Both the position numbers and the translations under genes were made by a program. From NCBI RefSeq assembly GCF_013113715.1, contig NZ_CP053344.1, positions 620,001 through 684,000 of the forward strand: a DNA stretch of 64,000 nucleotides, given 5' to 3'. Shown here piece after piece: positions 1 to 64,000 of this stretch (the stretch's first letter is position 1; every line of letters begins with the position of its first letter). The notes below the pieces were generated by a model, which saw nothing but the letters and a program-made list of their open reading frames with translations, was not told the DNA's origin and made no database searches. Source of the stretch: Herbiconiux sp. SALV-R1 (GTDB lineage Bacteria; Actinomycetota; Actinomycetes; Actinomycetales; Microbacteriaceae).

Positions 1-421
1 TCGTGATGCCCACTGTCATGATGCGGCGCGTGGGAACGCGGGCGACGTAGACGATGTCGTCGCCGTCGAGAACGGATGCGCTGGTCGACTCGTTCAGCTC
101 CCGCGACAGTCGTTCGAGGTGGGGCTGGGCGATCTCGGGGAGGCCCAGTCCGGCGAGGTAGCTGAAGCCGAGCTCGAGTACGCGCGGTGTGAGCGCGAAG
201 CGGCGGCCGTCGTGCCGCACGTAGCCCAGTTCGACGAGGGTGAGCAGGAACCGGCGCGCGGCGGCACGGGTGAGCCCCGCCACCGTAGCGACTTCGCTCA
301 ACGACATGTCGGGACGATCGGCGTCGAACGCCTTGATCACCGCCAGCCCGCGCGCGAGCGACTGCACGAAGGTGCCCTCGGGGCCCGTCGGCTCACCCTC
401 CACGTCGTGCTCCCCTCGCAT
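1..421 (-). CDS. IclR-family regulator of the beta-ketoadipate pathway (PcaR/PobR type), 3' part missing
   Basis: The visible 140 codons begin at ATG 421 and run off the left edge of the window. They encode an IclR N-terminal winged helix: a helix rich in Ser-Leu-Ala-Arg-Gly (near residues 20-30), then SLSEVATVAGLTRAAARRFL as the HTH (about 40-60) and a wing ending near TPRVLELGFSYL. The start of the effector domain follows. The ARRFLLTL/LGYV pattern is typical of the PcaR/PcaU/PobR subgroup, which responds to beta-ketoadipate or 4-hydroxybenzoate. The thiolase and CoA-transferase genes of that pathway lie just upstream on the same strand, separated by 363 bp of hairpin repeats. The regulatory role is inferred from family and neighbours. 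Confidence 0.85.
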   Translation of the reverse strand, partial: MRGEHDVEGEPTGPEGTFVQSLARGLAVIKAFDADRPDMSLSEVATVAGLTRAAARRFLLTLVELGYVRHDGRRFALTPRVLELGFSYLAGLGLPEIAQPHLERLSRELNESTSASVLDGDDIVYVARVPTRRIMTVGIT

Positions 422-492
422 CGCCCCAGACTACCCAGCCCCCGGCCCAGTACCCCCCGGCCCGCCGCCCCGCGCGCCCGCACCTCCGCAAA

Positions 493-565
493 AACGACGG
501 AGCCTGGGCCCGCATGGGCCGATCGACGGAGTCTCAGCTCGGTCTGCGCCCGAGACTCCGTCGTT
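493..565. repeat. Hairpin repeat element, ACGACGGAG family, copy 1
   Basis: The left arm AACGACGGAG (493-502) pairs with CTCCGTCGTT (556-565). A second internal copy, CGACGGAGTCTC (524-535), pairs perfectly with GAGACTCCGTCG (552-563). The same right arm can therefore pair with either of two left arms. Copy 2 begins 138 bp further on. Together the two copies fill most of the 363-bp gap between the thiolase gene and the IclR gene, in which no coding region was seen. Confidence 0.8.
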
Positions 566-627
566 CCGCCGCCGCGCGCCGGGCTGGCGCGCCCCCGTGG
601 ACACCCGCCCGCCCGTCCGCCCCTCCG

Positions 628-706
628 CGAAACGACGGAGTCTGGGCCGGGATGGGCCGATCGACGGAGTCTCGGCTCGGTGTGCGGCCGAGACTCCGTC
701 GTTTCG
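628..706. repeat. Hairpin repeat element, ACGACGGAG family, copy 2
   Basis: The outer arms CGAAACGACGGAGTC (628-642) and GACTCCGTCGTTTCG (692-706) are perfect complements over 15 bp. The internal arm CGACGGAGTCTCGGC (662-676) pairs perfectly with GCCGAGACTCCGTCG (687-701). Aligned with copy 1 there are only scattered differences, several of which preserve pairing. It lies about 80 bp beyond the 3' end of the thiolase gene. Confidence 0.8.
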
Positions 707-784
707 CCGGGTGTCGGCGCGCCCGCGCCCGCACCGGCCCGCCGCCCCCGGCCGGCCGCCGCCCTGCGCCTCCGCCCGCGCCGC

Positions 785-1960
785 TCAGCGCTCGAGCACC
801 ACCGCGAGCCCCTGGCCCACGCCGATGCAGATCGCGGCCACCGCGACACCGCCGCCGCGCCGCGCCAGCTCGTGGGCGGCGTGCCCCACGACGCGGGCGC
901 CCGAGGCGCCGAGCGGATGCCCGATCGCGATCGCCCCGCCGTGCACGTTCACGATCGACGGGTCGAGCTCGGGCCACAGCTTCAGGCACGCGAGACTCTG
1001 CGCCGCGAACGCCTCGTTGAGCTCCACGACGTCGACGTCGGCCCAGGTCTTCCCGGCCGCCGCGAGCGCCCGGTTCACCGCCTCGACCGGCCCGATGCCG
1101 AACACGTCGGGATCGACAGCCGCCACACCACGCCCCACGATGCGGGCCAGCGGTTCGGCCTCGATGCGAGCATCCTCTGCCCCCACGATCACCATCGACG
1201 CGCCGTCGTTCAGCGGCGAGGCGTTGCCCGCGGTGATGGTGCCGTCGGGCCGGAAGGCGGGCTTCAGCCCGGCGAGCGACTCCACGGTCGAGTCGCCGCG
1301 GATGCCCTCGTCACGCGCCAGCGCCACCCCAGGCACGGGCACGACCTCGTGCTCGAACACGCCGGCGTCCCACGCGGCCTGCGCCTTCACGTGGCTGGCG
1401 GCGGCGAACGCGTCCTGCTCCTCACGCGTGATCCCGTAGCGTTCGGCGAGGCGCTCGTTCGACTCGCCGAGCGAGATCGTCCACTCCTTCGGCATCGCCG
1501 GGTTCACCAGCCGCCACCCGAGCGTCGTCGAGTGCAGCGTCTCGTTGCCCGCCGGGTAGGCGCGCTCGGGCTTCGACAGCACCCACGGCGCCCGGCTCAT
1601 CGACTCGACGCCGCCCGCCAGCACCAGGCGGGAGTCGCCCGACTCGACGGCGCGGCTCGCATCCATCACGGCCTGCAGGCTCGACCCGCACAGCCGGTTC
1701 ACGGTGACCCCGGGAACGGATGTCGGCAGCCCCGCGAGCAGCACGGCCATGCGCGCGACGTCGCGGTTGTCCTCCCCGGCCTGGTTCGCAGCTCCCGCCA
1801 CCACGTCGTCGATGTCGGCGGGGTCGACGTCGGGGTGTCGCTCGAGCACCGCGCCGACGGTCGTGGCGAGCAGGTCGTCGGGTCGCACTCCGGCGAGTGC
1901 CTTGCCGAACCTGCCGAACGGCGTGCGCACGGCGTCGTACACGAAGCTCGCGGTGGTCAT
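785..1960 (-). CDS. pcaF: Thiolase, probable 3-oxoadipyl-CoA thiolase
   Basis: This 391-residue thiolase cleaves a 3-oxoacyl-CoA with CoA. In the beta-ketoadipate pathway it would turn 3-oxoadipyl-CoA into succinyl-CoA and acetyl-CoA. The acyl-accepting Cys91 sits in VNRLCGSSLQAV, the catalytic His348 in GGAIAIGHPLGASG, and the second Cys378 in ICIGVGQG. NEAFAAQ (about 315-321) is also present, and length is normal. The ATG overlaps the stop of the CoA-transferase B gene by 4 bp (1957-1960), so this is the last gene of a three-gene operon. Substrate is inferred from the operon; a general acetyl-CoA acyltransferase remains possible. Confidence 0.88.
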   Translation of the reverse strand: MTTASFVYDAVRTPFGRFGKALAGVRPDDLLATTVGAVLERHPDVDPADIDDVVAGAANQAGEDNRDVARMAVLLAGLPTSVPGVTVNRLCGSSLQAVMDASRAVESGDSRLVLAGGVESMSRAPWVLSKPERAYPAGNETLHSTTLGWRLVNPAMPKEWTISLGESNERLAERYGITREEQDAFAAASHVKAQAAWDAGVFEHEVVPVPGVALARDEGIRGDSTVESLAGLKPAFRPDGTITAGNASPLNDGASMVIVGAEDARIEAEPLARIVGRGVAAVDPDVFGIGPVEAVNRALAAAGKTWADVDVVELNEAFAAQSLACLKLWPELDPSIVNVHGGAIAIGHPLGASGARVVGHAAHELARRGGGVAVAAICIGVGQGLAVVLER

Positions 1961-2751
1961 GAGGCGTCTCCTTCTGCGTGAGTGGTCTGCGCTGAATCGG
2001 TGGTCTTCGCCGCGTCGCCGCCCGCAGCATCCGTCGCGTCGACGAGGTCGAGCCCGGTGAGGCCGCGCAATTCGTCGAGGGTCGTCGATCCGAACAGCTC
2101 GGTCACCGCGAAGCCCTCGGGCGTGACGTCGAAGACCGCGCGGTCGGTGTACACGCGGCTCACGCAGTGCACGCCCGTGACGGGGTAGCTGCAGGCGGCG
2201 ACGAGCTTCGAGGTGCCGTCGCGGGTGAGCAGGTCGGTCATGACGAACACCTGTTTGGCGCCGATCGCGAGATCCATCGCGCCGCCCACCGCCGGAATGG
2301 CGTCGGGCCCGCCGGTGTGCCAGTTGGCGAGGTCGCCGTGCTCCGAGACCTGGAAGGCGCCGAGCACGCAGATGTCGAGGTGCCCGCCGCGCATCATGCC
2401 GAAGGAGTCGGCGTGGTGGAAGTAGGCCGCCCCCACCAGCTCGGTGACGGGCTGCTTGCCCGCGTTGATGAGATCGGGGTCGACCGCGTCGGCCGCCGGC
2501 GCCGGGCCCATGCCGAGCAGCCCGTTCTCGGTGTGCAGGATGATCTCGAGCCCCTCGGGCAGGTAGTCGGCGATGAGCGTGGGCGCCCCGATGCCGAGGT
2601 TCACGTACGCCCCGTCAGGGATGTCGGCGGCCACCCGCGCGGCGAGCTGCCGCCGGCCGAGGCCGGGCCGCGCATCTGTGCCGCTGCTGCCGCCGCTGGC
2701 CGTGCCGCCCTTCGCGGTCGCCGCGCCCCGCGCATCCGTCGCCGCGCTCAT
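1957..2751 (-). CDS. pcaJ: 3-oxoacid/3-oxoadipate CoA-transferase, beta subunit
   Basis: This is the B subunit of a class I CoA-transferase, which moves CoA from succinyl-CoA to 3-oxoadipate together with the A subunit. The catalytic glutamate is Glu75 in HTENGLLGMGP, and GAYVNLGIGAPTL marks the family N-terminus. At 264 residues it is longer than the usual roughly 210-220, because of an Ala/Gly/Ser/Thr-rich N-terminal extension (residues 1-30) and a Thr/Asp/Ala-rich C-terminal tail after residue 245. Both extensions look disordered. Start and stop overlap the neighbouring genes by 4 bp (ATGA), which indicates translational coupling. Confidence 0.88.
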   Translation of the reverse strand: MSAATDARGAATAKGGTASGGSSGTDARPGLGRRQLAARVAADIPDGAYVNLGIGAPTLIADYLPEGLEIILHTENGLLGMGPAPAADAVDPDLINAGKQPVTELVGAAYFHHADSFGMMRGGHLDICVLGAFQVSEHGDLANWHTGGPDAIPAVGGAMDLAIGAKQVFVMTDLLTRDGTSKLVAACSYPVTGVHCVSRVYTDRAVFDVTPEGFAVTELFGSTTLDELRGLTGLDLVDATDAAGGDAAKTTDSAQTTHAEGDAS

Positions 2752-3464
2752 GCCGACACCGCCTCGGGCGAGAACACGCCGTCGCGCAACCAGGCCCGTT
2801 CGCCCACCTCGACCACCCGGTCGACGAAGATCCCGGGCGTCACCACCTGCTCCGGGTCGAGTGCCCCCAGCTCCACCACCTCGTCGACCTGCACCACCGA
2901 GGTGCGGGCAGCAGCCGCCATGATCGGCCCGAAGTTGCGCGAGGTCTTGCGGTACACCACGTTGCCCCAGCGGTCGGCCTTCAGCCCGCCGATGAGCGCG
3001 TAGTCGGCACGCAGCGGGTACTCGAGCAGGTAGTCGCGGCCGTCGATGGTGCGCGTCTCCTTGCCCTCCGCGACGAGGGTGCCGAAGCCGGTGGGGGTGT
3101 AGAACGCGCCGATGCCGGCGCCGGCGGCACGGATGCGCTCAGCCAGATTGCCCTGCGGCACCAGTTCGAGCTCGATCTCACCGGCTCGGTACAGGCCGTC
3201 GAACACCCACGAGTCGGCCTGCCGCGGGAACGAGCACACGACCTTGCGCACCCGGCCCGCGGCGAGCAGCGCGGCCAAGCCCGTGTCGCCGTTGCCGGCG
3301 TTGTTGCTCACGACCGTGAGATCGGTCGCCCCCTGCTCGCGCAGCGCGTCGATGAGCGCGACCGGATGCCCGGCGAGCCCGAACCCGCTGATCATCACGG
3401 TCGACCCGTCTTCGATGCCCGCCACCGCCTCTGCGAGCCCGTCCACCACCTTGGAGATCACCAC
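2748..3464 (-). CDS. pcaI: 3-oxoacid/3-oxoadipate CoA-transferase, alpha subunit
   Basis: This 238-residue A subunit has the CoA-binding loop MISGFGLAGHPVALID near residue 25. It also has the PcaI-like stretches ELVPQGNLAERIRAAGAGIG, YTPTGFGTLVAEGKETR and ADRWGNVVYRK, which favour a 3-oxoadipate enzyme over acetate or butyrate CoA-transferases. The start is one of two adjacent GTG codons (3464 or 3461) behind a GAGGTGG ribosome-binding site. It is the first gene of the pcaIJF-like operon. A 36-bp nested dyad lies 12 bp upstream and is the likely operator for the IclR regulator. Confidence 0.88.
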   Translation of the reverse strand: MVISKVVDGLAEAVAGIEDGSTVMISGFGLAGHPVALIDALREQGATDLTVVSNNAGNGDTGLAALLAAGRVRKVVCSFPRQADSWVFDGLYRAGEIELELVPQGNLAERIRAAGAGIGAFYTPTGFGTLVAEGKETRTIDGRDYLLEYPLRADYALIGGLKADRWGNVVYRKTSRNFGPIMAAAARTSVVQVDEVVELGALDPEQVVTPGIFVDRVVEVGERAWLRDGVFSPEAVSA

Positions 3465-3476
3465 ATCACCACCTCG

Positions 3477-3512
3477 TGTTCGCTAGCCGCACGTACGTGC
3501 GTCTTGCGAACA
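3477..3512. promoter_or_regulatory. Nested-dyad operator upstream of the pcaIJF-like operon
   Basis: The outer arms TGTTCGC (3477-3483) and GCGAACA (3506-3512) flank, with 5-bp spacers on both sides, the perfect 12-bp palindrome GCACGTACGTGC (3489-3500). A TAGACT box on the minus strand (3512-3517) would place the operator across the transcription start. GTTCG half-sites are characteristic of Pca/Pob-type IclR regulators, so PcaR binding is the natural inference. Confidence 0.65.
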
Positions 3513-3514
3513 GT

Positions 3515-4087
3515 CTACGCGGCGCGGCCCCAGTCCGCCAGGGCTCCGGCGACACTCGCGACCGCGCGATCGAAGCTGCGCTCGGTCGCCGCGGGCAGCT
3601 CGAACGCCCCGCTCGTCTCGAGATCGACGAAGCCGTGCAGTGCCGACCGCACGAAGCGGGCGGCGTCGATCAGGTCGTCGCCGCCGATGTCGAACCCCGC
3701 GATCACGCGGTACACGATCCCGGCAAGCCGCGCCGACACCTCCTCGTCGTCCGCGTCTCCCGAGCGGGGCGCGCGCACGGTGAGCGCGTACTGGGCGGGG
3801 TGCGACTCCGCCCAGCGGCGGTACGCGGTCGCGAACGCTCGCAGCGCGTCCGCTCCCGAGGTGCCGACCGCCGCATCCGTCAGCACGTCGGCGAACTCGC
3901 CCTTGGCGCGCAGCATGACGCGGCGGCGGAGCCCCTCGACCCCGTCGACGTGCTTGTACAACGACGGCGGCTTCACGCCGAGCGACTCGGCGAGGGTGGC
4001 GAGGCTGAGCGACTCGTCGGGCCGCTCGTCGATCATGCGGGCCGCTGCGTCGACGACGGCCGCGGTGGTGAGGCCGGCCCTAGGCAC
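3515..4087 (-). CDS. TetR/AcrR-family transcriptional regulator (WHG-type C-terminal domain)
   Basis: This 190-residue repressor-type protein has an N-terminal TetR HTH (TTAAVVDAAARMIDE, then SLATLAESLGVKPPSLYKHV at about 27-46). Its C-terminal ligand domain, with AYRRWAESHPAQYALTV and HGFVDLE, matches the TetR_C_33/WHG group. Its start overlaps the end of the upstream alpha/beta-hydrolase gene by 8 bp, so both are read from one transcript. Two palindromes ahead of the hydrolase start are its probable operators. The effector is unknown. Confidence 0.85.
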   Translation of the reverse strand: MPRAGLTTAAVVDAAARMIDERPDESLSLATLAESLGVKPPSLYKHVDGVEGLRRRVMLRAKGEFADVLTDAAVGTSGADALRAFATAYRRWAESHPAQYALTVRAPRSGDADDEEVSARLAGIVYRVIAGFDIGGDDLIDAARFVRSALHGFVDLETSGAFELPAATERSFDRAVASVAGALADWGRAA

Positions 4088-4937
4088 GCGAGCGCCCCTC
4101 CGCGAGGAACGCGGTGATCGCGGAGGCGGTCTGCTCCGGCTGCTGGGCGTGCGGGTAGTGCCCCGCGTCGTCGATCAGCACCGAGGTGCCCTGCAGCGCG
4201 GCGCGCACCCATTCCGCCTCGGCGGCGGGGTTCGGGAAGTCGGGGTCGGAGGCGCCCATCACCACGAGGGTGGGGGTGTGCACCGAGCCGAGCAGCGCCT
4301 CGGCCTCGGCGTGGCTGGTGCGCGTGGTCAGGCTGAAGGAGCGCGTGTAGCCCGGGCGCTTCATCGCCGCGGACACCTGGCGGCGGTACTCGGCGAAGTC
4401 GTCGGGCTTGCGGCCGCTGTAGAGGGTGGGAAGGTAGCCGTTCCACATCTGTCGCGCCCAGAGCGGGGCCATCATCACGCGGAAGAGCGCTCGCTGCAGA
4501 GCGGATGCGGTGACCGGGTTGCGCACGAACGGCCCCACCAGCACGAGCCCGCTCACCAGCTCGGGGTGGCGGGCGGCGGTGATGACGGCAGCGCCCGCGC
4601 TCATCGAGTTGCCGACGACGACCGCGGGCGTGTCGAGGTGGCGCAGCAGGGCCACGAGGTCGTCGGCGGTCTCGGCGTCGCCGTACGACGAGAAGCCCGC
4701 ATCGCTTTCGCCGTGCCCGCGCAGGTCGGCGGTCACGACGCGATAGCCGGCGTCGACGAGCAGGGGCGTGAGGTGACGGTAGGTCGAGCGCAGCTCGCCC
4801 ATGCCCGGGAGCATCACAAGGGTGGGGCGGCCGGGCTCGTCGCTCGGCGCGTCGCCCTGAACGTCGTAGGCGATGCGACCTTCTCTCGTCGCGAGGAAGT
4901 GGGTCGCGGGTCGGACGGGGGTGGCGGAAGAGGTCAT
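4080..4937 (-). CDS. Alpha/beta-hydrolase fold enzyme
   Basis: This 285-residue cytoplasmic hydrolase has the fold's landmarks. There is an oxyanion strand VMLPGMGE (about 41-48) and the DLRGHGESD turn (71-79). The nucleophile elbow GNSMSAG has Ser111 as the likely nucleophile, in a G-x-S-x-S rather than G-x-S-x-G setting. An aspartate in MGASDPDFP and a histidine in DAGHYPHAQQ complete the set. It resembles lactone or ester hydrolases of the 3-oxoadipate enol-lactonase type, but the substrate cannot be read from sequence. The ATG at 4937 is chosen because the fold begins just after it and an operator palindrome abuts it. The TetR gene follows with an 8-bp overlap. Confidence 0.82.
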   Translation of the reverse strand: MTSSATPVRPATHFLATREGRIAYDVQGDAPSDEPGRPTLVMLPGMGELRSTYRHLTPLLVDAGYRVVTADLRGHGESDAGFSSYGDAETADDLVALLRHLDTPAVVVGNSMSAGAAVITAARHPELVSGLVLVGPFVRNPVTASALQRALFRVMMAPLWARQMWNGYLPTLYSGRKPDDFAEYRRQVSAAMKRPGYTRSFSLTTRTSHAEAEALLGSVHTPTLVVMGASDPDFPNPAAEAEWVRAALQGTSVLIDDAGHYPHAQQPEQTASAITAFLAEGRSRA

Positions 4938-4938
4938 G

Positions 4939-4979
4939 TAGCTACTGTAGCTAGCCGTAAAGCTAAGTGCAATAGCTTT
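4939..4979. promoter_or_regulatory. Twin palindromic operators between hydrolase-tetR and antiporter
   Basis: TAGCTAC-T-GTAGCTA (4939-4953) is a perfect 7-1-7 palindrome one base upstream of the hydrolase ATG. AAAGCTA-N7-TAGCTTT (4959-4979) is a second dyad sharing the AGCTA core. The placement in the divergent promoter region suggests autorepression by the TetR protein, possibly also affecting the antiporter gene. Confidence 0.6.
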
Positions 4980-5018
4980 GGTGACGCGAGCAGTGCTGCA
5001 CGGCGCCCCGCCGACCCC

Positions 5019-5024
5019 CATAAT
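5019..5024 (+). promoter_or_regulatory. -10 box (CATAAT) for the antiporter gene
   Basis: CATAAT lies 6 nt before ATG 5031, the spacing expected for a leaderless transcript. The GAGGA just before the ATG is too close to act as a standard ribosome-binding site. Confidence 0.5.
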
Positions 5025-5030
5025 CGAGGA

Positions 5031-6635
5031 ATGGACGGAGAGACCCTCGGCACCATCATCTGGATCGTCGCGTTCGTCGTCACCACCGTCGCCGTCACCG
5101 GCCTCGCCGGACGGGCCGGCATCTCGGCCCCGATCGTGCTCGTCGTCGTGGGGGCCGTGGTCTCGTTCATCCCGGGGGTGCCGACGATCGAGGTCGAGCC
5201 CGACCTCATCCTGTACGGCCTGCTGCCGCCGCTGCTGTTCGCCGCCGCCATCCGCACCTCCTTCGCCGACGTGCGGGCGAGACGTGACGGCATCCTGCTC
5301 CTGTCGGTTGGGCTCGTGGCGTTCACCGTCATCGCCGTCGGGCTGACCGCCTGGCTCGTCATCCCCGCCATCTCGCTCGCCGCCGCCTTCGCCTTCGGGG
5401 CGGTCGTCGCACCGACGGATGCGGTGGCCGTCACCGCGATCGCCGGCAAGCTGCGCCTGCCACGCCGGCTCGTCACCGTGCTCGAGGGAGAGAGCCTGCT
5501 GAACGACGCCACCGCGCTCGTGGCGCTCAACGCCGCCATCGCCGCGATCGTCGTGGCCGCGCATCCGACAGCCGAACCCCTCACCCCGTGGGGCATCGTG
5601 CTTGAGTTCGTGATCGCGGTCGTGGTCGGCGTGGGGTTCGGGTTGCTCGTCGGGTTCGTGCTCGGGTTCATCCGCAAGCAGTTGAAGTCGCCCGTGCTCG
5701 ACACCAGCCTGTCGCTCGTGACGCCGTACCTGGCGTTCATCCCCGCGCAACTGCTGCACGGGTCGGGGGTGCTGGCGGTGGTGGTGGCCGGGCTGTTCCT
5801 CGGGTTCAGGGCTCCCGTCATCCAGACCGCGCAGGCGCGCATCGCGGAGTCGCTCAACTGGCGCACCATCCAGTTCCTGCTCGAGAACGCGGTGTTCCTG
5901 TTCATCGGGCTGAGCCTGTTCGGCATCTTCCAGGGGGCCGTGGCCGACAGCCCCGGGGTGTGGCCGACCGTGCTCATCTCGGCCGCGCTCCTGCTCGCGG
6001 TGTTCCTGTCCCGCCTCCTCTGGATGCTCTTCACCACCTCCGTCTACCGCTTCGGGCCGCGCTGGCTGCGCGAGCGGGGGTGGAGCTGGCGCAACGGGCT
6101 CGCGGTGTCGGTGGCGGGCATCCGGGGAGTGGTCACGCTCGCGGCGGTGTTCCTGCTGCCGGAGGAGACGCCTGGGCGGTCGTTCCTGCAGTTCCTCGCG
6201 TTCGTCGTGGTGGTGGGGACGCTGCTCGGCGGGGCGTTCCTCCCGTTCGTCATCCGGCGGCTGAAACTGCCCCCGCCCGACTTCAGTCAGGAGCAGAGCG
6301 AGGTGCACATGCTCATGGCCGAGGCGCAGACCGTTGGGCTCGCCCGACTCGAGGAGGAGGTGACGGATGCTGTCGACCAGCGTGTCGTCGACCGCCTGCG
6401 CATCAACGCGAACTTCTTGAACGACGCGCTGCAGAACCCGGGGGAGGAGGGGTCGGAGCCGCCCGCGAAGGCGTACGCGCGACTGCGACGGGTGATGATC
6501 GCGGCCGAGCGGGATGCGGTGCTCGCGGCCCGCGCGGAGGGCCGGTACCAGGAGCGCGCGGTGAAGGCGGTGCTGGCGAAGATCGACGTCGAAGAGACGG
6601 AGATCGACCTCGGCAAGCCGAGCAAGGGGGAGTAG
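5031..6635 (+). CDS. Na+/H+ antiporter, CPA1 family
   Basis: This 534-residue inner-membrane cation/proton exchanger has about 12 hydrophobic segments from residue 8 to about 415 and a charged cytoplasmic tail of about 110 residues. Family motifs are LPPLLFAAAIRTSF (about 67-80), the unwound-helix segment GAVVAPTDAVAV (about 122-133), GESLLNDATALV (153-164, with the transport-site Asp159) and the late SVAGIRGVVTLAAVFLLP. Expected role: pH and Na+ homeostasis. It is transcribed divergently from the TetR/hydrolase pair. A paralogue sits at 17786-19486. Confidence 0.9.
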   Translation: MDGETLGTIIWIVAFVVTTVAVTGLAGRAGISAPIVLVVVGAVVSFIPGVPTIEVEPDLILYGLLPPLLFAAAIRTSFADVRARRDGILLLSVGLVAFTVIAVGLTAWLVIPAISLAAAFAFGAVVAPTDAVAVTAIAGKLRLPRRLVTVLEGESLLNDATALVALNAAIAAIVVAAHPTAEPLTPWGIVLEFVIAVVVGVGFGLLVGFVLGFIRKQLKSPVLDTSLSLVTPYLAFIPAQLLHGSGVLAVVVAGLFLGFRAPVIQTAQARIAESLNWRTIQFLLENAVFLFIGLSLFGIFQGAVADSPGVWPTVLISAALLLAVFLSRLLWMLFTTSVYRFGPRWLRERGWSWRNGLAVSVAGIRGVVTLAAVFLLPEETPGRSFLQFLAFVVVVGTLLGGAFLPFVIRRLKLPPPDFSQEQSEVHMLMAEAQTVGLARLEEEVTDAVDQRVVDRLRINANFLNDALQNPGEEGSEPPAKAYARLRRVMIAAERDAVLAARAEGRYQERAVKAVLAKIDVEETEIDLGKPSKGE

Positions 6636-6660
6636 GGCGGGCGCGGGCGCGCCGCGCCGC

Positions 6661-6719
6661 TACCGCGCGGGCGCGGCTACCGTGCGGGCGCCGCGCGCCG
6701 GTACCGCGCGGGCGCGGCT
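6661..6719. repeat. 18-bp direct repeat in a convergent gap
   Basis: TACCGCGCGGGCGCGGCT occurs at 6661-6678 and again at 6702-6719, 41 bp apart, with a degenerate third copy between them. The 89-bp gap separates the convergent antiporter and HAD genes and is almost pure G+C. Confidence 0.6.
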
Positions 6720-6724
6720 GCGGG

Positions 6725-7486
6725 TCAAGCGCGGGCGGCGAGGAACCCTTCGACGAAGGCGGCGGTGTCTTCCCAGCCCTCGACGGCGTGGGTGGCGATG
6801 CCGGTGACGATGACGGGGTAGTCGTTGCCGCCCTCGTCGAGGCGGTCTCCCACGAACAGCATCTCGGCCGCCGGGATGCCGGTGAGTTCCGCGAGCCGGT
6901 TGATGCCGTACGCCTTGTCGATGCCCTTGCGGGTGATGTCCACCGACGTCGACCCACCCGACCGCACCTCGAGCTCAGGCAGCAGCTCGGCGACCGCGGC
7001 GCGCAGCGCTTCCTTCTTCGCGCCCGTCGGGTCCCACGCGGCCTTCGCCGGGATCGGAGCCTGCTGCCCGAGCGCCGAGTACGTGATCTGCGACCCGCGG
7101 TCTTCGAGGATCGGCCCCCACGTCTGCTCCTCCCACAGCCCCAGCTTCTTGGCGGAGTCGACCAGCGCGGTCTGCGCATCCGTCTTCTGCTCGTCGGTGA
7201 GGTTCTCGGCGTACACCTGGTTCCAGTCGCCGTTGTCGTACCGGTAGTACTGGGTGCCGCAGGTGGGCATGAGGTGCAGGCGCTCGAGGTTGCCCGAGGC
7301 GCTCTCGGGGAGGTTCGCGACCAGCTGCGACTGGAACTGCCCGAACTGCCCGCCCGAGATCACGCACACCGGCACCGCATCGAGCAGATTCACCAGCAGC
7401 TCCGCCATGCGCGGATCGAGGGGCGCTTTCGAGGGCGCGAGGGTGTCGTCGAGATCGAAAGCGACAAGGCGCACGGTCGTCGTCAC
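6725..7486 (-). CDS. HAD-IIB family phosphatase (phosphomannomutase-like fold)
   Basis: This 253-residue HAD-superfamily hydrolase has motif I FDLDDT (nucleophile Asp11, acid/base Asp13), motif II VCVISGGQFGQF, a lysine near KGIDKAYGINRL for motif III, and motif IV FVGDRLDEGGNDYPV. The cap in the middle, with the insert MPTCGTQYYRYDNGDW, places it with the IIB subfamily that includes eukaryotic-type phosphomannomutases and sugar phosphatases. It stands alone between convergent and same-strand neighbours. Phosphosugar dephosphorylation is likely; the exact substrate is not predictable. Confidence 0.8.
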   Translation of the reverse strand: MTTTVRLVAFDLDDTLAPSKAPLDPRMAELLVNLLDAVPVCVISGGQFGQFQSQLVANLPESASGNLERLHLMPTCGTQYYRYDNGDWNQVYAENLTDEQKTDAQTALVDSAKKLGLWEEQTWGPILEDRGSQITYSALGQQAPIPAKAAWDPTGAKKEALRAAVAELLPELEVRSGGSTSVDITRKGIDKAYGINRLAELTGIPAAEMLFVGDRLDEGGNDYPVIVTGIATHAVEGWEDTAAFVEGFLAARA

Positions 7487-7596
7487 AGCGGTGTTCTCCT
7501 CAAGTCAGGGGCCCTCAGCGGGGCGGGCGGCGATGCGTGGTGGAAGCCGACAGGGCACCCCGCACGAACACGCCGGAGGCCCCCACGATTGTCGCA

Positions 7597-7689
7597 GATG
7601 AAAACGGATGCGCGGTTCAGCCCCGCGACAGCCGCTGCCCCCAGCGCGCCGGCCCCCGCCCAGAGCGCGGCGGCCGCGCATCCGTCATC
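7597..7689. repeat. Imperfect inverted repeat between the HAD and carboxylesterase genes
   Basis: CGGATGCGCGG (7605-7615) is complementary to CCGCGCATCCG (7674-7684). The pairing extends through GATGA/TCATC outside it, with a 3-nt bulge. The 227-bp gap (7487-7713) holds nothing else recognisable. A role in ending carboxylesterase transcription is possible, but the loop is long. Confidence 0.4.
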
Positions 7690-7713
7690 TACTGTACGAG
7701 GCGACGCGCACCG

Positions 7714-9336
7714 TCACTCGAACGAGATGACCTGGTCGCCCCAGGCGGTGCGAATCGCCGCATCGGGGTCGTCGACGACTGTCTCGCCGTGATCGAAGAC
7801 GAGCGTGCTGCGGGTGGCCTCGTCGTAGAGCGGCCACGGCTCGCCGCCCGGCCCCACGGCGTCGCGACCGCTCGCGAAGGCGAGCCAGCGGTGCTGGATG
7901 ACGGCGCTCAGGCGGTGGGCCGCCTCTCGCCCGCCGAGCCGGAAGCTGAAGTCTTTCTTGGTGATCTCGAAATTGCCGAAGACGTAGGCGATCTCGGCGC
8001 CGTGCGTGGCGCCGATGCCGAGCAGTCGCAGGGCCGGCGTCGAGTGGTCGAAGCGGTACATGCGGGTGGGCGCGACGCGGCTGTGCGCGGCGGCGAGCCA
8101 GATCGACGGCATGCGGAACCCGGCGTCGCGCGACACCTCGGCGGGCGTGCGGTGGTGCGGAAAGTGCGGGTAGGCCCCCTCGATGCGCGGCTCGAGCGCC
8201 GCCACGTCGAGCTCGGGCCGCTCGAGGGCGATCTGCTCGAACATGGCGTGCACCGAGGTCTGCGTGATGGGCATGAGCGGCGACTTCATGAGCCGGAACA
8301 GCGACGCCTCGTCGCGGTTCGTGCCGATGATGAGGGGGAGCGGCAGCTGCGAGCCGGCGTTGTAGGCCTCGATCGGATGCACGGGAACGACGTCGCCGTC
8401 GACCACCGGCCCGATCGCGAGGGTGCCCGGCGCATCGGCCGACACCGCGGCGACGAGCTCGAACGCCGCCTGGCTCAGCACCCCGGCGGGGAGCGTGAGG
8501 AGCTCGGCGGGGGTGACGGGACGCGGCCCGTCCTGCTCCTCGCGCTCTTCGACAGCGCCGCGGGCATCAGGATGCGCGCCCGCGAACTCAAGGAACCGTG
8601 CGGCAACGCGCGCCGCGCGCTCCTGGCCGTAGACGCTCGTGGTGGGGGAGCTCTCGGCGATGGCCCGGTGGAACAGCCCTGCCGCGCTCGGTGACGTGAG
8701 GAGGGTGGTGACGCATCCGCCGCCCGCCGACTCCCCGAACAGCGTCACGTCGTCGGGGTCACCGCCGAACGCGGCGATGTTCTGCTGCACCCAGGCGAGG
8801 CCGGCGAGGATGTCGCGGAGCCCGAGGTTGGTCTCGAAGCGAAGCTCCTCGGTGGAGAAGGAGGAGAAGTCGAGGAAGCCGAGCGCGCCCAGCCGATAGT
8901 TGAGGGCGACGAAGACGATGTCGCCGTTCGCGACCAAGTGCGTGCCGTCGAAGAGCGGTTGGGCGTTCGAGCCGGCGACGTAGGCGCCGCCGTGAATCCA
9001 GACCATGACGGGATTGAGTGCCCGCTCGGCGGGCGGGGCGGGCTCTGCGTCGGCGGGTGCCGTGACGTTGAGGTACAGGCAGTCTTCCGACTGGCTGACG
9101 CCCTCGGGCAGGGCGACCGCGCGGTTCTCGTGCTGAGGCGCGGCGTTGCCGAAGTGGAGGGCGTCGCGCACGCCGTCCCACGGTTCGGGCGGCTGCGGCG
9201 CGCGGAAGCGCAGCGGGCCCGTCGGCGGGGCGCCGTAGGGGATTCCGCGCCAGCTCCGCACCCCGTTCAGAACCTGGCCGCGCACCGCGCCCGACGCGGT
9301 CGAGGCGACGAGCGGATCGGCATTCGTGAGAACCAT
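7714..9336 (-). CDS. Type B carboxylesterase
   Basis: This 540-residue esterase/lipase of the cholinesterase-like family is probably cytoplasmic, as no signal peptide is visible. The signatures are SEDCLYLNV (83-91), the oxyanion hole HGGAYV (115-120) and the nucleophile Ser203 in FGESAGGG (200-207). The acid is near GTNRDEASLF and the catalytic histidine near GATHGAEIAYVFG. The start at ATG 9336 is chosen because the esterase fold begins there and a TACAGT box lies 6 nt upstream. It is divergent from the methyltransferase gene 79 bp away. Broad ester substrates are expected. Confidence 0.9.
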   Translation of the reverse strand: MVLTNADPLVASTASGAVRGQVLNGVRSWRGIPYGAPPTGPLRFRAPQPPEPWDGVRDALHFGNAAPQHENRAVALPEGVSQSEDCLYLNVTAPADAEPAPPAERALNPVMVWIHGGAYVAGSNAQPLFDGTHLVANGDIVFVALNYRLGALGFLDFSSFSTEELRFETNLGLRDILAGLAWVQQNIAAFGGDPDDVTLFGESAGGGCVTTLLTSPSAAGLFHRAIAESSPTTSVYGQERAARVAARFLEFAGAHPDARGAVEEREEQDGPRPVTPAELLTLPAGVLSQAAFELVAAVSADAPGTLAIGPVVDGDVVPVHPIEAYNAGSQLPLPLIIGTNRDEASLFRLMKSPLMPITQTSVHAMFEQIALERPELDVAALEPRIEGAYPHFPHHRTPAEVSRDAGFRMPSIWLAAAHSRVAPTRMYRFDHSTPALRLLGIGATHGAEIAYVFGNFEITKKDFSFRLGGREAAHRLSAVIQHRWLAFASGRDAVGPGGEPWPLYDEATRSTLVFDHGETVVDDPDAAIRTAWGDQVISFE

Positions 9337-9342
9337 GAGGTC

Positions 9343-9348
9343 ACTGTA
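9343..9348 (-). promoter_or_regulatory. -10 box (TACAGT) for the carboxylesterase gene, leaderless type
   Basis: On the minus strand TACAGT is followed by GACCTC and the ATG at 9336. The 6-nt spacing implies that transcription starts at or next to the start codon. Confidence 0.55.
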
Positions 9349-9415
9349 GCGACGACCGGTGACACTCGACCCTCCTTTTTCGCAGCGCCTGCCGGTGTCG
9401 GCGGGACGCTGTTGA

Positions 9416-11137
9416 ATGGACCACGTGCAGCACCTCATCGACCTCCTCCGCGACGACCTCACCGCCGGGCGCTACCGCGTCGACCTCGTCGACGCTCTGT
9501 GGGGCGAGGCTGCGGCGGCGGCCCTGTTCCGCGGGCAGACCGAACCTGCGGTGCGGGCGCTCGACGCGGGGCGCGCATCCGGAACCCCGCCGACTCCGGT
9601 CGAGACCTTCGCACGGCTGTTCCTGCTCGGGCAGGCGCGGCCGGTCGACGAGGTGGCGGCGGCGTTCCCGCGGCTGGGCGTGGCGGGGGCCGAAGAGCTC
9701 GGGCTCCTCGCCGCGGCCGACGACCACGAACGGATGCGCGCCGCACTCGACCTGCGACCGTACAGTTTCGTCGACACGCTGGGGGCGGGGAGCTGGTGGA
9801 TCGTGTCCGATCTGGGGGAGGCCGTGCTCGGGCGGGCGCTCGACGAAGACCACGTGCTCGGCATCGGCGGGGCGTCGACGACGCTGAGCGGGCTCATGAT
9901 CCCGACGCCGGTCGAGTCGGTGCTCGACCTCGGTACGGGGTGCGGCATCCAGGCCATGCACGCCTCGCGGCATGCCCGGCGGGTGGTCGCGACCGACATC
10001 TCCGAGCGTGCGCTCGACATCGCGCGGCTCAACGCGCGGCTGAACGGCATCGAGCGCATCGAGTTCCGGCACGGGAGCCTGTTCGAACCCGTGGTGGGCG
10101 AGCGCTTCGACCGCATCGTCTCGAACCCGCCCTTCGTCATCACCCCGCGCGTCGACGGCGTGCCGCTGTACGAGTATCGCGACGGCGGGCTCGTCGGAGA
10201 CGCGCTCGTCGAGACGGTGGTGCGGGAGAGCGTCGACCACCTCACACCCGGGGGCATCGCCCAGCTGCTCGGCAACTGGGAGTACCGGGGCGACGGGTCG
10301 GGCGGCGGCGGGGGCGACGCCGGTGACGGGCTCGAGCGTGTGCGCTCCTGGGTGGAGCCGGGCGGCGTCGCCGCCCTCGACGCCTGGGTCATCGAGCGCG
10401 AGCGGCAGGATGCGCCCACCTACGCCGAGACCTGGATCCGCGACGGCGGCACCCGCCCCGGCACCCCCGAGTTCGCCGCCCTCTACAGCGCCTGGCTCGA
10501 CGACTTCGCGTCGCGGGGAGTGCGCGAGGTCGGGTTCGGGTACATCCTCCTCCGTCGCCCCGCGGCCCCGGCGGTGCCGGTGGTGCCCTCGGGAGGCGCC
10601 CCGGTCGAAGGTCCAGATGCTGAGGCCGCGTTCTCGGCCTCGGCGCGTGCGGGTGTCGCCGGAGCGTTCGGTGGAGCGGGCGCCACGGATGCTGCTGCCG
10701 CCGGGCAATCGGCGGCGCCGACGCTGGCGCGCTACGAGCGGGTGGCCGAGGCGGTCGGGTCGAACCCGGCGGGGCTCGGCGCTCACCTCGAGGCGTGCCT
10801 CGCCGGTCACGACTGGCAGGCGCACCGAGACGACGACGCGCTGCTCGCCTCGACCCTCGTCTACGCCTCCGACGTCACGGAGGAGCGCCACTACTGGCCC
10901 GGTCACGACGACCCCGTCGTCATGACGCTCCGCCAGGGCGGCGGGTTCGCCCGCACCGTGCCCCTCGACACGGCGCTCGCCGCCTTCGTGGGCGCCTGCG
11001 ACGGCGACCTCGGCGTGCGCGCCCTCTGCGCCGCCCTGGCCCAGGTGCTCGAGGTCGACGAGTCGCTCCTCACCGCCGACCTCCTCCCCGCCGTGCGCGA
11101 ACTCGTCTCCGACGCTCTCCTCCTCCCCGCCCCCTGA
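9416..11137 (+). CDS. Class I SAM-dependent methyltransferase with NPPF motif (DUF7059-type N-domain)
   Basis: This 573-residue three-part protein has an alpha-helical N-terminal domain (about 1-160). A Rossmann methyltransferase domain follows, with motif I DLGTGCGIQ (171-179), ATDISERALDIARLN (192-206) and the SNPPF motif (236-240) typical of enzymes that methylate a planar amide or amino group (HemK/PrmC, N6-adenine). A C-terminal domain after an Ala/Gly-rich linker (about 385-440) has no known match that I recognise. The same layout recurs as a single-copy gene in many Actinobacteria. The target (RNA, DNA or release factor) is unknown. Confidence 0.8.
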   Translation: MDHVQHLIDLLRDDLTAGRYRVDLVDALWGEAAAAALFRGQTEPAVRALDAGRASGTPPTPVETFARLFLLGQARPVDEVAAAFPRLGVAGAEELGLLAAADDHERMRAALDLRPYSFVDTLGAGSWWIVSDLGEAVLGRALDEDHVLGIGGASTTLSGLMIPTPVESVLDLGTGCGIQAMHASRHARRVVATDISERALDIARLNARLNGIERIEFRHGSLFEPVVGERFDRIVSNPPFVITPRVDGVPLYEYRDGGLVGDALVETVVRESVDHLTPGGIAQLLGNWEYRGDGSGGGGGDAGDGLERVRSWVEPGGVAALDAWVIERERQDAPTYAETWIRDGGTRPGTPEFAALYSAWLDDFASRGVREVGFGYILLRRPAAPAVPVVPSGGAPVEGPDAEAAFSASARAGVAGAFGGAGATDAAAAGQSAAPTLARYERVAEAVGSNPAGLGAHLEACLAGHDWQAHRDDDALLASTLVYASDVTEERHYWPGHDDPVVMTLRQGGGFARTVPLDTALAAFVGACDGDLGVRALCAALAQVLEVDESLLTADLLPAVRELVSDALLLPAP

Positions 11138-11302
11138 TCGCCGCCCGCCGCACGGTGACGGCCCGAGGGTGCGCCGGTGTGCCGCGCGCACGGGCGGTGC
11201 ACAGGGGGAGTTGGGCGGGCGTCCAGCCGATCCACACACTCGGGCCGGAGGATGGAACCCAGTGTCGGCGCGTTCGGCGCCGCTGAGATCGGAGCGATCA
11301 CC

Positions 11303-12034
11303 ATGGGATTCCTCGACCGCCTCCTTGGCCGAGAAGAACCGCAGCAGTACCCCGCCCAGAACCCCCAGTACGGGCAGAACCCCCAGTACGGACAGAACAC
11401 GCCCCAGCCCGCGAGCCCCGCGCAGCCCGCCCGCACCGACGACGAGATCGCCGTCGAGCGGTACCGGTACCTGCTTCGCACCGCCCCGCCCGAGACCATC
11501 GAGCAGGTGCACGAGGAGGCGTTCACGAAGCTCACGCCCGAGCAGCGCCGCATCCTGTTCCAGCAGTTGAGCGAGAACGCTCCGGCGGGCGAGCAGCCCC
11601 GCGGCGACGACCCGCGGTCGCTGGCCCAGTCGGCGACCCGCTCCGAGCTGCGGCAGCCCGGCACCCTCGAGCGCTCCTTCAACGGAGGCAACGGCGGCGC
11701 GGGCAACCGCGGCGGCATGGGCTTCGGCGGCATGGTCGCCTCGTCGCTCCTCGGAACCGTCGCCGGGTACGTCATCGGCTCCGCGCTCGTGAGCGCCTTC
11801 CTCCCCGACCCGGGTGTAGACCAGGCTGCCGACACGGGTGACACCGGCGCCGACACCAACTCTGACGCAGGCGCCGACGGCGGCACCGACGCCGGTGCCG
11901 ACACGGGTGCGGATGCGGGCGGCGGCGACGTCTCCGCCGACGCCGGCGGCGACTGGGGCGGCGGCTTCGGCGACTTCGGTGGCGGCGGGGGAGACTTCGG
12001 CGGCGGCGACTTCGGTGGCGGCTTCGACTTCTGA
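11303..12034 (+). CDS. Gly/Asp-rich single-pass membrane protein of unknown function
   Basis: This 243-residue protein starts at ATG 11303 behind GGAG, 8 nt away. It begins with MGFLDRLLGRE, followed by three copies of the heptad-like NPQYGQN (about 15-32). A charged helical domain of about 50 residues contains RYRYLLRTAPPETIEQVHEE and LTPEQRRILFQQL. A Gly-rich stretch leads to one membrane helix (about residues 148-170, MVASSLLGTVAGYVIGSALV), and a tail of DAGAD and GGGDFGG repeats follows. Proteins of this shape are sometimes labelled cation-transporting ATPase without reason. No function is proposed. A 12-bp stem follows the stop. Confidence 0.75.
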   Translation: MGFLDRLLGREEPQQYPAQNPQYGQNPQYGQNTPQPASPAQPARTDDEIAVERYRYLLRTAPPETIEQVHEEAFTKLTPEQRRILFQQLSENAPAGEQPRGDDPRSLAQSATRSELRQPGTLERSFNGGNGGAGNRGGMGFGGMVASSLLGTVAGYVIGSALVSAFLPDPGVDQAADTGDTGADTNSDAGADGGTDAGADTGADAGGGDVSADAGGDWGGGFGDFGGGGGDFGGGDFGGGFDF

Positions 12035-12061
12035 GTCGCCCCACCGCCCGACCGACACCAC

Positions 12062-12102
12062 CGGATGCCGGGGTCACCTTTTCGAGGCGGCCCCGGCATC
12101 CG
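12062..12102. terminator. Probable factor-independent terminator
   Basis: CGGATGCCGGGG (12062-12073) pairs perfectly with CCCCGGCATCCG (12091-12102) across a 17-nt loop, 28 bp after the stop of the Gly-rich protein. The T-tract is poor, as is usual in such GC-rich genomes. Confidence 0.5.
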
Positions 12103-12141
12103 TCGTTCAGGGTGGTACCCGCATCCGCCGGCCTGAGTCGG

Positions 12142-12147
12142 TAGAGT
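12142..12147 (+). promoter_or_regulatory. -10 box (TAGAGT), leaderless type
   Basis: TAGAGT is followed by 7 nt and ATG 12155. There is no ribosome-binding site in the short space. Confidence 0.55.
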
Positions 12148-12154
12148 CGGCGCT

Positions 12155-12364
12155 ATGACCGACCTGCGCATCGTCGAGCACGAGAACGACGACATCGTGA
12201 CCTACTTCGTCACCACCGACCTGAACCCCGAGGAGTTCCCCGGCGCCCCGTCGCTCGGCCCGTTCGACTCCCGCGAAGAGGCCGAGCAGGCGCTGAAGGA
12301 CTGGGACCAGGAGCTCGTCGACGACAACACCCCCGACGAAGGCTCGCCCGCCCTCAACCCCTGA
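12155..12364 (+). CDS. Small acidic conserved hypothetical protein
   Basis: This 69-residue soluble protein is strongly acidic (many Asp/Glu; few Lys/Arg). It begins MTDLRIVEHENDDIVTYFV and contains LGPFDSREEAEQALKDWDQE, which looks like a short beta-alpha unit of the type found in small actinobacterial proteins that read 'F-x-S-R-E-E-A'. The leaderless promoter box and the start fit well, and the codon use matches the genome, so it is probably a real gene. Function unknown. Confidence 0.65.
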   Translation: MTDLRIVEHENDDIVTYFVTTDLNPEEFPGAPSLGPFDSREEAEQALKDWDQELVDDNTPDEGSPALNP

Positions 12365-12433
12365 GCCCGCACTCAACCCCTGAGCCCCGCCCTCACCCCC
12401 TGAGCGGGAGCAGCCAGGGCAGCGAGCCGCAGC

Positions 12434-12586
12434 TCACATCGAGTTCTGCAGGATCACGACGATCGAGATCGCCCCGATGCTGAGCGCCACGAGCCCCACG
12501 ATCACGATCCAGGTGAGCGCCCGGGCACGCCCGAGCCGGCCCATGAAGCCACTGGGGCGGTCGTACTCGTCGTCGTCGTTGCTCAT
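12434..12586 (-). CDS. Small single-span membrane protein
   Basis: This 50-residue protein begins MSNDDDEYDRPSGFMGRLGR and has one transmembrane helix (about residues 25-45, TWIVIVGLVALSIGAISIVV). The acidic N-terminus is probably followed by a positive patch at the membrane edge, consistent with N-in topology. ATG 12586 lies 6 nt from a TATGGT box on the minus strand, a leaderless arrangement. It is divergent from the acyl-CoA ligase gene and shares a 37-bp promoter region with it. Function unknown. Confidence 0.6.
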   Translation of the reverse strand: MSNDDDEYDRPSGFMGRLGRARALTWIVIVGLVALSIGAISIVVILQNSM

Positions 12587-12592
12587 GGCTCG

Positions 12593-12598
12593 ACCATA
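12593..12598 (-). promoter_or_regulatory. -10 box (TATGGT), leaderless type
   Basis: Read on the minus strand, TATGGT is followed by CGAGCC and ATG 12586. A TAGCGT box on the plus strand (12604-12609) in the same short gap may serve the divergent ligase gene. Confidence 0.5.
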
Positions 12599-12623
12599 GC
12601 GGGTAGCGTGAGACCGCATCCAT

Positions 12624-14408
12624 GTGTTCGACGGAGAAGAAGGCGACAGCGACAAGGCGATGAACGACTACGCGAACCGGCCCTGGCTCACCAGTTATTC
12701 TCCGAAACTCGCGCCGACGATCGACGAGGTGCCGTTCTCCTCGCTCGGTGAACTCGTCGATGCGACCTGCTCGCAATTCGCCGGCAAGCCCGCCTACTCG
12801 AACCTCGGCGCGGTGCTCAGCTTCGCCGACGTGAAGCGCCTCTCCGACCAGTTCGCCGCCTACCTCGTCGGCGACCTCGGGCTCGCCAAAGGCGACCGCA
12901 TCGTGCTGCAGATGCCGAACCTGCTGCAGTACCCCATCGCCGTCTACGGAGCCCTGAAGGCCGGGCTCGTCGTCGTGAACGCGAACCCCCTCTACACCGC
13001 TCACGAGATGAAGAAGGTCTTCGTCGACTCGGGCGCCGTCGCCATCGTCGTGCTCGAGAACTTCGCCGACAAGCTGGCGTCTGTGGTGGCCGAGACGAGC
13101 ATCCGGCACGTCATCCTCACCGAGGTGGGCGATCTGCTGCCCGGGGTCAAGCGCGTGGTGACCAACTTCGTGGTGAAGCGGGTGCGGCACCTGGTGCCGG
13201 CGCACGACCTCCCGAGCGGCTCCACGGTCTCGGTCACCCGGTGGCGGGATGTGCTGGCGAGCGGTGCGAGGCTCGGTGGCGTCCGCCGGGCGGCGGCGTC
13301 GAACACCTCAGGCGGACCCGGGGTGAAGCTGCCTTCTGTCGGCCTCGAAGACACGGCGTTGCTGCAGTACACCGGAGGCACGACCGGCGGTACGAAGGCC
13401 GCGATCATCACCCACCACAACCTGCTCGCGAACCAGGCGCAGATGCTCGCGCCCATGAAGCTGCGCCTGCACGAGGGCGAGGAGACGGTGATCGCGGCCC
13501 TGCCGCTGTACCACATCTTCAGTCTCACGGTGAATGCGCTGGCGTTCTTCGCCTACGGCTCGCACAACGTGCTCATCACGAACCCGCGCGACACGGATGA
13601 CCTCGTGAAGACGCTCGCGAAGACGAAGCCGTCGGTGCTCATCCTGGTGAGCACTCTCGCCGGCGCGCTGATGGAGAACACCGGCTTCCGCTCGCTCGAC
13701 CACTCGGGCGTCAAGCTCGCGGTCGCGGGCGGCATGGCCGTGCGCATGGCGACCGCCCAGCAGTGGCGCGAGGTCACCGGCGGCGACATGCTCGAGGGCT
13801 ACGGGCTCACCGAGGCCTCGCCCGTGGTGTCGGTGAACCCCACCTGGGAGACCCCGCGCGTCGGCACCATCGGGCTGCCGCTGCCGTCGACCGACATCGA
13901 GATCCGCGACGAGGAGGGCGCGGTCGTGCCCCTCGGCGAACCCGGCGAGCTGTGCGTGCGGGGGCCGCAGGTGATGTCGGGCTACTGGAACCAGCCCGAG
14001 CCGAGCGCCGCCGTGCTCCGCGACGGCTGGCTGCTCACCGGCGACGTCGCCACCATGGCCCCCGACGGCTTCCTCACCATCGTCGACCGCAAGAAGGACA
14101 TGGTCGTCGTCTCGGGCTTCAACGTCTACCCGAGCGAGGTCGAGGAGGTGGCGATGCTGCATCCGCAGGTCAAGGATGCGGGCGTCATCGGCGTCGACGA
14201 CGACCGCTCCGGCGAGACGATCGTGCTCTTCGTCGTGCCGAGCGACCCGTCGCTCACCGAAGACGAACTCCGCACCTACCTCAAAGGCGAGCTCGCCGGC
14301 TACAAGCGCCCCACGCGCATCCTCTTCCGCGACGAACTGCCCAAGTCGAACGTGGGCAAGGTGCTCCGCCGCGAGCTGCGCGACCTCCTCGACGACGACA
14401 AGAAGTAG
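12624..14408 (+). CDS. AMP-dependent acyl-CoA synthetase (long-chain fatty-acid CoA ligase type)
   Basis: This 594-residue adenylating enzyme activates a carboxylic acid with ATP and transfers it to CoA. The P-loop is YTGGTTGGTKAA (from residue 249). The adenine-binding GYGLTEASP lies near 392-400, and TGDVATMAPDGF is followed by the hinge DRKKDMVVVSGFNVYP (from 488). The catalytic Lys of the C-domain lies in LPKSNVGKVLRREL. It resembles FadD-type ligases. GTG 12624 gives the longest reading and ATG 12660 is an alternative 12 codons later; neither has a good ribosome-binding site. It is convergent with the ferritin-like gene. Confidence 0.88.
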   Translation: MFDGEEGDSDKAMNDYANRPWLTSYSPKLAPTIDEVPFSSLGELVDATCSQFAGKPAYSNLGAVLSFADVKRLSDQFAAYLVGDLGLAKGDRIVLQMPNLLQYPIAVYGALKAGLVVVNANPLYTAHEMKKVFVDSGAVAIVVLENFADKLASVVAETSIRHVILTEVGDLLPGVKRVVTNFVVKRVRHLVPAHDLPSGSTVSVTRWRDVLASGARLGGVRRAAASNTSGGPGVKLPSVGLEDTALLQYTGGTTGGTKAAIITHHNLLANQAQMLAPMKLRLHEGEETVIAALPLYHIFSLTVNALAFFAYGSHNVLITNPRDTDDLVKTLAKTKPSVLILVSTLAGALMENTGFRSLDHSGVKLAVAGGMAVRMATAQQWREVTGGDMLEGYGLTEASPVVSVNPTWETPRVGTIGLPLPSTDIEIRDEEGAVVPLGEPGELCVRGPQVMSGYWNQPEPSAAVLRDGWLLTGDVATMAPDGFLTIVDRKKDMVVVSGFNVYPSEVEEVAMLHPQVKDAGVIGVDDDRSGETIVLFVVPSDPSLTEDELRTYLKGELAGYKRPTRILFRDELPKSNVGKVLRRELRDLLDDDKK

Positions 14409-14425
14409 CGCGCCGCCCAACGTTT

Positions 14426-14475
14426 TTGCGGACAAAGTCCGTTCGAAATGACATTCGGACGGACTTTGTCCGCAA
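14426..14475. repeat. 22-bp-arm palindrome between convergent genes
   Basis: The arms at 14426-14447 and 14454-14475 are complementary at 21 of 22 positions around a 6-nt loop. Each arm is itself built round a small dyad (GGACAAAGTCC). The lower-GC core stands out from the flanks. It lies 18 bp past the ligase stop and 20 bp past the ferritin-like stop, so it could terminate transcription from both sides or be a mobile palindromic unit. Confidence 0.75.
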
Positions 14476-14495
14476 GAAACGCGCGCCGCCACCCC

Positions 14496-15272
14496 TCAGG
14501 GCGCGAGCGCCGACCGCAGCGCACGGCGGAAGTGCCGCAGGCCCTTCCCCCAGAAGCGCACCGGGCCGATGCCGCCGATGCGCAGGGCGGGCCCGTGGTC
14601 GAGGGCGATGACGGTGGCGGCGCCGACGGCGACGATCCAGGATGCTGCGGCGGCGAGCATCCGAGTTCCCGTCGTGGCCCCGGCGAAGAACAGCTGCAGC
14701 TGCGCCACCTGGAACCTGATGTGCTCCACCTCGTCGGTGAGCACCCGCCGCGCCACACCCCTGATGACGGGGTCGTCGGAGCGCTCGAGCGCGAAGAAGT
14801 ACTCCAGCGCCACCGTCTCGGCGATGAGGAAGAGCATGATCTCGGTGCGCAGCCCGAGCAGCCGGCGCAGTCGCACGAAAGCGGCGTCAGACCAGTGCGC
14901 GCCGAGCGGATGCACGCCGAAGCGTTCGAGCGCCCGCCCGAACAGCGCCGAGTGCTTCTGCTCCTCGGCGACGAAGAGGCTGAGCGTCGCGTCGTAGACG
15001 GGGTCGTCGAGCAGCCGCGCCTTCGCGCGCAGGCTCGTTCCCTCACCGCGCTCGCCGAGCTCGAAGCGCTGCAGCGAGCGCGCGATGGCCGCGGCGTCGA
15101 AGGCCGAGAGCGGGGTGGTGCTCTGCCAGGGGATGGTGGCGTCGAGGCGGGCGTGACGCTCGAGGTTCTTCTCGAAGTAGTCGGCCCACTCGGTGAAGGG
15201 GCTGCTCAGCCGATGGGGGACGTCGGCTTCGAGGTCGATGTCGGGCGTCGCCGGTGCTGTCTGCTGGATCAT
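14496..15272 (-). CDS. Ferritin-like di-iron protein
   Basis: This 258-residue helical protein has carboxylate/histidine pairs typical of non-haem di-iron four-helix bundles: E104xxH107 in AEEQKH and E181xxH184 in TDEVEH. Additional glutamates lie at about 71-74 and in ETVALEYFF (152-157). A hydrophobic stretch near 205-225 (MLAAAASWIVAVGAATVIAL) may anchor it to the membrane. It most resembles ferritin-like or acyl-ACP-desaturase-type proteins. The reaction cannot be assigned. It is divergent from the DUF2975 gene, with a palindromic operator between them. Confidence 0.7.
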   Translation of the reverse strand: MIQQTAPATPDIDLEADVPHRLSSPFTEWADYFEKNLERHARLDATIPWQSTTPLSAFDAAAIARSLQRFELGERGEGTSLRAKARLLDDPVYDATLSLFVAEEQKHSALFGRALERFGVHPLGAHWSDAAFVRLRRLLGLRTEIMLFLIAETVALEYFFALERSDDPVIRGVARRVLTDEVEHIRFQVAQLQLFFAGATTGTRMLAAAASWIVAVGAATVIALDHGPALRIGGIGPVRFWGKGLRHFRRALRSALAP

Positions 15273-15306
15273 CCTGTGCTCCTTGCGGTAAGGTGGAGAT
15301 CGTTAA

Positions 15307-15325
15307 CATATCGAAAAACGATATG
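15307..15325. promoter_or_regulatory. Palindromic operator CATATCG-N5-CGATATG
   Basis: CATATCGAAAAACGATATG is a perfect 7-5-7 dyad. It stands 53 bp before the DUF2975 gene and 35 bp before the divergent ferritin-like gene. The nearest DNA-binding protein is the small HTH partner of DUF2975, so autoregulation is the simplest reading. Confidence 0.6.
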
Positions 15326-15377
15326 AAGTGCACGACTTTCGATAAATTCTTCTCGAAGATCGGTCGACGGGAGACTC

Positions 15378-15860
15378 ATGCCAGCCATCGTCATCGGCGC
15401 GCTGCGCGCTCTGCTCGTGCTGTTGTTCGCCGGCGCGATCACGGCTCAGGTGACGAGCGGGTCGCTCGCCGGGGCGATGCTCGGCGACGCCACGCCCGCG
15501 GCCACGGTCGTGACCGTGCTCACCATCGGCGGCCTCGTCTGCATCGAGGTCGTGCTCGTGTGCGCGTGGGCCCTGGTGTCGCTCGCGCGCGACGCGCGCA
15601 TCTTCGAGGTGGCGCGGCGCTCCGACCGCTGGGTCGACACCGCCATCGGCGCGCTCGCCGTCGGCGCGGCGATCTCGGCGTCGGGTCTGGTCTACCTGCT
15701 CGTCACGGGCGGGGCGACGGATGCGCAGGGCGCCACGGTCGCGGTGCTCGCGGCCGCCATCGCGGGGGCCGCCGCAGCGCTCGCCCTGCTGGTCGTGGTG
15801 ATGCGGCACCTGCTGCACACGGCGACCCAGCTGCACGACGAGCTCTCCGAGGTGGTCTGA
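15378..15860 (+). CDS. DUF2975 membrane protein
   Basis: This 160-residue protein has four hydrophobic segments (about 5-28, 40-66, 90-112, 120-143). The pattern CxWxLVSLARDARIFEVARRSDRWVD between helices 2 and 3 is the hallmark of DUF2975. The start at ATG 15378 is backed by GGGAG. The following HTH gene begins one base inside its stop (TGATG). DUF2975 proteins are almost always paired with a YozG-like regulator, and the pair is thought to form a membrane-linked regulatory unit, though the signal is not known. Confidence 0.82.
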   Translation: MPAIVIGALRALLVLLFAGAITAQVTSGSLAGAMLGDATPAATVVTVLTIGGLVCIEVVLVCAWALVSLARDARIFEVARRSDRWVDTAIGALAVGAAISASGLVYLLVTGGATDAQGATVAVLAAAIAGAAAALALLVVVMRHLLHTATQLHDELSEVV

Positions 15861-16090
15861 TGATCGTGATCGACCTCGACGTGGAGCTGGCGAAGAAGAA
15901 GATGTCGGTGAGCGACCTCGCGGCGGCGGTGGGCATCACGGTGGCGAACATCTCGATCTTGAAGAACGGTCGCGCCAAGGCCGTGCGCTTCTCGACGCTC
16001 GACGCCATCTGCTCGGTGCTCGGCTGCCAGCCGGGCGACATCCTGCGCTACGTCGACGAGCCGGAAGGCCCGGCTAGCCCGCCGCGGTGA
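15860..16090 (+). CDS. YozG-like small Xre/Cro-type HTH regulator
   Basis: This 76-residue protein is essentially one HTH domain, VSDLAAAVGITVANISILKN at about 18-37. It is followed by RFSTLDAICSVLGCQPGDIL, the standard fifth-helix signature of YozG/Xre regulators. It overlaps the DUF2975 stop by one base and is surely cotranslated with it. The likely target is the CATATCG palindrome upstream of the pair. Its last codons overlap the end of the convergent LtrA gene by 17 bp. Confidence 0.82.
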   Translation: MIVIDLDVELAKKKMSVSDLAAAVGITVANISILKNGRAKAVRFSTLDAICSVLGCQPGDILRYVDEPEGPASPPR

Positions 16091-17306
16091 GCTCTTCGCC
16101 GCGCGGCCGCCGCAGCAGGATCGTCACCGCGATCACCGCCGCCACCACGAGCGTGATGAGCAGCACGACGAGCGGCAGCGCGATCGCCTCCGTGAGCAGC
16201 GGCAGCAGCAGGATGAGCGCCGCCGCCCCGAGCGACAGCCAGGCCGGGATGACGGTGCGCCCGATGAGCGGCCGATAGAGCACCTGCATCGCGACGAGAT
16301 ACACCGCCACCGGAACCGCGATCGCCCACCCGATGACCTGGATCGGCGCCTCGATCTCGTGGCCGAACGCCTCCACGCTCTCCTCGATGCCCGCGCCCAC
16401 GGCCGCCAGGGCGGCGAACACCACGTAGTGCCCGTAGCCCCAGAAGTACGACCAGGAGCGGTTCTGCTCGAGGCCCTCGTGGGCGGGTTCGAGAAAGTAG
16501 ATCCACCACAGCCCGAACAGCAGCGCGAGGCCCGACGCGGCGATGAGCACGAACGGGCCCGAGCCCGCACCGGCGCTCACGATGCCCTGAACGCCGACGC
16601 TCGACGCGAGCACCGATTCGCCCAGCAGGATGATGACGAACAGCGAGTAGCGCTCGGCGACGTGGTGCGGGTGCCAGCGCGTCTGCCGCGGGCGTTCGGC
16701 CCAGAGCGGCACCGCCATCTCGCACACCGCGAGGGCGGCGAAGATCGCGATCTGCCAGCCGTCGGGGAGGCCGCCGGTGGTGAAGAGCCTGATGATCCAG
16801 AGGGCCTGCACCACCGAGATGCCGAGCGCGTAGCGCAGGGCGGTGGCCCGCCCCTCGGGGTCTTGCGCCGCGGCCCGCAACCACTGCACCACCAGCGCGA
16901 TGCGCATGATGAAGTAGCCGATGGTGATGAGCAGGTAGTCGCCGTGCTCGAAGGCGCTCGGCACGCCGGCGGCCAGCACGAGCACGCCGCCCATCTGCAG
17001 CATCGTCAGCAGGCGGTAGGGCACGTCGTCGGTGTCGTAGGCCGAGGCGAACCAGGTGAAGTTCAGCCACGCCCACCAGATGGCGAAGAACACCATGAGG
17101 AAGTTGGGGATGGCCGTCGCGACGTGGTCTTCGGCGACGGCGTGCGCGAGCTGGGTGACGATCGACGAGACGGCCACCACGAAGGTGAGGTCGAACAGCA
17201 GCTCGAGCGGGGTGGAGACGCGCTCCTTCTCGTCGACGTCGCGCCCGCGCATCCGGACCAGGGGAACGACACCGGAGAGGGCGTGCGGGCGGTTCGGCTT
17301 CGACAT
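16074..17306 (-). CDS. LtrA-family membrane protein (low temperature requirement A)
   Basis: This 410-residue protein has about 11 membrane helices. The family N-terminus is TPLELLFDLTFVVAVSSIVTQ, followed by WWAWLNFTWFASAYDTDDVPYRLLT and a later ERYSLFVIILLGESV. The name comes from a Listeria mutant; the biochemical role is not known. ATG 17306 is preferred over GTG 17312 because GAGG, overlapping the upstream gene's stop, is then correctly spaced. It is the second gene after the DUF3592 gene, and the two are translationally coupled. Confidence 0.88.
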   Translation of the reverse strand: MSKPNRPHALSGVVPLVRMRGRDVDEKERVSTPLELLFDLTFVVAVSSIVTQLAHAVAEDHVATAIPNFLMVFFAIWWAWLNFTWFASAYDTDDVPYRLLTMLQMGGVLVLAAGVPSAFEHGDYLLITIGYFIMRIALVVQWLRAAAQDPEGRATALRYALGISVVQALWIIRLFTTGGLPDGWQIAIFAALAVCEMAVPLWAERPRQTRWHPHHVAERYSLFVIILLGESVLASSVGVQGIVSAGAGSGPFVLIAASGLALLFGLWWIYFLEPAHEGLEQNRSWSYFWGYGHYVVFAALAAVGAGIEESVEAFGHEIEAPIQVIGWAIAVPVAVYLVAMQVLYRPLIGRTVIPAWLSLGAAALILLLPLLTEAIALPLVVLLITLVVAAVIAVTILLRRPRGEELTAAG

Positions 17307-17313
17307 GGGCACC

Positions 17314-17721
17314 TCAACCCGCCACGAAGAGCAGCGCGAACTGCACCACGATCGCCACGACCCCGAGCCCGAGCAGGATCCACCCCGTCGTGCGCAGCGC
17401 CCGCCCCTCGTGCGACGGGTCTTCGACGCGCCCCACCGACGGGTCGCGCGGGTTCACGAAGACCGTGACGTCGTCGCCCGGCTCGAGCACCTGGGTCTCG
17501 TCGTCGTGGGCGGGCGCCTCGTAGAGCACCCCGTCGTCGCCCAGCCAGCGGTAGACCCGCTCGCCGCGGCCGTCGATCACCACGACGCCGAGGGTCTGCT
17601 GCCAGCCGGTGAAGACCGCGCGGCGGATGTAGCCCGCGACGACCAGCACGATGCCCGCCACGACGCCGATCCAGCTGAGCACTTCGGTGATCAACGAGAG
17701 CGCGTCGATCGGGTCGTCCAT
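17314..17721 (-). CDS. DUF3592-like membrane protein
   Basis: This 135-residue protein has one transmembrane helix at each end (about 15-33 and 112-132). Between them is a beta-rich domain of about 75 residues containing GERVYRWLGDDGVLYEAP and EPGDDVTVFVNPRDPSVGRV. This is the usual DUF3592 plan, in which a small extracytoplasmic or cytoplasmic beta barrel is held by two helices. It is the first gene of a pair with ltrA, read from a TAGTCT leaderless box. Function unknown. Confidence 0.7.
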   Translation of the reverse strand: MDDPIDALSLITEVLSWIGVVAGIVLVVAGYIRRAVFTGWQQTLGVVVIDGRGERVYRWLGDDGVLYEAPAHDDETQVLEPGDDVTVFVNPRDPSVGRVEDPSHEGRALRTTGWILLGLGVVAIVVQFALLFVAG

Positions 17722-17727
17722 GAGATC

Positions 17728-17733
17728 AGACTA
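17728..17733 (-). promoter_or_regulatory. -10 box (TAGTCT) for DUF3592-ltrA, leaderless type
   Basis: On the minus strand TAGTCT is followed by GATCTC and ATG 17721. Confidence 0.5.
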
Positions 17734-17773
17734 GGGCGTCGGGCGGCGTCGTCGCGGCGTCGGAGGCCTCGAC

Positions 17774-17779
17774 TAGGGT
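17774..17779 (+). promoter_or_regulatory. -10 box (TAGGGT) for the second antiporter, leaderless type
   Basis: TAGGGT, then 6 nt (GGCACC), then GTG 17786. The divergent TAGTCT box lies 40 bp away. Confidence 0.55.
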
Positions 17780-17785
17780 GGCACC

Positions 17786-19486
17786 GTGAACGGAGTCCAG
17801 CTGCTTCTCGTGATCGTGGGGGCGATCGCCGTCACCGGCATCGCCCAACGACGCGGCCTCCAGCCTGCCCTCGTCATCACGCTCGTCGGTTTCGCCGCGT
17901 CGTTCATCCCGGGCTTCACCCGACTCGAGCTCGACTCCGAGATCATCCTCGGCCTCGTGCTTCCCCCGCTGCTCTACTCGGCGGCGCTCAACTTCTCCTT
18001 CGTCTCCTTCGCCCGCAACTTCCGGCCCATCGTCGGGCTCGGCGTCGGTCTCGTGGTGGTCACCGCGTTCGTGGTGGGCGGCTTCGCCTCGTGGATCGTG
18101 CCGTCGCTCACCCTCGCGACGGCCCTCATCCTCGGCGCCATCGTGGCCCCGCCCGACGCCGTCACGGCGGTGGCGATCGGCCGCAAGCTCGGTCTGCCGA
18201 AGCGCGTGATGTCGATCCTCACCGGCGAGAGCCTCGTCAACGACGCCGCGGCCCTCACCATGTTCAGCATCACGCTGGCCGCGGTGGTCGGCACCCACAC
18301 GCTGTTCGAGAACCCGGTGCTGCTGTTCGGGTACAGCGCGCTGGTGGGTGTGCTCGTCGGGTTGGTGCTCGCGTTCGTGGCCACGGCCATCCGTCGACTG
18401 CTCAAAGACTCCAGTCTCGAGACGGTGCTCGGGCTCGTGGTGCCGTTCGCCGCCTACCTGCTCGCCGAGCAGTTCGAGGCCTCCGGGGTGCTCGCGGTGG
18501 TGGCGGCCGGGTTCGCCATCGGCTCGTCGTCGAGCCGGGCCGGCTACCAGACCAGGCTGCAGGAGCGGCAGGTGTGGAGCTCGCTCGACGTGCTGCTCGA
18601 GGCCTTCGTGTTCGCCTACATGGGGCTGCAGCTGCGCTTCGTCATCCAAGACCTGCAGGAGGCCGGGCAGTCGGTGTGGGCGGTGTTCGGGGCCGGTGCG
18701 CTCATCCTGCTGGTGGTGCTGTTCATCAGGCCGGTGTGGGTGTTCCTGTCGTTCGGGCGCAACTTCCTGGGCGACAAACTGCTGCGGCGCCGGTTCGCCT
18801 CAGACGAACGGATGCGCGAACGGCTGCAGCGGGAGAACGAGGCTCGCGTGGCGCGCGGCCGGCGCCCGCGCGGGTTCCCGGTGTTCCTCGGCTGGAAGGA
18901 GAGCCTCGTCGTCTCGTGGACGGGCATGCGCGGCGTGGTCACGCTCGCCGCCGCCGCGGGTGTGCCGGTGCTGCTGGCGTCGGGGGAGTCGTTCCCGGGG
19001 CGGGCCGAGATCCAGGCCATCGCGTTCATCGTCGCCGTCGGCACGTTGCTCGTTCAGGGGCTCTCGCTGCCGTTCCTCATCCGCGCGCTGAAGCTGAGCG
19101 ACCCGAAGCAGGAGCAGTTCGACAAGGAGCAGGCGGCGCACGCGCTCGAGGTCGCCCGGGCGGCCTCGTCGAAGGTGCTTGCCGAGTTCGTGGCCTCGCC
19201 GCCGCCCGGGGTCGACCCGGCGCTCATCGAGCGGGTCACGGCCATGGCCGAGCGGCAGTCGGCCGATGCGGAGCGCGACGCCGTCGACGCGAGCGAGGTG
19301 GAGCGCCGGAGCGCTTACGGCGAGACCTTCGGCAACCTCTATCGTCGGGTGCTGAAGGCGCAGCGGGATGCGGTCGCCGACGAGCGCGACGCGAACCGGC
19401 TCGACGACGACGCGGCGCGGGAGTTCTTGGAGCAGCTCGACTACCAGGAGGCGGCGATCGTGTCGCGGCTCGGGTTCAGGCTGTGA
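17786..19486 (+). CDS. Na+/H+ antiporter, CPA1 family (second copy)
   Basis: This 566-residue paralogue of the 5.0-6.6 kb antiporter has about 12 membrane segments, LPPLLYSAALNFSF, GAIVAPPDAVTAVAI, GESLVNDAAAL (147-157, Asp153 in the ion path) and WTGMRGVVTLAAAAGVP late in the membrane domain. The last 120 residues are a charged cytoplasmic tail with several Arg/Glu-rich helices. The start is GTG 17786, placed by the leaderless promoter box. Same expected role in pH and sodium balance. The two copies differ enough to suggest different set points. Confidence 0.9.
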   Translation: MNGVQLLLVIVGAIAVTGIAQRRGLQPALVITLVGFAASFIPGFTRLELDSEIILGLVLPPLLYSAALNFSFVSFARNFRPIVGLGVGLVVVTAFVVGGFASWIVPSLTLATALILGAIVAPPDAVTAVAIGRKLGLPKRVMSILTGESLVNDAAALTMFSITLAAVVGTHTLFENPVLLFGYSALVGVLVGLVLAFVATAIRRLLKDSSLETVLGLVVPFAAYLLAEQFEASGVLAVVAAGFAIGSSSSRAGYQTRLQERQVWSSLDVLLEAFVFAYMGLQLRFVIQDLQEAGQSVWAVFGAGALILLVVLFIRPVWVFLSFGRNFLGDKLLRRRFASDERMRERLQRENEARVARGRRPRGFPVFLGWKESLVVSWTGMRGVVTLAAAAGVPVLLASGESFPGRAEIQAIAFIVAVGTLLVQGLSLPFLIRALKLSDPKQEQFDKEQAAHALEVARAASSKVLAEFVASPPPGVDPALIERVTAMAERQSADAERDAVDASEVERRSAYGETFGNLYRRVLKAQRDAVADERDANRLDDDAAREFLEQLDYQEAAIVSRLGFRL

Positions 19487-19560
19487 GCCGTCAGGCAGCG
19501 ACAGGGACAGCGACGGCGAATGACGACGCGACATCACGACATCACGACGAAGGAGTCCTC

Positions 19561-20124
19561 ATGATCATCAGCTATAACGGGGTCGCCCCCGAGATCGCCC
19601 CCGACGCCTGGGTGGCGCCGACCGCCACGCTCATCGGGCGGGTCACCCTCTCGGCGCGGTCGAGCGTGTACTACGGGGCGGTGCTGCGCGGCGACAACGA
19701 CCCCATCGTGCTCGGCGAGGGGTCGAACCTGCAGGACAACGTCGTGGTGCACACCGATCTCGGCAGCGCCGTGACGGTCGGCGCGGGCGTGAGCGTGGGT
19801 CACGGTGCGGTGCTGCACGGGTGCACGGTCGAAGACGGAAGCCTGGTCGGCATGAACGCGACGGTGCTGAACGGCGCGGTCATCGGTGCGGGGTCGCTGG
19901 TCGCCGCGGGCGCGGTGGTGCTAGAGGGGACGGTGGTGCCGCCGGGGTCGCTGGTGGCGGGGGTGCCGGCGAAGGTGCGGCGCGAGCTCTCGGAGGAGGA
20001 GCGGGCGGGCATCCTGAGGAACGCGGGGCGGTATCTCGAGCTGACGCCGGGGCACGCCGCGGCTACGGGGGCGGGCTCGGCGGCCGGGGGGCAAAACGAC
20101 GGAGAATGGGGCCTTTTCGGCTGA
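19561..20124 (+). CDS. Gamma-carbonic anhydrase family protein (left-handed beta-helix)
   Basis: This 187-residue hexapeptide-repeat protein starts at ATG 19561 behind GAAGGAG. Repeats run from about 15 to 140 and include RGDNDPIVLGEGSNLQDNVVVH and VGHGAVLHGC, which supply the three metal-binding histidines of the family. Members may hydrate CO2 or act as acyltransferase-like scaffolds; activity cannot be told from sequence. The last ten or so residues (about 178-187, Q-N-D-G-E-W-G-L-F-G) are encoded by a hairpin repeat that overruns the gene end, so the native C-terminus has been replaced or extended. Confidence 0.85.
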   Translation: MIISYNGVAPEIAPDAWVAPTATLIGRVTLSARSSVYYGAVLRGDNDPIVLGEGSNLQDNVVVHTDLGSAVTVGAGVSVGHGAVLHGCTVEDGSLVGMNATVLNGAVIGAGSLVAAGAVVLEGTVVPPGSLVAGVPAKVRRELSEEERAGILRNAGRYLELTPGHAAATGAGSAAGGQNDGEWGLFG

Positions 20125-20167
20125 ACGACGGAACGAGCATCCGTCTTCCGCCCGATTCTCCGTCGTT
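20095..20167. repeat. Hairpin repeat element, ACGACGGAG family, copy 3
   Basis: The outer arms AACGACGGAGAAT (20095-20107) and ATTCTCCGTCGTT (20155-20167) are perfect complements. A third word, GAACGACGGAA, sits centrally (20123-20133), as in copies 1 and 2. The 73-bp length equals that of copy 1. The element starts inside the carbonic-anhydrase gene and ends 50 bp before the next gene. Confidence 0.75.
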
Positions 20168-20205
20168 CGGCTGACCACACCCATGGCGCTGTCAGTGGGC
20201 GCGGG

Positions 20206-20211
20206 TACGCT
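20206..20211 (+). promoter_or_regulatory. -10 box (TACGCT) for the acyl-CoA dehydrogenase gene, leaderless type
   Basis: TACGCT, then GACAGC, then ATG 20218. Confidence 0.5.
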
Positions 20212-20217
20212 GACAGC

Positions 20218-21387
20218 ATGGTGGACCCGACCCCTGCCGACTCGCTGATCGACGACGAGCTGCTCGCTCGCATCCGGTCGCGGGCCGCGACGTACGATCG
20301 CGAGAATCGATTCGCCGACGACGACCTGCGCGAGCTCACCGAGGTCGGCTACCTGCGCATGTTCGCGCCCGTCGAGTTCGGCGGCCTCGGCTTCAGTCTG
20401 GCCCGCGTCGCCCGCGAGCAGACGCGCCTGGCCACGGCAGCGCCCGCGACGGCGCTCGCCATCAACATGCACCTCGTCTGGACGGGCGTGGCCACGGTGC
20501 TGCGCGACCGCGGCGACACCTCCCTCGAGTGGGTGCTCCAGGATGCTGTGGCCGGCGAGATCTTCGCGTTCGGTAACAGCGAGGCGGGCAACGATCTCGT
20601 GCTGTTCGGCTCGACGACCGCGGCCGTGCCGGGGGCCGATGGCTCCTACGCCTACACCGGCCGCAAGATCTTCACCTCCCTGTCTCCGGTGTGGACGAGA
20701 CTCGGCGTCTTCGGCCGCGACGACTCCGACCCCGAGGCGCCGCTCCTCGTGCACGCCTTCCTCACCCGGGGTACGCCCGGCATCGAGACGCTCTCCGACT
20801 GGGATACCCTGGCCATGCGCGCCAGTCAGAGCAACACGACGATCCTCGACGGTGCCGTCGCGCCGGCTGATCGGGTGTTCCGCAAGCTCCCGGTGGGGCC
20901 GAGCGCCGATCCGCTCATCTTCGGTATCTTCTCGACCTTCGAGATTCTCCTCGCCGCCGTGTACACCGGCATCGGTCAGCGGGCCATCGAGCTGGCCGTC
21001 GAGGCGGCCCATCGGCGCACCTCGATGAAGGCGGGTGGGCGGCCCTACGCGCACGACCCCGACATTCGGTGGAAGGTGGCGGAGGCGGGCATCCTGCACG
21101 ACGGCATCCCGCCGCAGATCGAGGCGCTCGCGCGCGATGTCGACGAGCAGGTCGCGCACGGGGCTGCCTGGTTCCCGAAGCTCGTCGGCCTCAAGGTGCG
21201 CGCCACCGAGACCGCGCGCGAGGTCGTCGACCTTGCGCTGCGGGTGTCGGGCGGTTCGGCGATCGCCTCGTCGAGCGAGCTCGGCCGCCTCTACCGCGAC
21301 GTGGTCGCGGGCATCTTCCACCCCTCCGACGGCGAGTCGGCCCACTCCACCGTCGCGAACGCCCTGCTCGGGCCCGTGCCGGAGTGA
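20218..21387 (+). CDS. Acyl-CoA dehydrogenase family flavoprotein
   Basis: This 389-residue protein has the three-domain acyl-CoA dehydrogenase plan: an N-terminal helical domain with LRELTEVGYLRMFAPVEFGG (about 41-60), a beta domain around TGRKIFTSLSPVWTRLGVFG, and a C-terminal helical domain with ETAREVVDLALRVSGGSAIA. The usual catalytic Glu of the beta-oxidation enzymes is not obvious. The closer likeness is to the DszC/DnmZ/hydroxylase-like subgroup that activates O2. The next gene begins inside its stop (TGATG), so the pair is cotranscribed although the products seem unrelated. Confidence 0.8.
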   Translation: MVDPTPADSLIDDELLARIRSRAATYDRENRFADDDLRELTEVGYLRMFAPVEFGGLGFSLARVAREQTRLATAAPATALAINMHLVWTGVATVLRDRGDTSLEWVLQDAVAGEIFAFGNSEAGNDLVLFGSTTAAVPGADGSYAYTGRKIFTSLSPVWTRLGVFGRDDSDPEAPLLVHAFLTRGTPGIETLSDWDTLAMRASQSNTTILDGAVAPADRVFRKLPVGPSADPLIFGIFSTFEILLAAVYTGIGQRAIELAVEAAHRRTSMKAGGRPYAHDPDIRWKVAEAGILHDGIPPQIEALARDVDEQVAHGAAWFPKLVGLKVRATETAREVVDLALRVSGGSAIASSSELGRLYRDVVAGIFHPSDGESAHSTVANALLGPVPE

Positions 21388-22739
21388 TGCGCCGGTCGAC
21401 GATGCGCGCCGCCGCCTCTCCCGCCGCCACCGCGGGCGCAGGGTCGCGGGGGCAGCGGCGGGCGGGCGAGCGCCGGTCGTCGCGCGTGGTTACGGCGGCG
21501 CTTGTGGTCGGAGCGATCGTCGCGGCGGGCGCGGTCGGGGTGGCACCTGGGTCGTCGGCGGTGGCGGCGACCACCCCTCCCGCAGGCTCGCCCTCCTCGA
21601 CGAGCGGCCCATCCGCCACCCCCACCCGGCCCGGCTGGCCGTCACCCACGCCGTCGGCCTCGACCGCGCCGTCGGAGCCCGGCCGTCTGCGTGCCGCGTT
21701 CCCTGCCTTGTCGGCGGAGGAGCGCATCCGGGCGTATGCAGAGGTGCGGCTGAACTCGATGACCCTCGAACAGAAGATCGCGTCGATGTTCATGGTGCAC
21801 GTCGCCGGCAGCGACCCTGCCGCGCTGCAGGGCTACCTCGAGGCGAACAAGCCCGGCGGGCTGCTGCTGCTGGGCGACAACGTGCCGGGCAGTGCGGCGG
21901 ACGCTGCGGCGCTCACCGGGGCACTCCACGAGTCCGACGGGCTCGCCACCCTCATCGCCATCGATCAGGAGGGCGGCATCGTGGCGCGCCTGCGCGACGA
22001 CGGCTACGCGGCGGCCGACACCCTCAAGTCGGAACCGGTCCAGGCGACCACCGACGCCTTCACCCAGCGCGCCGCGTTGCTCGACGCCACCGGCATGACG
22101 GTGAACTTCGGGATCGTCGCCGACGTCACCTCCGACCCGTCGTCGTTCATCTTCGAGCGCTCGCTCGGCGCCGACCCGAGCTCGGCGAGTGCGCGGGTCG
22201 CGGCGGCGGTGTCGGCCGAGCGGGGGAGCGTGGTCTCGACCCTGAAGCACTTCCCGGGGCATGGTGCGGCGGGCGGCGACTCGCACACCTCCATCCCGAC
22301 GACCGACCTCGGCTACGAGCAGTGGCTCGCCGAAGACGCGCCGCCGTTCCAGGCGGGTGTGGACGCCGGCGCCGAGATGGTGATGTTCGGCCACCTTGTG
22401 TACTCCTCGGTCGACGGTGCCCCCGCATCCCTCTCGCCGGAGTGGCACCGCGTGCTGCGCGACGAGCTCGGCTTCGACGGCGTGGCCGTCACCGACGACC
22501 TCCTCATGCTCGAGAACTCGGGCGTCGCTGCCTACGCCGACCGCACCACCAACGCCATCGCCGCAGTCGCCGCAGGCAACGACCTCCTCCTCTACAACAG
22601 CACCGTCGACGTCCCGGCCCTCTCGGCGGCGATCGCCTCCGCGGTGCGAGCCGGCACCATCCCCGAGTCGCGCATCGACGAGGCGGCCCTCCGCCTCCTC
22701 GACCTCCGCCGCACTCTCTGGGTCGCTGGCGACCGCTGA
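21387..22739 (+). CDS. Glycoside hydrolase family 3, NagZ-like beta-N-acetylhexosaminidase
   Basis: This 450-residue exported enzyme has an Arg-rich N-terminus, one hydrophobic helix (about 34-55) and a Pro/Ser/Thr linker to residue 100. The GH3 (alpha/beta)8 domain follows. IDQEGGIVARL (192-202), KHFPGHG (287-293) with the D298-S-H300 acid/base dyad typical of NagZ-type enzymes, and the nucleophile Asp370 in VAVTDDLLM are all present. It should remove N-acetylglucosamine from peptidoglycan fragments outside the cell. It is coupled by a TGATG overlap to the preceding gene. The 108-bp repeat array begins about 30 bp after the stop. Confidence 0.88.
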   Translation: MRRSTMRAAASPAATAGAGSRGQRRAGERRSSRVVTAALVVGAIVAAGAVGVAPGSSAVAATTPPAGSPSSTSGPSATPTRPGWPSPTPSASTAPSEPGRLRAAFPALSAEERIRAYAEVRLNSMTLEQKIASMFMVHVAGSDPAALQGYLEANKPGGLLLLGDNVPGSAADAAALTGALHESDGLATLIAIDQEGGIVARLRDDGYAAADTLKSEPVQATTDAFTQRAALLDATGMTVNFGIVADVTSDPSSFIFERSLGADPSSASARVAAAVSAERGSVVSTLKHFPGHGAAGGDSHTSIPTTDLGYEQWLAEDAPPFQAGVDAGAEMVMFGHLVYSSVDGAPASLSPEWHRVLRDELGFDGVAVTDDLLMLENSGVAAYADRTTNAIAAVAAGNDLLLYNSTVDVPALSAAIASAVRAGTIPESRIDEAALRLLDLRRTLWVAGDR

Positions 22740-22766
22740 GGCGCCGCCGGGCACCACTCCCACCGA

Positions 22767-23090
22767 ACCCGATGGAGAACCCGCTGCCAACGACACCCCA
22801 CTCCATCGAGTTCCGGGTGGGGCCGTCTTCTCCATCGACTTCAGTGGGTGGCGGCGGCCGGCTGGGGCGCGAAACCGGATGGAGACCCCGCCTGGAGTCG
22901 GCAGCGCACTCCATCGAGTTGCGGGTAGGGCCGTCTTCCCCATCGAGTTCGGTGGGTGGCGGCGGCCGGCTGGGGCGCGGAACCGGATGGAGGTCCCAGC
23001 GGGAGTCGGAAGCTCACTCCATCGAATTGCGGGTGGGGCCGGATTCTCCATCGACTTCGGTGGGCGGGGAGGCGGCAGGAGCGGCGGGCC
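22767..23090. repeat. Three tandem 108-bp repeat units
   Basis: Three units of 107-108 bp lie head to tail between the convergent GH3 and DUF4349 genes. Each has GATGGAG near its start (22771, 22878, 22986), CTCCATCGA about 30 bp later (22801, 22909, 23017) and a further C(T/C)CCATCGA about 30 bp after that, so one left arm faces two possible right arms. Units 1 and 2 share a long identical stretch from GTGGGTGGCGG onward; unit 3 is more worn. The 379-bp gap holds no gene that I believe, although the multiple-of-three period keeps long frames open. Confidence 0.85.
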
Positions 23091-23118
23091 TGTTCAGCCG
23101 CGGGCGGGCGTCGGCCGG

Positions 23119-24318
23119 TTACGACTGGGGGTAGGGCGGGGTGTCGCGGTGCTCGGAGGTGTCGGACTCCGGGGCGTCGACGGGGGGAGGCGCGGTGTCG
23201 GGGTGCGCGGCGCGGTCGTGCTCGCCCAGCACCTGGGTGTCATGCGAGTCGGGCGTGGTGGCGGGGTGAGTCGCCGTCGCCGCACCGGGGTTCGTCGCGG
23301 GGGACCCGTAACTCTGCGGTGCCACGGCCACGGGAGCAGCGGTCTGCGCCGTCGTCGACGCCGGCTGGTACGGCGTCGCGTACGTGGGCAGGACGCCACC
23401 CGCACCCGCCGCGCCACCCCGCGCGGCGCGCCGCCGCGCGCCGCGGCGCGACAGCGCCACGATCAGCGCGATGATCCCCGCGATCACCGCGAGTGGCAGC
23501 AGCCACGGGATGAGCACCCCGATCGCCACCACGAGCCCCGACATCGCCGCGACGAGCGACGCCCACCCCGCGGCGAGGCCGCTCCAGAAGTCGCCGGGGG
23601 CGTTCGACGGCAGGGCACCCTTCTGGGTGAGGTCGACGGTGAGGGTCGAATAGGCGATCTGATCCGACAGGTACTGCTTCTGCGACTTGAGGCTGTCGAG
23701 CTGCGCCTGCCGGTCAGAGATGGCGGTCTCGAGCTCGACGAGGTCGGCGGTGGTCGCCGCCTGGTCGACCAGATCGAGCAGCCGGTCGACGGATGCCTGC
23801 AGCGCCTTGATCTGCGCATCCAGGTCGCGCACCTGCAGCGTCACGTCGTTCGAGCTGAGCGACACCGAGTCGACGGTGCCGAGCTCTCCGAGGCCCTCGA
23901 CCGCGGCGTCGACCGAGTCGGCGGGCACCCTGATGACGAGTTGGGCGCTCGAGCGCGAGTTCTCCGACCCGGCCTGCTGCGACCTGGAGTCGATGCGCCC
24001 GTCGAGCGACTCGACGAGATCGACCGTGGCGTCGACGGCTGCTGTGGGGTCGTCGACGGTCACGGTGATCCAGCCGGTGGTGATGACGCTCTGATCCGCG
24101 GCAGCCGCCGAGTCCGCCGACGAGCCCGACGAGCCCGCCGACGAGTCGAGCGACGACGAGCCGCCCTCCGCCGACTGCACCCCGCCATCCCGCGCACCGG
24201 GCGCGGGCTCCACCATCACCGGCCCGTCGGCGGTCTGCGACGCCCCGCCGCCCTGGGCGCATCCCGTCAGCACGAGCACGGCGACGACGGCGGTGGATGC
24301 GAGGATCGTTCGTCTCAT
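23119..24318 (-). CDS. DUF4349 lipoprotein
   Basis: This 399-residue protein has a lipobox VLVLTGC (lipidated Cys20), a low-complexity Gly/Ser/Ala region to about residue 75, and a DUF4349 domain (about 80-290). The domain carries a long coiled coil (NDVTLQVRDLDAQIKALQAS and LVELETAISDRQAQLDSLK) and ends in YSTLTVDL. A transmembrane helix pair follows (about 255-290), then an Arg-rich stretch and a Pro/Thr-rich tail. Role unknown; members often sit in envelope operons. ATG 24318 is chosen because TACCGT lies 7 nt upstream and the lipobox then has normal spacing. Confidence 0.85.
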   Translation of the reverse strand: MRRTILASTAVVAVLVLTGCAQGGGASQTADGPVMVEPAPGARDGGVQSAEGGSSSLDSSAGSSGSSADSAAAADQSVITTGWITVTVDDPTAAVDATVDLVESLDGRIDSRSQQAGSENSRSSAQLVIRVPADSVDAAVEGLGELGTVDSVSLSSNDVTLQVRDLDAQIKALQASVDRLLDLVDQAATTADLVELETAISDRQAQLDSLKSQKQYLSDQIAYSTLTVDLTQKGALPSNAPGDFWSGLAAGWASLVAAMSGLVVAIGVLIPWLLPLAVIAGIIALIVALSRRGARRRAARGGAAGAGGVLPTYATPYQPASTTAQTAAPVAVAPQSYGSPATNPGAATATHPATTPDSHDTQVLGEHDRAAHPDTAPPPVDAPESDTSEHRDTPPYPQS

Positions 24319-24325
24319 GGCACTC

Positions 24326-24331
24326 ACGGTA
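24326..24331 (-). promoter_or_regulatory. -10 box (TACCGT) for the DUF4349 gene, leaderless type
   Basis: On the minus strand TACCGT is followed by 7 nt and ATG 24318. The 202-bp gap up to 24520 shows no other clear signal. Confidence 0.5.
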
Positions 24332-24520
24332 GGGGCGCTTGTCTGGGCGCGGGCTGGGATTGCCGCGATGGTTATCCGCTCGTTATCGGGGCACGGTCGA
24401 GGAGCTTGCCAAGGGGCTTGCGTCGCGCCCTGAAGTCTGCGTTTTTCGTTCGACAGACGAGCGGATGCGCGCCGACGGTCGTAGGTTGAGCACCATCAGC
24501 TACTGACGAAGGAGGCCCCC

Positions 24521-24715
24521 ATGGGATTCATCGATGACGCGAAGGATGCTGCCGAGGCGACGGGCAAGAAGATCGGCCGGGCCTTCGACGACGCCAAGGA
24601 GCGCTTGAGCGACAAGGCCGACGAGGCGAAGGCCGAGCACGAGGTCAAGAAGGCCGAGGCCGAGCGCGACGCCACGAAGGCGAAGAACGACTACAAGGAG
24701 TCGCTGCGCGACTGA
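24521..24715 (+). CDS. CsbD-like small stress-type protein
   Basis: This 64-residue, extremely charged helical protein begins MGFIDDAKDAAEATGKKIGR and continues with Lys/Glu/Ala/Asp repeats (SDKADEAKAEHEVKKAEAER). It has no Cys, Trp or Pro. It resembles CsbD-family and LEA-like proteins that accumulate under general stress. A very strong GAAGGAGG ribosome-binding site lies 6-7 nt before ATG 24521, unlike the leaderless genes around it, and a strong terminator follows, so the product may be abundant. Confidence 0.75.
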   Translation: MGFIDDAKDAAEATGKKIGRAFDDAKERLSDKADEAKAEHEVKKAEAERDATKAKNDYKESLRD

Positions 24716-24735
24716 TCCCGGTCGCAGTCGACGAG

Positions 24736-24762
24736 AAGGGCCCCGGGTGCACCGGGGCCCTT
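24736..24762 (+). terminator. Strong hairpin terminator
   Basis: AAGGGCCCCGG (24736-24746) and CCGGGGCCCTT (24752-24762) form a perfect 11-bp stem round a 5-nt loop, followed by CGTTCTGTG. It lies 21 bp after the stop of the CsbD-like gene. Confidence 0.8.
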
Positions 24763-24795
24763 CGTTCTGTGTGGGCGGCCGCCGCAGTTCCGCCC

Positions 24796-24801
24796 TAGAA
24801 T
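24796..24801 (+). promoter_or_regulatory. -10 box (TAGAAT) for the DUF2207 gene, leaderless type
   Basis: TAGAAT, then 7 nt, then ATG 24809. Confidence 0.55.
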
Positions 24802-24808
24802 CGAACGG

Positions 24809-27800
24809 ATGGCGGGGGACATCGACGACGCGGCCGACGACCGCATCCCCGACCCCCGCCCGCAGCACACCCCGCTCTGGTCGATCCTCTCCCGCTGGCT
24901 GCTCGCGCTCGAGGCGTGGCTGCGCTCGCACGGAGGCACGCGTCTGCGCCGAGGCCTCGCGGCCTTCTGGGCCGTGGTCGCGCTCGCGGGCGGCGTGCTG
25001 CTGTTCGGGCCCGTCATCAACGAGCCGATGTCGCTCGACGACATCACAGGGTCGGCCTCGAGCGCCACGGACACCTGGATCGCCCGCGACTTCGACGTCG
25101 ACTACACCGTCGAGCGCACCGACGAGGGGCGTCTCGAGGCCGACGTCGTCGAGACGATCGGCGCCTTCTTCCCCGACGGCGTCGCAGAGACCGGCATCGT
25201 GCGGGTGCTCCCGACGCAGTACGAGGGGCACGCGCTCGACCCCTCCGACCTCGAGGTGACGGTCGACGGCGAGCCGGCCACGGTCGACCGGTCGGAGAGC
25301 AGCGACCAGCTCACCCTCACGCTCAGCCCGGGCACGAGTGCGACCGCCCCGCTCACCGGCGACCACGAGTTCGTGCTGCGCTACCGTCTGCACGACCTCG
25401 CCTACACCGACGTCGACGAGGCGACCGGAGCATCCGTCGACCTTCTGGCCTGGGACGTCTTCGGCCCCTCCTGGCCGCAGGCGTTCAGCGGCCTCGACGT
25501 GAGCGTCACGCTCCCGGCCGAGCTCGACGACGCCCTCGTGCGCCAGCCGCGCGGCGCGCTGGCGTGGACTCTGCTCTCCGCCGGCGAGTGGCTCACGCCC
25601 GAAGACCCGCCGGCCGACGCGGGCGCACCTCCCGGCGCCATCACCTACGGCTTCACGAACGACCAGAACATCCCGCCCTACGCGTCGGCCCGCTTCACCA
25701 TGGTGTTCGAGTCGGGCACCTTCGTGATGCCGCCGCCGACAGCGCTCTTCATCGTGCAGAGCTTCGGGCCGCTGCTGCCGCTGCTGTTCCTCGCGGTCAC
25801 CCTGCTGCTCGCGCTTGCGGCGCGTGCCGTCGCGTGGAGCGATGCGCGGGGTCGCCCGTGGTTCGTCGCGCAGTCCGAGCCGCCGAGGGGCGTGAGCGTG
25901 CGCGCCGCCGCGCAGGTGCTGCGCACACCGCGCACCTTCGAGCTCGCCACTGCACTGGATGCGGTGAGCGGCAAGGGCCGCCCCGACCGCACCGCCCGGC
26001 TGCGTGCAGCAGCCCGTGCCGCCCGTCGCACCGGCCGCCTCGGCGACCGTCTGCGCGCGACGCTGGGGTACCTCTCCGCCTCCGAGTACGGCGGGCAGCT
26101 GCGCGAGGGCCTGCGGCGCATCCCGACCGGATTCGTGCGCGACTTCTTCATCGCCGCCCCGCTCGCGCTCACGCTCGTGCAGTGGGGGCTCGTGCGTCAG
26201 CTCTCGCACCAGGAGCCGCTCGCCGTGGTGTGGTGGCCCGCCGCGTTCGTGCTGCTCTCGTCGGCGATCTCGCTGATCGTGCTGGCCGTCGCGCTGAGCG
26301 CGCGCCCGCTCACCAGGAAGGGTGCGCTCGTGCGGCAGCACCTGCTCGGCATCGGCGTCTACGCTGAGCGCACGCAGCTGCTCGACCGGGCGACCACGCG
26401 CGACCCTCTGCTCGCCTATGCCGTGGTGGCGTCAGACCAGGGTGCGGCCCGCGGCACCGGGCGGCGCGTGCTCGACCTCATCGAGGGGGAGCTCGGCGAC
26501 GACACGGCCTCGCGCGGATGGCGCAGCAGCGACTTCTTGAGTGCGCCGCGCATCCTGGTGCGGGTGGTGGCGGTGGTGCTGTTCGGCGCATCCGTCACCG
26601 CTGCGGCCGTGCTGCCGAACCCGTACCCGCGGTCGCTCGACCCCGTCGCCTACTCGGGCGACCTCCCGGGCACCTCCTTCAACGAGGTGCGCTCGTTCGA
26701 GGCGGATGCGGTGCTCGCCCTCGACGACGACCGCCGCGCCCGGCTGACGGTCACCGAGCGCATCGTCGTCGACTTCGCCACCGAGTCGACCTCGCAGGTG
26801 CCGCAGGTCGCCCGGCAGTGGCCCGCCCGGGCCGACGGCCAGGAGCTCGGGCTCTCGGTGACCTCGGTGACGATCGATGGAACTGACGCCCCCTACCGCG
26901 CGTCGCGCGAGGGCGACACTGAGCTCATGACCACGATGCTCGGCGAGGTGCTGACGGGGGAGCACGAGGTCGTCGTCTCGTACGAGCTCGCCTCGCCCGT
27001 GGTGGCGGCGACGGGGGCGCGGGTGGCCGAGGGGTCCGACACCGTCGACAGGCTGCGGTGGGCGGCGCTGCTGGAGGACTGGGAGTCGTCGGCCGGCTGG
27101 CCGTACGACGAGGCTCCCTCCCCGGTCACGGTGTCGATCACGATCCCGGATGCGCTGGCCGGCTCAGCGCTCGCCGCCGGCTGGATCACCGAAGACACCG
27201 ACTCCTCCGACAGCGCGCGACTGTGGGAGGAGACGGTGGTGCCGTTCGGGCGCGTGGCCACCGACGCGGCCGACGACACCGGCAGCACCGACAGTCGGGA
27301 CGAGGTGGCCGGGGGAACCCGGTACGTGCTCGACCTGCGCGAGAACGACAACAGCTTCCCGTTCGAGTTGAGGATCGCCGACCTCGGGGCGATGCTCGAC
27401 TATCCGGCGGGCACCTTCGCTGGCCCCGACCCGGATGCGCTGGCCTGGCAGAAGGTGCGCGACGCGTTCCCCCTCGCGCTCGTCGTGGCGCTCGGCGTGC
27501 TCGCGCTCGCCATCGGCGCCGTGAGCGCGCTCGTGGCCCGGCGCCGCGGCTCGCGTCGTGCGCCGCCCGGGTTCGTGCGCGACCTCGTGTGGTGGCTCGG
27601 CAGCTCGACCGCCGTCTCGACGGTGTGGCTCTTCGTCTGGGCCAGCTCCGACATGCCCGACGACTGGCCCGAGTTCCCGCCCCTCGCCCTCGCGGCCCTC
27701 GCCGCCGTCGTCGGCGCCGCCGCCTGCTGGAGCCTCACCCTCCGCGAACGCCCCGCCGCCGCGACGGGCCGCAAGGTGCCTCGCCGGATCGACGCCCGCC

Positions 27801-27826
27801 GCCCGCCCCGCGACCGCGTCGAATAG
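24809..27826 (+). CDS. Large membrane protein with two DUF2207-like modules
   Basis: This 1005-residue protein seems to be built from two similar halves. The first has a membrane helix near 47-68, an extracytoplasmic beta-rich domain (about 95-305; begins FDVDYTVERTDEGRLEADVV) and helices near 318-340. A cytoplasmic Arg-rich stretch follows, then two helices near 443-490. The second half starts with a helix near 585-608, another beta domain (about 625-870; EADAVLALDDDRRARLTVTE) and three helices near the end. This is the DUF2207 pattern, normally found once per protein. Single gene with its own leaderless promoter; role unknown, presumably at the cell surface. Confidence 0.75.
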   Translation: MAGDIDDAADDRIPDPRPQHTPLWSILSRWLLALEAWLRSHGGTRLRRGLAAFWAVVALAGGVLLFGPVINEPMSLDDITGSASSATDTWIARDFDVDYTVERTDEGRLEADVVETIGAFFPDGVAETGIVRVLPTQYEGHALDPSDLEVTVDGEPATVDRSESSDQLTLTLSPGTSATAPLTGDHEFVLRYRLHDLAYTDVDEATGASVDLLAWDVFGPSWPQAFSGLDVSVTLPAELDDALVRQPRGALAWTLLSAGEWLTPEDPPADAGAPPGAITYGFTNDQNIPPYASARFTMVFESGTFVMPPPTALFIVQSFGPLLPLLFLAVTLLLALAARAVAWSDARGRPWFVAQSEPPRGVSVRAAAQVLRTPRTFELATALDAVSGKGRPDRTARLRAAARAARRTGRLGDRLRATLGYLSASEYGGQLREGLRRIPTGFVRDFFIAAPLALTLVQWGLVRQLSHQEPLAVVWWPAAFVLLSSAISLIVLAVALSARPLTRKGALVRQHLLGIGVYAERTQLLDRATTRDPLLAYAVVASDQGAARGTGRRVLDLIEGELGDDTASRGWRSSDFLSAPRILVRVVAVVLFGASVTAAAVLPNPYPRSLDPVAYSGDLPGTSFNEVRSFEADAVLALDDDRRARLTVTERIVVDFATESTSQVPQVARQWPARADGQELGLSVTSVTIDGTDAPYRASREGDTELMTTMLGEVLTGEHEVVVSYELASPVVAATGARVAEGSDTVDRLRWAALLEDWESSAGWPYDEAPSPVTVSITIPDALAGSALAAGWITEDTDSSDSARLWEETVVPFGRVATDAADDTGSTDSRDEVAGGTRYVLDLRENDNSFPFELRIADLGAMLDYPAGTFAGPDPDALAWQKVRDAFPLALVVALGVLALAIGAVSALVARRRGSRRAPPGFVRDLVWWLGSSTAVSTVWLFVWASSDMPDDWPEFPPLALAALAAVVGAAACWSLTLRERPAAATGRKVPRRIDARRPPRDRVE

Positions 27827-27844
27827 GTCGCGATCGACGTCGGA

Positions 27845-27858
27845 GACGCCGCGGGGCG

Positions 27859-27860
<2 letters not shown>
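27845..27860. terminator. Short hairpin between convergent genes
   Basis: GACGCC (27845-27850), loop GCGG, GGCGTC (27855-27860). It overlaps the stop codon of the AarF gene and lies 18 bp past the DUF2207 stop. Weak, with no T-tract. Confidence 0.35.
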
Positions 27861-30054
<2,194 letters not shown>

Positions 30055-30059
30055 CCGGG

Positions 30060-30686
30060 TCAGTCCTGAGCGAGGATGGCGTACAGCCGCTTGCGCGCAT
30101 CCTCGAGCTCGGCGACCGCCTGCTTCACCTGCTCGGGGCTGCCGGTGCGGCCCACCTGCGCGGCCGCCTGGGCCAGCTCGAACCCGGCCTTGGGCAGCGC
30201 GCCGCGGAGGTCACCGCGACCGCCGGTGCCGAACGGGTTGCGCCAGCCGTCGGACCCGGAGCCGGAGCCCGTGCCCGACGAGTCGCCGGATGCGCCCCAC
30301 GGCTCTGTGCCCTCGGTCTCGGCCACGGTGGCGCGGCCGGCCTCGGTGAGCGCGTAGGTCTTGCGGCCGTTCGACTCCTCGGCGGCGATCAGCCCCTCGT
30401 CGGCGAGGAGCTGCAGGGTGGGGTAGACCGACCCGGCGCTGGGCTTCCAGTTGCCGCCGCTGCGCTCCTCGATCTCGTGGATGATCTGGTACCCGTGCAT
30501 GGGCTTCTCGGCGAGCAGCGCCAGCACGGCAGCGCGCACGTCGCCGCGGCCCATGCGGGAGCCCACCTTGTTCTCGAAGCGCTCGCGGAGCTGCTCCATC
30601 GCGCGCCACAGCCCGTCGGTCTGCGAACCGGACCCACCACTGAACGCGCCCGTCCCGAAACCGCTCGACCCGAACGAACCACTCAT
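30060..30686 (-). CDS. PadR-family transcriptional regulator
   Basis: This 208-residue protein has a Gly/Ser-rich N-terminus (to about 25), then the PadR winged helix: RGDVRAAVLALLAEKPMHGY, IIHEIEERSGGNWKPSAGSV and YPTLQLLADEGLI, ending in GRKTYALTEAGRA. The C-terminal part is a Gly/Ser linker and a helix of the Vir/AphA-like dimerisation type. ATG 30686 is preferred to ATG 30689 because it is better spaced from CGAGGAGGT. It is cotranscribed with the AarF gene. Tandem TATCGTTG words upstream are likely binding or promoter sites. Confidence 0.88.
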   Translation of the reverse strand: MSGSFGSSGFGTGAFSGGSGSQTDGLWRAMEQLRERFENKVGSRMGRGDVRAAVLALLAEKPMHGYQIIHEIEERSGGNWKPSAGSVYPTLQLLADEGLIAAEESNGRKTYALTEAGRATVAETEGTEPWGASGDSSGTGSGSGSDGWRNPFGTGGRGDLRGALPKAGFELAQAAAQVGRTGSPEQVKQAVAELEDARKRLYAILAQD

Positions 30687-30707
30687 CATGACCTCCTCGA
30701 GAACCGC

Positions 30708-30725
30708 CAACGATACTCAACGATA
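30708..30725 (-). promoter_or_regulatory. Tandem TATCGTTG repeat, promoter/operator of padR-aarF
   Basis: TATCGTTG occurs twice on the minus strand with a 10-bp period (one helical turn), 22 bp ahead of the start. Each copy contains a TATCGT that could be a -10 box. Binding by the PadR protein is inferred only from position. Confidence 0.45.
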
Positions 30726-30785
30726 GGCCGCGCATCCGCTCATCGACACCTCGCCCAGCAGATGCTCAGGCCCGCGCGCCCCCGC

Positions 30786-31730
30786 TCAGCGCAGGAAGAC
30801 GTCGTCGAGGGTGACGGTGCGGAGTCCGCGCTCGGTGAGGAGTGCTGAGAGCTGGGGGAAGACGTTGGTGACGGGCAGGTAGTTGAGGTGCCCGATGACG
30901 ATGTGCTGGGGCAGGAACCACTGCGTCGCGAAGTCGATCACCTGCTGCTCGGTGATGAGGCCCGAGTCGCTCAACGATCCGTACCAGAGCGCCGGGCAGG
31001 TGTAGCCGATGCTGGCGGCCAGACGGTCGACGCGGGCGTCGTGGTAGCCGTACGGTGGGCGGAAGTAGGGCCGCGCATCCACCCCGTAGGTGTTCAGGAT
31101 GAAGTCGTGGTTGCGCTGGAGCTGGTCGATGACGCCGGCGTCGCTCTGGCTGGTGAGGTCGACGTGGTCGAAGGTGTGGTTGCCGAGCTGGATCTGCCCC
31201 GACTGCACGAGCGGGCGCAGGAGGTCGGCGTTCTGCGTCCACCCGCCGTAGGTGCCGTTGAGGAAGAAGGTGAGGCGCGTGCCCGTCGCCGCCGCGAACT
31301 CGGTGTAGAGGCGGATGACGTCGGCGTTCGACCCGTCGTCGACCGTCCACGCGAGCAGGTTGCCCTGGCCGGGGAGCTCGGTGATCGCGCCGGCGGGGAG
31401 GGCGACCTTCTCGATCGGCGGGAGCGCCGGGGTGGGCTCGGGGGTGGGCGTGGGAGTCGGGGTCGGCGTTTCGGTCGGGGTGGGGGTCGCGGTGGCTGTG
31501 TGGGTTACCGCCGCGACAGGGGTCGCGCTCGCCGTGGCCGACCCGGCCGGCGCGCTGATGGGCGATCGGGGGGCCGCCGCGCTCGACACCGCGGCGAACA
31601 CACCGCCTCCCGCCGCGACCGCTCCGGCACCCACGATGCCCAGGAAGAGCCGCCTGTCGATGCCCGCTACTGCCGCCCGCGATGACTCCGCCGCGTGCTT
31701 CGGGGCGGATCGTTCATGCCTCGGCGTCAC
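30786..31730 (-). CDS. Tat-exported polysaccharide deacetylase (NodB domain)
   Basis: This exported deacetylase of about 314 residues has a twin-arginine signal (DRRLFLGIVGAG, then an Ala-rich hydrophobic run). A Thr-Pro linker (about 105-130) leads to a NodB/CE4 domain. Metal- and acid/base-site motifs are TVDDG (motif 1), NHTFDHVD (motif 2, H-x3-H) and RPPYGYHD (motif 3), and a late HIVIGHLNYLP supplies the His of motif 5. It should remove N-acetyl groups from peptidoglycan or a surface glycan. GTG 31730 is preferred because GAAGGA is well spaced for it; ATG 31736 is directly abutted by the same site. Confidence 0.87.
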   Translation of the reverse strand: MTPRHERSAPKHAAESSRAAVAGIDRRLFLGIVGAGAVAAGGGVFAAVSSAAAPRSPISAPAGSATASATPVAAVTHTATATPTPTETPTPTPTPTPEPTPALPPIEKVALPAGAITELPGQGNLLAWTVDDGSNADVIRLYTEFAAATGTRLTFFLNGTYGGWTQNADLLRPLVQSGQIQLGNHTFDHVDLTSQSDAGVIDQLQRNHDFILNTYGVDARPYFRPPYGYHDARVDRLAASIGYTCPALWYGSLSDSGLITEQQVIDFATQWFLPQHIVIGHLNYLPVTNVFPQLSALLTERGLRTVTLDDVFLR

Positions 31731-31860
31731 GTGCATCCTTCGTCTCGCGTCGACGAGGGTTCCGTCAACTCGACATTTGACGATATGTGTTTCGTGTGAA
31801 TCGCCGCTACCACGCTTTCGGGTGTCAGGGCAGGCGGATGCTGTGCTCGCGGTATCGACG

Positions 31861-31866
31861 TATGGT
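31861..31866 (+). promoter_or_regulatory. -10 box (TATGGT), leaderless type
   Basis: TATGGT, then 7 nt, then ATG 31874. Confidence 0.5.
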
Positions 31867-31873
31867 TCCACCC

Positions 31874-32164
31874 ATGAGCAGCGAACTCGACGATCCCACC
31901 CAGCGCCCGCAGACCCTCCAGCGCCCGCAGGGTGGCGTGAACCCCATCGCGATCGTCTCGCTGCTCGCCGGCGTCGCGGCGATCGTGCTGCTCGCGGCGG
32001 GCATCCCCACCTGGATCCCGCTGTGGTTCGCCGCCATCGGGCTCTTCCTGGCGATGATCTCAGTGCTCGGCTCCCGGCCGTCGGCCGCGCGGTGGGTGAG
32101 CACGATCGCCATCGCCGTGTCGGTCGTGCCGTTCGTGATGATGCCGTTCTACATCACGACGTAG
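31874..32164 (+). CDS. Small two-helix membrane protein
   Basis: This 96-residue protein has a polar N-terminus rich in Gln/Pro (DDPTQRPQTLQRPQGG). Hydrophobic segments run from about 33 to 75 (IAIVSLLAGVAAIVLLAAGI and WFAAIGLFLAMISVLG) and from 80 to 96 (WVSTIAIAVSVVPFVMMPF). The leaderless promoter box fixes the start at ATG 31874. The 3' end overlaps the convergent PIN-toxin gene by 11 bp. No family is recognised. Confidence 0.6.
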   Translation: MSSELDDPTQRPQTLQRPQGGVNPIAIVSLLAGVAAIVLLAAGIPTWIPLWFAAIGLFLAMISVLGSRPSAARWVSTIAIAVSVVPFVMMPFYITT

Positions 32165-32732
32165 AGCTCGCGACGCGCAGGCGGATTCGCCGTGCGAAGG
32201 CGGGGCACCCGGCAGCGTCGAGTGCGCTTGCCAGCGGGTGCATCTGTTTGCCGGCCAGTCGCTCGCGGATGCGCCCGTCGTCGCGCTGCCGTGCCACGAC
32301 GCGACCCACCGCGAGCGCATCGCTGTCGTCGACGAGCGTGAAGAAAGCGTCAGCACCCATGACGTCGAAGGGCAGGTCGTCGGGGTGACCGAAGGGGCGT
32401 GGGTCATCGGTGAGCACGATGTCGCTGCGTGCACCCAGGGCCGCGGCGTGCAGGTGGCGTTCGTGGGGGTCGCCGCCTGCGGCGTCGCCCGAGGCGTCGA
32501 CCTCGGTGAGCACCTCGTCGAAGTTCTCGAGGAGCGTGCGGTGCAGCCGGTCGAGCATCTGCTCGTCGACACCCGGGTGCGCGAGGCGGGTGGCCTCGAT
32601 CGCCTCGGCGACCACGACGACGGTCGAGTGCAACTGGAACAGGTCGCGCGTCTCGTTGCGCAGCAGGAACAGCCAATCGCGCGCCGTTCGGTTGAACAGG
32701 AGGGTGCTGTCGGGAAGAACGCGGAGGGTCAT
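32154..32732 (-). CDS. PIN-domain toxin, putative ribonuclease
   Basis: This 192-residue protein has the PIN acidic tetrad: Asp8 in VLPDSTLLFN, Glu43 in VVVVAEAIEA, Asp88 in GGDPHERHLHAAALG and Asp109 in DIVLTDDPRPF. PIN domains cut RNA with Mg2+ or Mn2+. It lies 24 bp downstream of a DNA-binding antitoxin-like gene on the same strand, the standard order for a type II toxin-antitoxin operon. About 60 extra residues after the PIN core (from 130) are unassigned. RNA target unknown. Confidence 0.78.
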   Translation of the reverse strand: MTLRVLPDSTLLFNRTARDWLFLLRNETRDLFQLHSTVVVVAEAIEATRLAHPGVDEQMLDRLHRTLLENFDEVLTEVDASGDAAGGDPHERHLHAAALGARSDIVLTDDPRPFGHPDDLPFDVMGADAFFTLVDDSDALAVGRVVARQRDDGRIRERLAGKQMHPLASALDAAGCPAFARRIRLRVASSTS

Positions 32733-32756
32733 TCCGTGATCATAGCTGAGGAATAT

Positions 32757-33203
32757 TCAGGTCTGCGACGGTTCGAACGCGTCGTCAGCGCGACGCAGTT
32801 CGTCGAAGGCGGCCGACCGTCGAGCGTCGCGCTCGACCTTCAGGTCGAGGATGTCGCGGGTTGCGAAGCGCGCGTGCGAGCCGACCCGGGTGACGTGGAG
32901 TCTCTGCTGGTCGACCAGCTTCATGAGGGTCGGCCGCGAGACACCGAGCATGTCGGCGGCGGCGCTGCTCGTGAGCTGCTCGGGCAGGGTGGAGACGGTC
33001 ACCGGGCCCCGGGTCGCGCGGTCGAGGATGTCGAGGAGCGTCTGCGCCAGCTCAGGATCGACCTCGACGTGCCCGCCGTCGTCGAGCGTCAGGGTCGCCT
33101 GGGCGACCCGACTCTCGGCCACGGCGGCGAGCAGGTGCCGGGTTTCGGCCTCGAGGCGGTCGTCGAGAGCGATCGTGCCGCGAGTGAGCAGTTCTGACGC
33201 CAT
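32757..33203 (-). CDS. HTH (excisionase-type) antitoxin of the PIN pair
   Basis: This 148-residue protein has an excisionase/MerR-type HTH near 80-122 (LTSSAAADMLGVSRPTLMKL, then VGSHARFATRDIL). The N-terminal half is Leu/Glu-rich and helical, probably for dimerisation, and the C-terminal tail (RDARRSAAFDELRRADDAFE) is charged and likely wraps the toxin. ATG 33203 is fixed by a TACCGT box 6 nt upstream. The perfect 22-bp palindrome 15 bp upstream is the expected autoregulatory site. Confidence 0.78.
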   Translation of the reverse strand: MASELLTRGTIALDDRLEAETRHLLAAVAESRVAQATLTLDDGGHVEVDPELAQTLLDILDRATRGPVTVSTLPEQLTSSAAADMLGVSRPTLMKLVDQQRLHVTRVGSHARFATRDILDLKVERDARRSAAFDELRRADDAFEPSQT

Positions 33204-33209
33204 GGGTCG

Positions 33210-33240
33210 ACGGTAGCGGGTTGCACTTACAAGTGCAACC
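33210..33240 (-). promoter_or_regulatory. Leaderless promoter and perfect palindromic operator of the PIN/HTH operon
   Basis: TACCGT (33210-33215, minus strand) lies 6 nt before ATG 33203. Just behind it, GGTTGCACTT (33219-33228) and AAGTGCAACC (33231-33240) form a perfect palindrome with 10-bp arms and a 2-bp centre. It covers the spacer and -35 region, so a bound protein would block RNA polymerase. Confidence 0.7.
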
Positions 33241-33259
33241 GAACACCGCGAAGACGAGA

Positions 33260-34996
33260 TCAGAGGTTGTCGAGAAGACCGGCGCGCCGGAGGTAGTCGG
33301 CCCGGTCGGAGTTGCGGGGCAGCGGTCGCGTGGGCGGGTCTCCCGCAGCGCGGCCGCCGGCGGTGGGAACCTCGGCGGTGTCGCGGAACAGGTCGGCCAG
33401 TTCGTCGGTGGCGTCCCGGTCCCCGGGCCGGGTGGCGGATGCACCGCTCAGCAGGGCGTCGAAACGAGCGGTCTCCGCGAGGTCGCTCGCCGCTGACTCG
33501 GAACGGCTCGGGGCGAATCGGGCGGGCCACTCGATCTCCCGCGCCTCGGGCGCGGTGCGGCTGCCCGCCGCGGGCCGCGAGAACGGCCACCGCTTCGTGC
33601 GCGGCTCGGAGGCGGCACCGGCGTCCGGCGCGCCCAGCGCACCCGCCGCGGAGCCCTCCGCCGACTCGAGCTCGCGCTCCCACTCCTCCATTCGCGCGGC
33701 TGCCCGCGCCCCCGCGTACGACCCCCACACCTCGAGCGCCCGCGAGATCACGGCCTCCTGCTGCTCCAGCACGGCGGCGTTGATCCGCTTGCCGAACTCC
33801 AGCTGCTGTTCGGCCCGGTCGGACGCCACCGACACCTGCACCGACGCCTCGGCCTCGATCGCCCGCGCCCTCTCGCGAGCCCAGATCTCACCGCCCGACA
33901 CCTCGCTGTCTTCACGCACGTCGAGCATCCGGTCGTAGGCGGTGGGCGCACCGAGGTTCGACAGCACTTTCACGATCACGGGCAGCAGTTCGATGCACAC
34001 GAACAGCAGGGCGATCATGATGTGCGCCACGTTCAGCAGTGCGTTCTTCTCGCCGAGGCGGAACAGCGCATCCAGCCGCGACAGCAGTCCCGCACTGTTG
34101 TCCACGGCGTTCTCGTAGGCCGCCTGCTCGGCGGCGCGCTGCTCCTGCGCGGTGGCGAGCGTCGCCTTGTCGGCGGCGAGCTGGTCTTGTGCAGCCGACA
34201 GCCGGCTCTGAGCGGATGCTTCGAGGTTCGTCTGCGCCTCCGCGAGCGCCGTGGCTTCCGCCTGCTTGGCGGCGTCGAGCCGCGTCTCGGCGGCCTGGAG
34301 GGCGGCGAGCTTCGACGCGGTGACCGGCCCGTCGCCGCGCACGCCCGTGCCCCCGCTCCCGTCGATCTCGGCGAGGTAGGCGGCCTGGGCGGCGTCGTAG
34401 GCGGCCTGCGCCGACGCCGTCGCGGCCTGTGCCGCCGCGTAGTTCGGGTCGGCCGAGAGATCGGTCTGCAGTCCCTTGTCGACGATCGCCTGGTTCGCCG
34501 CGATCGACTCCTCGAGCCCTGGAATGGCGGCGAACCGCGGGTCAGACGCCATCCGCTCCTCGAACGCCGCCTTCTCCTCGGCCTGCATCACCTGGATCTC
34601 GGAGTTGATCTCGGCCGCGAAGATCTGCAGCGTCAGCGGCGTCGAGATGACCGTTCCGATGATGAGCGCGAGCGCCACACGCGGAATCGCGAGCCCGATG
34701 TTGCGCGCCACGCCCTTCTGCTTCGCCATGCCGATGATGAGCAGCCGGTCGAGATTCAGGATGATGACGCCCCAGAACACCCCCACGATGATCGCGACCG
34801 CGAGCGGCGCCCCCACCGCCATCGACAGCGCGAACGCCGCCGACACCGCACTGAGCAGCGCCGTGCTGAGAATGACGCCACCCATCGCGACGAACCGCGC
34901 CCGGTCGCCGGGAGTGTCGGCGAGCACATCGAGCCGTGCCCCGCCGAGCCACGCCATGGCGTTGGAGACGGGGTTCGAGTTGTAGCGACGAGCCAT
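33260..34996 (-). CDS. DUF4407 membrane protein with long coiled coil
   Basis: This 578-residue protein begins MARRYNSNPVSNAMAWLGG. Three or four helices lie near 35-65, 66-90 and 108-132, and a fourth membrane segment near 325-350 (IMIALLFVCIELLPVIVKVL). Between them is an Ala/Gln/Glu-rich coiled coil of about 180 residues (140-320) with repeats of the AxxxxLAA type. The cytoplasmic C-terminus (360-578) is Arg/Ala-rich. This is the DUF4407 plan. ATG 34996 directly follows the stop of a 25-codon upstream frame. Its promoter is nearly the same as that of the kinase-like gene at 49.7 kb. Confidence 0.82.
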   Translation of the reverse strand: MARRYNSNPVSNAMAWLGGARLDVLADTPGDRARFVAMGGVILSTALLSAVSAAFALSMAVGAPLAVAIIVGVFWGVIILNLDRLLIIGMAKQKGVARNIGLAIPRVALALIIGTVISTPLTLQIFAAEINSEIQVMQAEEKAAFEERMASDPRFAAIPGLEESIAANQAIVDKGLQTDLSADPNYAAAQAATASAQAAYDAAQAAYLAEIDGSGGTGVRGDGPVTASKLAALQAAETRLDAAKQAEATALAEAQTNLEASAQSRLSAAQDQLAADKATLATAQEQRAAEQAAYENAVDNSAGLLSRLDALFRLGEKNALLNVAHIMIALLFVCIELLPVIVKVLSNLGAPTAYDRMLDVREDSEVSGGEIWARERARAIEAEASVQVSVASDRAEQQLEFGKRINAAVLEQQEAVISRALEVWGSYAGARAAARMEEWERELESAEGSAAGALGAPDAGAASEPRTKRWPFSRPAAGSRTAPEAREIEWPARFAPSRSESAASDLAETARFDALLSGASATRPGDRDATDELADLFRDTAEVPTAGGRAAGDPPTRPLPRNSDRADYLRRAGLLDNL

Positions 34997-35074
34997 TCAG
35001 CGGCGACCTTTCGGGGAGGCGATCTCGGCCAGAACAGCGGATGCGCGCTCGACCGCACAGGCACGCCCTGACAC
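34997..35074 (-). CDS. Possible 25-codon leader peptide upstream of the DUF4407 gene
   Basis: GTG 35074 lies 8 nt from a TAGCTT box and opens a 25-codon frame (M-S-G-R-A-C-A-V-E-R...) that ends in TGA at 34997. The TGA is immediately followed by the ATG of the DUF4407 gene. In the sister promoter at 49.7 kb the equivalent GTG is the start of the kinase-like gene itself. The frame may be a translated leader coupled to DUF4407, or a by-product of a shared promoter. Short, so uncertain. Confidence 0.35.
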   Translation of the reverse strand: MSGRACAVERASAVLAEIASPKGRR

Positions 35075-35107
35075 GAGGAGCGAAGCTACTGCACGTGCAT
35101 CCACGTT
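35068..35107 (-). promoter_or_regulatory. Promoter of the DUF4407 gene, shared type with 49717-49756
   Basis: On the minus strand the pattern is AACG-N2-GATG-N8, then a 22-bp block containing GTAGCTTCGCTCCTCGTG. The 22-bp block differs from the 49.7-kb copy at one base (TAGCTT versus TAACTT in the -10 position). Confidence 0.7.
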
Positions 35108-35155
35108 TCCTGGCACGTCGCTGTGCCCGGGTGGAGAGCGGCCGGCGCACGCGAA

Positions 35156-35189
35156 CGCCCCCTCGCCCGGCGAACCGAAGGAGGGGGCG
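35156..35189 (-). terminator. Hairpin downstream of the nitrilase-family gene
   Basis: CGCCCCCTC (35156-35164) pairs with GAGGGGGCG (35181-35189) round a 16-nt loop, 29 bp past the stop of the amidase-like gene. Confidence 0.45.
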
Positions 35190-35217
35190 GTCGAGTCGAA
35201 GCCGGAGGGCAGTGGGC

Positions 35218-36309
35218 CTACTCGCCGTAGCCCGTCGGAGGCGTGAGCACGCCGCGCTCGATCAGCTTCTCGATGTTGTCGGCCCGGGTCTGGTGCTCGC
35301 GAGCCAGCCAGCCCTCGCTCGGAGGGGCGTCGAGGTACTGGTTCTTCGGGTAGATCGGCTGGTCGTAGATGGCCCGGTACTGCTCGGTGCGCAGGTCTTT
35401 GAACTGGTTGTAGAGACCGTTCGCCACGCGTGCCCGCCGCAGGGCCTCGATGTCGATCGTCGTGCAGACGAACGAGTCGCCCGTGGTCCAGCCGCGCTGC
35501 TGCGTGAGCACCTGGCCGCGCGGGCCGACGATCATCGACTGGCCGCCGAAGAGGTCTTGCACGCCGCCGTCTTCGCGGTACTCCGGCCCGAGGTTCGGCG
35601 CCACCACGTAGGCGGAGTTGAACATGGCGTGGGCGCGGTTCTGCAGCTCCCACATGCCGTTCTGCACGGCCGGCTCGATGAGGGTGGGGCGGATGATGAT
35701 CTCCGCGCCGTTCATGGCGAGCCCGCGCGCCACCTCGGGGTAGACACCCTCGTGGCAGATGGCGATGCCGATGTTGCCGATCTCGGTGCGCGCCACCGGG
35801 AAGATGGCGTCCATCACGTTGCCGTTGCCCTTCTTCTCGATCCACTCGTCCCACACGTCGTGCGGGTTCATGTTGCCGAGCATGCCGCCCTCGTAGGCGT
35901 CGCTGGTGGCCTTGTAGCGCTTGTAGACGATCTCGCCCTGCGGGTCGATGATGAACGCCACGTTGAAGTGGCGGTCGGGGAAGTCGTCGTCTTTCACCAT
36001 GTACAGCTCGGCCGCGATGTAGGTGTCGAGTTCGCGGGCCTTCTTGGCCAGCTCGTCGGTCTCGGGGCCGGGGATCGTCACGGCGAAGTGACGCTCCTTC
36101 TCGCGGTTGCCGGGGAAGTTGGCGATCATGCCCTGGATCGCCATCTCGGGAAGCACCACCAGTCGAACCGGGGAGCCTTCCCATCGACCCACCATGACGG
36201 CGGTGTCGATGAATTCGTTGATTCGCTTCACATTCGCCACACCATCGCCCGGATTCTTCACGGTGAAGGTTCGGGGCGACACTGCCACGACGACGAAGGG
36301 GTCGACCAT
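35218..36309 (-). CDS. Nitrilase-superfamily C-N hydrolase (amidase-like)
   Basis: This 363-residue enzyme has the Glu-Lys-Cys triad: Glu55 in VVLPEMAIQG, Lys133 in VYKRYKAT and nucleophile Cys185 in GIAICHEGVYPE. It hydrolyses an amide, carbamoyl or nitrile bond in the cytoplasm. The long insert after the lysine (GGMLGNMNPHDVWDEW) recalls aliphatic amidases and formamidases. ATG 36309 is preferred over upstream starts because AAGAGAG is well spaced and the fold starts there. It is the last gene of the catabolic locus and has its own promoter region with two LacI-like operators, so it seems to belong to the same regulon as the ABC transporter. Confidence 0.82.
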   Translation of the reverse strand: MVDPFVVVAVSPRTFTVKNPGDGVANVKRINEFIDTAVMVGRWEGSPVRLVVLPEMAIQGMIANFPGNREKERHFAVTIPGPETDELAKKARELDTYIAAELYMVKDDDFPDRHFNVAFIIDPQGEIVYKRYKATSDAYEGGMLGNMNPHDVWDEWIEKKGNGNVMDAIFPVARTEIGNIGIAICHEGVYPEVARGLAMNGAEIIIRPTLIEPAVQNGMWELQNRAHAMFNSAYVVAPNLGPEYREDGGVQDLFGGQSMIVGPRGQVLTQQRGWTTGDSFVCTTIDIEALRRARVANGLYNQFKDLRTEQYRAIYDQPIYPKNQYLDAPPSEGWLAREHQTRADNIEKLIERGVLTPPTGYGE

Positions 36310-36387
36310 GTTCGTGCTCTCTTTCCATGGGGAACGCGGAGCTGATCCGCGCTGATCGAATTGCGCTGGTGAGCGATCCGGAAGATC

Positions 36388-36405
36388 TGAGTTAGCGCTC
36401 ACTCA
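36388..36405. promoter_or_regulatory. LacI-like operator, type 1
   Basis: TGAGTTAGCGCTCACTCA is symmetrical except at one base pair, with the AGCGCT centre usual for LacI/GalR operators. It is 78 bp upstream of the amidase gene. A near-identical site, TGAGTTACCGATCACTCA, occurs at 45899-45916. Confidence 0.65.
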
Positions 36406-36477
36406 GACTAGTCGCGTCGACGATGCCGCCGCAAGAGTGGCAGGCGAAAGCCACCCGACGGGTTGACGGCGGGAGCT

Positions 36478-36492
36478 TGTTAGCGCACTATC
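36478..36492. promoter_or_regulatory. LacI-like operator, type 2
   Basis: TGTTAGCGCACTATC is repeated exactly at 45825-45839. Here it lies 4 bp downstream of the stop of the first lacI gene and 168 bp upstream of the amidase gene. The 187-bp gap holds both operator types and nothing else clear. Confidence 0.65.
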
Positions 36493-36496
36493 GGGA

Positions 36497-37561
36497 TCAG
36501 CCCCGGCGCGCGGGCGCACTGGTCTGGCGCACCACCAGCTCGGGCTGGAGGAGCGGGATGACCTCGTCGGCCCCGCCCTTGATCATGGCCAGGATGCGGC
36601 TGACCGCCGTGTGACCGATCTGCTCGAAGTCGAGGGTCACGGTGGTGAGCGCGGGCCGGTAGTAGGCCGACTCCTTGACGTTGTCGAAGCCGACGACGCT
36701 GACCTGGCCCGGCACCTCGATGCCCGCCTCGTCGAGCGCCTTCACCACGCCGAGCGCGAAGGGGTCGTTGGCGGCGAATACGGCGGTGACCTCGAGGGTC
36801 TCGGCGATCATCCGTCCCACCCGGTAGCCCTCGGCCGCCGACCAGTCGGTGGTGGTGAAGGCGGGCGGCGCCACGCGGCCCTGGGCCGAGAGCTCCTCGG
36901 CCCAGCCGCGGGCGCGAGCGGTCGACGCCATCCATCCCTCGGGCCCCTGCACGTGCCAGACGGTCTCGTGTCCGAGCTCGAGCAGGTGCCGCACGGCCTC
37001 GCGCGCTCCGCGCACCTCGTCGATGGAGATGCTGGTGGCGCTCGCGGGCGTGCCCTGCTCGAAGGTGACCATCGGCACGCCGATGTCGAGACTCTGGATG
37101 ACCGAGATGGCCTCGTAGAGCGGGGCCAGCACGATGATGCCGTCGACCGCATCCGGCCCCACCGATTCGAGGGCGGAACGGATGGCGTGGCGATCGAGCG
37201 ACCCCAGCGTCACCAGGCGTGTGGAGTAGCCGTGCCGGCGGGCCTCCTCCGAGATTCCGTAGAGGGCGACCGACGGCCCCAGCACCGCGAGCTCGAAGCT
37301 CACGACGCCGATGGTCATCGTGCGGTTGCTCGCGAGGGCGGCGGCGGCCGGGTTGCGCCGGTAGCGCAGCTGCTCGATCGCGCGCTCGACGCGTTCGCGG
37401 ATCTCGGGCGCGACGTTCTGCGCCCCGTTCACGACCCGAGACACCGTCTGCTGCGACACCCCGGCGAGCTTCGCCACGTCGATCATGCGCGGCCCCTGGG
37501 AGCGCGAGCCGAGCCGTTCTCCGCGGGTGCTTGTCGTGGAGGCTGAGGCGGCGCGAGGCAT
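36497..37561 (-). CDS. LacI-family transcriptional regulator (first of two)
   Basis: This 354-residue repressor has a 25-residue basic N-terminal extension, the HTH MIDVAKLAGVSQQTVSRVVN (26-45) and hinge helix RNPAAAALASN. The periplasmic-binding-type effector domain contains GIIVLAPLYE, TSISIDEVRG and AVFAANDPFALGVVKAL. A CATAAT box lies 6 nt before ATG 37561. It is 59 bp downstream of the dehydrogenase small-subunit gene, on the same strand. The effector domain resembles its neighbour LacI at 41 kb closely by eye, suggesting duplication within the locus. Confidence 0.9.
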   Translation of the reverse strand: MPRAASASTTSTRGERLGSRSQGPRMIDVAKLAGVSQQTVSRVVNGAQNVAPEIRERVERAIEQLRYRRNPAAAALASNRTMTIGVVSFELAVLGPSVALYGISEEARRHGYSTRLVTLGSLDRHAIRSALESVGPDAVDGIIVLAPLYEAISVIQSLDIGVPMVTFEQGTPASATSISIDEVRGAREAVRHLLELGHETVWHVQGPEGWMASTARARGWAEELSAQGRVAPPAFTTTDWSAAEGYRVGRMIAETLEVTAVFAANDPFALGVVKALDEAGIEVPGQVSVVGFDNVKESAYYRPALTTVTLDFEQIGHTAVSRILAMIKGGADEVIPLLQPELVVRQTSAPARRG

Positions 37562-37567
37562 CTGCTC

Positions 37568-37573
37568 ATTATG
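37568..37573 (-). promoter_or_regulatory. -10 box (CATAAT) for the first lacI gene
   Basis: On the minus strand CATAAT is followed by GAGCAG and ATG 37561, a leaderless arrangement. Confidence 0.45.
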
Positions 37574-37620
37574 CCCGCCCGGGCGCCGGTCGACAGTCGT
37601 CGCCACGGGCGGGCCGCCGC

Positions 37621-38334
37621 TCACGGCCGGCGGTAGCGCAGCACCTCGGGGTGCCGCTCGTAGGGCCACTCCGCACCCTCGACCATGTAGGAGCGGGTGG
37701 TGTAGCTGCCGTCCATCGTCGACGCGAGGCTCGGCGGGCCGTCGAAGCCGATGACGCCCCAGCCCACGCGGTTCTCGTTGCCGCCGTAGACCGGGTCTCC
37801 GTAGAAGCCCTGGCGGGTGTTCAGCACGAGGAGGGGGAAGAACTCCAGGAAGTCCTCGTTCACCGGCTGGTTGCCGGCGGGGGCGCCGCCGAGGCCGACC
37901 CCCTCGTCGTTCAGCGCGAACCGTCCTGGCTTCGACGCGCCCGAGAGCTCCTCCAGCACGGCGTCCTGCGCCTGTTCGTCGAGCTTGACGAAGGCCGGCG
38001 CCCCGCGCTTCTCGGCGAGTGCGTCGAGTTGGCGCACGCCGTCGCGGTAGAAGCCCTGCCGCGCCTCGATGCGCTCCTGCCAGGCCTCCTCCTCGAGTCC
38101 CTCCATGCGGAGGAAGCCGTTGCCGTCGGCGGCGGGGAAGATGAACTGCGTGCCGGCGAGCATCCGGTCGATGAAGCGCACCACCTTCGCCTCCCGGGCA
38201 CCGGGGTGGTGGTCGGTGGGGATGATGCGGGCCGTGGCGGCCTCGACCGTCGCCCACTCGTGCTCGGTGAAGAACAGCGGTTCGTCGTCGTCTCGTGTGG
38301 AGATGGGCGCGGTCACCCATTCTGCCTGTCCCAT
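37621..38334 (-). CDS. Gluconate 2-dehydrogenase subunit 3 family protein (small subunit of the GMC enzyme)
   Basis: This 237-residue protein begins FFTEHEWATVEAATARIIPTDHHPGA (about 21-46), the signature of the small subunit that escorts GMC-type sugar dehydrogenases. In most systems this subunit carries a twin-arginine signal and takes its folded partner out of the cell. Here no signal peptide is present, so the complex should remain in the cytoplasm. The middle (AGNQPVNEDFLEFFPLLVLN) and C-terminal GSYTTRSYMVEGAEWP resemble forms found in Actinobacteria. It lies 31 bp after the GMC gene. Confidence 0.82.
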   Translation of the reverse strand: MGQAEWVTAPISTRDDDEPLFFTEHEWATVEAATARIIPTDHHPGAREAKVVRFIDRMLAGTQFIFPAADGNGFLRMEGLEEEAWQERIEARQGFYRDGVRQLDALAEKRGAPAFVKLDEQAQDAVLEELSGASKPGRFALNDEGVGLGGAPAGNQPVNEDFLEFFPLLVLNTRQGFYGDPVYGGNENRVGWGVIGFDGPPSLASTMDGSYTTRSYMVEGAEWPYERHPEVLRYRRP

Positions 38335-38365
38335 GGTGAAGTCCTTTCTTGAGTCGGTGTCGTCG

Positions 38366-40018
38366 TCAGTCGGTCGTCCAGCCGTGGCGGTCGACCTGCA
38401 GGATGCGGTCGGCGCAGCGCCAGGCGTTCGCCATGATGGTGAGCGCCGGGTTGATGCCCGTGGCGGTGGGGAAGAAGCTGGCGTCGAACACGTAGAGGTT
38501 CGGCACCTCGTGCGAGCGGCACCAGCGGTCGACGACCGAGGTGGCCGGGTCGTCGCCCATGCGGGTGGTGCCGAGCTCGTGCGAGGTGTTGCCCGTGATG
38601 CGCTCCATGTTCACCGGAACCACCCGGGAGGCGCCCGCCGCCTCGAGGATCTCGCCGTTCTTCTTCACCTGCCAGCGCTCCTGCGCGAAGTCGTTCGCGT
38701 GGGGCGTGTGGGTGATGCGCGCGACCGGCAGGCCCCACGCATCCTTCACCGTCGGATCGAGGTCGACCCGGTTGCTCTCGACCGGGAGGTCGTGCAGCAG
38801 GATGCCGATCTTCATGCTGTGGTTGAAGAACTCGCGGTCGGCGTCTTTCGCGGCGGCGCCCCAGGTGGGGCGGCCGGGGAAGCTCCAGTTCACCGGGTGC
38901 CCGATCATCGAGGGGAAGATGAGCGAGCCCAGGATGTGCCCGCGGCTCTCGTCGGTCTCGTAGAAGTCGAACGAGCACAGGCTCATGTAGTGCCCGGCCC
39001 AGCCGTAGAGCGGGTCGTGCACCTCGCGGTCGAACAGACCCACCGAGAACGAGTACTGGTGGAAGGTCGCGTTCTTGCCCACGAGCCCGCTGCCGTTGCC
39101 GAGACCGTCGGGATGCTGTGCCGACTTCGACATGAGCAGCAGCCTCGGCGTCTCGATGCCGCCCGCGCAGACGATGACGGCCTTGGCGTACTGCACGAAC
39201 TCGTCGCCGTCCTCATCCTGATACCGCACCCCGGTGGCCTTGCCGTCGGCGCCGACGAGGATCTCGCTCACGTAGCAGTCGGAGCGGAGGTCGTAGCGGC
39301 CGGTGGAGATGGCGTCGGGGATGAAGCTGATGAGCGTCGACGACTTGCCGGTGCCCGGGTCGGGATACTGCTGCCAGAAGCCGTTCTCGCTGAACGGCTG
39401 GCGGCCGCGATAGGGCTCGGTGACCATGCCCTGCGGCATGGGGAAGGTGCTGTGGCCGAGCTTGTCCATGGCCGTGGCGAAGGTGCGGCCGATCTGGCTG
39501 AGCGTCGAGGGCTTCGTGGGGTAGCCCTTACTGCGGGGAGCCTCCCAGCGGTTCGCTCCGGCGAGACCGGAGGTGCCGAACTCCCATTCCACCCGGGTGT
39601 AATAGGGCTCGAGCTCGTCGTAGCTGATGGGCCAGTCGACGAGGCTCGCGCCGGGCACGTCGCCGTGGAGGCTGCGCAGCTTGAAGTCGCTGAGCGCCAT
39701 GCGCGGCACCATGCCGCCCCAGTGGGTGGTGCCGCCGCCGACGACCTGGGGGGTCGCGGAGAAGTTCGTGATCACGGCCTCCTCGCTGTCGTTCTGGCGG
39801 TAGGTGCGGGGCTTCAGCTTCGGGTCTTGCCAGATGAAGTTGCGGTTGAGGAACTTCAGCTCGTCACCGGAGGCGTGCTCGGGCTTCAGCCACGGTCCGC
39901 GCTCGAGGCCCACCACGGTGAGGCCGGCCTCGCTCAGCACCTTGGCCGCGGTGGCTCCGCCGGCGCCGGCACCGACGATCACCACGTCGACGGCTTCGGG
40001 GTTCTTCTTCCTGGTCAT
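38366..40018 (-). CDS. GMC-family FAD-dependent sugar/glycoside oxidoreductase
   Basis: This 550-residue flavoprotein has the Rossmann FAD motif VVIVGAGAGGATAAKVLSEA (12-31) and the GMC pattern GGTTHWGGMVPR (about 95-106). A second dinucleotide loop, VICAGGIETPRLLLMS, follows. The active-site His lies in NTSHELGTTRMG, and the final GMC stretch is TATGINPALTIMANAWR with the conserved Asn. It is cytoplasmic, with no signal. With its small subunit it should oxidise a sugar or glycoside hydroxyl, plausibly at C3 as in glucoside-3-dehydrogenases and C-glycoside 3-oxidases. The 4-bp overlap with the aldo/keto reductase gene shows coupling. Confidence 0.85.
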   Translation of the reverse strand: MTRKKNPEAVDVVIVGAGAGGATAAKVLSEAGLTVVGLERGPWLKPEHASGDELKFLNRNFIWQDPKLKPRTYRQNDSEEAVITNFSATPQVVGGGTTHWGGMVPRMALSDFKLRSLHGDVPGASLVDWPISYDELEPYYTRVEWEFGTSGLAGANRWEAPRSKGYPTKPSTLSQIGRTFATAMDKLGHSTFPMPQGMVTEPYRGRQPFSENGFWQQYPDPGTGKSSTLISFIPDAISTGRYDLRSDCYVSEILVGADGKATGVRYQDEDGDEFVQYAKAVIVCAGGIETPRLLLMSKSAQHPDGLGNGSGLVGKNATFHQYSFSVGLFDREVHDPLYGWAGHYMSLCSFDFYETDESRGHILGSLIFPSMIGHPVNWSFPGRPTWGAAAKDADREFFNHSMKIGILLHDLPVESNRVDLDPTVKDAWGLPVARITHTPHANDFAQERWQVKKNGEILEAAGASRVVPVNMERITGNTSHELGTTRMGDDPATSVVDRWCRSHEVPNLYVFDASFFPTATGINPALTIMANAWRCADRILQVDRHGWTTD

Positions 40019-40959
40019 CGTTCGACTCCGTTCTGTCCGACACGGGCGAGCTCGAGGAGCTCGCTCCAGAGGTCTTCGGGGATGGGGGTTTCGAGCAGCT
40101 CGACTGTCGCGTCGACACGCTCGGGTCGCGACATGCCGACGATGGTCGAGGCGACCCGCTCGTCGCGCACCGAGAACTGCAGCGCGGCGGCGGCGAGCGG
40201 CACGTCGTGCTCGCGGCAGAGGTCTTCCATGCGCTGAACCCGCGCGAGGGTGGCGTCGGAGACCGGCGCGTAGCAGTAGGTGGGCACGACCGACGGGCCC
40301 TTCACGAGCATCCCGCCGCCGAAGGGAGCGGCGTTCACGACGGCGACACCGTCGCGGGCGGCTCGCTCGAGCAGCGGTTCGGCCGTCTGGTCGACGAGGG
40401 TGAAGCGGTTGTGGCTGATGACCACGTCGAACACCCCGGTGTCGAGGTACTGCAGCTCGAGGTCGATCGGGCCGCCGGCCACGCCGAGGCTCTCGATGAC
40501 CCCGGCGTCGCGCAGCTCGACGAGCGCCTCGACCGGGCCGCCCGACGCGACCCCCTCCTCGAACGAGATCTTCTCGGGGTCGTGCAGGTACACCAGCTGC
40601 AGGCGGTCGAGCCCGAGTCGCTCGAGGCTCTCCTCGACCGACCGCTTGACGCGCTCGCTGGAGAAGTCGGTCGAGCCGGGCAGCGGGTCGACCTTGGTGG
40701 CGACCACGAAGCCTTCGGGCACGCCACCCCGATTGCGGATGGCGGTGCCGATGCGGCGCTCACTGTCGCCGCCGCCGTACTCGTTGCTGGTGTCGATGAA
40801 GGTGAACGGGCCGTCGAAGACGCGCTCGATGGTGGCGACCGCCGTGTCTTTGTCGACCTCGTAGCCGTACTGGGCGGGGAAGCTGCCGAGGGCGCTCGTG
40901 CCCACGCACACGCTCGACACCGAGAAGCCGGTGCGGCCGAGGGGTCGGAGGGATGTCAT
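40015..40959 (-). CDS. Aldo/keto reductase
   Basis: This 314-residue TIM-barrel NAD(P)H oxidoreductase has a catalytic tetrad visible as Asp and Tyr in FIDTSNEYGGG, Lys in VVATKVDPLPG and His in VYLHDPEKISF. The cofactor pocket is near VGMSRPERVDATVELL. It is closest in style to D-threo-aldose 1-dehydrogenase-like enzymes, which oxidise L-fucose or D-arabinose. It could reduce the keto product of the GMC enzyme or oxidise a free sugar. Overlaps of 4 bp with both lacI-2 upstream and the GMC gene downstream place it firmly in the operon. Confidence 0.85.
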   Translation of the reverse strand: MTSLRPLGRTGFSVSSVCVGTSALGSFPAQYGYEVDKDTAVATIERVFDGPFTFIDTSNEYGGGDSERRIGTAIRNRGGVPEGFVVATKVDPLPGSTDFSSERVKRSVEESLERLGLDRLQLVYLHDPEKISFEEGVASGGPVEALVELRDAGVIESLGVAGGPIDLELQYLDTGVFDVVISHNRFTLVDQTAEPLLERAARDGVAVVNAAPFGGGMLVKGPSVVPTYCYAPVSDATLARVQRMEDLCREHDVPLAAAALQFSVRDERVASTIVGMSRPERVDATVELLETPIPEDLWSELLELARVGQNGVER

Positions 40960-42005
40960 GATCTCTTCTTTCTCTGTTCGTTGGTTCGTGGTGGGGGCGC
41001 GGTGCTGTCACGCCCCAGAAGCTGTGGTGCCACCGGCCGTGGTGGCGCGGGTTCGCGGCCGGCCATGAGTTCGAGCACGTGGTCGACCGCCTGGCGGCCC
41101 ACCTCGCTGAAGTCGAATCGCACCGTCGAGAGGGCGGGCCTGAAGTACGCCGACTCGGGGATGTCGTCGAAGCCGATGACCGAGACCTCGCCCGGCACCC
41201 GCCGACCGGAGTCGACGAGGGCGCGCACCACGCCGAGCGCCATCTGGTCGTTGGCGGCGAAGACCGCGGTCACCGCGCCGTCGAGCGCGAAGCGGAGGCC
41301 GGCCTCGTACCCCGACTCGGAGGTCCAGTCGCCTTCGACGGGCGGATGCGCGGGGAGGCCGGCCTCAGACAGTGCCGTCCTCCACCCCTCGAGTCGGGCA
41401 GCGGTGCCGAGCCAGCCCGGAGGGCCCGACACGTGGTGCACCGTGCCGTGCCCCAGCGCGATGAGGTGCACGGTGGCGAGCCGCGCCCCCGCCACCTCGT
41501 CGGTGGCGATGGTGCCGAGCGTCGCCGGGCCGCCGGGGTGGAAGACGACGAGCGGAACCTCGGGGGAGAGGCCCTCGATGGCGACCAGGGCGGCCTCGAA
41601 CGGGGCGAGCACGATCACGCCGTCGACCGAGTCGGCCATGAGGTGGTCGAGCGCGTTCTGCATGGCGCCGTGATCGAGTTCGGTGAGGCTCACCAGGTTG
41701 GTGGCGTAGCCCGCCCGCCTGGCCTCGTCGACGATGCCGGTGAGGGCGACCGAGGGCCCGAACTGCGCGAGGCCGAAGCTCACGATGCCGATGCTCATGC
41801 TCTGCCGGGTGACGAGGGCCCTGGCCGCCGGGTTGCGGCGGTAGCGCAGCCGGTCGACCGCGGTCTCGACGCGTTCGCGCATCTCGGGGGTGACGCTGTC
41901 GGAGCCGTTCAGAACGCGCGAGACCGTCTGGTGGGAGACACCGGCGAGCCGCGCCACGTCGATCATCCTGACCTTCCTCCCGTTCGAGGGCTGCTCGCGC
42001 GCCAT
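40956..42005 (-). CDS. LacI-family transcriptional regulator (second of two)
   Basis: This 349-residue protein has the HTH MIDVARLAGVSHQTVSRVLN (14-33), hinge RNPAARALVTR, and an effector domain with GVIVLAPFEAALVAI, LGTIATDEVAGA and AVFAANDQMALGVVRAL. The gene lies inside the operon it probably controls: 3 bp after the permease gene and overlapping the aldo/keto reductase gene by 4 bp. It is a near relative of the LacI at 36.5-37.6 kb. Which of the two binds which operator type cannot be told from sequence. Confidence 0.9.
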   Translation of the reverse strand: MAREQPSNGRKVRMIDVARLAGVSHQTVSRVLNGSDSVTPEMRERVETAVDRLRYRRNPAARALVTRQSMSIGIVSFGLAQFGPSVALTGIVDEARRAGYATNLVSLTELDHGAMQNALDHLMADSVDGVIVLAPFEAALVAIEGLSPEVPLVVFHPGGPATLGTIATDEVAGARLATVHLIALGHGTVHHVSGPPGWLGTAARLEGWRTALSEAGLPAHPPVEGDWTSESGYEAGLRFALDGAVTAVFAANDQMALGVVRALVDSGRRVPGEVSVIGFDDIPESAYFRPALSTVRFDFSEVGRQAVDHVLELMAGREPAPPRPVAPQLLGRDSTAPPPRTNEQRKKRS

Positions 42006-42008
42006 GGC

Positions 42009-43088
42009 TCAGCGGGCGAGCGCCGCGCGCCGTCCCCGACCGCCGACGAGTTTCGAGAAGAAGCGCGAGATGCGCTGCACCCCTCCCGCGCTCGACAGGA
42101 AGACCGCGATCACGATCACCGCGCCCTTGATGACGAGCTGCGGCTCCGACGAGATGCCGACGAGGTTCATGATGTTGATGATCGTGGCGAGCACGAAGAC
42201 GCCGATCACCGCGCTCACCGGGTCGCCCTTGCCGCCCATCAGCGAGGCGCCACCCACGACCACCGCGGCGATCGCATCCAGCTCGTAGCCCACGCCGATG
42301 AGCGAGCTACCCTGCCGCAGCTGGGCCGCGGCGATGAGGCCGGCGAGACCGGCGAGGATGCCGGAGAGCGTGTAGGTGATGATGAGGTTGCGGGACACCG
42401 GCAGGCCCGACAGGCGCGCCGCCTCGGGGTTGCCGCCGATGGCGTAGAGCGAGCGGCCGAAGGTGGTGAACTTCGCCACCAGCGCGGCGAGCACGGCGAC
42501 GACGATGAAGATGACGACGGGGTTGCGCACGCCGAGCACGGTGCCGCTCGAGAAGGCCTGGATGAACGCCTCGTCGAGGATCTGGATGAGGCTCGTCGAC
42601 TGGATGATGTAGCTGAAGCCCTTGACCGCGCTCATCATGGCGAGCGTGGCGATGAAGGGAGGGATGCGCAGCCACACCACGAGCAGGCCGTTGACGAACC
42701 CGGCGGCGGCGCAGCACAGCAGGGTGACGCCCACGGAGAGCCCCGCCGACATCCCCGTCTGGAGGGTGAGCGCGACGATCACCGTCGACATCGCGAGGAT
42801 CGACCCCACCGAGAGGTCGATGCCTCCGGTGAGGATGACGAAGAACTGGCCCACCGCGAGCACGGCGACGATGGAGGCGGCGGCGATGACGTTCTCGGCG
42901 TTCCGCAGCGTGAGGAAGTCGGCCGAGACGTAGTAGCCGACGATGATGATGGCGAGCAGCACCAGCAGCAGGTAGCTCTTGCCGAGCAGGCGCTTGCCGA
43001 GGCTGCGCATCCGGTTCGCCGTGCTGGGCCCGGGCGGGGTGGGGGCTGTGCTGTTGCCGACCGGTGGCCGGAGGGTGTTCTGGGACAT
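42009..43088 (-). CDS. ABC sugar transporter permease (RbsC-like)
   Basis: This 359-residue integral membrane protein has about 8-10 helices between residues 38 and 345. The family signature GGIDLSVGSILAMSTVIVAL (about 88-107) and the coupling-helix region GGNPEAARLSGLPVSRNLI, which meets the ATPase, are both clear. The N-terminal 30 residues are Pro/Thr/Ser-rich and cytoplasmic. It forms the channel of a carbohydrate-uptake transporter of the CUT2 (ribose/xylose/galactose) class with the two genes upstream. It is followed after 3 bp by lacI-2. Confidence 0.9.
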   Translation of the reverse strand: MSQNTLRPPVGNSTAPTPPGPSTANRMRSLGKRLLGKSYLLLVLLAIIIVGYYVSADFLTLRNAENVIAAASIVAVLAVGQFFVILTGGIDLSVGSILAMSTVIVALTLQTGMSAGLSVGVTLLCCAAAGFVNGLLVVWLRIPPFIATLAMMSAVKGFSYIIQSTSLIQILDEAFIQAFSSGTVLGVRNPVVIFIVVAVLAALVAKFTTFGRSLYAIGGNPEAARLSGLPVSRNLIITYTLSGILAGLAGLIAAAQLRQGSSLIGVGYELDAIAAVVVGGASLMGGKGDPVSAVIGVFVLATIINIMNLVGISSEPQLVIKGAVIVIAVFLSSAGGVQRISRFFSKLVGGRGRRAALAR

Positions 43089-43134
43089 GGGCTTCTTCGC
43101 TCTTCTCAGGAGTAGGTGTGGTGAGTCGTGGGGC

Positions 43135-44655
43135 TCAGGCGAACCGGCTGAGGATCGCCTTCCCCTGCGGGTCTATCTCGTCGTGGTTGAGCTCGGCGAC
43201 GACCGAGCCGCGGGCCATCACGAGCACGCGGTCGCACATCATCGCCTCGGTGATCTCGGAGCTCGCGATGATGACGGTGCCGCCGCCGCGGGCGTAGTCG
43301 CGGAGGAGCTCGTACATGTCCTCCTTCGCTCCCACGTCGACGCCGCGCGTCGGTTCGTCGCAGATGAGGATGCGCGACTTGCGCACCAGCCAGCGCGCCA
43401 GGATGGCCTTCTGCTGGGTGCCGCCGCTGAGGGTCTTGACGGGCTGGTTGACCCCCGAGACCTTCATGCCGAGCCGGGTCACCATGTCGGCGGCGACCCG
43501 GCGCTCGCGGCGGGAGTCGATGACGCTCAGGCGGCTGAACGCGGGAAGGCTCGCCAGCGTGATGTTGGCGGCGACCCCGAGATCGGGTACGAATCCCGCC
43601 GTCTTGCGGTCTTGGGGGAGCAGGCCGATGCCGCGCCGGATGGCGTCGCGGGGTGCCGCGAGGTCGACCCGCTTGCCGTCGATGCGGATGGATCCGGATG
43701 CGCGTCGCCGGGCCCCGGCGAGGAGGCCGGCCAGCTCCGACTGGCCGCTCCCGATGAGCCCCGACATGCCGAGCACCTCGCCGCGCCGCAACTCGAACGA
43801 CACGTCGTCGACGTGACCCTCGTCGGAGAGGCGGTCGACCGAGAGGATCACCTCCTCGCCGCGGCCCGTCCCGAGGCGGGGTGAGCGCTCGCCGCGCAGC
43901 GCCGTCTCGGCGATCGACCCCTCCAGGCTCTTGCCCACCATGGCGGTCACCACGTCGGAGGGGGTCGAGTCTGCGGTGTCGAACTCGGCGGCTGTCGCCC
44001 CGTCGCGCAGCACGGTGACCGCGTCGCAGAGCGAGTACACCTCGTCCATGCGGTGCGAGATGAACAGCAGGGTCACGCCCTCGGCCGCCAGCGACCGCAG
44101 CACGGTGAACAGCTTCTCGACGTCGGGGCTCGGCAGGGTGGAGGTGGGCTCGTCGAGCAGCAGCACCCTGGCGTCTTTGTGCAGCGCCTTCGCCAGCTCG
44201 ACGGCCTGCTGCTCGGCGGTGGAGAAGCTGCCCACCGGTGCGCGCACGTCGAGGTCGAAACCGACCCTGGCCAGCGCATCCTGAGCCTCGCGGTACATGC
44301 GCGCCCAGTCGACCTTGCCCGCCTGGCGGGGAAGGCGGCCGAGGAAGATGTTCTCGGCGACGGAGAGCGAGGGCACCAGGGAGAGCTCCTGGTAGATGGT
44401 GTGGATGCCGGCGTTCTGCGCATCCGTCGGCTCACGGAAGCGCATGTCCTTTCCACCGAGGCGGATGGTGCCGCCGTCGGGGGTCTCGGCGCCGGAGAGC
44501 ATCTTCACCAGGGTCGACTTGCCCGCCCCGTTCTGGCCGGCGAGGGCGTGGATGGAGCCCTTCGTCACCGAGAACGTCACGCCCTTCAGGGCTTGGACGC
44601 CGAGGTAGCCCTTGGTGATGCCGTCGAGCTCGAGCTCGATCGTGCCGCCCCTCAT
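43135..44655 (-). CDS. ABC sugar transporter ATP-binding protein, two NBDs (RbsA-like)
   Basis: This 506-residue CUT2-type ATPase has two fused nucleotide-binding domains. Domain 1 has Walker A GQNGAGKST, signature FSTAEQQAVELAKAL and Walker B VLLLDEPTSTL. Domain 2 has the degenerate Walker A GLIGSGQSELA, signature LSGGTQQKAILARWL and Walker B ILICDEPTRGVDVGA. ATG 44655 overlaps the stop of the binding-protein gene by 4 bp. The permease follows after 46 bp. It energises import of the sugar handled by this locus. Confidence 0.92.
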   Translation of the reverse strand: MRGGTIELELDGITKGYLGVQALKGVTFSVTKGSIHALAGQNGAGKSTLVKMLSGAETPDGGTIRLGGKDMRFREPTDAQNAGIHTIYQELSLVPSLSVAENIFLGRLPRQAGKVDWARMYREAQDALARVGFDLDVRAPVGSFSTAEQQAVELAKALHKDARVLLLDEPTSTLPSPDVEKLFTVLRSLAAEGVTLLFISHRMDEVYSLCDAVTVLRDGATAAEFDTADSTPSDVVTAMVGKSLEGSIAETALRGERSPRLGTGRGEEVILSVDRLSDEGHVDDVSFELRRGEVLGMSGLIGSGQSELAGLLAGARRRASGSIRIDGKRVDLAAPRDAIRRGIGLLPQDRKTAGFVPDLGVAANITLASLPAFSRLSVIDSRRERRVAADMVTRLGMKVSGVNQPVKTLSGGTQQKAILARWLVRKSRILICDEPTRGVDVGAKEDMYELLRDYARGGGTVIIASSEITEAMMCDRVLVMARGSVVAELNHDEIDPQGKAILSRFA

Positions 44656-45734
44656 TCCTCGTTCGCCTTCACGTAGGTGTCGTCGGCCACGTAGTAGTCG
44701 GCGGCGTTCTCGGGCGTGACGACGGTGGTGTCGATGTAGAGGGTCTTGTCGGGGCACTGCGACTGGTCGTCGTTGAAGGCGGCGAGGGCCATCTTCACGG
44801 CGGTGGCGCCCTGGTCCCATGGCTGGTTCGAGGCGGTGGCCTGGAGCGGGCCGGTCGGGTCGTCCATCATCTCCTTCACCGAGACCATGCCGCCGTCGTA
44901 GCTGGCCAGGATGATGCCGTCGCCCCAGATGCCCGCCTGCTGGAGGCCCTGCACCACGCCGCCGTTCATGACATCGCTCATGCTGTAGACGATCTTGAGG
45001 TCGGGGTTGGCGGTGGCGACGTCGCGGATGGGGGCGAGGGCCTTGTCGGGCTTCCACTCGCCGTACTTCGTGTCGAGGGTGGTGGTCTGGATGCCGGGGT
45101 GGGCCTCCATCACCTTGTCGTAGCCCTCGAGGAAGCCGTTGAAGCGCAGGTCGCTCAGCACGTCGCCCGGGAAGCCGCCGATGCCGACGATCTTCACCTC
45201 ACCGGTGTCGCCGAACTTCTCGAGGGCCTTGTTCGCGGCCACCTCACCGGCGAGCGAGCCGGTGTACTCCTGGTCTTCGGCGACGTAGCAGAACATGTCG
45301 GGAACGAGGCTCTCGTCGAGGTTCGAGTTGACCGTCACGAGCGGGATGCCGGCGTCCTTCAGCGCCTGCACCGACGGGCCGACGCCGATGGGGTCGTTGG
45401 CGTTCATGACGACGACGTCGACGCCCTTGGTGATGAGGGTCTGCACGTCGGCGTTCTGGCGCACCGTGTCGCCGTTGGCGTCGAGCAGTTCGATGCGGGC
45501 GCCGATCTTGTCGGCCTCGGCCTGGCCGCCCTCGACGAGGGTCTTCCACCAGTCGCTGCCGCTGATGCCGCGCTGGCTCCAGCCGATGACGAGGCCGTCG
45601 CCGCTGGCTTTGTCTTCGTCGGAGGCGGGGCCGCCGCCGGCGCGGCACCCGGTGAGGGCGAGGGCTGACACGGCGAGAACTGCAGCGCCGGTGACGAGGC
45701 GGCCGGTGAACCGGCGTCGGGATGACGTGATCAT
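44652..45734 (-). CDS. Sugar ABC transporter substrate-binding lipoprotein
   Basis: This 360-residue lipoprotein has a signal with RRRF and lipobox SALALTGC (lipidated Cys30), then a type I periplasmic-binding fold. The fold shows VIGWSQRGISGSDWWKTLVE, KGVDVVVMNANDPIGVGPSV, GIPLVTVNSNLDE and DVMNGGVVQGLQQAG. It binds the imported sugar at the cell surface. The start at ATG 45734 has GAAGGAG 8 nt before it. It is the first gene of the nine-gene catabolic locus, and both LacI operator types lie upstream. The ligand is not predictable; CUT2 proteins bind mono- or disaccharides, polyols or autoinducer-like sugars. Confidence 0.88.
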   Translation of the reverse strand: MITSSRRRFTGRLVTGAAVLAVSALALTGCRAGGGPASDEDKASGDGLVIGWSQRGISGSDWWKTLVEGGQAEADKIGARIELLDANGDTVRQNADVQTLITKGVDVVVMNANDPIGVGPSVQALKDAGIPLVTVNSNLDESLVPDMFCYVAEDQEYTGSLAGEVAANKALEKFGDTGEVKIVGIGGFPGDVLSDLRFNGFLEGYDKVMEAHPGIQTTTLDTKYGEWKPDKALAPIRDVATANPDLKIVYSMSDVMNGGVVQGLQQAGIWGDGIILASYDGGMVSVKEMMDDPTGPLQATASNQPWDQGATAVKMALAAFNDDQSQCPDKTLYIDTTVVTPENAADYYVADDTYVKANEE

Positions 45735-45824
45735 GAGGACACTCCTTCGTGTGATCTCATCCGCCGGGGATCGGTGCTGACCGATGCGCCTCCGCCGTCG
45801 GAGGCTGACGGATCGTTGTGGCGA

Positions 45825-45839
45825 TGTTAGCGCACTATC
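45825..45839. promoter_or_regulatory. LacI-like operator, type 2, ahead of the ABC operon
   Basis: TGTTAGCGCACTATC, the same 15 bp as at 36478-36492, 90 bp upstream of the binding-protein start. Confidence 0.65.
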
Positions 45840-45898
45840 AGACACATGGCCAAGCAATGCCCCTTCATTTCAGGGTGCTTAATTTCACGCAGGAGTTA

Positions 45899-45916
45899 TG
45901 AGTTACCGATCACTCA
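45899..45916. promoter_or_regulatory. LacI-like operator, type 1, ahead of the ABC operon
   Basis: TGAGTTACCGATCACTCA differs from the site at 36388-36405 only at two of the four central bases. It lies 164 bp upstream of the binding-protein gene and 7 bp beyond the 3' end of the MarR gene. The 189-bp gap otherwise holds only a small CCCT/AGGG hairpin near 45860-45875. Confidence 0.6.
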
Positions 45917-45923
45917 CGCTATT

Positions 45924-46424
45924 TCAGCGGCGGCGGCGGGGCGCTGCGGAGCGCGGCGGGTTCGACCGCATGTGGTCGCGCACGGCCGACAGCGTGCGCC
46001 CGAGCTCGGCCACCTCGCCCGCGTCGATCGGCGCGAGGAAGAGCTTCTTCAGCACCGCGATGTGCCCCGGGAACACCGTGGCGAGCCGGTCGCGGCCGGC
46101 CTGCGTGATCGTCACCGTTACGCTGCGCTCGTCCTCGAGCGATGGCGCCCGGGTGACTAGCCCGGCCTTCTCGAGCAGCCCGGCCTGGTGGGTGAGGCCG
46201 CTCCTGCTGTAGACGACCCCGTCGGCGAGGTCGGTCATCCGTCTGCTGCCTTCGGGGGAGTCGCCGAGGGTGGCGAGCAGCTGGAACTGCACGTAGCTGA
46301 GGTCGCCCGCCTCCTTCAGCTGCTGCTCGACGGCGTGCCGCAGCAGGCTGCTCACCTCGATGAGCGCGAAGTAGGCGCCGAGTTCGGTGGGGTCGAGTGC
46401 TGCGTCGGTCGTCTCGTCGGTCAT
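45924..46424 (-). CDS. MarR-family transcriptional regulator
   Basis: This 166-residue winged-helix protein has helices ELGAYFALIEVSSLLRHAVE at the start, recognition region MTDLADGVVYSRSGLTHQAG (about 63-82) and wing RAPSLEDERSVTVTITQAGR. The Arg-rich tail is DHMRSNPPRSAAPRRRR. It is divergent from a quinone-oxidoreductase gene, the classic layout for a MarR repressor and its target. Two perfect TGCTTCGA-N2-TCGAAGCA palindromes lie between them. ATG 46424 is fixed by a TAGACT box 7 nt upstream. Confidence 0.88.
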   Translation of the reverse strand: MTDETTDAALDPTELGAYFALIEVSSLLRHAVEQQLKEAGDLSYVQFQLLATLGDSPEGSRRMTDLADGVVYSRSGLTHQAGLLEKAGLVTRAPSLEDERSVTVTITQAGRDRLATVFPGHIAVLKKLFLAPIDAGEVAELGRTLSAVRDHMRSNPPRSAAPRRRR

Positions 46425-46431
46425 GGTGCCC

Positions 46432-46437
46432 AGTCTA
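46432..46437 (-). promoter_or_regulatory. -10 box (TAGACT) for the marR gene, leaderless type
   Basis: On the minus strand TAGACT is followed by 7 nt and ATG 46424. It abuts the first MarR operator. Confidence 0.5.
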
Positions 46438-46439
46438 CT

Positions 46440-46494
46440 TGCTTCGAGATCGAAGCACTGTTACAGTCATGGTAAGTGCTTCGACATCGAAGCA
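46440..46494. promoter_or_regulatory. Twin MarR operators
   Basis: TGCTTCGAGATCGAAGCA (46440-46457) and TGCTTCGACATCGAAGCA (46477-46494) are perfect 8-2-8 palindromes differing only in one central base, with centres 37 bp apart. A TACAGT box (46462-46467) lies between them, probably for the plus-strand gene. Confidence 0.8.
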
Positions 46495-46542
46495 AACGGA
46501 TGCGCAAGGTATCCCGCCATCAACCAGCGAAGGAGACACATC

Positions 46543-47481
46543 ATGAAGGCAGCACGTTTCCACCAGCACGGGGCCCCCGAGGTTCTGCAGATCGACGACG
46601 TCGAGACTCCCGCTCCGGGCGCGGGCGAGGTGCGCATCCGCGTCGCCGCGTCGGCGTTCAACCCGGCCGACAACGGCATCCGGGCGGGGTACCTCCCGAT
46701 TCCGGTCGAGCTTCCGCACACCCCGGGTTACGACGTCTCCGGCACGGTCGACGCCCTCGGCGAGGGGGTCTCGGGGCTGGCCGTCGGCGACGCGGTCATC
46801 GGCTTCCTCCCCATGACGGCGCCGGGTGCCGCCGCCGAGTTCGTCGTCGCCCCTGCTTCGGCACTCGTCGCGGCCCCGACCTCGATCGCTCTCGAAGTCG
46901 CGGCGGCGATCCCGTCGGTCTCGCTCACCGCGTGGCAGGCGCTCTTCGACGAGGCGGGCCTGGCTACCGGTCAGCGCATCCTCATCACCGGCGCCGGCGG
47001 CACGGTCGGCGGCTTCGCCGTGCAGTTCGCGAAGCGCGCCGGCGCCCACGTCATCGCCACGGCGAGCCCGCGCTCGGCGGCGTCGGTGCGCGCGGCAGGG
47101 GCTGACGAGGTGGTCGACCACACGGCATCCTCGGTGCTTTCCGCGCTCTCCGCCCCCGTCGACGTCCTCCTCAACCTCGCCCCCCTCGACGCCGACGAGT
47201 TCACCGCCCTCGTCGCCCGCGTTCGCGACGGCGGCGTGGTCGTCAGCACCACCGCCTGGATGCCCACCCCCGACGACGAGTCCCGCTCGGTGCGCTCGGT
47301 GGTCGTCTACGTGCGCAGCGATGCCGACGAGCTCGCCCAGATCGCGTCCCTGGTCGACTCGGGCGCGGTGCGCGTCGAGGTCGCCCGCCGCGTGACCCTC
47401 TCGGGCCTCGCGGACGTGCACGCCGAGGCCACCGCCGGCACCCTCCGCGGCAAGGTCATCGTCCTGCCCACCGTCAACTGA
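46543..47481 (+). CDS. Quinone oxidoreductase-like medium-chain dehydrogenase
   Basis: This 312-residue NADP-dependent enzyme of the zinc-less alcohol-dehydrogenase group has a GroES-like N-domain with PAPGAGEVRIRVAASAFNPAD and HTPGYDVSGTV. The Rossmann domain contains ILITGAGGTVGGFAVQFAKR (about 146-165). No zinc-binding Cys pattern is seen. It reduces quinones or other reactive carbonyls. ATG 46543 has GAAGGAGA before it. It is the target of the adjacent MarR, suggesting induction by a toxic quinone or aldehyde. Confidence 0.88.
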   Translation: MKAARFHQHGAPEVLQIDDVETPAPGAGEVRIRVAASAFNPADNGIRAGYLPIPVELPHTPGYDVSGTVDALGEGVSGLAVGDAVIGFLPMTAPGAAAEFVVAPASALVAAPTSIALEVAAAIPSVSLTAWQALFDEAGLATGQRILITGAGGTVGGFAVQFAKRAGAHVIATASPRSAASVRAAGADEVVDHTASSVLSALSAPVDVLLNLAPLDADEFTALVARVRDGGVVVSTTAWMPTPDDESRSVRSVVVYVRSDADELAQIASLVDSGAVRVEVARRVTLSGLADVHAEATAGTLRGKVIVLPTVN

Positions 47482-47482
47482 G

Positions 47483-47511
47483 GTATATACTCGCGGGCAC
47501 AGCGCATATAC
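47483..47511. promoter_or_regulatory. Probable operator repeats of the RHH/Doc operon
   Basis: GTATATAC (47483-47490) and GCATATAC (47504-47511) are 21 bp apart, two helical turns on the same face, just ahead of the ribosome-binding site. Small repeated AT-rich words of this type suit ribbon-helix-helix dimers. Confidence 0.5.
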
Positions 47512-47524
47512 GAAGGGAGGCATC

Positions 47525-47740
47525 GTGCCCTCGACGAAGACCAAGAAGCTCATCGGCTTCACCCCAGAGCAGATCGAGATGATCAACGAACTCGCCGCTC
47601 GCCAGGGAACGACTTTCACCGCGATCGTGTCAGAGGCGGTCGACGACTACGCCGCTGTTCGTGCCACCGGCATGAACCAGATTCTCGACAGGCTTCTGAT
47701 CGAGCACGGTGACGTCATCGATCGCCTGTCGCGCACGTGA
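47525..47740 (+). CDS. Ribbon-helix-helix antitoxin of the Doc pair
   Basis: This 71-residue protein has an N-terminal strand TKKLIGFTPEQIEMINELAA followed by TTFTAIVSEAVDDYAAVR, the ribbon-helix-helix fold of CopG/ParD-like antitoxins. The last 25 residues are helical and probably bind the toxin. GTG 47525 follows GAAGGGAGG. The toxin gene starts inside its stop (GTGA), the usual coupling of antitoxin and toxin. Phd, the common Doc partner, is of a different fold, so this is an alternative pairing. Confidence 0.75.
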   Translation: MPSTKTKKLIGFTPEQIEMINELAARQGTTFTAIVSEAVDDYAAVRATGMNQILDRLLIEHGDVIDRLSRT

Positions 47741-48135
47741 ACGTGAACCCGATCACGTTCCCAGAAGTCATGCACATCATCGCACGGCTCTTCGATACGG
47801 ATCGGCCCGAAGAGCGCGTCAGGGATTCGGCGCTCCTGCTGTCAGCGATCGGCCGCCCGACCGCCTCCATGTTCGGGCAGGAGGCCTACCCGGGCATTCA
47901 CCACAAGGCCGCCGCACTGCTCCACGGGCTCGCGAAGAACCACTCGCTCTTCGATGGGAACAAGCGGCTGGCCCTAGTCGCCGCGCTCTTCTTCTACGCC
48001 AAGAACGGGTACTGGAACACGATCGACATCGAGGGCGAGTACCAGTTCATGCTCGACGTCGCTTCGGATGAGCTCGACTCGATCGATGAGATCGCTGCCT
48101 GGTTGGGGGAGCGCTTCGCCCCGGAAGCCCAGTGA
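47737..48135 (+). CDS. Doc/Fic-family toxin
   Basis: This 132-residue protein has the Fic/Doc motif HSLFDGNKRLAL (69-80). His69, Asp73, Asn75, Lys76 and Arg77 fit the Doc pattern, in which Lys replaces the second Gly of Fic AMP-transferases; the Phe is one place later than usual. Doc enzymes phosphorylate elongation factor EF-Tu and halt translation. The N-terminal helices (EVMHIIARLFDTDRPEERVR) and the SAIGRPTASMFGQEAYP flap match Doc. It overlaps the antitoxin gene by 4 bp and ends one base before the convergent kinase-like gene. Confidence 0.82.
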   Translation: MNVNPITFPEVMHIIARLFDTDRPEERVRDSALLLSAIGRPTASMFGQEAYPGIHHKAAALLHGLAKNHSLFDGNKRLALVAALFFYAKNGYWNTIDIEGEYQFMLDVASDELDSIDEIAAWLGERFAPEAQ

Positions 48136-48136
48136 C

Positions 48137-49723
48137 CTAGCGGTCGTCGGCCCGTGCGTCGACGTCGTTGCGACCGCGGCCGGTGGGAAGAGCGGGCCCG
48201 CCCGGGGGCAAGACTTCACCCAAGAACTTCTCGAAGGAGGGGAAGAGGGCCGCGTGGTCGCGGGAGGCGCGTTCGGCCTCGAGCCCGATGCGCAGCACGT
48301 CGTTCAGGGGCATCGCGTCGGCGTCGAGGCGGGCGCGGAGCGCCGCCATGCGCTCGTAGGGGGAGCCGCCCGCATCCGACTCGGCACCGGATGCGATGCC
48401 GAGCCCCGCCTGCAACGGCGCCAGGTCGGGCAGCACGCCGAGCGACCCGGGCACCTCGACCGTCGCCATCGGCAGCCGTCCGGGCGTCGGGACGGGCAGC
48501 ACCCGCACGGGGTCTGACAGCACCTCGACCTCGCCGTGGGCGTTGCGGGCCCGCACGCTGATGCGTCCGCTCTGCCGCGCGGTGAAGCGCTCCGACACCA
48601 CGCGCCGCGCCACCTCGCGGGTGATGAACGCGCGGCCCGGCAGCTCGATCGTGACCTGCTGCGCGCCCGACACCGAGATCTCGAGCCGCACCTCGTCGCC
48701 CTCCGCCACGAGCGCCGGGCTCACGTCGACGCTCCGGATGACGGGTGCCGCGAGATTCTCGAGCAGCACGCCGCGGAGGTAGCCGTACCAGTCGGCGGCC
48801 GACGGGCGGTGCGAGGCGTCGTCGGCGAGCGCATCCGTCATCAGCTGCAGCCCGGTCGCGTCGAACACGGTGCGCACGCGATCGGGGTCACGACTCCGCT
48901 CCAGCCCCTCGCCCGCCGGTGCGAGCACCCGCAGGATGAGCAGCGCGAGCTTGTACCGATCGGTCGCGGGAGTCTGCACCGACGGAGTCGTCGTGAGCGC
49001 AGCATCCGCCTCGCCGTAGGCCTCGGGTGCCGCCCAGCCCGCGCTGTTGCGCTGCAGCGCCTCCTCGCCCGCGAACGCCGCACCCTCGCACCCCACGACG
49101 AACGCCGACGCCACCTCGCCCGCCCCGAACAGCACCGACCGCTCGCTCAGGTCGCCGAACACGACACCGTTGCGGTGCAGCAGTTCGACCAGCACGCACA
49201 CCCGGGCGAGCACGGTGATGCGGGTGAGCAGGTCACGCTCCGACACCACCGCGGCTCCCGCCCGCCGAGCGCGCTTCGGCGCGCCGACCAGCCACTTCAC
49301 CTGCTGCGGCGCCTTGCTCCCGCGGCTGCCGCCCTCCTCGACGGGCACGAAGTAGAACGGATGCGCGGCCAGCGGCACGAGACACCCCACGACCCCGCCG
49401 TCGTCGCCCTCCACCACGGCCAGCGGCCACGCCGCCACCCCGTCGAGCGTCGCCCGGTCGCGCGCCTCGAACCCCCAGCGCAGGGCGACGAGCCGCGCGA
49501 GGGTCGCCGAGTTCCAGAACGGGGCGTCCGCGTCGCGGAACCGCACGAACGCGAGCCCGCCGCGGTGCCCGGGCACGGTGAAGCTGTCGAGCCGCAGCGC
49601 CTCGGTCGCCGGCCCGCCGCCGATCGGCGTGCGCGCTCCGAGGTCGGCTTCGCGCACCCGGATGCCCGCGGCCCGCGAGACGGGTCGCCCGTCGGCGGCT
49701 TCGGGGGGCTGAGACTCTGACAC
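48137..49723 (-). CDS. Protein-kinase-like (probable pseudokinase) protein with Ig-like domain
   Basis: This 528-residue protein has a kinase-like fold (about 40-330). ALRWGFEARDRAT stands near the N-lobe. LLTRITVLARVCVLVELLHR leads to NGVVFGDLSERSVLF, which matches the catalytic loop (H-x-x-x-x-D-x-x-x-x-N) with Ser in place of the metal-binding Asn. VVGCEGAAF stands where DFG is expected, lacking its Asp. TDRYKLALLILRVL resembles the F-helix. A beta domain of Ig type follows (about 335-425; VSPALVAEGDEVRLEISVSG), then a helical tail. It resembles YegI-type kinases found with DUF4407 or VWA proteins. It starts at GTG 49723 within a promoter shared with DUF4407. Confidence 0.7.
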   Translation of the reverse strand: MSESQPPEAADGRPVSRAAGIRVREADLGARTPIGGGPATEALRLDSFTVPGHRGGLAFVRFRDADAPFWNSATLARLVALRWGFEARDRATLDGVAAWPLAVVEGDDGGVVGCLVPLAAHPFYFVPVEEGGSRGSKAPQQVKWLVGAPKRARRAGAAVVSERDLLTRITVLARVCVLVELLHRNGVVFGDLSERSVLFGAGEVASAFVVGCEGAAFAGEEALQRNSAGWAAPEAYGEADAALTTTPSVQTPATDRYKLALLILRVLAPAGEGLERSRDPDRVRTVFDATGLQLMTDALADDASHRPSAADWYGYLRGVLLENLAAPVIRSVDVSPALVAEGDEVRLEISVSGAQQVTIELPGRAFITREVARRVVSERFTARQSGRISVRARNAHGEVEVLSDPVRVLPVPTPGRLPMATVEVPGSLGVLPDLAPLQAGLGIASGAESDAGGSPYERMAALRARLDADAMPLNDVLRIGLEAERASRDHAALFPSFEKFLGEVLPPGGPALPTGRGRNDVDARADDR

Positions 49724-49756
49724 GAGGAGCGAAGTTACCCGAGCTACATCAGCGTT
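49717..49756 (-). promoter_or_regulatory. Promoter of the kinase-like gene, shared type with 35068-35107
   Basis: On the minus strand the pattern is AACG-N2-GATG-N8, then GTAACTTCGCTCCTCGTG and four further bases. Twenty-one of the last 22 bases match the DUF4407 promoter, and the spacing of the upstream words is the same. The GTG at 49723 is the start codon. Confidence 0.7.
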
Positions 49757-49792
49757 GTCTGAGGCGTGCGTGGACGGGGCCGGCGGGCCTCG

Positions 49793-51136
49793 TCACGAGA
49801 CCCGCTGAGGGTGCCCCGCATCCGACCCGATCCCGGCCACCGGCGCCACGTCGTCCTCCCGCGGCACCCGCCCGCTCCGCTTGATCGTCAGCACCAGCAC
49901 CGCCCCGAGCAGCATGATGCCGCCCGTGATGTACAGCGCCACCGTGGCCGACCCGAGCGAGTCCTTCACCGCACCGATGAGGTACGGCGCGGCGAAGCCC
50001 GCGAGGTTGCCGGTCGAGTTGATGAGCGCGATGCCGCCGGCGAGGGCGGTGCCCGCGAGCATCGAGGTCTGGAAGCTCCAGAAGATGGCCGGGATCGACA
50101 GCGCACCCGCGTTGGCGAGCGACAGCCCGATGACGCCGAGGATGGGGTTCGAGGTTCCCGCCACGATGCACAGCGCGAACCCGAGGGCCGACAGCACGAA
50201 GGCCGCCGCGATGAACTTCTTGCGCTCGCCGACCCGGTCGGAGAGGAAGCCGAAGGTCACCATCGAGACGATCGCGGCGAGCGACGGGATGGCCGAGATG
50301 AACCCGATCGCGATGGGGCCCGCGAACCCGAGCTCGCCGACGAGGTTGGGAAGCCAGAAGCTGATGCCGTAGAGCGCGAAGTTGTAGGAGAAGTAGACGG
50401 CCGTGAGCATCCAGATCAGCTTGCTCTTGAACACCTGGCGCAGCGGCGTGTGGCCACCGGCGGGTGCTTCGGCGGCGAGCAGGGCGCCGAGGCGGTCCTT
50501 CTCGGCGGGCTTCAGCCACTTCACGGTGCGGTAGTCCTCCTGCAGCACGAACAGGATGACGATGCCGAGCAGCACGGTGGGGATGGCCTCGATGAAGAAC
50601 AGCCACTGCCAGCCGGCGTGCCCGCCGATGCCGTCCATGTTGGCGAGGATGACGCCCGACACCGGTCCACCGATGAGGCCGGAGGAGGCGAGGGCGATGT
50701 AGAAGATGCCCCAGGCTCGCCCGCGGCGGCTCGGCGGGAACCACGACGCCATGTAGAACAGGATGCCGGGGATGAAGCCCGCCTCGGCCACACCGAGCAG
50801 GAACCGCAGCAGGTAGAACAGCCACTCGCTGTTCACGAAGAACATGAGCCCCGAGATGATGCCCCAGGTGATCATGATGCGCGCGATCCACTTGCGGGCG
50901 CCGACACGGGCGAGGATCAGGTTCGAGGGGATCTCGAAGATGAAGTACCCCACGAAGAACAGGCCGGCGCCGAGGCCGTAGACGGCGTAGGAGAAGCCGA
51001 GGTCGGCGCTCATCGTCTCCTGCGCGTAGCCGATGTTCACCCGGTCGAGGTACGACAGGAAGAACCCGAGCATGGCGAGGGGGAGGACGCGCAGCATCAC
51101 CTTGCGGAAGAGCTTGTCGTCGTTGACAGTGTTCAT
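49793..51136 (-). CDS. MFS transporter, anion/sugar-acid (ACS) type
   Basis: This 447-residue protein has 12 membrane helices. LSYLDRVNIGYAQETMSADL in helix 1 and the loop is the signature of the ACS (anion:cation symporter) family, which carries glucarate, galactarate, tartrate and similar acids. FLLGVAEAGFIPGILFYMASWFP marks helices 4-5. It lies 2 bp after the amidohydrolase gene, so it is third in the operon. Likely imports the acid sugar or its lactone for the pathway encoded around it. Confidence 0.88.
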   Translation of the reverse strand: MNTVNDDKLFRKVMLRVLPLAMLGFFLSYLDRVNIGYAQETMSADLGFSYAVYGLGAGLFFVGYFIFEIPSNLILARVGARKWIARIMITWGIISGLMFFVNSEWLFYLLRFLLGVAEAGFIPGILFYMASWFPPSRRGRAWGIFYIALASSGLIGGPVSGVILANMDGIGGHAGWQWLFFIEAIPTVLLGIVILFVLQEDYRTVKWLKPAEKDRLGALLAAEAPAGGHTPLRQVFKSKLIWMLTAVYFSYNFALYGISFWLPNLVGELGFAGPIAIGFISAIPSLAAIVSMVTFGFLSDRVGERKKFIAAAFVLSALGFALCIVAGTSNPILGVIGLSLANAGALSIPAIFWSFQTSMLAGTALAGGIALINSTGNLAGFAAPYLIGAVKDSLGSATVALYITGGIMLLGAVLVLTIKRSGRVPREDDVAPVAGIGSDAGHPQRVS

Positions 51137-51138
51137 GG

Positions 51139-52125
51139 TCAGCTTTCTGTGGTGGGGTTCGGGAGGCCGACGCGGTACACGCGTGCGGCCGTGGCGTGGA
51201 ACAGCTGGTCGAGTTCGGTGACGGATGCTCCGGCGGCGCCGGTGAGCATCACCTCCATCACGTCATCGAAGGTGGGTGCCGTCAGGGTGGCGACGGGCAG
51301 GTTCGAGGCGAACATCGCGCGGTCGAAGCCGAAGATCTCGAGGGTCTCGCGCACGACGGCGATGTTCGAGTCGCGGTTCCACACGTTGCGGTAGAGGCCG
51401 AGCTCCGACACCTTCACGCTGATGTCGGGCAGGGCGGCCAGCCGCCGCATCCCGTCGCGCCAGACGGCGAGACCCTCGTCGCTGCGGTCGAGCGGCAGGC
51501 CGCAGTGGTTCACGACGACCCGCAGACCGGGGATGCCCGCGAGAACGTCGGCGGCCTCGGCGAGGTGGTAGAACGGCACGCGCAGGTCGTACGAGAACCC
51601 GTAGCCGGAGAGCTTACGCAGCCCGGCGACCCAGCGCTCGTCGTGCAGCGAACCGGGCCGGCCCGCGACGGCGCCCGAGCGCGCGGCCCTCGCGTCGGCG
51701 GCGATGACGGGCTTCGAACGGATGCCCCTGACCAGCGGATGCGCGGCATGCCCCGCGAGCACCTCGTCGAGGTCGTCACTCAAGAACGACGCGTGCGCGA
51801 CGACGGCCGTCGGAAAGCGCGGGTCTTCGGCGTGCAACGACTCCAGGAACTCGTCTTCAGCCACTTCCTCGTCGCGCGAGCGCTCGGCCTCGCAGTGCAC
51901 GGTGCCGATCACCGACCAGCCGTGCGTGGCGGCGAGATACTGCTCGCGCAGGAAGGTGTGGCGCATGGCGTTGTAGTCGCCGAGGAAGAAGTCGGGGTTG
52001 TACTCGTGCTGGATCCACGGCCAGCTGCCCTCGCCCTCCAGGTTCCAGAAGTGGTGATGGGCATCGAGGATGCGCAGGTCGTAGCCCTGGGGGAGCATCT
52101 CGCGCTGGAGGGTCTCGGCGTTCAC
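51139..52125 (-). CDS. Amidohydrolase-2 family, sugar-lactonase-like
   Basis: This 328-residue TIM-barrel hydrolase has the N-terminal metal motif RILDAHHHFWNLEGEGSWPW (about 17-36). Later strands are VIGTVHCEAERS, GIRSKPVI, LRVVVNHCGLPLD and DRAMFASNLPVA. It is of the COG3618 group, which contains L-fuconolactonase and other sugar-lactone hydrolases. GTG 52125 overlaps the preceding gene by 4 bp. In this locus it probably opens a lactone to feed the C4 acid-sugar kinase pathway, though the ring size is a guess. Confidence 0.82.
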   Translation of the reverse strand: MNAETLQREMLPQGYDLRILDAHHHFWNLEGEGSWPWIQHEYNPDFFLGDYNAMRHTFLREQYLAATHGWSVIGTVHCEAERSRDEEVAEDEFLESLHAEDPRFPTAVVAHASFLSDDLDEVLAGHAAHPLVRGIRSKPVIAADARAARSGAVAGRPGSLHDERWVAGLRKLSGYGFSYDLRVPFYHLAEAADVLAGIPGLRVVVNHCGLPLDRSDEGLAVWRDGMRRLAALPDISVKVSELGLYRNVWNRDSNIAVVRETLEIFGFDRAMFASNLPVATLTAPTFDDVMEVMLTGAAGASVTELDQLFHATAARVYRVGLPNPTTES

Positions 52126-53450
52126 AGCGCGAACCCCTCGGTGAACGCGCCGAGCGCACCGGCCGGCATCTCGTCGAGGTCGGCGAGCTCGATCAGCTCG
52201 CCCGCCGCGACGTCGCGCGTGAGCACCGCGCCACTCAGCAGGTAATAGGGAGCGACCCCGGTTGCGACCTCGCGGTCGACGATCGCCGTCGCGACCCCGG
52301 CGATCTCGTGGTGATGGCCCTCGACACGGAACCGCGTGCCTGCGGCCAGCGGTGCCGCGGCCCGCGCGGCGAGCACGGTGTGCTGCCGGGGCGTGCGCGC
52401 CGGCGCGGTGCCGTCGAACGCGTCGAGCACCGTCAGAACGGTCTCGACCCCCATCGCGTGATACGGCCAGTAGATGCAGGCGTACTCGCCCGAGCGGGAG
52501 ACCACGTGTCCCTTGCCGCGCAGCAGCTCCCAGGTGACCGGGTCGTTGGTGCGCACCACGGCGAACACGCCGCCGGCGAAGCTGGCCTCGCCCGGCAGGC
52601 GGAGCATGGAGAAGACGTCGACGACGCGGTCGCGCATCCGGATGCCGCCGTCGGCGCGCGCGGTGTAGATGTCGGCGAGCTCGTCGGGCCGGGCGACCGG
52701 GTAGTGCAGGGCTTCGACGTCGGCGCGGGCGCCGGTGTACAGGGAGACGACGGCCATCTCGCAGGAGTCGGCGGCGGCCGAGCGCTTGAGCGTCGAGACG
52801 GCGGATGCTCGTGCCGTGAGTGTCGCCGCCACGTCGTCGCCGAGCGTGAGCAGGCCGGGGAGCTCCGGGGCGTCGACGGTCTCGTCGAGCTGGGTGACGG
52901 TGCCCGCCTCGGGATCGAGGACGAGGTCGTACTCGCCCGACTTGCCGAGGGCGACGACCTCGAGGCCGGTGCGCTCCACCCAGTCGAGCAGGCGCAGCAG
53001 GTTGGCGGGCTGGTCGCCGTCGCCCGGGAGGTAGCGCACGCCGGCGGCGGTCGCGGCGGCCGAGAGGCTCACCCCGGCGAGCGACTCGACCTCTTTGCTC
53101 ACCATCACCACGTGCACGCCGTGGGCGATGGCGGTGGCGGCGTAGTCGTAGCCGGCGTCGATGCGGCCGGTGGCCTCGACGAGCACGTCGACGTCGGCCC
53201 AGTCGACGGCGTCGGCGGAGGCGACGAGGGCGGCTCGCTCTCGTGCGGGGCCCTCGAACTCGAGCTCGTCGAGCATCGCCGCTACGCCCTCGGTGTCGGG
53301 GTCGATCAGCTGGGTCACCACGAGGCGCGGAACCGCGCGCACCTGCGCCAGGAAGGTGCGGCCGAATCCGCCGCGCGCTCCGGTGAGGGCGACGCGGATC
53401 GGGGTTCCCGGCTGTGTCGGGTGCACGGGGGAGGTCACCATTGGTCCCAT
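52122..53450 (-). CDS. Rossmann-fold dehydrogenase with C-terminal SAF domain (COG4091-like)
   Basis: This 442-residue protein has an NAD(P)-binding domain, IRVALTGARGGFGRTFLAQV, then DVDVLVEATGRIDAGYDYAA and HGVHVVMVSKEVESLAG, resembling homoserine dehydrogenase. The last 80 residues form a SAF (antifreeze-like) domain (YYLLSGAVLTRDVAAGELI). Such proteins occur beside four-carbon acid-sugar genes, where an oxidation step precedes phosphorylation. ATG 53450 and ATG 53441 are both possible. It is the first gene of a minus-strand operon, divergent from the kinase gene, with two palindromes in the gap. Confidence 0.78.
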   Translation of the reverse strand: MGPMVTSPVHPTQPGTPIRVALTGARGGFGRTFLAQVRAVPRLVVTQLIDPDTEGVAAMLDELEFEGPARERAALVASADAVDWADVDVLVEATGRIDAGYDYAATAIAHGVHVVMVSKEVESLAGVSLSAAATAAGVRYLPGDGDQPANLLRLLDWVERTGLEVVALGKSGEYDLVLDPEAGTVTQLDETVDAPELPGLLTLGDDVAATLTARASAVSTLKRSAAADSCEMAVVSLYTGARADVEALHYPVARPDELADIYTARADGGIRMRDRVVDVFSMLRLPGEASFAGGVFAVVRTNDPVTWELLRGKGHVVSRSGEYACIYWPYHAMGVETVLTVLDAFDGTAPARTPRQHTVLAARAAAPLAAGTRFRVEGHHHEIAGVATAIVDREVATGVAPYYLLSGAVLTRDVAAGELIELADLDEMPAGALGAFTEGFAL

Positions 53451-53510
53451 CTGCGCGGCTCGTTCCACGCGGTCGATCTGACGATTGGCCCACCATACAC
53501 ACGATCTGAA

Positions 53511-53552
53511 CAAATTTTCAAACTTTGCAACATCAATTCACATGTGATGTGA
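53511..53552. promoter_or_regulatory. Divergent AT-rich operator region of the acid-sugar locus
   Basis: CAAATTTTCAAACTTTG (53511-53527) is an imperfect 17-bp palindrome. TCACATGTGATGTGA (53538-53552) is a perfect 6-3-6 dyad. The low G+C is striking for this genome. They lie between the SAF dehydrogenase and kinase genes. The DeoR protein encoded downstream is the obvious candidate binder. Confidence 0.6.
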
Positions 53553-53598
53553 TTGCGGAGCCGAACCCGTGCATCCGCCATCTCGAAGAGGAGTCCCC

Positions 53599-54867
53599 TT
53601 GCTGCGTCTGGGCGCCATCGCCGACGACTTCACCGGAGCGACCGACCTCGCCACCTCGCTGCGCGAGCGAGGGTTCCGGGTCGCGGTGCTGCTGGGCGCC
53701 GAGGCGATCTCCTCGGGCGCGAGTGACCTCGACGATCTCGACGCCGTCGTCGTGGCCCTCAAGACCCGCACCGTTCCCGTCTCCGACGCCGTCGCTCAGT
53801 CACTCGCCGCGCTCCGCGGCCTGGCCTCCCTCGACCCGCAGCAGTACTTCGTGAAGTACTGCTCCACCTTCGACTCCACGCCCGCGGGCAACATCGGGCC
53901 CGTGCTCGACGCCGTGCTCGACGAGGTGGGGGAGCGCCGCACCGTCGTCGTCCCCTCCTTCCCCGACAACGGCCGCACGGTCGTGCACGGCGAGCTCTTC
54001 GTGAACGGCGAGCCGCTCAGCGACTCCCCGATGCGCCACCATCCGCTCACGCCGATGACCGAGTCGCGCGTGGCGAGCATCCTGCAGCCGCAGACCTCGC
54101 GGGCGATCGACGAGGTGCCGGTCGAGGTGGTGCAGCGGGGCCCGGATGCGGTGCGTGCCGCCCTCGACGCCTCCACCGCCGCCTACCTGGTCGTCGACGC
54201 CACCACGAACGCCGAGCTCGAGACCGTGCAGGCGGCCACCCGCGACTGGCGCGTGCTCTCCGGCAGCGCGGGCCTCGCCTTCGGCATGCGCGGAGAGCAC
54301 GACCCGGCCCTGCAGCGCTTCGACGCGCCGGCGGGCCGCCGCCTCGTGGTGTGCGGCAGTGCGTCGGCGAAGACGCGGGCGCAGATCGCCCACGCGCTCA
54401 GCTCTGGCGCAGCGGGCTTCAAGCTCGACGTCGACCGGGCAGTTGCGGCACCGGATGCCGTCGTGGGCGAGGTGACCGAGTGGCTCGCCGGGCTCGCGGA
54501 GGAGGCCGTGCCGGTCGTGTACTCCGTGGCGTCGCTCGACGACATCCGGGCCGGTGAGGCCGCCGCGGCGGAGGCCGTCGAGGCGGTGCTGTCGCGTGTA
54601 GTGGTCGAGGCGGTCGAGCGTCTCGGCGTGCGCCGTGTGGTGGTGGCGGGTGGCGAGACCTCGGGCGCCGTCGCGACAGCGCTCGGCTGCACGCGTCTGC
54701 TCATCGGCCCGCAGCTCGCACCCGGCGTCTGCTGGTCGCTCACGCGCACCGGTGAGGCGGGCGACGGGGCGGGCCGAGCATCCGGAACCGACGTCGCGCT
54801 CGCCCTCAAGTCGGGCAACTTCGGGGCCGACGACCTCTTCATCTCTGCCTGGGAGGCACTCTCGTGA
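53599..54867 (+). CDS. otnK: Four-carbon acid-sugar kinase (OtnK/DUF1537)
   Basis: This 422-residue ATP-dependent kinase of the DUF1537 family phosphorylates 3-oxo-tetronates or related acids at O4. The N-domain motif is AIADDFTGATDLATSL near the start, with KYCSTFDSTPAGNIGPV (about 95-111) and PSFPDNGRTVVHG for the substrate. The C-domain nucleotide region is SGSAGLAFGM, VCGSASAKTRAQI and VAGGETSGAVATAL. TTG 53599 is chosen because GAGGAG sits 5 nt before it; GTG 53569 is an alternative without such a site. It overlaps the aldolase gene by 4 bp. Confidence 0.85.
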   Translation: MLRLGAIADDFTGATDLATSLRERGFRVAVLLGAEAISSGASDLDDLDAVVVALKTRTVPVSDAVAQSLAALRGLASLDPQQYFVKYCSTFDSTPAGNIGPVLDAVLDEVGERRTVVVPSFPDNGRTVVHGELFVNGEPLSDSPMRHHPLTPMTESRVASILQPQTSRAIDEVPVEVVQRGPDAVRAALDASTAAYLVVDATTNAELETVQAATRDWRVLSGSAGLAFGMRGEHDPALQRFDAPAGRRLVVCGSASAKTRAQIAHALSSGAAGFKLDVDRAVAAPDAVVGEVTEWLAGLAEEAVPVVYSVASLDDIRAGEAAAAEAVEAVLSRVVVEAVERLGVRRVVVAGGETSGAVATALGCTRLLIGPQLAPGVCWSLTRTGEAGDGAGRASGTDVALALKSGNFGADDLFISAWEALS

Positions 54868-55532
54868 CCGAAGCATCCGACCCGCGCGACACCGTGATCG
54901 CGATGGGCGAGCGCATCGCCGCGGCCGGCATCAGCCCCGGCTCGAGCGGCAACCTCAGCGTCACCTCCGGCGACCTCGTCTACGCGACCGGCACCGGCAC
55001 CGACCTGGCCCGCCTCACCCGCGCCGACATCGCGGTGCTCGACCGCTCGGGTGCGCGCCTCGACGGGCCGCGCGCCTCCAAGGAGACTTCGCTGCACCTC
55101 GCGTTCTACGCGAAGAACCCCGCGCACTCGGCTGTGGTGCACGTGCACTCGCCGCACGCGGTGGCGCTGTCGTGCCTCGAGCCGTGGAGCGAGTTCAGCG
55201 CCGTGCCGCCGCTCACCCCCTACTTCGTGATGCGGGTGGGGCAGGCCCCGCTCATCCCGTTCCGGGTGCCCGGCAGCCCCGAGCTCGGCGAGCTGGTGAG
55301 TGCCCTCGACTTCCCGTTCCAGGCCGCGGTGCTCTCGAACCACGGGCAGATCACGAGCGGCCCCGACCCGGAGTCGGCGGTCGAGGCGGCGATCGAGCTC
55401 GAGGAGGCGTGCCGCATCGCGCTGCTCACCGAGGGGCGCCCGCGCCGGGTGCTGCCGACCGCCGATGTGGCGGCGCTGAGCGAGAAGTGGGGCACGCCGT
55501 GGTCGACGGTGGCGGAGTCGGTCACGCTCTAA
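54864..55532 (+). CDS. otnC: Class II aldolase/adducin family protein (OtnC-like)
   Basis: This 222-residue zinc-dependent enzyme begins GTG 54864, overlapping the kinase stop. Family landmarks are PGSSGNLSVTSGDLVYATGTG (two-part phosphate loop, about 27-47) and SKETSLHLAFYAKNP with the acid/base Glu. The Zn-binding HVHSPHAVALS (about 93-103) and a third ligand in LSNHGQITSGPD complete the site. OtnC-type members decarboxylate 3-oxo-tetronate 4-phosphate to dihydroxyacetone phosphate. With the kinase it would complete the pathway to glycolysis. L-fuculose-phosphate aldolase is the other possibility. Confidence 0.85.
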   Translation: MTEASDPRDTVIAMGERIAAAGISPGSSGNLSVTSGDLVYATGTGTDLARLTRADIAVLDRSGARLDGPRASKETSLHLAFYAKNPAHSAVVHVHSPHAVALSCLEPWSEFSAVPPLTPYFVMRVGQAPLIPFRVPGSPELGELVSALDFPFQAAVLSNHGQITSGPDPESAVEAAIELEEACRIALLTEGRPRRVLPTADVAALSEKWGTPWSTVAESVTL

Positions 55533-55558
55533 GCTGGTCGCATCGACAAGGAGGTGCC

Positions 55559-56374
55559 GTGTCCGATTCGGAGGAGACGCCGTTGATCCCCGATCAGCGG
55601 CGCGAGCTGATCGTGAAGCACCTCAGGCGTGAGTCGGTGATGAGCTACCACCAGCTCACGGCGCTGCTCGGAGTGAGTCAGATGACCATCCGTCGCGACA
55701 TCGCCGCCCTCGAGGCCGCCGGCCGGGTGCTGGCGACGCCGGGTGGTGCGAAGATCTCGTCGCGCCTGTCGGTCGAGCCCTCGCGTCTGGAGAAGTCGAC
55801 GCAGGATCTCATCGAGAAGGATGCGATGGCCCGCGAGGCCGCCCGCCTGGTGAGCGACGGGATGACGGTGTTCCTCGATGCCGGCACGACCATCCAGGCC
55901 ATGCGCCCCTACCTCGACGGGGTCGCCGACCTCACGGTGGTGTCGAACGACCTCGCCGTGGTGAGCTCGTTCCTCGACCACCCCACGGTCGACATCATCG
56001 CGCTGGGCGGGCGGGTCGAGAAGGCGAACCAGTCGACGGTGGGGCGGCTCGCCGCGCTGACGCTGCGCGAGCTGTCGGTGGATGTCGCGTTCCTCTCGTC
56101 GAGCTCGTGGGACCTGCACCGCGGCGTCACCACCCCCGCCGAGTCGAAGGTCGAGCTGAAGAAGGCGGCCCTCGAGGTGGCCTCGGAGGCGGTGCTCGTG
56201 GCGGGCGCGTCGAAGTACGGCACCTTCGGCCGCTATCGCATCTTCGGCCTCGACGAGGTGGACGTGGTGATCACGGATGCTGCGCTCAGCGACTCGGCCG
56301 CGAGCGGGATCCGTGAGCACGGGGCTGCGCTGGTGCTGGCCGATCCGGGCGGGGCGGCGCGCGCAGCGGGCTGA
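55559..56374 (+). CDS. DeoR-family transcriptional regulator
   Basis: This 271-residue repressor begins at GTG 55559 behind AAGGAGGTGCC. The DeoR HTH runs QRRELIVKHLRRESVMSYHQ then LTALLGVSQMTIRRDIAALE (about 33-52). The effector domain has MTVFLDAGTTIQAM, VVSNDLAVVSSFL and GASKYGTFGRYRIF, which sense a sugar phosphate. It is the third gene after kinase and aldolase, 26 bp downstream. It probably controls the two divergent operons through the palindromes at 53.5 kb. Confidence 0.88.
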   Translation: MSDSEETPLIPDQRRELIVKHLRRESVMSYHQLTALLGVSQMTIRRDIAALEAAGRVLATPGGAKISSRLSVEPSRLEKSTQDLIEKDAMAREAARLVSDGMTVFLDAGTTIQAMRPYLDGVADLTVVSNDLAVVSSFLDHPTVDIIALGGRVEKANQSTVGRLAALTLRELSVDVAFLSSSSWDLHRGVTTPAESKVELKKAALEVASEAVLVAGASKYGTFGRYRIFGLDEVDVVITDAALSDSAASGIREHGAALVLADPGGAARAAG

Positions 56375-56387
56375 GAGGTCTACTCGC

Positions 56388-56873
56388 TTAAATTTTGTCC
56401 AGGTGGCGCCTGAGCGCAAGGGTCGTCGCTTCGACGGCGTCGAGATCGGCCTCCGACGGCGGTTCGAACGCCTCGACGAACAGCTCCTGCACCGCGCGAA
56501 GGTGGGCGACCGACGCCACCCTGAACCGCGAGGCGCCCTCCGCGGTGAGCGTGACCTCGGCCCCGCGACTGTCGGCGGCGGAGGGGGCGCGCGAGACGAG
56601 CCCGCGCTTCTCCATGCGGCCGAGGTGGTGCGAGAGCCGGCTGCGTTCCCAACCGACGGTCTCCGCGAGTTCGGAGGAGCGCATCCGCTTCCCGGGCGCC
56701 TCCGAGAGGGCGAGCATCACCGAGTAGTCGCCCGCCGACACACCCGACTCGGCCTGCAGTCGCGCGCCCAGCAGCGACCGGATGCGCGCCCCGGTTTCCA
56801 CGAAATCGCGCCACACCCGCAGGTCGTGCGGGGTGGGCGACGGGCGCCGGTGTGCGGGGCGGGAATTCTCCAC
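56388..56873 (-). CDS. MarR-family transcriptional regulator
   Basis: This 161-residue winged-helix protein has helices RVWRDFVETGARIRSLLGAR and MLALSEAPGKRMRSSELAET, recognition helix VGWERSRLSHHLGRMEKRGL (about 73-92) and wing VSRAPSAADSRGAEVTLTAE. GTG 56873 follows TAGGAGGACCC, a strong site. It is divergent from a flavin-enzyme gene and separated by TTGACATGTCAA, a perfect 12-bp palindrome. It is convergent with the DeoR gene, 13 bp apart. Confidence 0.87.
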   Translation of the reverse strand: MENSRPAHRRPSPTPHDLRVWRDFVETGARIRSLLGARLQAESGVSAGDYSVMLALSEAPGKRMRSSELAETVGWERSRLSHHLGRMEKRGLVSRAPSAADSRGAEVTLTAEGASRFRVASVAHLRAVQELFVEAFEPPSEADLDAVEATTLALRRHLDKI

Positions 56874-56885
56874 GGGTCCTCCTAG

Positions 56886-56897
56886 TTGACATGTCAA
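56886..56897. promoter_or_regulatory. MarR operator TTGACATGTCAA
   Basis: A perfect 12-bp palindrome 3 bp before the LLM-enzyme ATG at 56900. It contains the alternative ATG at 56891. It also resembles a -35 box (TTGACA) on both strands, so binding would block the divergent promoters. Confidence 0.65.
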
Positions 56898-56899
56898 TC

Positions 56900-58027
56900 A
56901 TGATCGAATTCGGACTCAACTCGTTCGGCGACGTGCCGACGGCCGCCGGCAGCGCCGGCCCTGGCGGCACCGCCGCTGCACCCCGCACTCTCACCGACGC
57001 CGAGACCGTCCGCCTCCTCGTCGACGAGGCCAAGCACGCCGAGCGCGTCGGCCTCGACATCTTCAGCCTCGGCGAGCACTACCGCGAGGGCTACGTCGAC
57101 TCGGCCACCCCGGTGCTGCTGGCTGGCATCGCGACGGCGACCGAGCGCATCCGTCTCGGCACCGCCGTCACGGTGCTCAGCACCAACGACCCGGTGCGGC
57201 TCTACAACGAGTTCTCGACCCTCGACGCCCTGTCGAACGGGCGGGCGCAGCTGGTGCTGGGGCGTGCATCCCAGACCCAGTCGTTCCCGCTGTTCGGCTA
57301 CAAGCTCGACGACTACGAGACGCTGTTCGAGGAGAAGCTCGAGCTGTTCATGCGGCTGCAGCGGGAGGAGTCGGTGACCTGGGAGGGCACGGTGCGCACC
57401 CCGCTCACCGACGTGACGCTGCACCCGCGGATGCGGCCGGGCGGCATTCCGACCTGGATCGGTGTGGGCGGCAGCCCCGAGTCGGTCATCCGTGCCGCGC
57501 GCTGCGGCCTGCCGCTGCTGCTCGCCATCATCGGCGGTGAGCCCGAGCGCTTCGCCGGACACGTCGACCTCTACCACCGCGCCCTCGCCCAGTTCGGTCA
57601 GCCGGCGCAGCCCGTCGGCCAGCACGCCCTCGGTCTCATCGCCGACACGGATGAGGAGGCCGCCGAGACCTGGTGGCGCTCGTGGCAGCCGCTCGTCACG
57701 AGCATGGCGCGCGAGCGCGGCTTCTACCCGCCCACGCGCGAGCGCTACGAGCTCGAGCTCGAGACCGGTGCGCTGTTCGTCGGCTCGCCCGAGACGGTCG
57801 CGCAGAAGATCGTGCGCATGACGCGGTCGCTCGGCATCACCCGCTTCGACCTCAAGTACGACATCGGCGGGCTGTCGGTGGAGGCGAGGGCGCGCACCAT
57901 CGAGCTGTTCGGCACGGTGGTGGCGCCGCGGGTGCGGGAGCTGCTGGAGGCGTCGGCGGCCGACGCTGAGCAGGCACCTGATGCGCCCACCCACCCCTTG
58001 GCCAAGATCGGTTCCACCCATGCCTGA
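56900..58027 (+). CDS. LLM-class (luciferase-like) flavin-dependent oxidoreductase
   Basis: This 375-residue TIM-barrel enzyme binds FMN or F420. IEFGLNSFGDVP starts strand 1. GLDIFSLGEHYREGYVDSAT and LGTAVTVLSTNDPVRLYNEF are typical of the group, as are GRAQLVLGRASQTQSFPLFG, PTWIGVGGSPESVI and the C-terminal FVGSPETVAQKIV. ATG 56900 is used because the fold begins there; ATG 56891 lies inside the MarR operator. The next gene overlaps by 8 bp and encodes an F420-type NADP reductase, which suggests this enzyme may use F420. Confidence 0.87.
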   Translation: MIEFGLNSFGDVPTAAGSAGPGGTAAAPRTLTDAETVRLLVDEAKHAERVGLDIFSLGEHYREGYVDSATPVLLAGIATATERIRLGTAVTVLSTNDPVRLYNEFSTLDALSNGRAQLVLGRASQTQSFPLFGYKLDDYETLFEEKLELFMRLQREESVTWEGTVRTPLTDVTLHPRMRPGGIPTWIGVGGSPESVIRAARCGLPLLLAIIGGEPERFAGHVDLYHRALAQFGQPAQPVGQHALGLIADTDEEAAETWWRSWQPLVTSMARERGFYPPTRERYELELETGALFVGSPETVAQKIVRMTRSLGITRFDLKYDIGGLSVEARARTIELFGTVVAPRVRELLEASAADAEQAPDAPTHPLAKIGSTHA

Positions 58028-58733
58028 CGCCGCGTCCCTCTCCACCCTCCCCACCATCGGCATCCTCGGCGCCGGCAAGGTCGGCACCGTGCTCAGCCGC
58101 CTCCTGCTCGCTGCCGGCTACCGCGTGCTCATCGCCGGATCCGGCAGCCCCGCGAAGATCTCGCTCATCATCGACGTTCTCGCTCCCGGCGCTGTCGCGA
58201 CGACGGCGGAGGAGGTGGCGCGAGCATCCGACATCGTCCTCCTCGCGCTGCCGCTCGGCAAGTACCGCAGCATCCCCGCCGACCTCCTCGCCGGCAAGGT
58301 CGTCGTCGACGCGATGAACTACTGGTGGGAGGTCGACGGCCTCCGCGACGACCTCGACGACCCGCGCGTCTCGACCAGCGAGCTCGTGCAAAGCTTCCTG
58401 CCTGATTCCCGCGTCATGAAGGCCTTCAACCACATGGGCTACCACGACCTCGACGAGGGCCCGCGCCCCGCCGGATCCCCCGACCGCAAGGCCATCGCCC
58501 TCGCCGCCGACGACGCCCAGGCACTCGCCGCCGCCTCCACCCTCGTCGATGCCGCCGGCTTCGACCCCGTCGCCGTCGGCACCCTCCACGACAGCATCGT
58601 CCTCCAGCCCCACGGCCCCCTCTTCGGCGCGAACATCACCGCCCCCGAGGTCCAGGATGCGGTGGCCGGCTTCTGGTCGACCGCCCGCGGCGCCGAGGTG
58701 GCGGCCGCGAGATCGGGCAAAAGTTCGACTTAG
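58020..58733 (+). CDS. NADPH:F420-reductase-like NAD(P)-binding protein
   Basis: This 237-residue Rossmann protein has the dinucleotide loop IGILGAGKVGTVLSRLL (GAGKVG at 17-22), a short second strand YRVLIAGSGSP carrying the 2'-phosphate pocket, then DIVLLALPLGKYRSIP and VVDAMNYWW. KAFNHMGYHDLDEG is typical of F420-dependent NADP oxidoreductases. It overlaps the LLM-enzyme gene by 8 bp. The pair could pass hydride from NADPH to F420 and on to a substrate. Binding of F420 itself is inferred. Confidence 0.82.
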   Translation: MPDAASLSTLPTIGILGAGKVGTVLSRLLLAAGYRVLIAGSGSPAKISLIIDVLAPGAVATTAEEVARASDIVLLALPLGKYRSIPADLLAGKVVVDAMNYWWEVDGLRDDLDDPRVSTSELVQSFLPDSRVMKAFNHMGYHDLDEGPRPAGSPDRKAIALAADDAQALAAASTLVDAAGFDPVAVGTLHDSIVLQPHGPLFGANITAPEVQDAVAGFWSTARGAEVAAARSGKSST

Positions 58734-58780
58734 AGCTGTAGGATTCCCGTCACACCCCCGGATACTTCGGTTACCGGTTA

Positions 58781-58806
58781 GAAGGCCTCAGGCAACTGGG
58801 GCCTTC
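58781..58806 (+). terminator. Hairpin terminator with GCAA tetraloop
   Basis: GAAGGCCTCAG (58781-58791) and CTGGGGCCTTC (58796-58806) form an 11-bp stem with one G-T wobble, closed by a GCAA tetraloop and followed by GGAATTT. It lies 47 bp past the F420-reductase stop, between convergent genes. Confidence 0.7.
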
Positions 58807-58889
58807 GGAATTTAAGCCCACCTCGACGGCTGGTGGAAGGATCCGTTCGCCGAACCCGGGCCAGACCGGCCAGGCGGCCGGTGGCTCCT

Positions 58890-60248
58890 TCACGGCTCCC
58901 GCACCACCGGTGGTAGCAGGCGCCAGCCGGCGAGGAGCACGAGCCGCTCGGCGTCTCTCCGCTTGGCCCGGTGCACGGCGATGAAGGCGAAGATCGACCA
59001 GGCGATCATCGCGGCGCCCACGACGATCGCCGCGATGGCTCCGATGATCGGCACGCCGTCGGGTTCGACCACCAGGAAGATGCCGACCATCACCACGATG
59101 AATCCGAGCACGCTGGCGACGAACGCGAGCGCGCGCCGAAGGCGCAGGGCGGGTTGAGTCCAGGCGGCGAGGAATGGCATGGCGATGCCGAGGTGACGGT
59201 CGGATGCGGGGAGCGAGTTCCACGCAGCGTCCGCAAGTCGGCGGCGGCGACGGGTGTCGGCGTCGGCGGAGGCGCACCAGGTCAGGTAGAACAGCACGCC
59301 GAACACCATGCCGCCAATCACGCACACCGCGATGGAGTCGTTGAGGTCAGACCCGATCGAGCCCCCGCCCGCCGTCTCGGCGATCACTGCAACCACGATC
59401 GCAACGGCGGCCACCACGACCGGCAGCACCGTCACCCAGAAGGCGATGCGACGCAGACGTTGGATAGTCGACACCTCGACGGTCAGCTGGGTGGCGGCTG
59501 CAGCATCCGCTTCGGCCCAGTCGGCTTGGATGCGCGCGGCCTCGTCACTGGAGATGGAGTCGGCGGGTGCCGACGGCTTCGCTCGTTCGGGTGAGGCGAC
59601 GGCGGAAGGTCTCCCGGATGCGGTCGTCCCGTTCTTGGCTTCGACGAACCCCGCCAGCTCGACGAGCAGTGTGGCCGGTGACACTCGTGACTTGCCGCCA
59701 CCGGTGGTGATCGTCACGGCTGCTGCGCGCTGGCGTTCGGTGAGCCCTGTTTCGTCGACCGCACGTGCAGCATCCGCTTCGATGCGCTCCGCGTCGGGCC
59801 CCGTCGGCAGTGCTGCGACGAACTCGCGGAGTGCTGTAAGGCCGTCGGCGTCGAGCCCTCGCATGGGGCGCCCTGCTACGAGCACCCGCACGGAGGGGCC
59901 TTTCGTCGACACGAAGCGGTAGCTGAGGTAGGTGGCGGTGCCGGAATCCGACATCGATCGCCACAGCTCGGTGATGGAGTCGAGCGGCACCTCGCGGCCG
60001 CGCAGGCGGGCGATGCGGCGTTGCGGATCCCACGCCACTGTGCCGTACGCGAGGCCGAGACCCAGCGCGATGCCGCCGCCGAGCACGAGGAGCAGGGTGA
60101 TGAAGGCGAGCGCGTAGCTCCAGGCCCCCGCCCCGAGCCAGCCGTAGAAGCCCGACAGCGGCACGGCGAGTGCGAACCCCGCGAAGACCGAGACGCCGGC
60201 GATGAGCGGGATCGCCCCCAGTGCCGGATGCCTCCCGATGCGAACCAT
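58890..60248 (-). CDS. Multi-pass membrane protein of unknown function
   Basis: This protein of about 452 residues has four helix pairs. Helices lie near 10-35 and 45-72 (ALGAIPLIAGVSVFAGFALA, YALAFITLLLVLGGGIALG). A cytoplasmic beta/alpha region follows (about 85-275; DPQRRIARLRGREVPLDSIT resembles a PH-like domain). Two helices come after RLRRIAFWVTVLPVVVAAVA and two near the end. ATG 60248 and ATG 60263 are both possible. No family was recognised with confidence. The divergent neighbour is another small membrane protein. Confidence 0.65.
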   Translation of the reverse strand: MVRIGRHPALGAIPLIAGVSVFAGFALAVPLSGFYGWLGAGAWSYALAFITLLLVLGGGIALGLGLAYGTVAWDPQRRIARLRGREVPLDSITELWRSMSDSGTATYLSYRFVSTKGPSVRVLVAGRPMRGLDADGLTALREFVAALPTGPDAERIEADAARAVDETGLTERQRAAAVTITTGGGKSRVSPATLLVELAGFVEAKNGTTASGRPSAVASPERAKPSAPADSISSDEAARIQADWAEADAAAATQLTVEVSTIQRLRRIAFWVTVLPVVVAAVAIVVAVIAETAGGGSIGSDLNDSIAVCVIGGMVFGVLFYLTWCASADADTRRRRRLADAAWNSLPASDRHLGIAMPFLAAWTQPALRLRRALAFVASVLGFIVVMVGIFLVVEPDGVPIIGAIAAIVVGAAMIAWSIFAFIAVHRAKRRDAERLVLLAGWRLLPPVVREP

Positions 60249-60296
60249 GCTCAACCGTCGCATGACTGCTCGGACTCGACAATGTGGGAAGGGGAG

Positions 60297-60302
60297 TACC
60301 GT
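60297..60302 (+). promoter_or_regulatory. -10 box (TACCGT), leaderless type
   Basis: TACCGT, then 7 nt, then ATG 60310. GTG 60301 inside the box is a less likely start. Confidence 0.5.
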
Positions 60303-60309
60303 GACCCGC

Positions 60310-60519
60310 ATGGGAACCAGAGCCGGGCGTCTGACGCTCATCATCATCGGCGTCGTCGCCATCCTGTTCGGTGCCCTCTTCGCCGGCCAGGGTGCGAACC
60401 TCATTCCGGGTAGCTCGATGAGGGGTGACCCGACGTGGCTCTACATCGGGCTTGCGCTTGTGGTGGTGGGAATCGTGCTCGTGGTGCTCGGTGTGCGTCG
60501 TCGTAGGGGCAGTCTTTGA
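60310..60519 (+). CDS. Small two-helix membrane protein
   Basis: This 69-residue protein has hydrophobic segments at about 8-27 (LTLIIIGVVAILFGALFAG) and 42-61 (WLYIGLALVVVGIVLVVLG). The loop NLIPGSSMRGDPTW recurs in small actinobacterial integral-membrane proteins of unknown role. The C-terminus VRRRRGSL is basic and cytoplasmic. The last 14 bp before its stop are part of a direct repeat copied 84 bp downstream. Confidence 0.65.
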   Translation: MGTRAGRLTLIIIGVVAILFGALFAGQGANLIPGSSMRGDPTWLYIGLALVVVGIVLVVLGVRRRRGSL

Positions 60520-60599
60520 CGGGTAGTCGCTTATTGGCCGCGATGATGATGGTCGAGGGCGGCGCCAGTTCGGCGTAGGGCACGCCGTAGGGGCAGTCT
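60502..60599. repeat. 14-bp direct repeat flanking an 84-bp interval
   Basis: CGTAGGGGCAGTCT occurs at 60502-60515 (end of the small membrane-protein gene) and at 60586-60599 (just before the 3' end of the HNH gene). The interval contains no gene. The arrangement may be a remnant duplication from insertion or recombination. Confidence 0.55.
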
Positions 60600-60617
60600 A
60601 TACCCCTTGACCGGTGC

Positions 60618-62006
60618 TCAGGCAGCTTGGTGCTGTGGCCCGGTGGTGCGTCGCCGGGTGGTCGGTATCGGGGTTTGGGTGAAGTCGACCCAGGTGGGCG
60701 GCACGATGTGCGGCACGCCTTCGCGCATGACGAGTTTCCATGATGACTTGTGGAGGTGGGAGTGGTGGAAGTGGCAGAGGAGGACCCCGTTGTCGATGTC
60801 GGTGCGCCCTGGTGGATGGTCGTCTGAGACCCATTCTTCTGCGTGGTGTGTTTCGCAGTAGGAGGGTGGTCTGTCGCAGTCGGGCCAGACGCAGCCGCCG
60901 TCGCGGGCGGCGAGTGCCCGGTTCTGGGCGGCGGTGAAGAGTCGCTTGGTCTTGCCGTGGTGGAGAATCTCGCCGCGGTCGCCGAAGACGGTGGTGGTGA
61001 GGGGGGAGTGGCAGCGCAGCTGGGCGACGGTGGAGGCGGGAACGGGTTCGGTGATGCCGTCGATCCAGCCGACGCCACGGCCGGTTTCGAGGTCGTCGAG
61101 GGTGATGTGGACGTTGACGGTGGTGGTGGCGCCGTTGATGCGGGGCATGTCGGGGGCTCCTGCGGCGCGGGCGAGGAGTTCGGTGATGGTGTCGGCGTTC
61201 TTCTGCACCTGCGTGCGCGTGTCAGCGGTCGCGAACTCCGCCATGGCTTCGTCTTCACTGAGAAACCGGGGCCCCGTGACGCGAGGGCTCTGCATTGCCT
61301 GGATGCTTGCCAGCCACACGCCGCCTTGCTCGGGGGTGAGGGCGAACTTCCCCCGAATCATGCCGTCGCTGGCTTGGGCGATGGTGAGTGAGCGCTGCTG
61401 TTGGTGGAGTTCGTCGCGGGGTTCGGCCCCGTCGGGGTCGAGCAGTTCCCGCAGGTGGATGGCGAGTTTCGCGGTCTGGTCAGCGTTCAGGCCCTGCGCA
61501 AGGGTCTCGTCAACAAGGGTCTGCTCGGCACTGGCCACAACATCGGGCGCGCACCCGCGCACGGTGAGGTCGCTGCACTGCCGCACGATGACGGAGGCGG
61601 CCTCGACTCCGAGCCTTCCTTCATCGATTGCCTGGTCGACGGCCGGGAATGGCGCGGGGCCTTCGCTGCCGCCGAGGAGCATTGCCCCGCGCATCCGTCT
61701 TCCGAGTTCAAGCCGTGTCTTGCTCTCGCGTGCTGAGGCACCCGTGACGTTCGAGACGAGCTTGACCGGGCTAGTGAAGTTCTGCGACCGGCTCAACCCC
61801 TCATCACCGAGCTCGCTCCGCGACCGCACCCCCACCTCACCGGCAACCCGAACTTGCCCCGCCGACACAACCCGCCCCACAGCCTCAACAGCGGCCATCA
61901 CCTCAAGCAACTCACCGTCAGAGAGTCCCGAAAGCCGACCAGAGATCTCACCCACGACTGCGCAGAGATCGTCTGTGATCTCGGTGAGCCGGTGGGTGGT
62001 TTCCAT
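60618..62006 (-). CDS. DUF222/13E12-family HNH endonuclease-like protein
   Basis: This 462-residue protein has a DUF222 helical domain over most of its length (ELLEVMAAVEAVGRVVSAGQ, then LTPEQGGVWLASIQAM). A C-terminal HNH domain carries two CxxC-like zinc pairs and the His-Asn-His core (GGCVWPDCDRPPSYCETHHA, NGVLLCHFHHSHLHK). Multiple copies of this family are common in Actinobacteria (13E12 repeat proteins), and they behave like low-grade mobile or repeat-associated genes. ATG 62006 is fixed by a TAGAAT box 6 nt upstream. A long inverted repeat lies 46 bp upstream. Confidence 0.85.
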   Translation of the reverse strand: METTHRLTEITDDLCAVVGEISGRLSGLSDGELLEVMAAVEAVGRVVSAGQVRVAGEVGVRSRSELGDEGLSRSQNFTSPVKLVSNVTGASARESKTRLELGRRMRGAMLLGGSEGPAPFPAVDQAIDEGRLGVEAASVIVRQCSDLTVRGCAPDVVASAEQTLVDETLAQGLNADQTAKLAIHLRELLDPDGAEPRDELHQQQRSLTIAQASDGMIRGKFALTPEQGGVWLASIQAMQSPRVTGPRFLSEDEAMAEFATADTRTQVQKNADTITELLARAAGAPDMPRINGATTTVNVHITLDDLETGRGVGWIDGITEPVPASTVAQLRCHSPLTTTVFGDRGEILHHGKTKRLFTAAQNRALAARDGGCVWPDCDRPPSYCETHHAEEWVSDDHPPGRTDIDNGVLLCHFHHSHLHKSSWKLVMREGVPHIVPPTWVDFTQTPIPTTRRRTTGPQHQAA

Positions 62007-62012
62007 GATGAG

Positions 62013-62018
62013 ATTCTA
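62013..62018 (-). promoter_or_regulatory. -10 box (TAGAAT) for the HNH gene, leaderless type
   Basis: On the minus strand TAGAAT is followed by CTCATC and ATG 62006. Confidence 0.55.
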
Positions 62019-62051
62019 TCAGAATGCGCTGATGAAAGCTCGTTTTATTCA

Positions 62052-62148
62052 TGGTTGGCAAGCGCGCAGCGCGCGGCAGTTTCGAGGTTGACATGAGCCG
62101 CTCGCCACCCACGCAGGCGACTGCCGCGCGCTACGCGCTTGCCATCCA
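62052..62148. repeat. Long inverted repeat upstream of the HNH gene
   Basis: The left arm (from 62052, containing GGCAAGCGCGCAGCGCGCGG) and the right arm (to 62148, containing CCGCGCGCTACGCGCTTGCC) pair over about 28 bp with two mismatches. The loop is about 38 nt. It lies in the 240-bp gap (62007-62246) between the MurJ-like and HNH genes, which otherwise holds only CATGG words and no gene. Confidence 0.75.
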
Positions 62149-62246
62149 TGACCATGGCAATTGCAAGGAGCAGCAATCGCGTCAGCAGCACGGCGCTGCA
62201 AGAGTGACCCTTCTGACCCCGACATCCACATCCACACAAGCTCGGA

Positions 62247-63875
62247 TCAGCGAGCCCCGCGCCTCGAATGGCAGAGACGCCAAGCTTCACTCGCTGTCGA
62301 GTCGCGGACAAGAATGCCAATTGCGAAGAAGACGATGAGGGCGCAGGCTGTAGCACCGACCAGGTGCATCACAGCTTCGACGGGGCCGGTCATACCGCTC
62401 CTGGGCAGATGATCCCATGCCACTCGAGCACAGACTCCGGCTCCGATCGCGACAGCGGTGGCTCTGAGCGCGCCCGCGATAGCCGGACGCCCGGAGGCTG
62501 TGACAGAGTCGCGGAAGGCCGGGCTTCGGTGAAGCAGGACGAGGGCCACGATTAGTCCTGCCCATGTCGCCAGACTGGTGACTGCGGCAATGCCCACGAC
62601 GACGTGGTCGGCTGATATCCACGCGCCAACAAGAAGGGTGCCCACGACCGTGAGAAGTGCGACCACACTTTGGACTACGACCGGTGCGCGAACCGCACCT
62701 ACCGCATAAAACAGTCTTTGGATGAGAACTGTGAGGCTGAAGGGCGCCAAGCCCCATCCAAGTGCCTGAAGTACCTCACCGATGGGCTGAGCGCCCCAGA
62801 CGGTCGCGCCGATGGCGGGCCCGATGGCGATGAACAGAGCGGTGAAGAATGCTGAAACGAAGACTACGCGCCGTGCCGTGCGACAGGCGTCGGCCCATCC
62901 GCGGTATACATCTCCGGTTGCGAGAGAGAGACTGATGCGGGAGTAGGACGCAGTGATGAGCGACAAAGCCATGACGCCATGGGGTACAAGGAAGAGAAGG
63001 TAGGCCGCGGACAGGGAGTTCAGACTCGCTCCGTCAACTCCTTCGATGGTCAGCGCAGCTCCCGCGGCAGACGCGACGTTCGATACGACGACATAGGAGC
63101 CCTGCCAGCAGGCCACTCCAAGGAATCCCCACACCACGCCGATGCCGACGTGGGCAAGCCGTCGCAGCCGCAGACGGAGTCTGAGACGGTATCCGAGCGC
63201 GGCGACGGGGGCGCCGATGAGTGCGAATTGTGCGACGGCGCCAAGTGTTGCGCCACCACACAGGATGCCAACCATGGTGGGTGTCCATTCTTCGACTCCG
63301 ACGAGGCCACTGGGTACCAGGGTGAGAAAGGCGAAGAGCGTGCAGATTACTACTGCATTCGAGAGCGCAGGTGCCCAAGCGACGTAGCCGAAGCGCCCGT
63401 GCGCCAGCAGTATCTGAGAGAGCGTGCCGTACTGCACCAGAAAGAACACCTGCGGTATGCACCAGAGAGCCATTGCGGCCCCCAGTCTCAGCCAGGAATC
63501 GGGCCACGCGCTTGCGTAGGCATTCACTAGTACTGGCGCGAGAACCAGCATGAATGCCGTCAGTGCCAGCGCAAGGTATGTCGTTAGGCTGACGATCTGG
63601 CTGACGTGCTCACGACTGTCACCGCTCGCGACTCCTTCTCGCCGTAGAGCCCCTGCAATTTCCGGAACGAGGATCGACGAAAGCGCACCGCCGGCGATGA
63701 GGGCGTAGAGGGCCGTCGGAAGGGTGTTCGCAACGTCAAAAATTTGGCCGCCCGGCGCCGCGGTCGTTCCCCCGATGCACATCACCAACAGCAGCGCTTT
63801 CGCGAAGCCGAGAATCCTAGAGACGAGAGCGCCCGCCCCGAGCAGCAGCTCGGGACGGGCGGACCTGCGCGTCAC
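62247..63875 (-). CDS. MurJ/MviN-like lipid-linked-oligosaccharide flippase
   Basis: This protein of about 542 residues has around 14 membrane helices of the MOP flippase superfamily. It begins ELLLGAGALVSRILGFAKAL, the MurJ-type first helix with the conserved Arg, then DVANTLPTALYALIAGGALS and later SAAYLLFLVPHGVMALSLIT, the central transport region. GTG 63875 is used because the fold starts just after it; a longer reading from TTG 63986, or one running off the right edge, cannot be excluded. G+C is visibly lower than in the rest of the window. It may be a second flippase serving a surface-polysaccharide cluster beyond the window, not the housekeeping MurJ. Confidence 0.78.
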   Translation of the reverse strand: MTRRSARPELLLGAGALVSRILGFAKALLLVMCIGGTTAAPGGQIFDVANTLPTALYALIAGGALSSILVPEIAGALRREGVASGDSREHVSQIVSLTTYLALALTAFMLVLAPVLVNAYASAWPDSWLRLGAAMALWCIPQVFFLVQYGTLSQILLAHGRFGYVAWAPALSNAVVICTLFAFLTLVPSGLVGVEEWTPTMVGILCGGATLGAVAQFALIGAPVAALGYRLRLRLRLRRLAHVGIGVVWGFLGVACWQGSYVVVSNVASAAGAALTIEGVDGASLNSLSAAYLLFLVPHGVMALSLITASYSRISLSLATGDVYRGWADACRTARRVVFVSAFFTALFIAIGPAIGATVWGAQPIGEVLQALGWGLAPFSLTVLIQRLFYAVGAVRAPVVVQSVVALLTVVGTLLVGAWISADHVVVGIAAVTSLATWAGLIVALVLLHRSPAFRDSVTASGRPAIAGALRATAVAIGAGVCARVAWDHLPRSGMTGPVEAVMHLVGATACALIVFFAIGILVRDSTASEAWRLCHSRRGAR

Positions 63876-64000
63876 CCCGGCCGGTCGCTCAGCAGTAGCC
63901 CCATGTGTAGGCCGCGTACGACGGAGAGGATGCTGTGAACGTTCCGCCCGGGGCGACCGACGTGCATTTGCTCCAATCGTTTGCAAACGGGATTGGCACG

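Follow-up and report, generated by a model that had tools for sequence, protein, structure and literature searches.

The window analysed here, a stretch of 64,000 nucleotides from Herbiconiux sp. SALV-R1, carries on its minus strand a gene for a DUF4407 protein of 578 amino acids (33260..34996; Pfam PF14362, E=2e-77, 260.9 bits against a cut-off of 31.3) and a gene for a kinase-like protein of 528 amino acids (48137..49723), assigned as a pseudokinase on the basis of a structure model with fold search, a profile match to kinases and the loss of catalytic residues. Both genes are preceded, on the same strand, by a copy of one 46-bp element. Copy D, in front of the DUF4407 gene (35069..35114; 51.7 bits with the 46-bp profile), has a -10-like TAGCTT at 35083-35088, a GGAAAC block at 35105-35110 and a conserved GTG at 35072-35074. 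In copy K, in front of the pseudokinase gene (49718..49763; 41.5 bits, the weakest profile score among the 30 sites described below), the corresponding parts are TAACTT at 49732-49737, GACAAC at 49754-49759 and GTG at 49721-49723, the latter likely being the start codon of the pseudokinase. The blocks that can be named within the element are GGGAAC, GATG, TAGCTT and CTTCGCTCC. A sequence-only reading had described a duplicated promoter of 40 bp at these positions. The duplication stands, since both copies were found, and the match between them is real (GTARCTTCGCTCCTCGTGTCAG, 21 of 22 bases identical, both on the minus strand, with AACG-N2-GATG equally spaced), but the element is longer than proposed.

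Within the window alone the promoter match is not decisive; it is the conservation across the genus that decides. Twelve Markov-1 sequences of window size gave three direct and two inverted pairs of 23-mers at no more than one mismatch, and the real window contains five direct pairs, among which the promoter pair is absent because its match spans only 22 bases. When up to two mismatches are allowed, GTARCTTCGCTCCTCGTG occurs at two places in the 4.52-Mb genome, both exact and both inside the window, and the reversed control pattern also occurs twice; a search with a half-element pattern yielded no additional sites. Across the genus, the pattern taken from the two sites of the window recovers the element in 14 of 15 relatives. 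TARCTTCGCTCCTCGTGTC, again with at most two mismatches, is found at 26 places in 15 of the 16 Herbiconiux genomes (own genome included) versus one place for the reversed control, and 25 of these 26 are the two promoters in question, the remaining one being G014:C70.

A 46-bp profile was built from all 30 sites, and for each genome 150 of the 4,833-6,638 first-look candidates were scored with it. The profile gives 30 matches at 41.5-59.2 bits; 15 of the 16 genomes contribute two apiece, and all of them precede the same two genes. The next-best candidate scored 16.4 bits. The sequence-only reading had named many copies before unrelated housekeeping genes as an outcome that would refute it. This did not come true: among the scored matches, the element precedes just the DUF4407 and kinase-like genes. 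In a leave-out test, the profile was trained without the scored species and its hand-grouped near kin; the scores of the 30 sites then lie at 36-72 bits, and even the strongest background match of each fetched locus falls below 0. The alignment of the 30 sites, from 15 genomes that include close kin, has 17 invariant columns out of 46 and 13 further columns conserved to at least 90%. Core identity amounts to 0.845 among the D copies, 0.792 among the K copies and 0.778 between D and K; that of the flanks is 0.33-0.46 upstream and 0.30-0.47 downstream of the element. Identity between the two copies of a genome is only slightly higher than between copies taken from different genomes (0.797 versus 0.777; permutation p 0.01, or 0.05 without G001). 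A family-wide search with stricter filters found the element in 6 of 299 genomes, all Herbiconiux, and hence in one of 85 genera. Since it is seen in this one genus only, its conservation traces to a single origin. It was not found in 21 other fetched stretches (seven DUF4407 loci from other genera of the family, 11 loci from the class, one stretch of a Rhodococcus plasmid and two of genome G006), where the best profile scores range from -25.4 to 2.8 bits.

All 30 sites share the T, the A and the final T of TANNNT, eight bases before the GTG, and most of them have GGGAAC as the upstream block. A TANNNT a few bases ahead of a GTG is the usual leaderless promoter of actinobacteria, and by sequence this SigA-type form is present at 30 of 30 sites. 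The upstream block, on the other hand, resembles that of the actinobacterial SigH/SigE promoters, for which the consensus in C. glutamicum is given as GGAAC-N17-18-cGTT (PMC10012870). If the element were such an ECF promoter, of the form GGAAC-N18-GTT, the pair would belong to the envelope-stress regulon of that sigma factor. We consider this unlikely. A GTT does follow exactly 18 nt after GGAAC in seven of the 30 sites, but it is absent from the other 23, and no more than those seven fit GGAAC-N17-19-GTT. Moreover, the fixed positions of TANNNT are invariant, CTTCGCTCCTCGTG lies outside the consensus, and additional conserved bases extend down to the GTG. The form GGNAAC-N15-GTANNTT has a single place in the genome, which is copy D, and the reversed control also has one. 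The two sites per genome among the scored matches compare with fifteen genes reported for the SigH/SigE regulon (PMC10012870).

Alternatively, both copies could be leaderless promoters of the ordinary housekeeping (SigA) type, with the second one produced by local duplication and without any special co-regulation. The common form of the -10 region agrees with this, and local duplication would be easy between neighbouring genes. However, a plain SigA promoter is not expected to conserve 30 of its 46 columns to at least 90% while its flanks drift to 30-47% identity, and the conserved columns include the stretch past the -10 and the GTG where this is not a start codon, so that we regard this explanation as rather improbable. 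The combination of a TANNNT -10 (TAGCTT), the GGGAAC block and the further fixed bases suggests that RNA polymerase would most likely recognise the element with the help of either a single dedicated regulator or a specialised sigma factor.

The GTG of copy D opens a leader of 78 nt (34997..35074, minus strand), consisting of 25 codons and a TGA that abuts the ATG at 34996. The reading frame of this leader is not preserved in all relatives. In 11 of the 15 genomes homology places the start of the DUF4407 gene at an ATG that lies 72-81 nt downstream of the conserved GTG; among these 11 the ATG is out of frame with the GTG in three and lies behind a TGA in four, which implies that the GTG is kept there for a reason other than being the start codon of DUF4407. 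Conservation of coding sequence was rejected as its cause, because in some species the downstream frame is lost. In four of the 15 genomes the frame of the GTG is open into DUF4407, and a longer protein starting from the GTG is therefore possible in those species. The pseudokinase mRNA, for its part, is probably leaderless and would start at the GTG.

The two genes had been described as otherwise unlinked, which turns out to be wrong: their order and strand are kept in all 13 genomes that have both on one contig. The gap between them ranges from 718 to 13,022 bp, with only 718 or 824 bp in G001 and G012, and the gene content in between differs among the Herbiconiux species; the intervening genes tested by Pfam are mostly metabolic or regulatory, with one Fic/Doc gene among the tested neighbours. 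Two similar copies that bracket a region of variable gene content might be taken for a dispersed repeat or for the ends of a mobile element. This we judge very improbable. Each of 15 genomes has two copies, which share their orientation and always stand at the start of these genes, even at the two shortest gaps, and the intervening genes tested are mostly of the types just mentioned. A near-match of 22-23 bp is not rare in 64 kb, but chance has practically no probability left, since 15 of the 16 Herbiconiux genomes have the element at the corresponding positions.

In the 16th genome, G006, both genes and the element are absent from the corresponding place. It has no kinase match, no element (best 14.2 bits) and no DUF4407 above the cut-off, the one match of 38% over 73 residues lying elsewhere (E 4.9e-4). 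The flanking genes are about 1 kb apart, without remnants between them.

The pseudokinase model (pLDDT 65.7) shows a kinase-like region, followed by a beta-sandwich region at residues ~327-408 and a helical C-terminal part. Residues 327-408 are modelled as strands (block pLDDT 84-91) and are perhaps Ig-like. Foldseek with this model gave a best E of 1.9e-9, and the best 50 matches were all kinases; the TM by target is ~0.5-0.6 for single-domain chains, yet the rmsd is 6.8-21 A and the identity 11-18%. The protein has a profile match to a STE20-type kinase (E 0.0016) and is 28-31% identical to intact-looking kinases in tblastn, so that by model and sequence it is predicted to have the kinase fold. 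Pfam and phmmer with single Herbiconiux kinase sequences showed nothing clear, and in NCBIfam the one match was a weak one to LanKC (E 0.0016), far under the cut-off. In the alignment the beta3 Lys is replaced by Val, the catalytic-loop Asn by Ser or Ala and the Asp of DFG by Gly in 15 of 15 genomes, whereas the catalytic-loop Asp is retained; judged by these residues, the Herbiconiux protein is a pseudokinase throughout. The loss of catalytic residues had not been foreseen by the sequence-only reading. According to hydropathy and alignment, the DUF4407 protein is hydrophobic around residues 33-128 and 317-350, with a long helical region in between, and has a variable tail and a conserved C-terminal motif; its structure model is of low confidence (mean pLDDT 55.1). 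An anti-phage defence system is not indicated: PADLOC matched the pseudokinase only weakly, to MkoA (E 0.001, 15.5 bits), and the DUF4407 protein not at all, and apart from the Fic/Doc gene the tested neighbours are metabolic or regulatory by Pfam.

On the Rhodococcus opacus plasmid pRop44186_a (NZ_CP082159.1) genes for a DUF4407 protein, a protein of 198 amino acids and a kinase are consecutive. The same two protein families, as distant homologs, are thus found close by on one strand. On the plasmid, however, DUF4407 comes first and the kinase last with a third gene in between, the kinase residues are intact, and a copy of the element is lacking (best 2.8 bits with the 46-bp profile). The annotated DUF4407 frame begins inside the domain, and the neighbourhood contains DUF262, GIY-YIG, DUF3883 and restriction-endonuclease genes. 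In G563 the genes for VWA, PP2C, DUF4407 and kinase form one run, with a PbeA-like helicase nearby. The proposal that the kinase has relatives in phosphatase/VWA clusters is borne out, with PP2C at three of three loci tested and a VWA-type gene at two of two (one below the Pfam cut-off). Neighbours were counted in six-frame translations, since the gene finder missed the kinase frames of G563 and G547. In these, the kinase profile matches nothing at seven DUF4407 loci from elsewhere in the family, outside Herbiconiux, and DUF4407 is present at only one of 11 class loci with the kinase; the two are therefore not obligate partners.

Such clusters resemble the TerY-P triad, described as VWA, a PP2C-like phosphatase and a Ser/Thr kinase that carries a fused zinc ribbon, with TerY-P-like modules that contain an OB-fold (PMC11090510). 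The distant homologs of the Herbiconiux kinase-like protein likewise lie beside PP2C and VWA-type genes, whereas the Herbiconiux protein itself has a modelled beta-sandwich region behind the kinase-like part, is paired with DUF4407 and, by alignment in 15 of 15 genomes, does not appear to be an active Ser/Thr kinase. A linked VWA or PP2C gene is lacking among the 29 Pfam-scanned proteins of the window and the relatives' neighbourhoods (the two genes included), and the four PP2C_2 matches of the genome are far from the two genes. The Herbiconiux DUF4407 protein agrees with other members of PF14362 in its family match, hydrophobic stretches and long helical region, but, unlike the seven loci from other genera, where the kinase profile has no match, its gene shares a promoter with the pseudokinase gene. 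In the literature covered, the passages that name DUF4407 list it and describe no function, and the titles and abstract openings listed contain no description of the pair or its promoter.

The earlier suggestion of one system split in two is supported by the element being located, among scored matches, just at these two genes, and by distant homologs that adjoin. This suggests that the pseudokinase and DUF4407 genes are one undescribed module, kept in step despite the intervening genes, and they are probably expressed together. We consider it likely that they are a two-gene regulon, cognate to the TerY-P-like clusters and held by a duplicated promoter, the products of which would be part of one envelope-linked complex. 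One promoter would have been copied before the sampled Herbiconiux species that carry the genes split from each other, with both copies retained since. The cytoplasmic pseudokinase and the coiled-coil membrane protein DUF4407 would then most likely form an envelope-linked complex for signalling or scaffolding. The pair may descend from the larger VWA-PP2C-DUF4407-kinase clusters to which it appears cognate, in which case, we infer, reduction ran in this direction and the phosphatase, the VWA protein and catalysis were lost. More tentatively, and with somewhat more doubt than belief, a dedicated Herbiconiux regulator or sigma factor might read a 46-bp element that exists solely to keep the envelope-signalling module in step, a minimal regulon of two promoters in which insertions let the genes drift apart as co-expression is kept.

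The shared promoter gives DUF4407 a partner and places both proteins near the VWA-PP2C-kinase signalling clusters. If the proposed module is real, a split gene pair can remain a unit via duplication of its promoter, and the element, with two sites per genome, would be a highly specific DNA bait for its regulator.

In the genus Herbiconiux, the DUF4407 gene (33260-34996, minus strand; PF14362, E 2e-77) and the kinase-like gene (48137-49723, minus strand; assigned by model, Foldseek and ortholog profile) make up a genus-wide set of two genes that has a promoter-like element of its own. The sequence-only reading had claimed a 40-bp promoter duplicated in front of both, and the two sites (35068-35107 and 49717-49756, minus strand) indeed exist, with 21 of 22 bases equal around the start block and AACG-N2-GATG common to both at the same spacing. 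Across the whole 4.52-Mb genome, GTARCTTCGCTCCTCGTG with at most two mismatches occurs only at these two sites, exactly in both; the reversed control of the pattern, under the same mismatch limit, hits two places as well. Twelve simulated sequences with the dinucleotide make-up of the window gave three direct and two inverted 23-mer pairs with at most one mismatch, and the real window holds five such direct pairs, the promoter pair (22 long) not being one of them. Since simulated sequences yield similar near-repeat pairs, the match within the window alone is not decisive, and it is conservation across the genus that settles the reality of the paired element.

A search pattern derived solely from the two sites of the window matched 26 places in 16 genus genomes (its own included), versus one for the reversed control; 15 of the 16 had at least one match, and 25 of the 26 places were starts of the same two genes. 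In a gap-free 46-bp alignment of 30 sites, 17 columns are invariant and 13 more are conserved at 90% or above. The 46-bp profile returned 30 matches from the 16 genomes, two in each of 15, at 41.5-59.2 bits, with the runner-up at 16.4 bits among the scored candidates (150 of the 4,833-6,638 first-look candidates per genome). Because the same 30 sites had built the profile, the fetched loci were rescored after each species under test, together with near kin assigned to it by hand, had been removed from training; true sites then reached 36-72 bits and the best background stayed below 0 in each of 17 loci. Core identity over the 46 bp averaged 0.845 for pairs of DUF4407 promoters, 0.792 for pairs of kinase promoters and 0.778 for mixed pairs, with flank identity far lower (upstream 0.33-0.46, downstream 0.30-0.47). 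Copies from the same genome were slightly more similar than copies from different genomes (0.797 vs 0.777, permutation p 0.01). As p rises to 0.05 when G001, a genus genome whose copies are 93% identical to each other, is removed, co-evolution of the two copies within genomes is only hinted at.

The element has the layout CCAGGGAACGC-N-GATGC...GTGGGGTAGCTTCGCTCCTCGTG. At the kinase-like gene the GTG lies eight bases past TAGCTT and is likely the start of that gene; a TANNNT-type -10 eight bases before a GTG start is a layout typical of leaderless actinobacterial genes. A specialised sigma factor may read the element instead, but this is less favoured. The ECF-type spacing GGAAC-N18-GTT (promoter consensus from PMC10012870) appears in 7/30 aligned sites, TANNNT keeps its three fixed positions in all 30, and a looser GGNAAC-N15-GTANNTT occurs at one place in the genome (the DUF4407 copy) versus one for its control. 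On these grounds a TANNNT promoter with a putative dedicated regulator is the preferred reading.

The GTG is invariant before the DUF4407 gene too. By homology, the DUF4407 start is an ATG 72-81 nt past the GTG in 11 of 15 genomes, and in the other four the frame starts at the GTG itself. Among the 11, ATG and GTG lie in different frames in three, a TGA directly precedes the ATG in four (the genome of the window included), and an open frame joins the two codons in four. In at least seven genomes, therefore, this GTG is kept for a reason other than serving as the DUF4407 start codon; in the four open-frame genomes a longer protein starting at the GTG is possible. The leader, absent in four species, contains in the window (34997-35074, minus strand) GCGCATCC-like and CGAAAGG-like stretches, both recurring in relatives, the latter a possible ribosome-binding site. 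The protein itself has a long helical region lying between hydrophobic segments around residues 33-128 and 317-350, and its C-terminus, after a variable tail, is conserved. A table of root-colonisation-changed genes in PMC10719396 lists a DUF4407 gene of root isolate Root61 with a log2 fold change of 11.0.

A Pfam search of the kinase-like protein gave no match. Foldseek places its model (mean pLDDT 65.7) with protein kinases (best E 1.9e-9; rmsd 6.8-21 A among the matches listed), and a profile of its 15 orthologs reaches STE20-type kinases (E 0.0016). When the 15 Herbiconiux proteins were aligned with two distant homologs having intact residues, the third glycine of the loop, the beta3 lysine, the catalytic-loop asparagine and the DFG aspartate were lost in all 15, and the catalytic-loop aspartate was retained in all. 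By sequence the protein is a pseudokinase; behind the kinase-like region come a beta-sandwich region and then a helical tail.

With up to five candidates scored per genome, a kinase-profile search at E 1e-10 came back empty from the family genomes outside the genus (292 of 299; the other seven belong to it). In the class, with up to three candidates scored each, the profile matches at E 0.001 in 18 of 394 genomes, the window's own included. Loci were read for 11 of the 17 others and for a Rhodococcus opacus plasmid stretch, the sole kinase match among 72,556 plasmid records. On this plasmid one strand carries DUF4407, a 198-aa protein and the kinase in direct succession, and DUF262, GIY-YIG, DUF3883 and a restriction endonuclease lie close by. 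The best class match, in genome G563, ends a one-strand run that goes from VWA through PP2C, DUF4407, a 212-aa frame and a DA1-like frame to the kinase; a PbeA-like helicase lies in the vicinity. PP2C was confirmed in both further class loci tested (G658 and G496), and a VWA-type gene, scoring below Pfam's cut-off, in the sole further locus tested for it (G658); in three more (G401, G463, G549) genes resembling PP2C and VWA-type genes in size adjoin the kinase. In six-frame searches a DUF4407 profile built from Herbiconiux sequences matched on the plasmid and in one of the 11 class loci, and in seven DUF4407 loci from three other family genera the kinase profile found nothing; the two families thus recur as neighbours, but not invariably. 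The data show the Herbiconiux pair as a cognate of the larger VWA-PP2C-DUF4407-kinase clusters. We reject the pair as a TerY-P triad, from which it differs in lacking a linked VWA or PP2C gene among the 29 proteins scanned and in the loss of catalytic residues. The pair may nevertheless work like a TerY-P-type signalling switch, in which the pseudokinase would act as a scaffold on a membrane sensor.

Wherever a single contig holds both genes (13 genomes), order and strand are kept, kinase first; in two others (G009 and G011) the genes are on separate contigs. The distance from kinase stop to DUF4407 element ranges from 718 bp (G001) to 13,022 bp (window), and the intervening genes vary by species, those tested being mostly metabolic or regulatory. 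In the window, 35218-45671 carries a sugar-type ABC transporter set, a LacI regulator and paralog, a GMC oxidoreductase and a carbon-nitrogen hydrolase, a gene set common, among fetched loci, only to the window and genus genome G015. The genes 36497-37486 (assigned by Pfam to the LacI family) and 40956-41966 belong to the same protein cluster and have two near-exact stretches of 23-24 bp in common (37347-41887). Convergent with the pseudokinase gene is a Fic/Doc-family gene (47737-48135, plus strand; Pfam E 4.2e-11) with a 71-aa open frame ahead of it (together 47525-48135, plus strand); the two perhaps form a small toxin-antitoxin pair, and frames of the same cluster also lie close to the pseudokinase and DUF4407 genes in four further genomes. 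ABC1 atypical-kinase and PadR regulator genes (27859-30599, minus strand) stand on the DUF4407 side in the fetched stretches of 9 of the 15 gene-bearing genomes, and are present as well in G006, the genus genome without the pair.

In G006 the flanks are in place (F420-dependent, luciferase-like, MarR, deacetylase, PadR and ABC1 genes), and MarR and deacetylase stand about 1 kb apart at the expected site of the pair. The G006 genome gave no kinase match, no DUF4407 above the cut-off (one weak 38% match over 73 residues lies on a different contig) and no element (best profile score 14.2 bits), and at the site the 51 matches of kinase and DUF4407 sequences (up to E 10) all had an E of 0.2 or higher. 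The site (17580-18537 of the G006 stretch L172) contains other open frames, one of 185 codons with a lipoprotein-like start.
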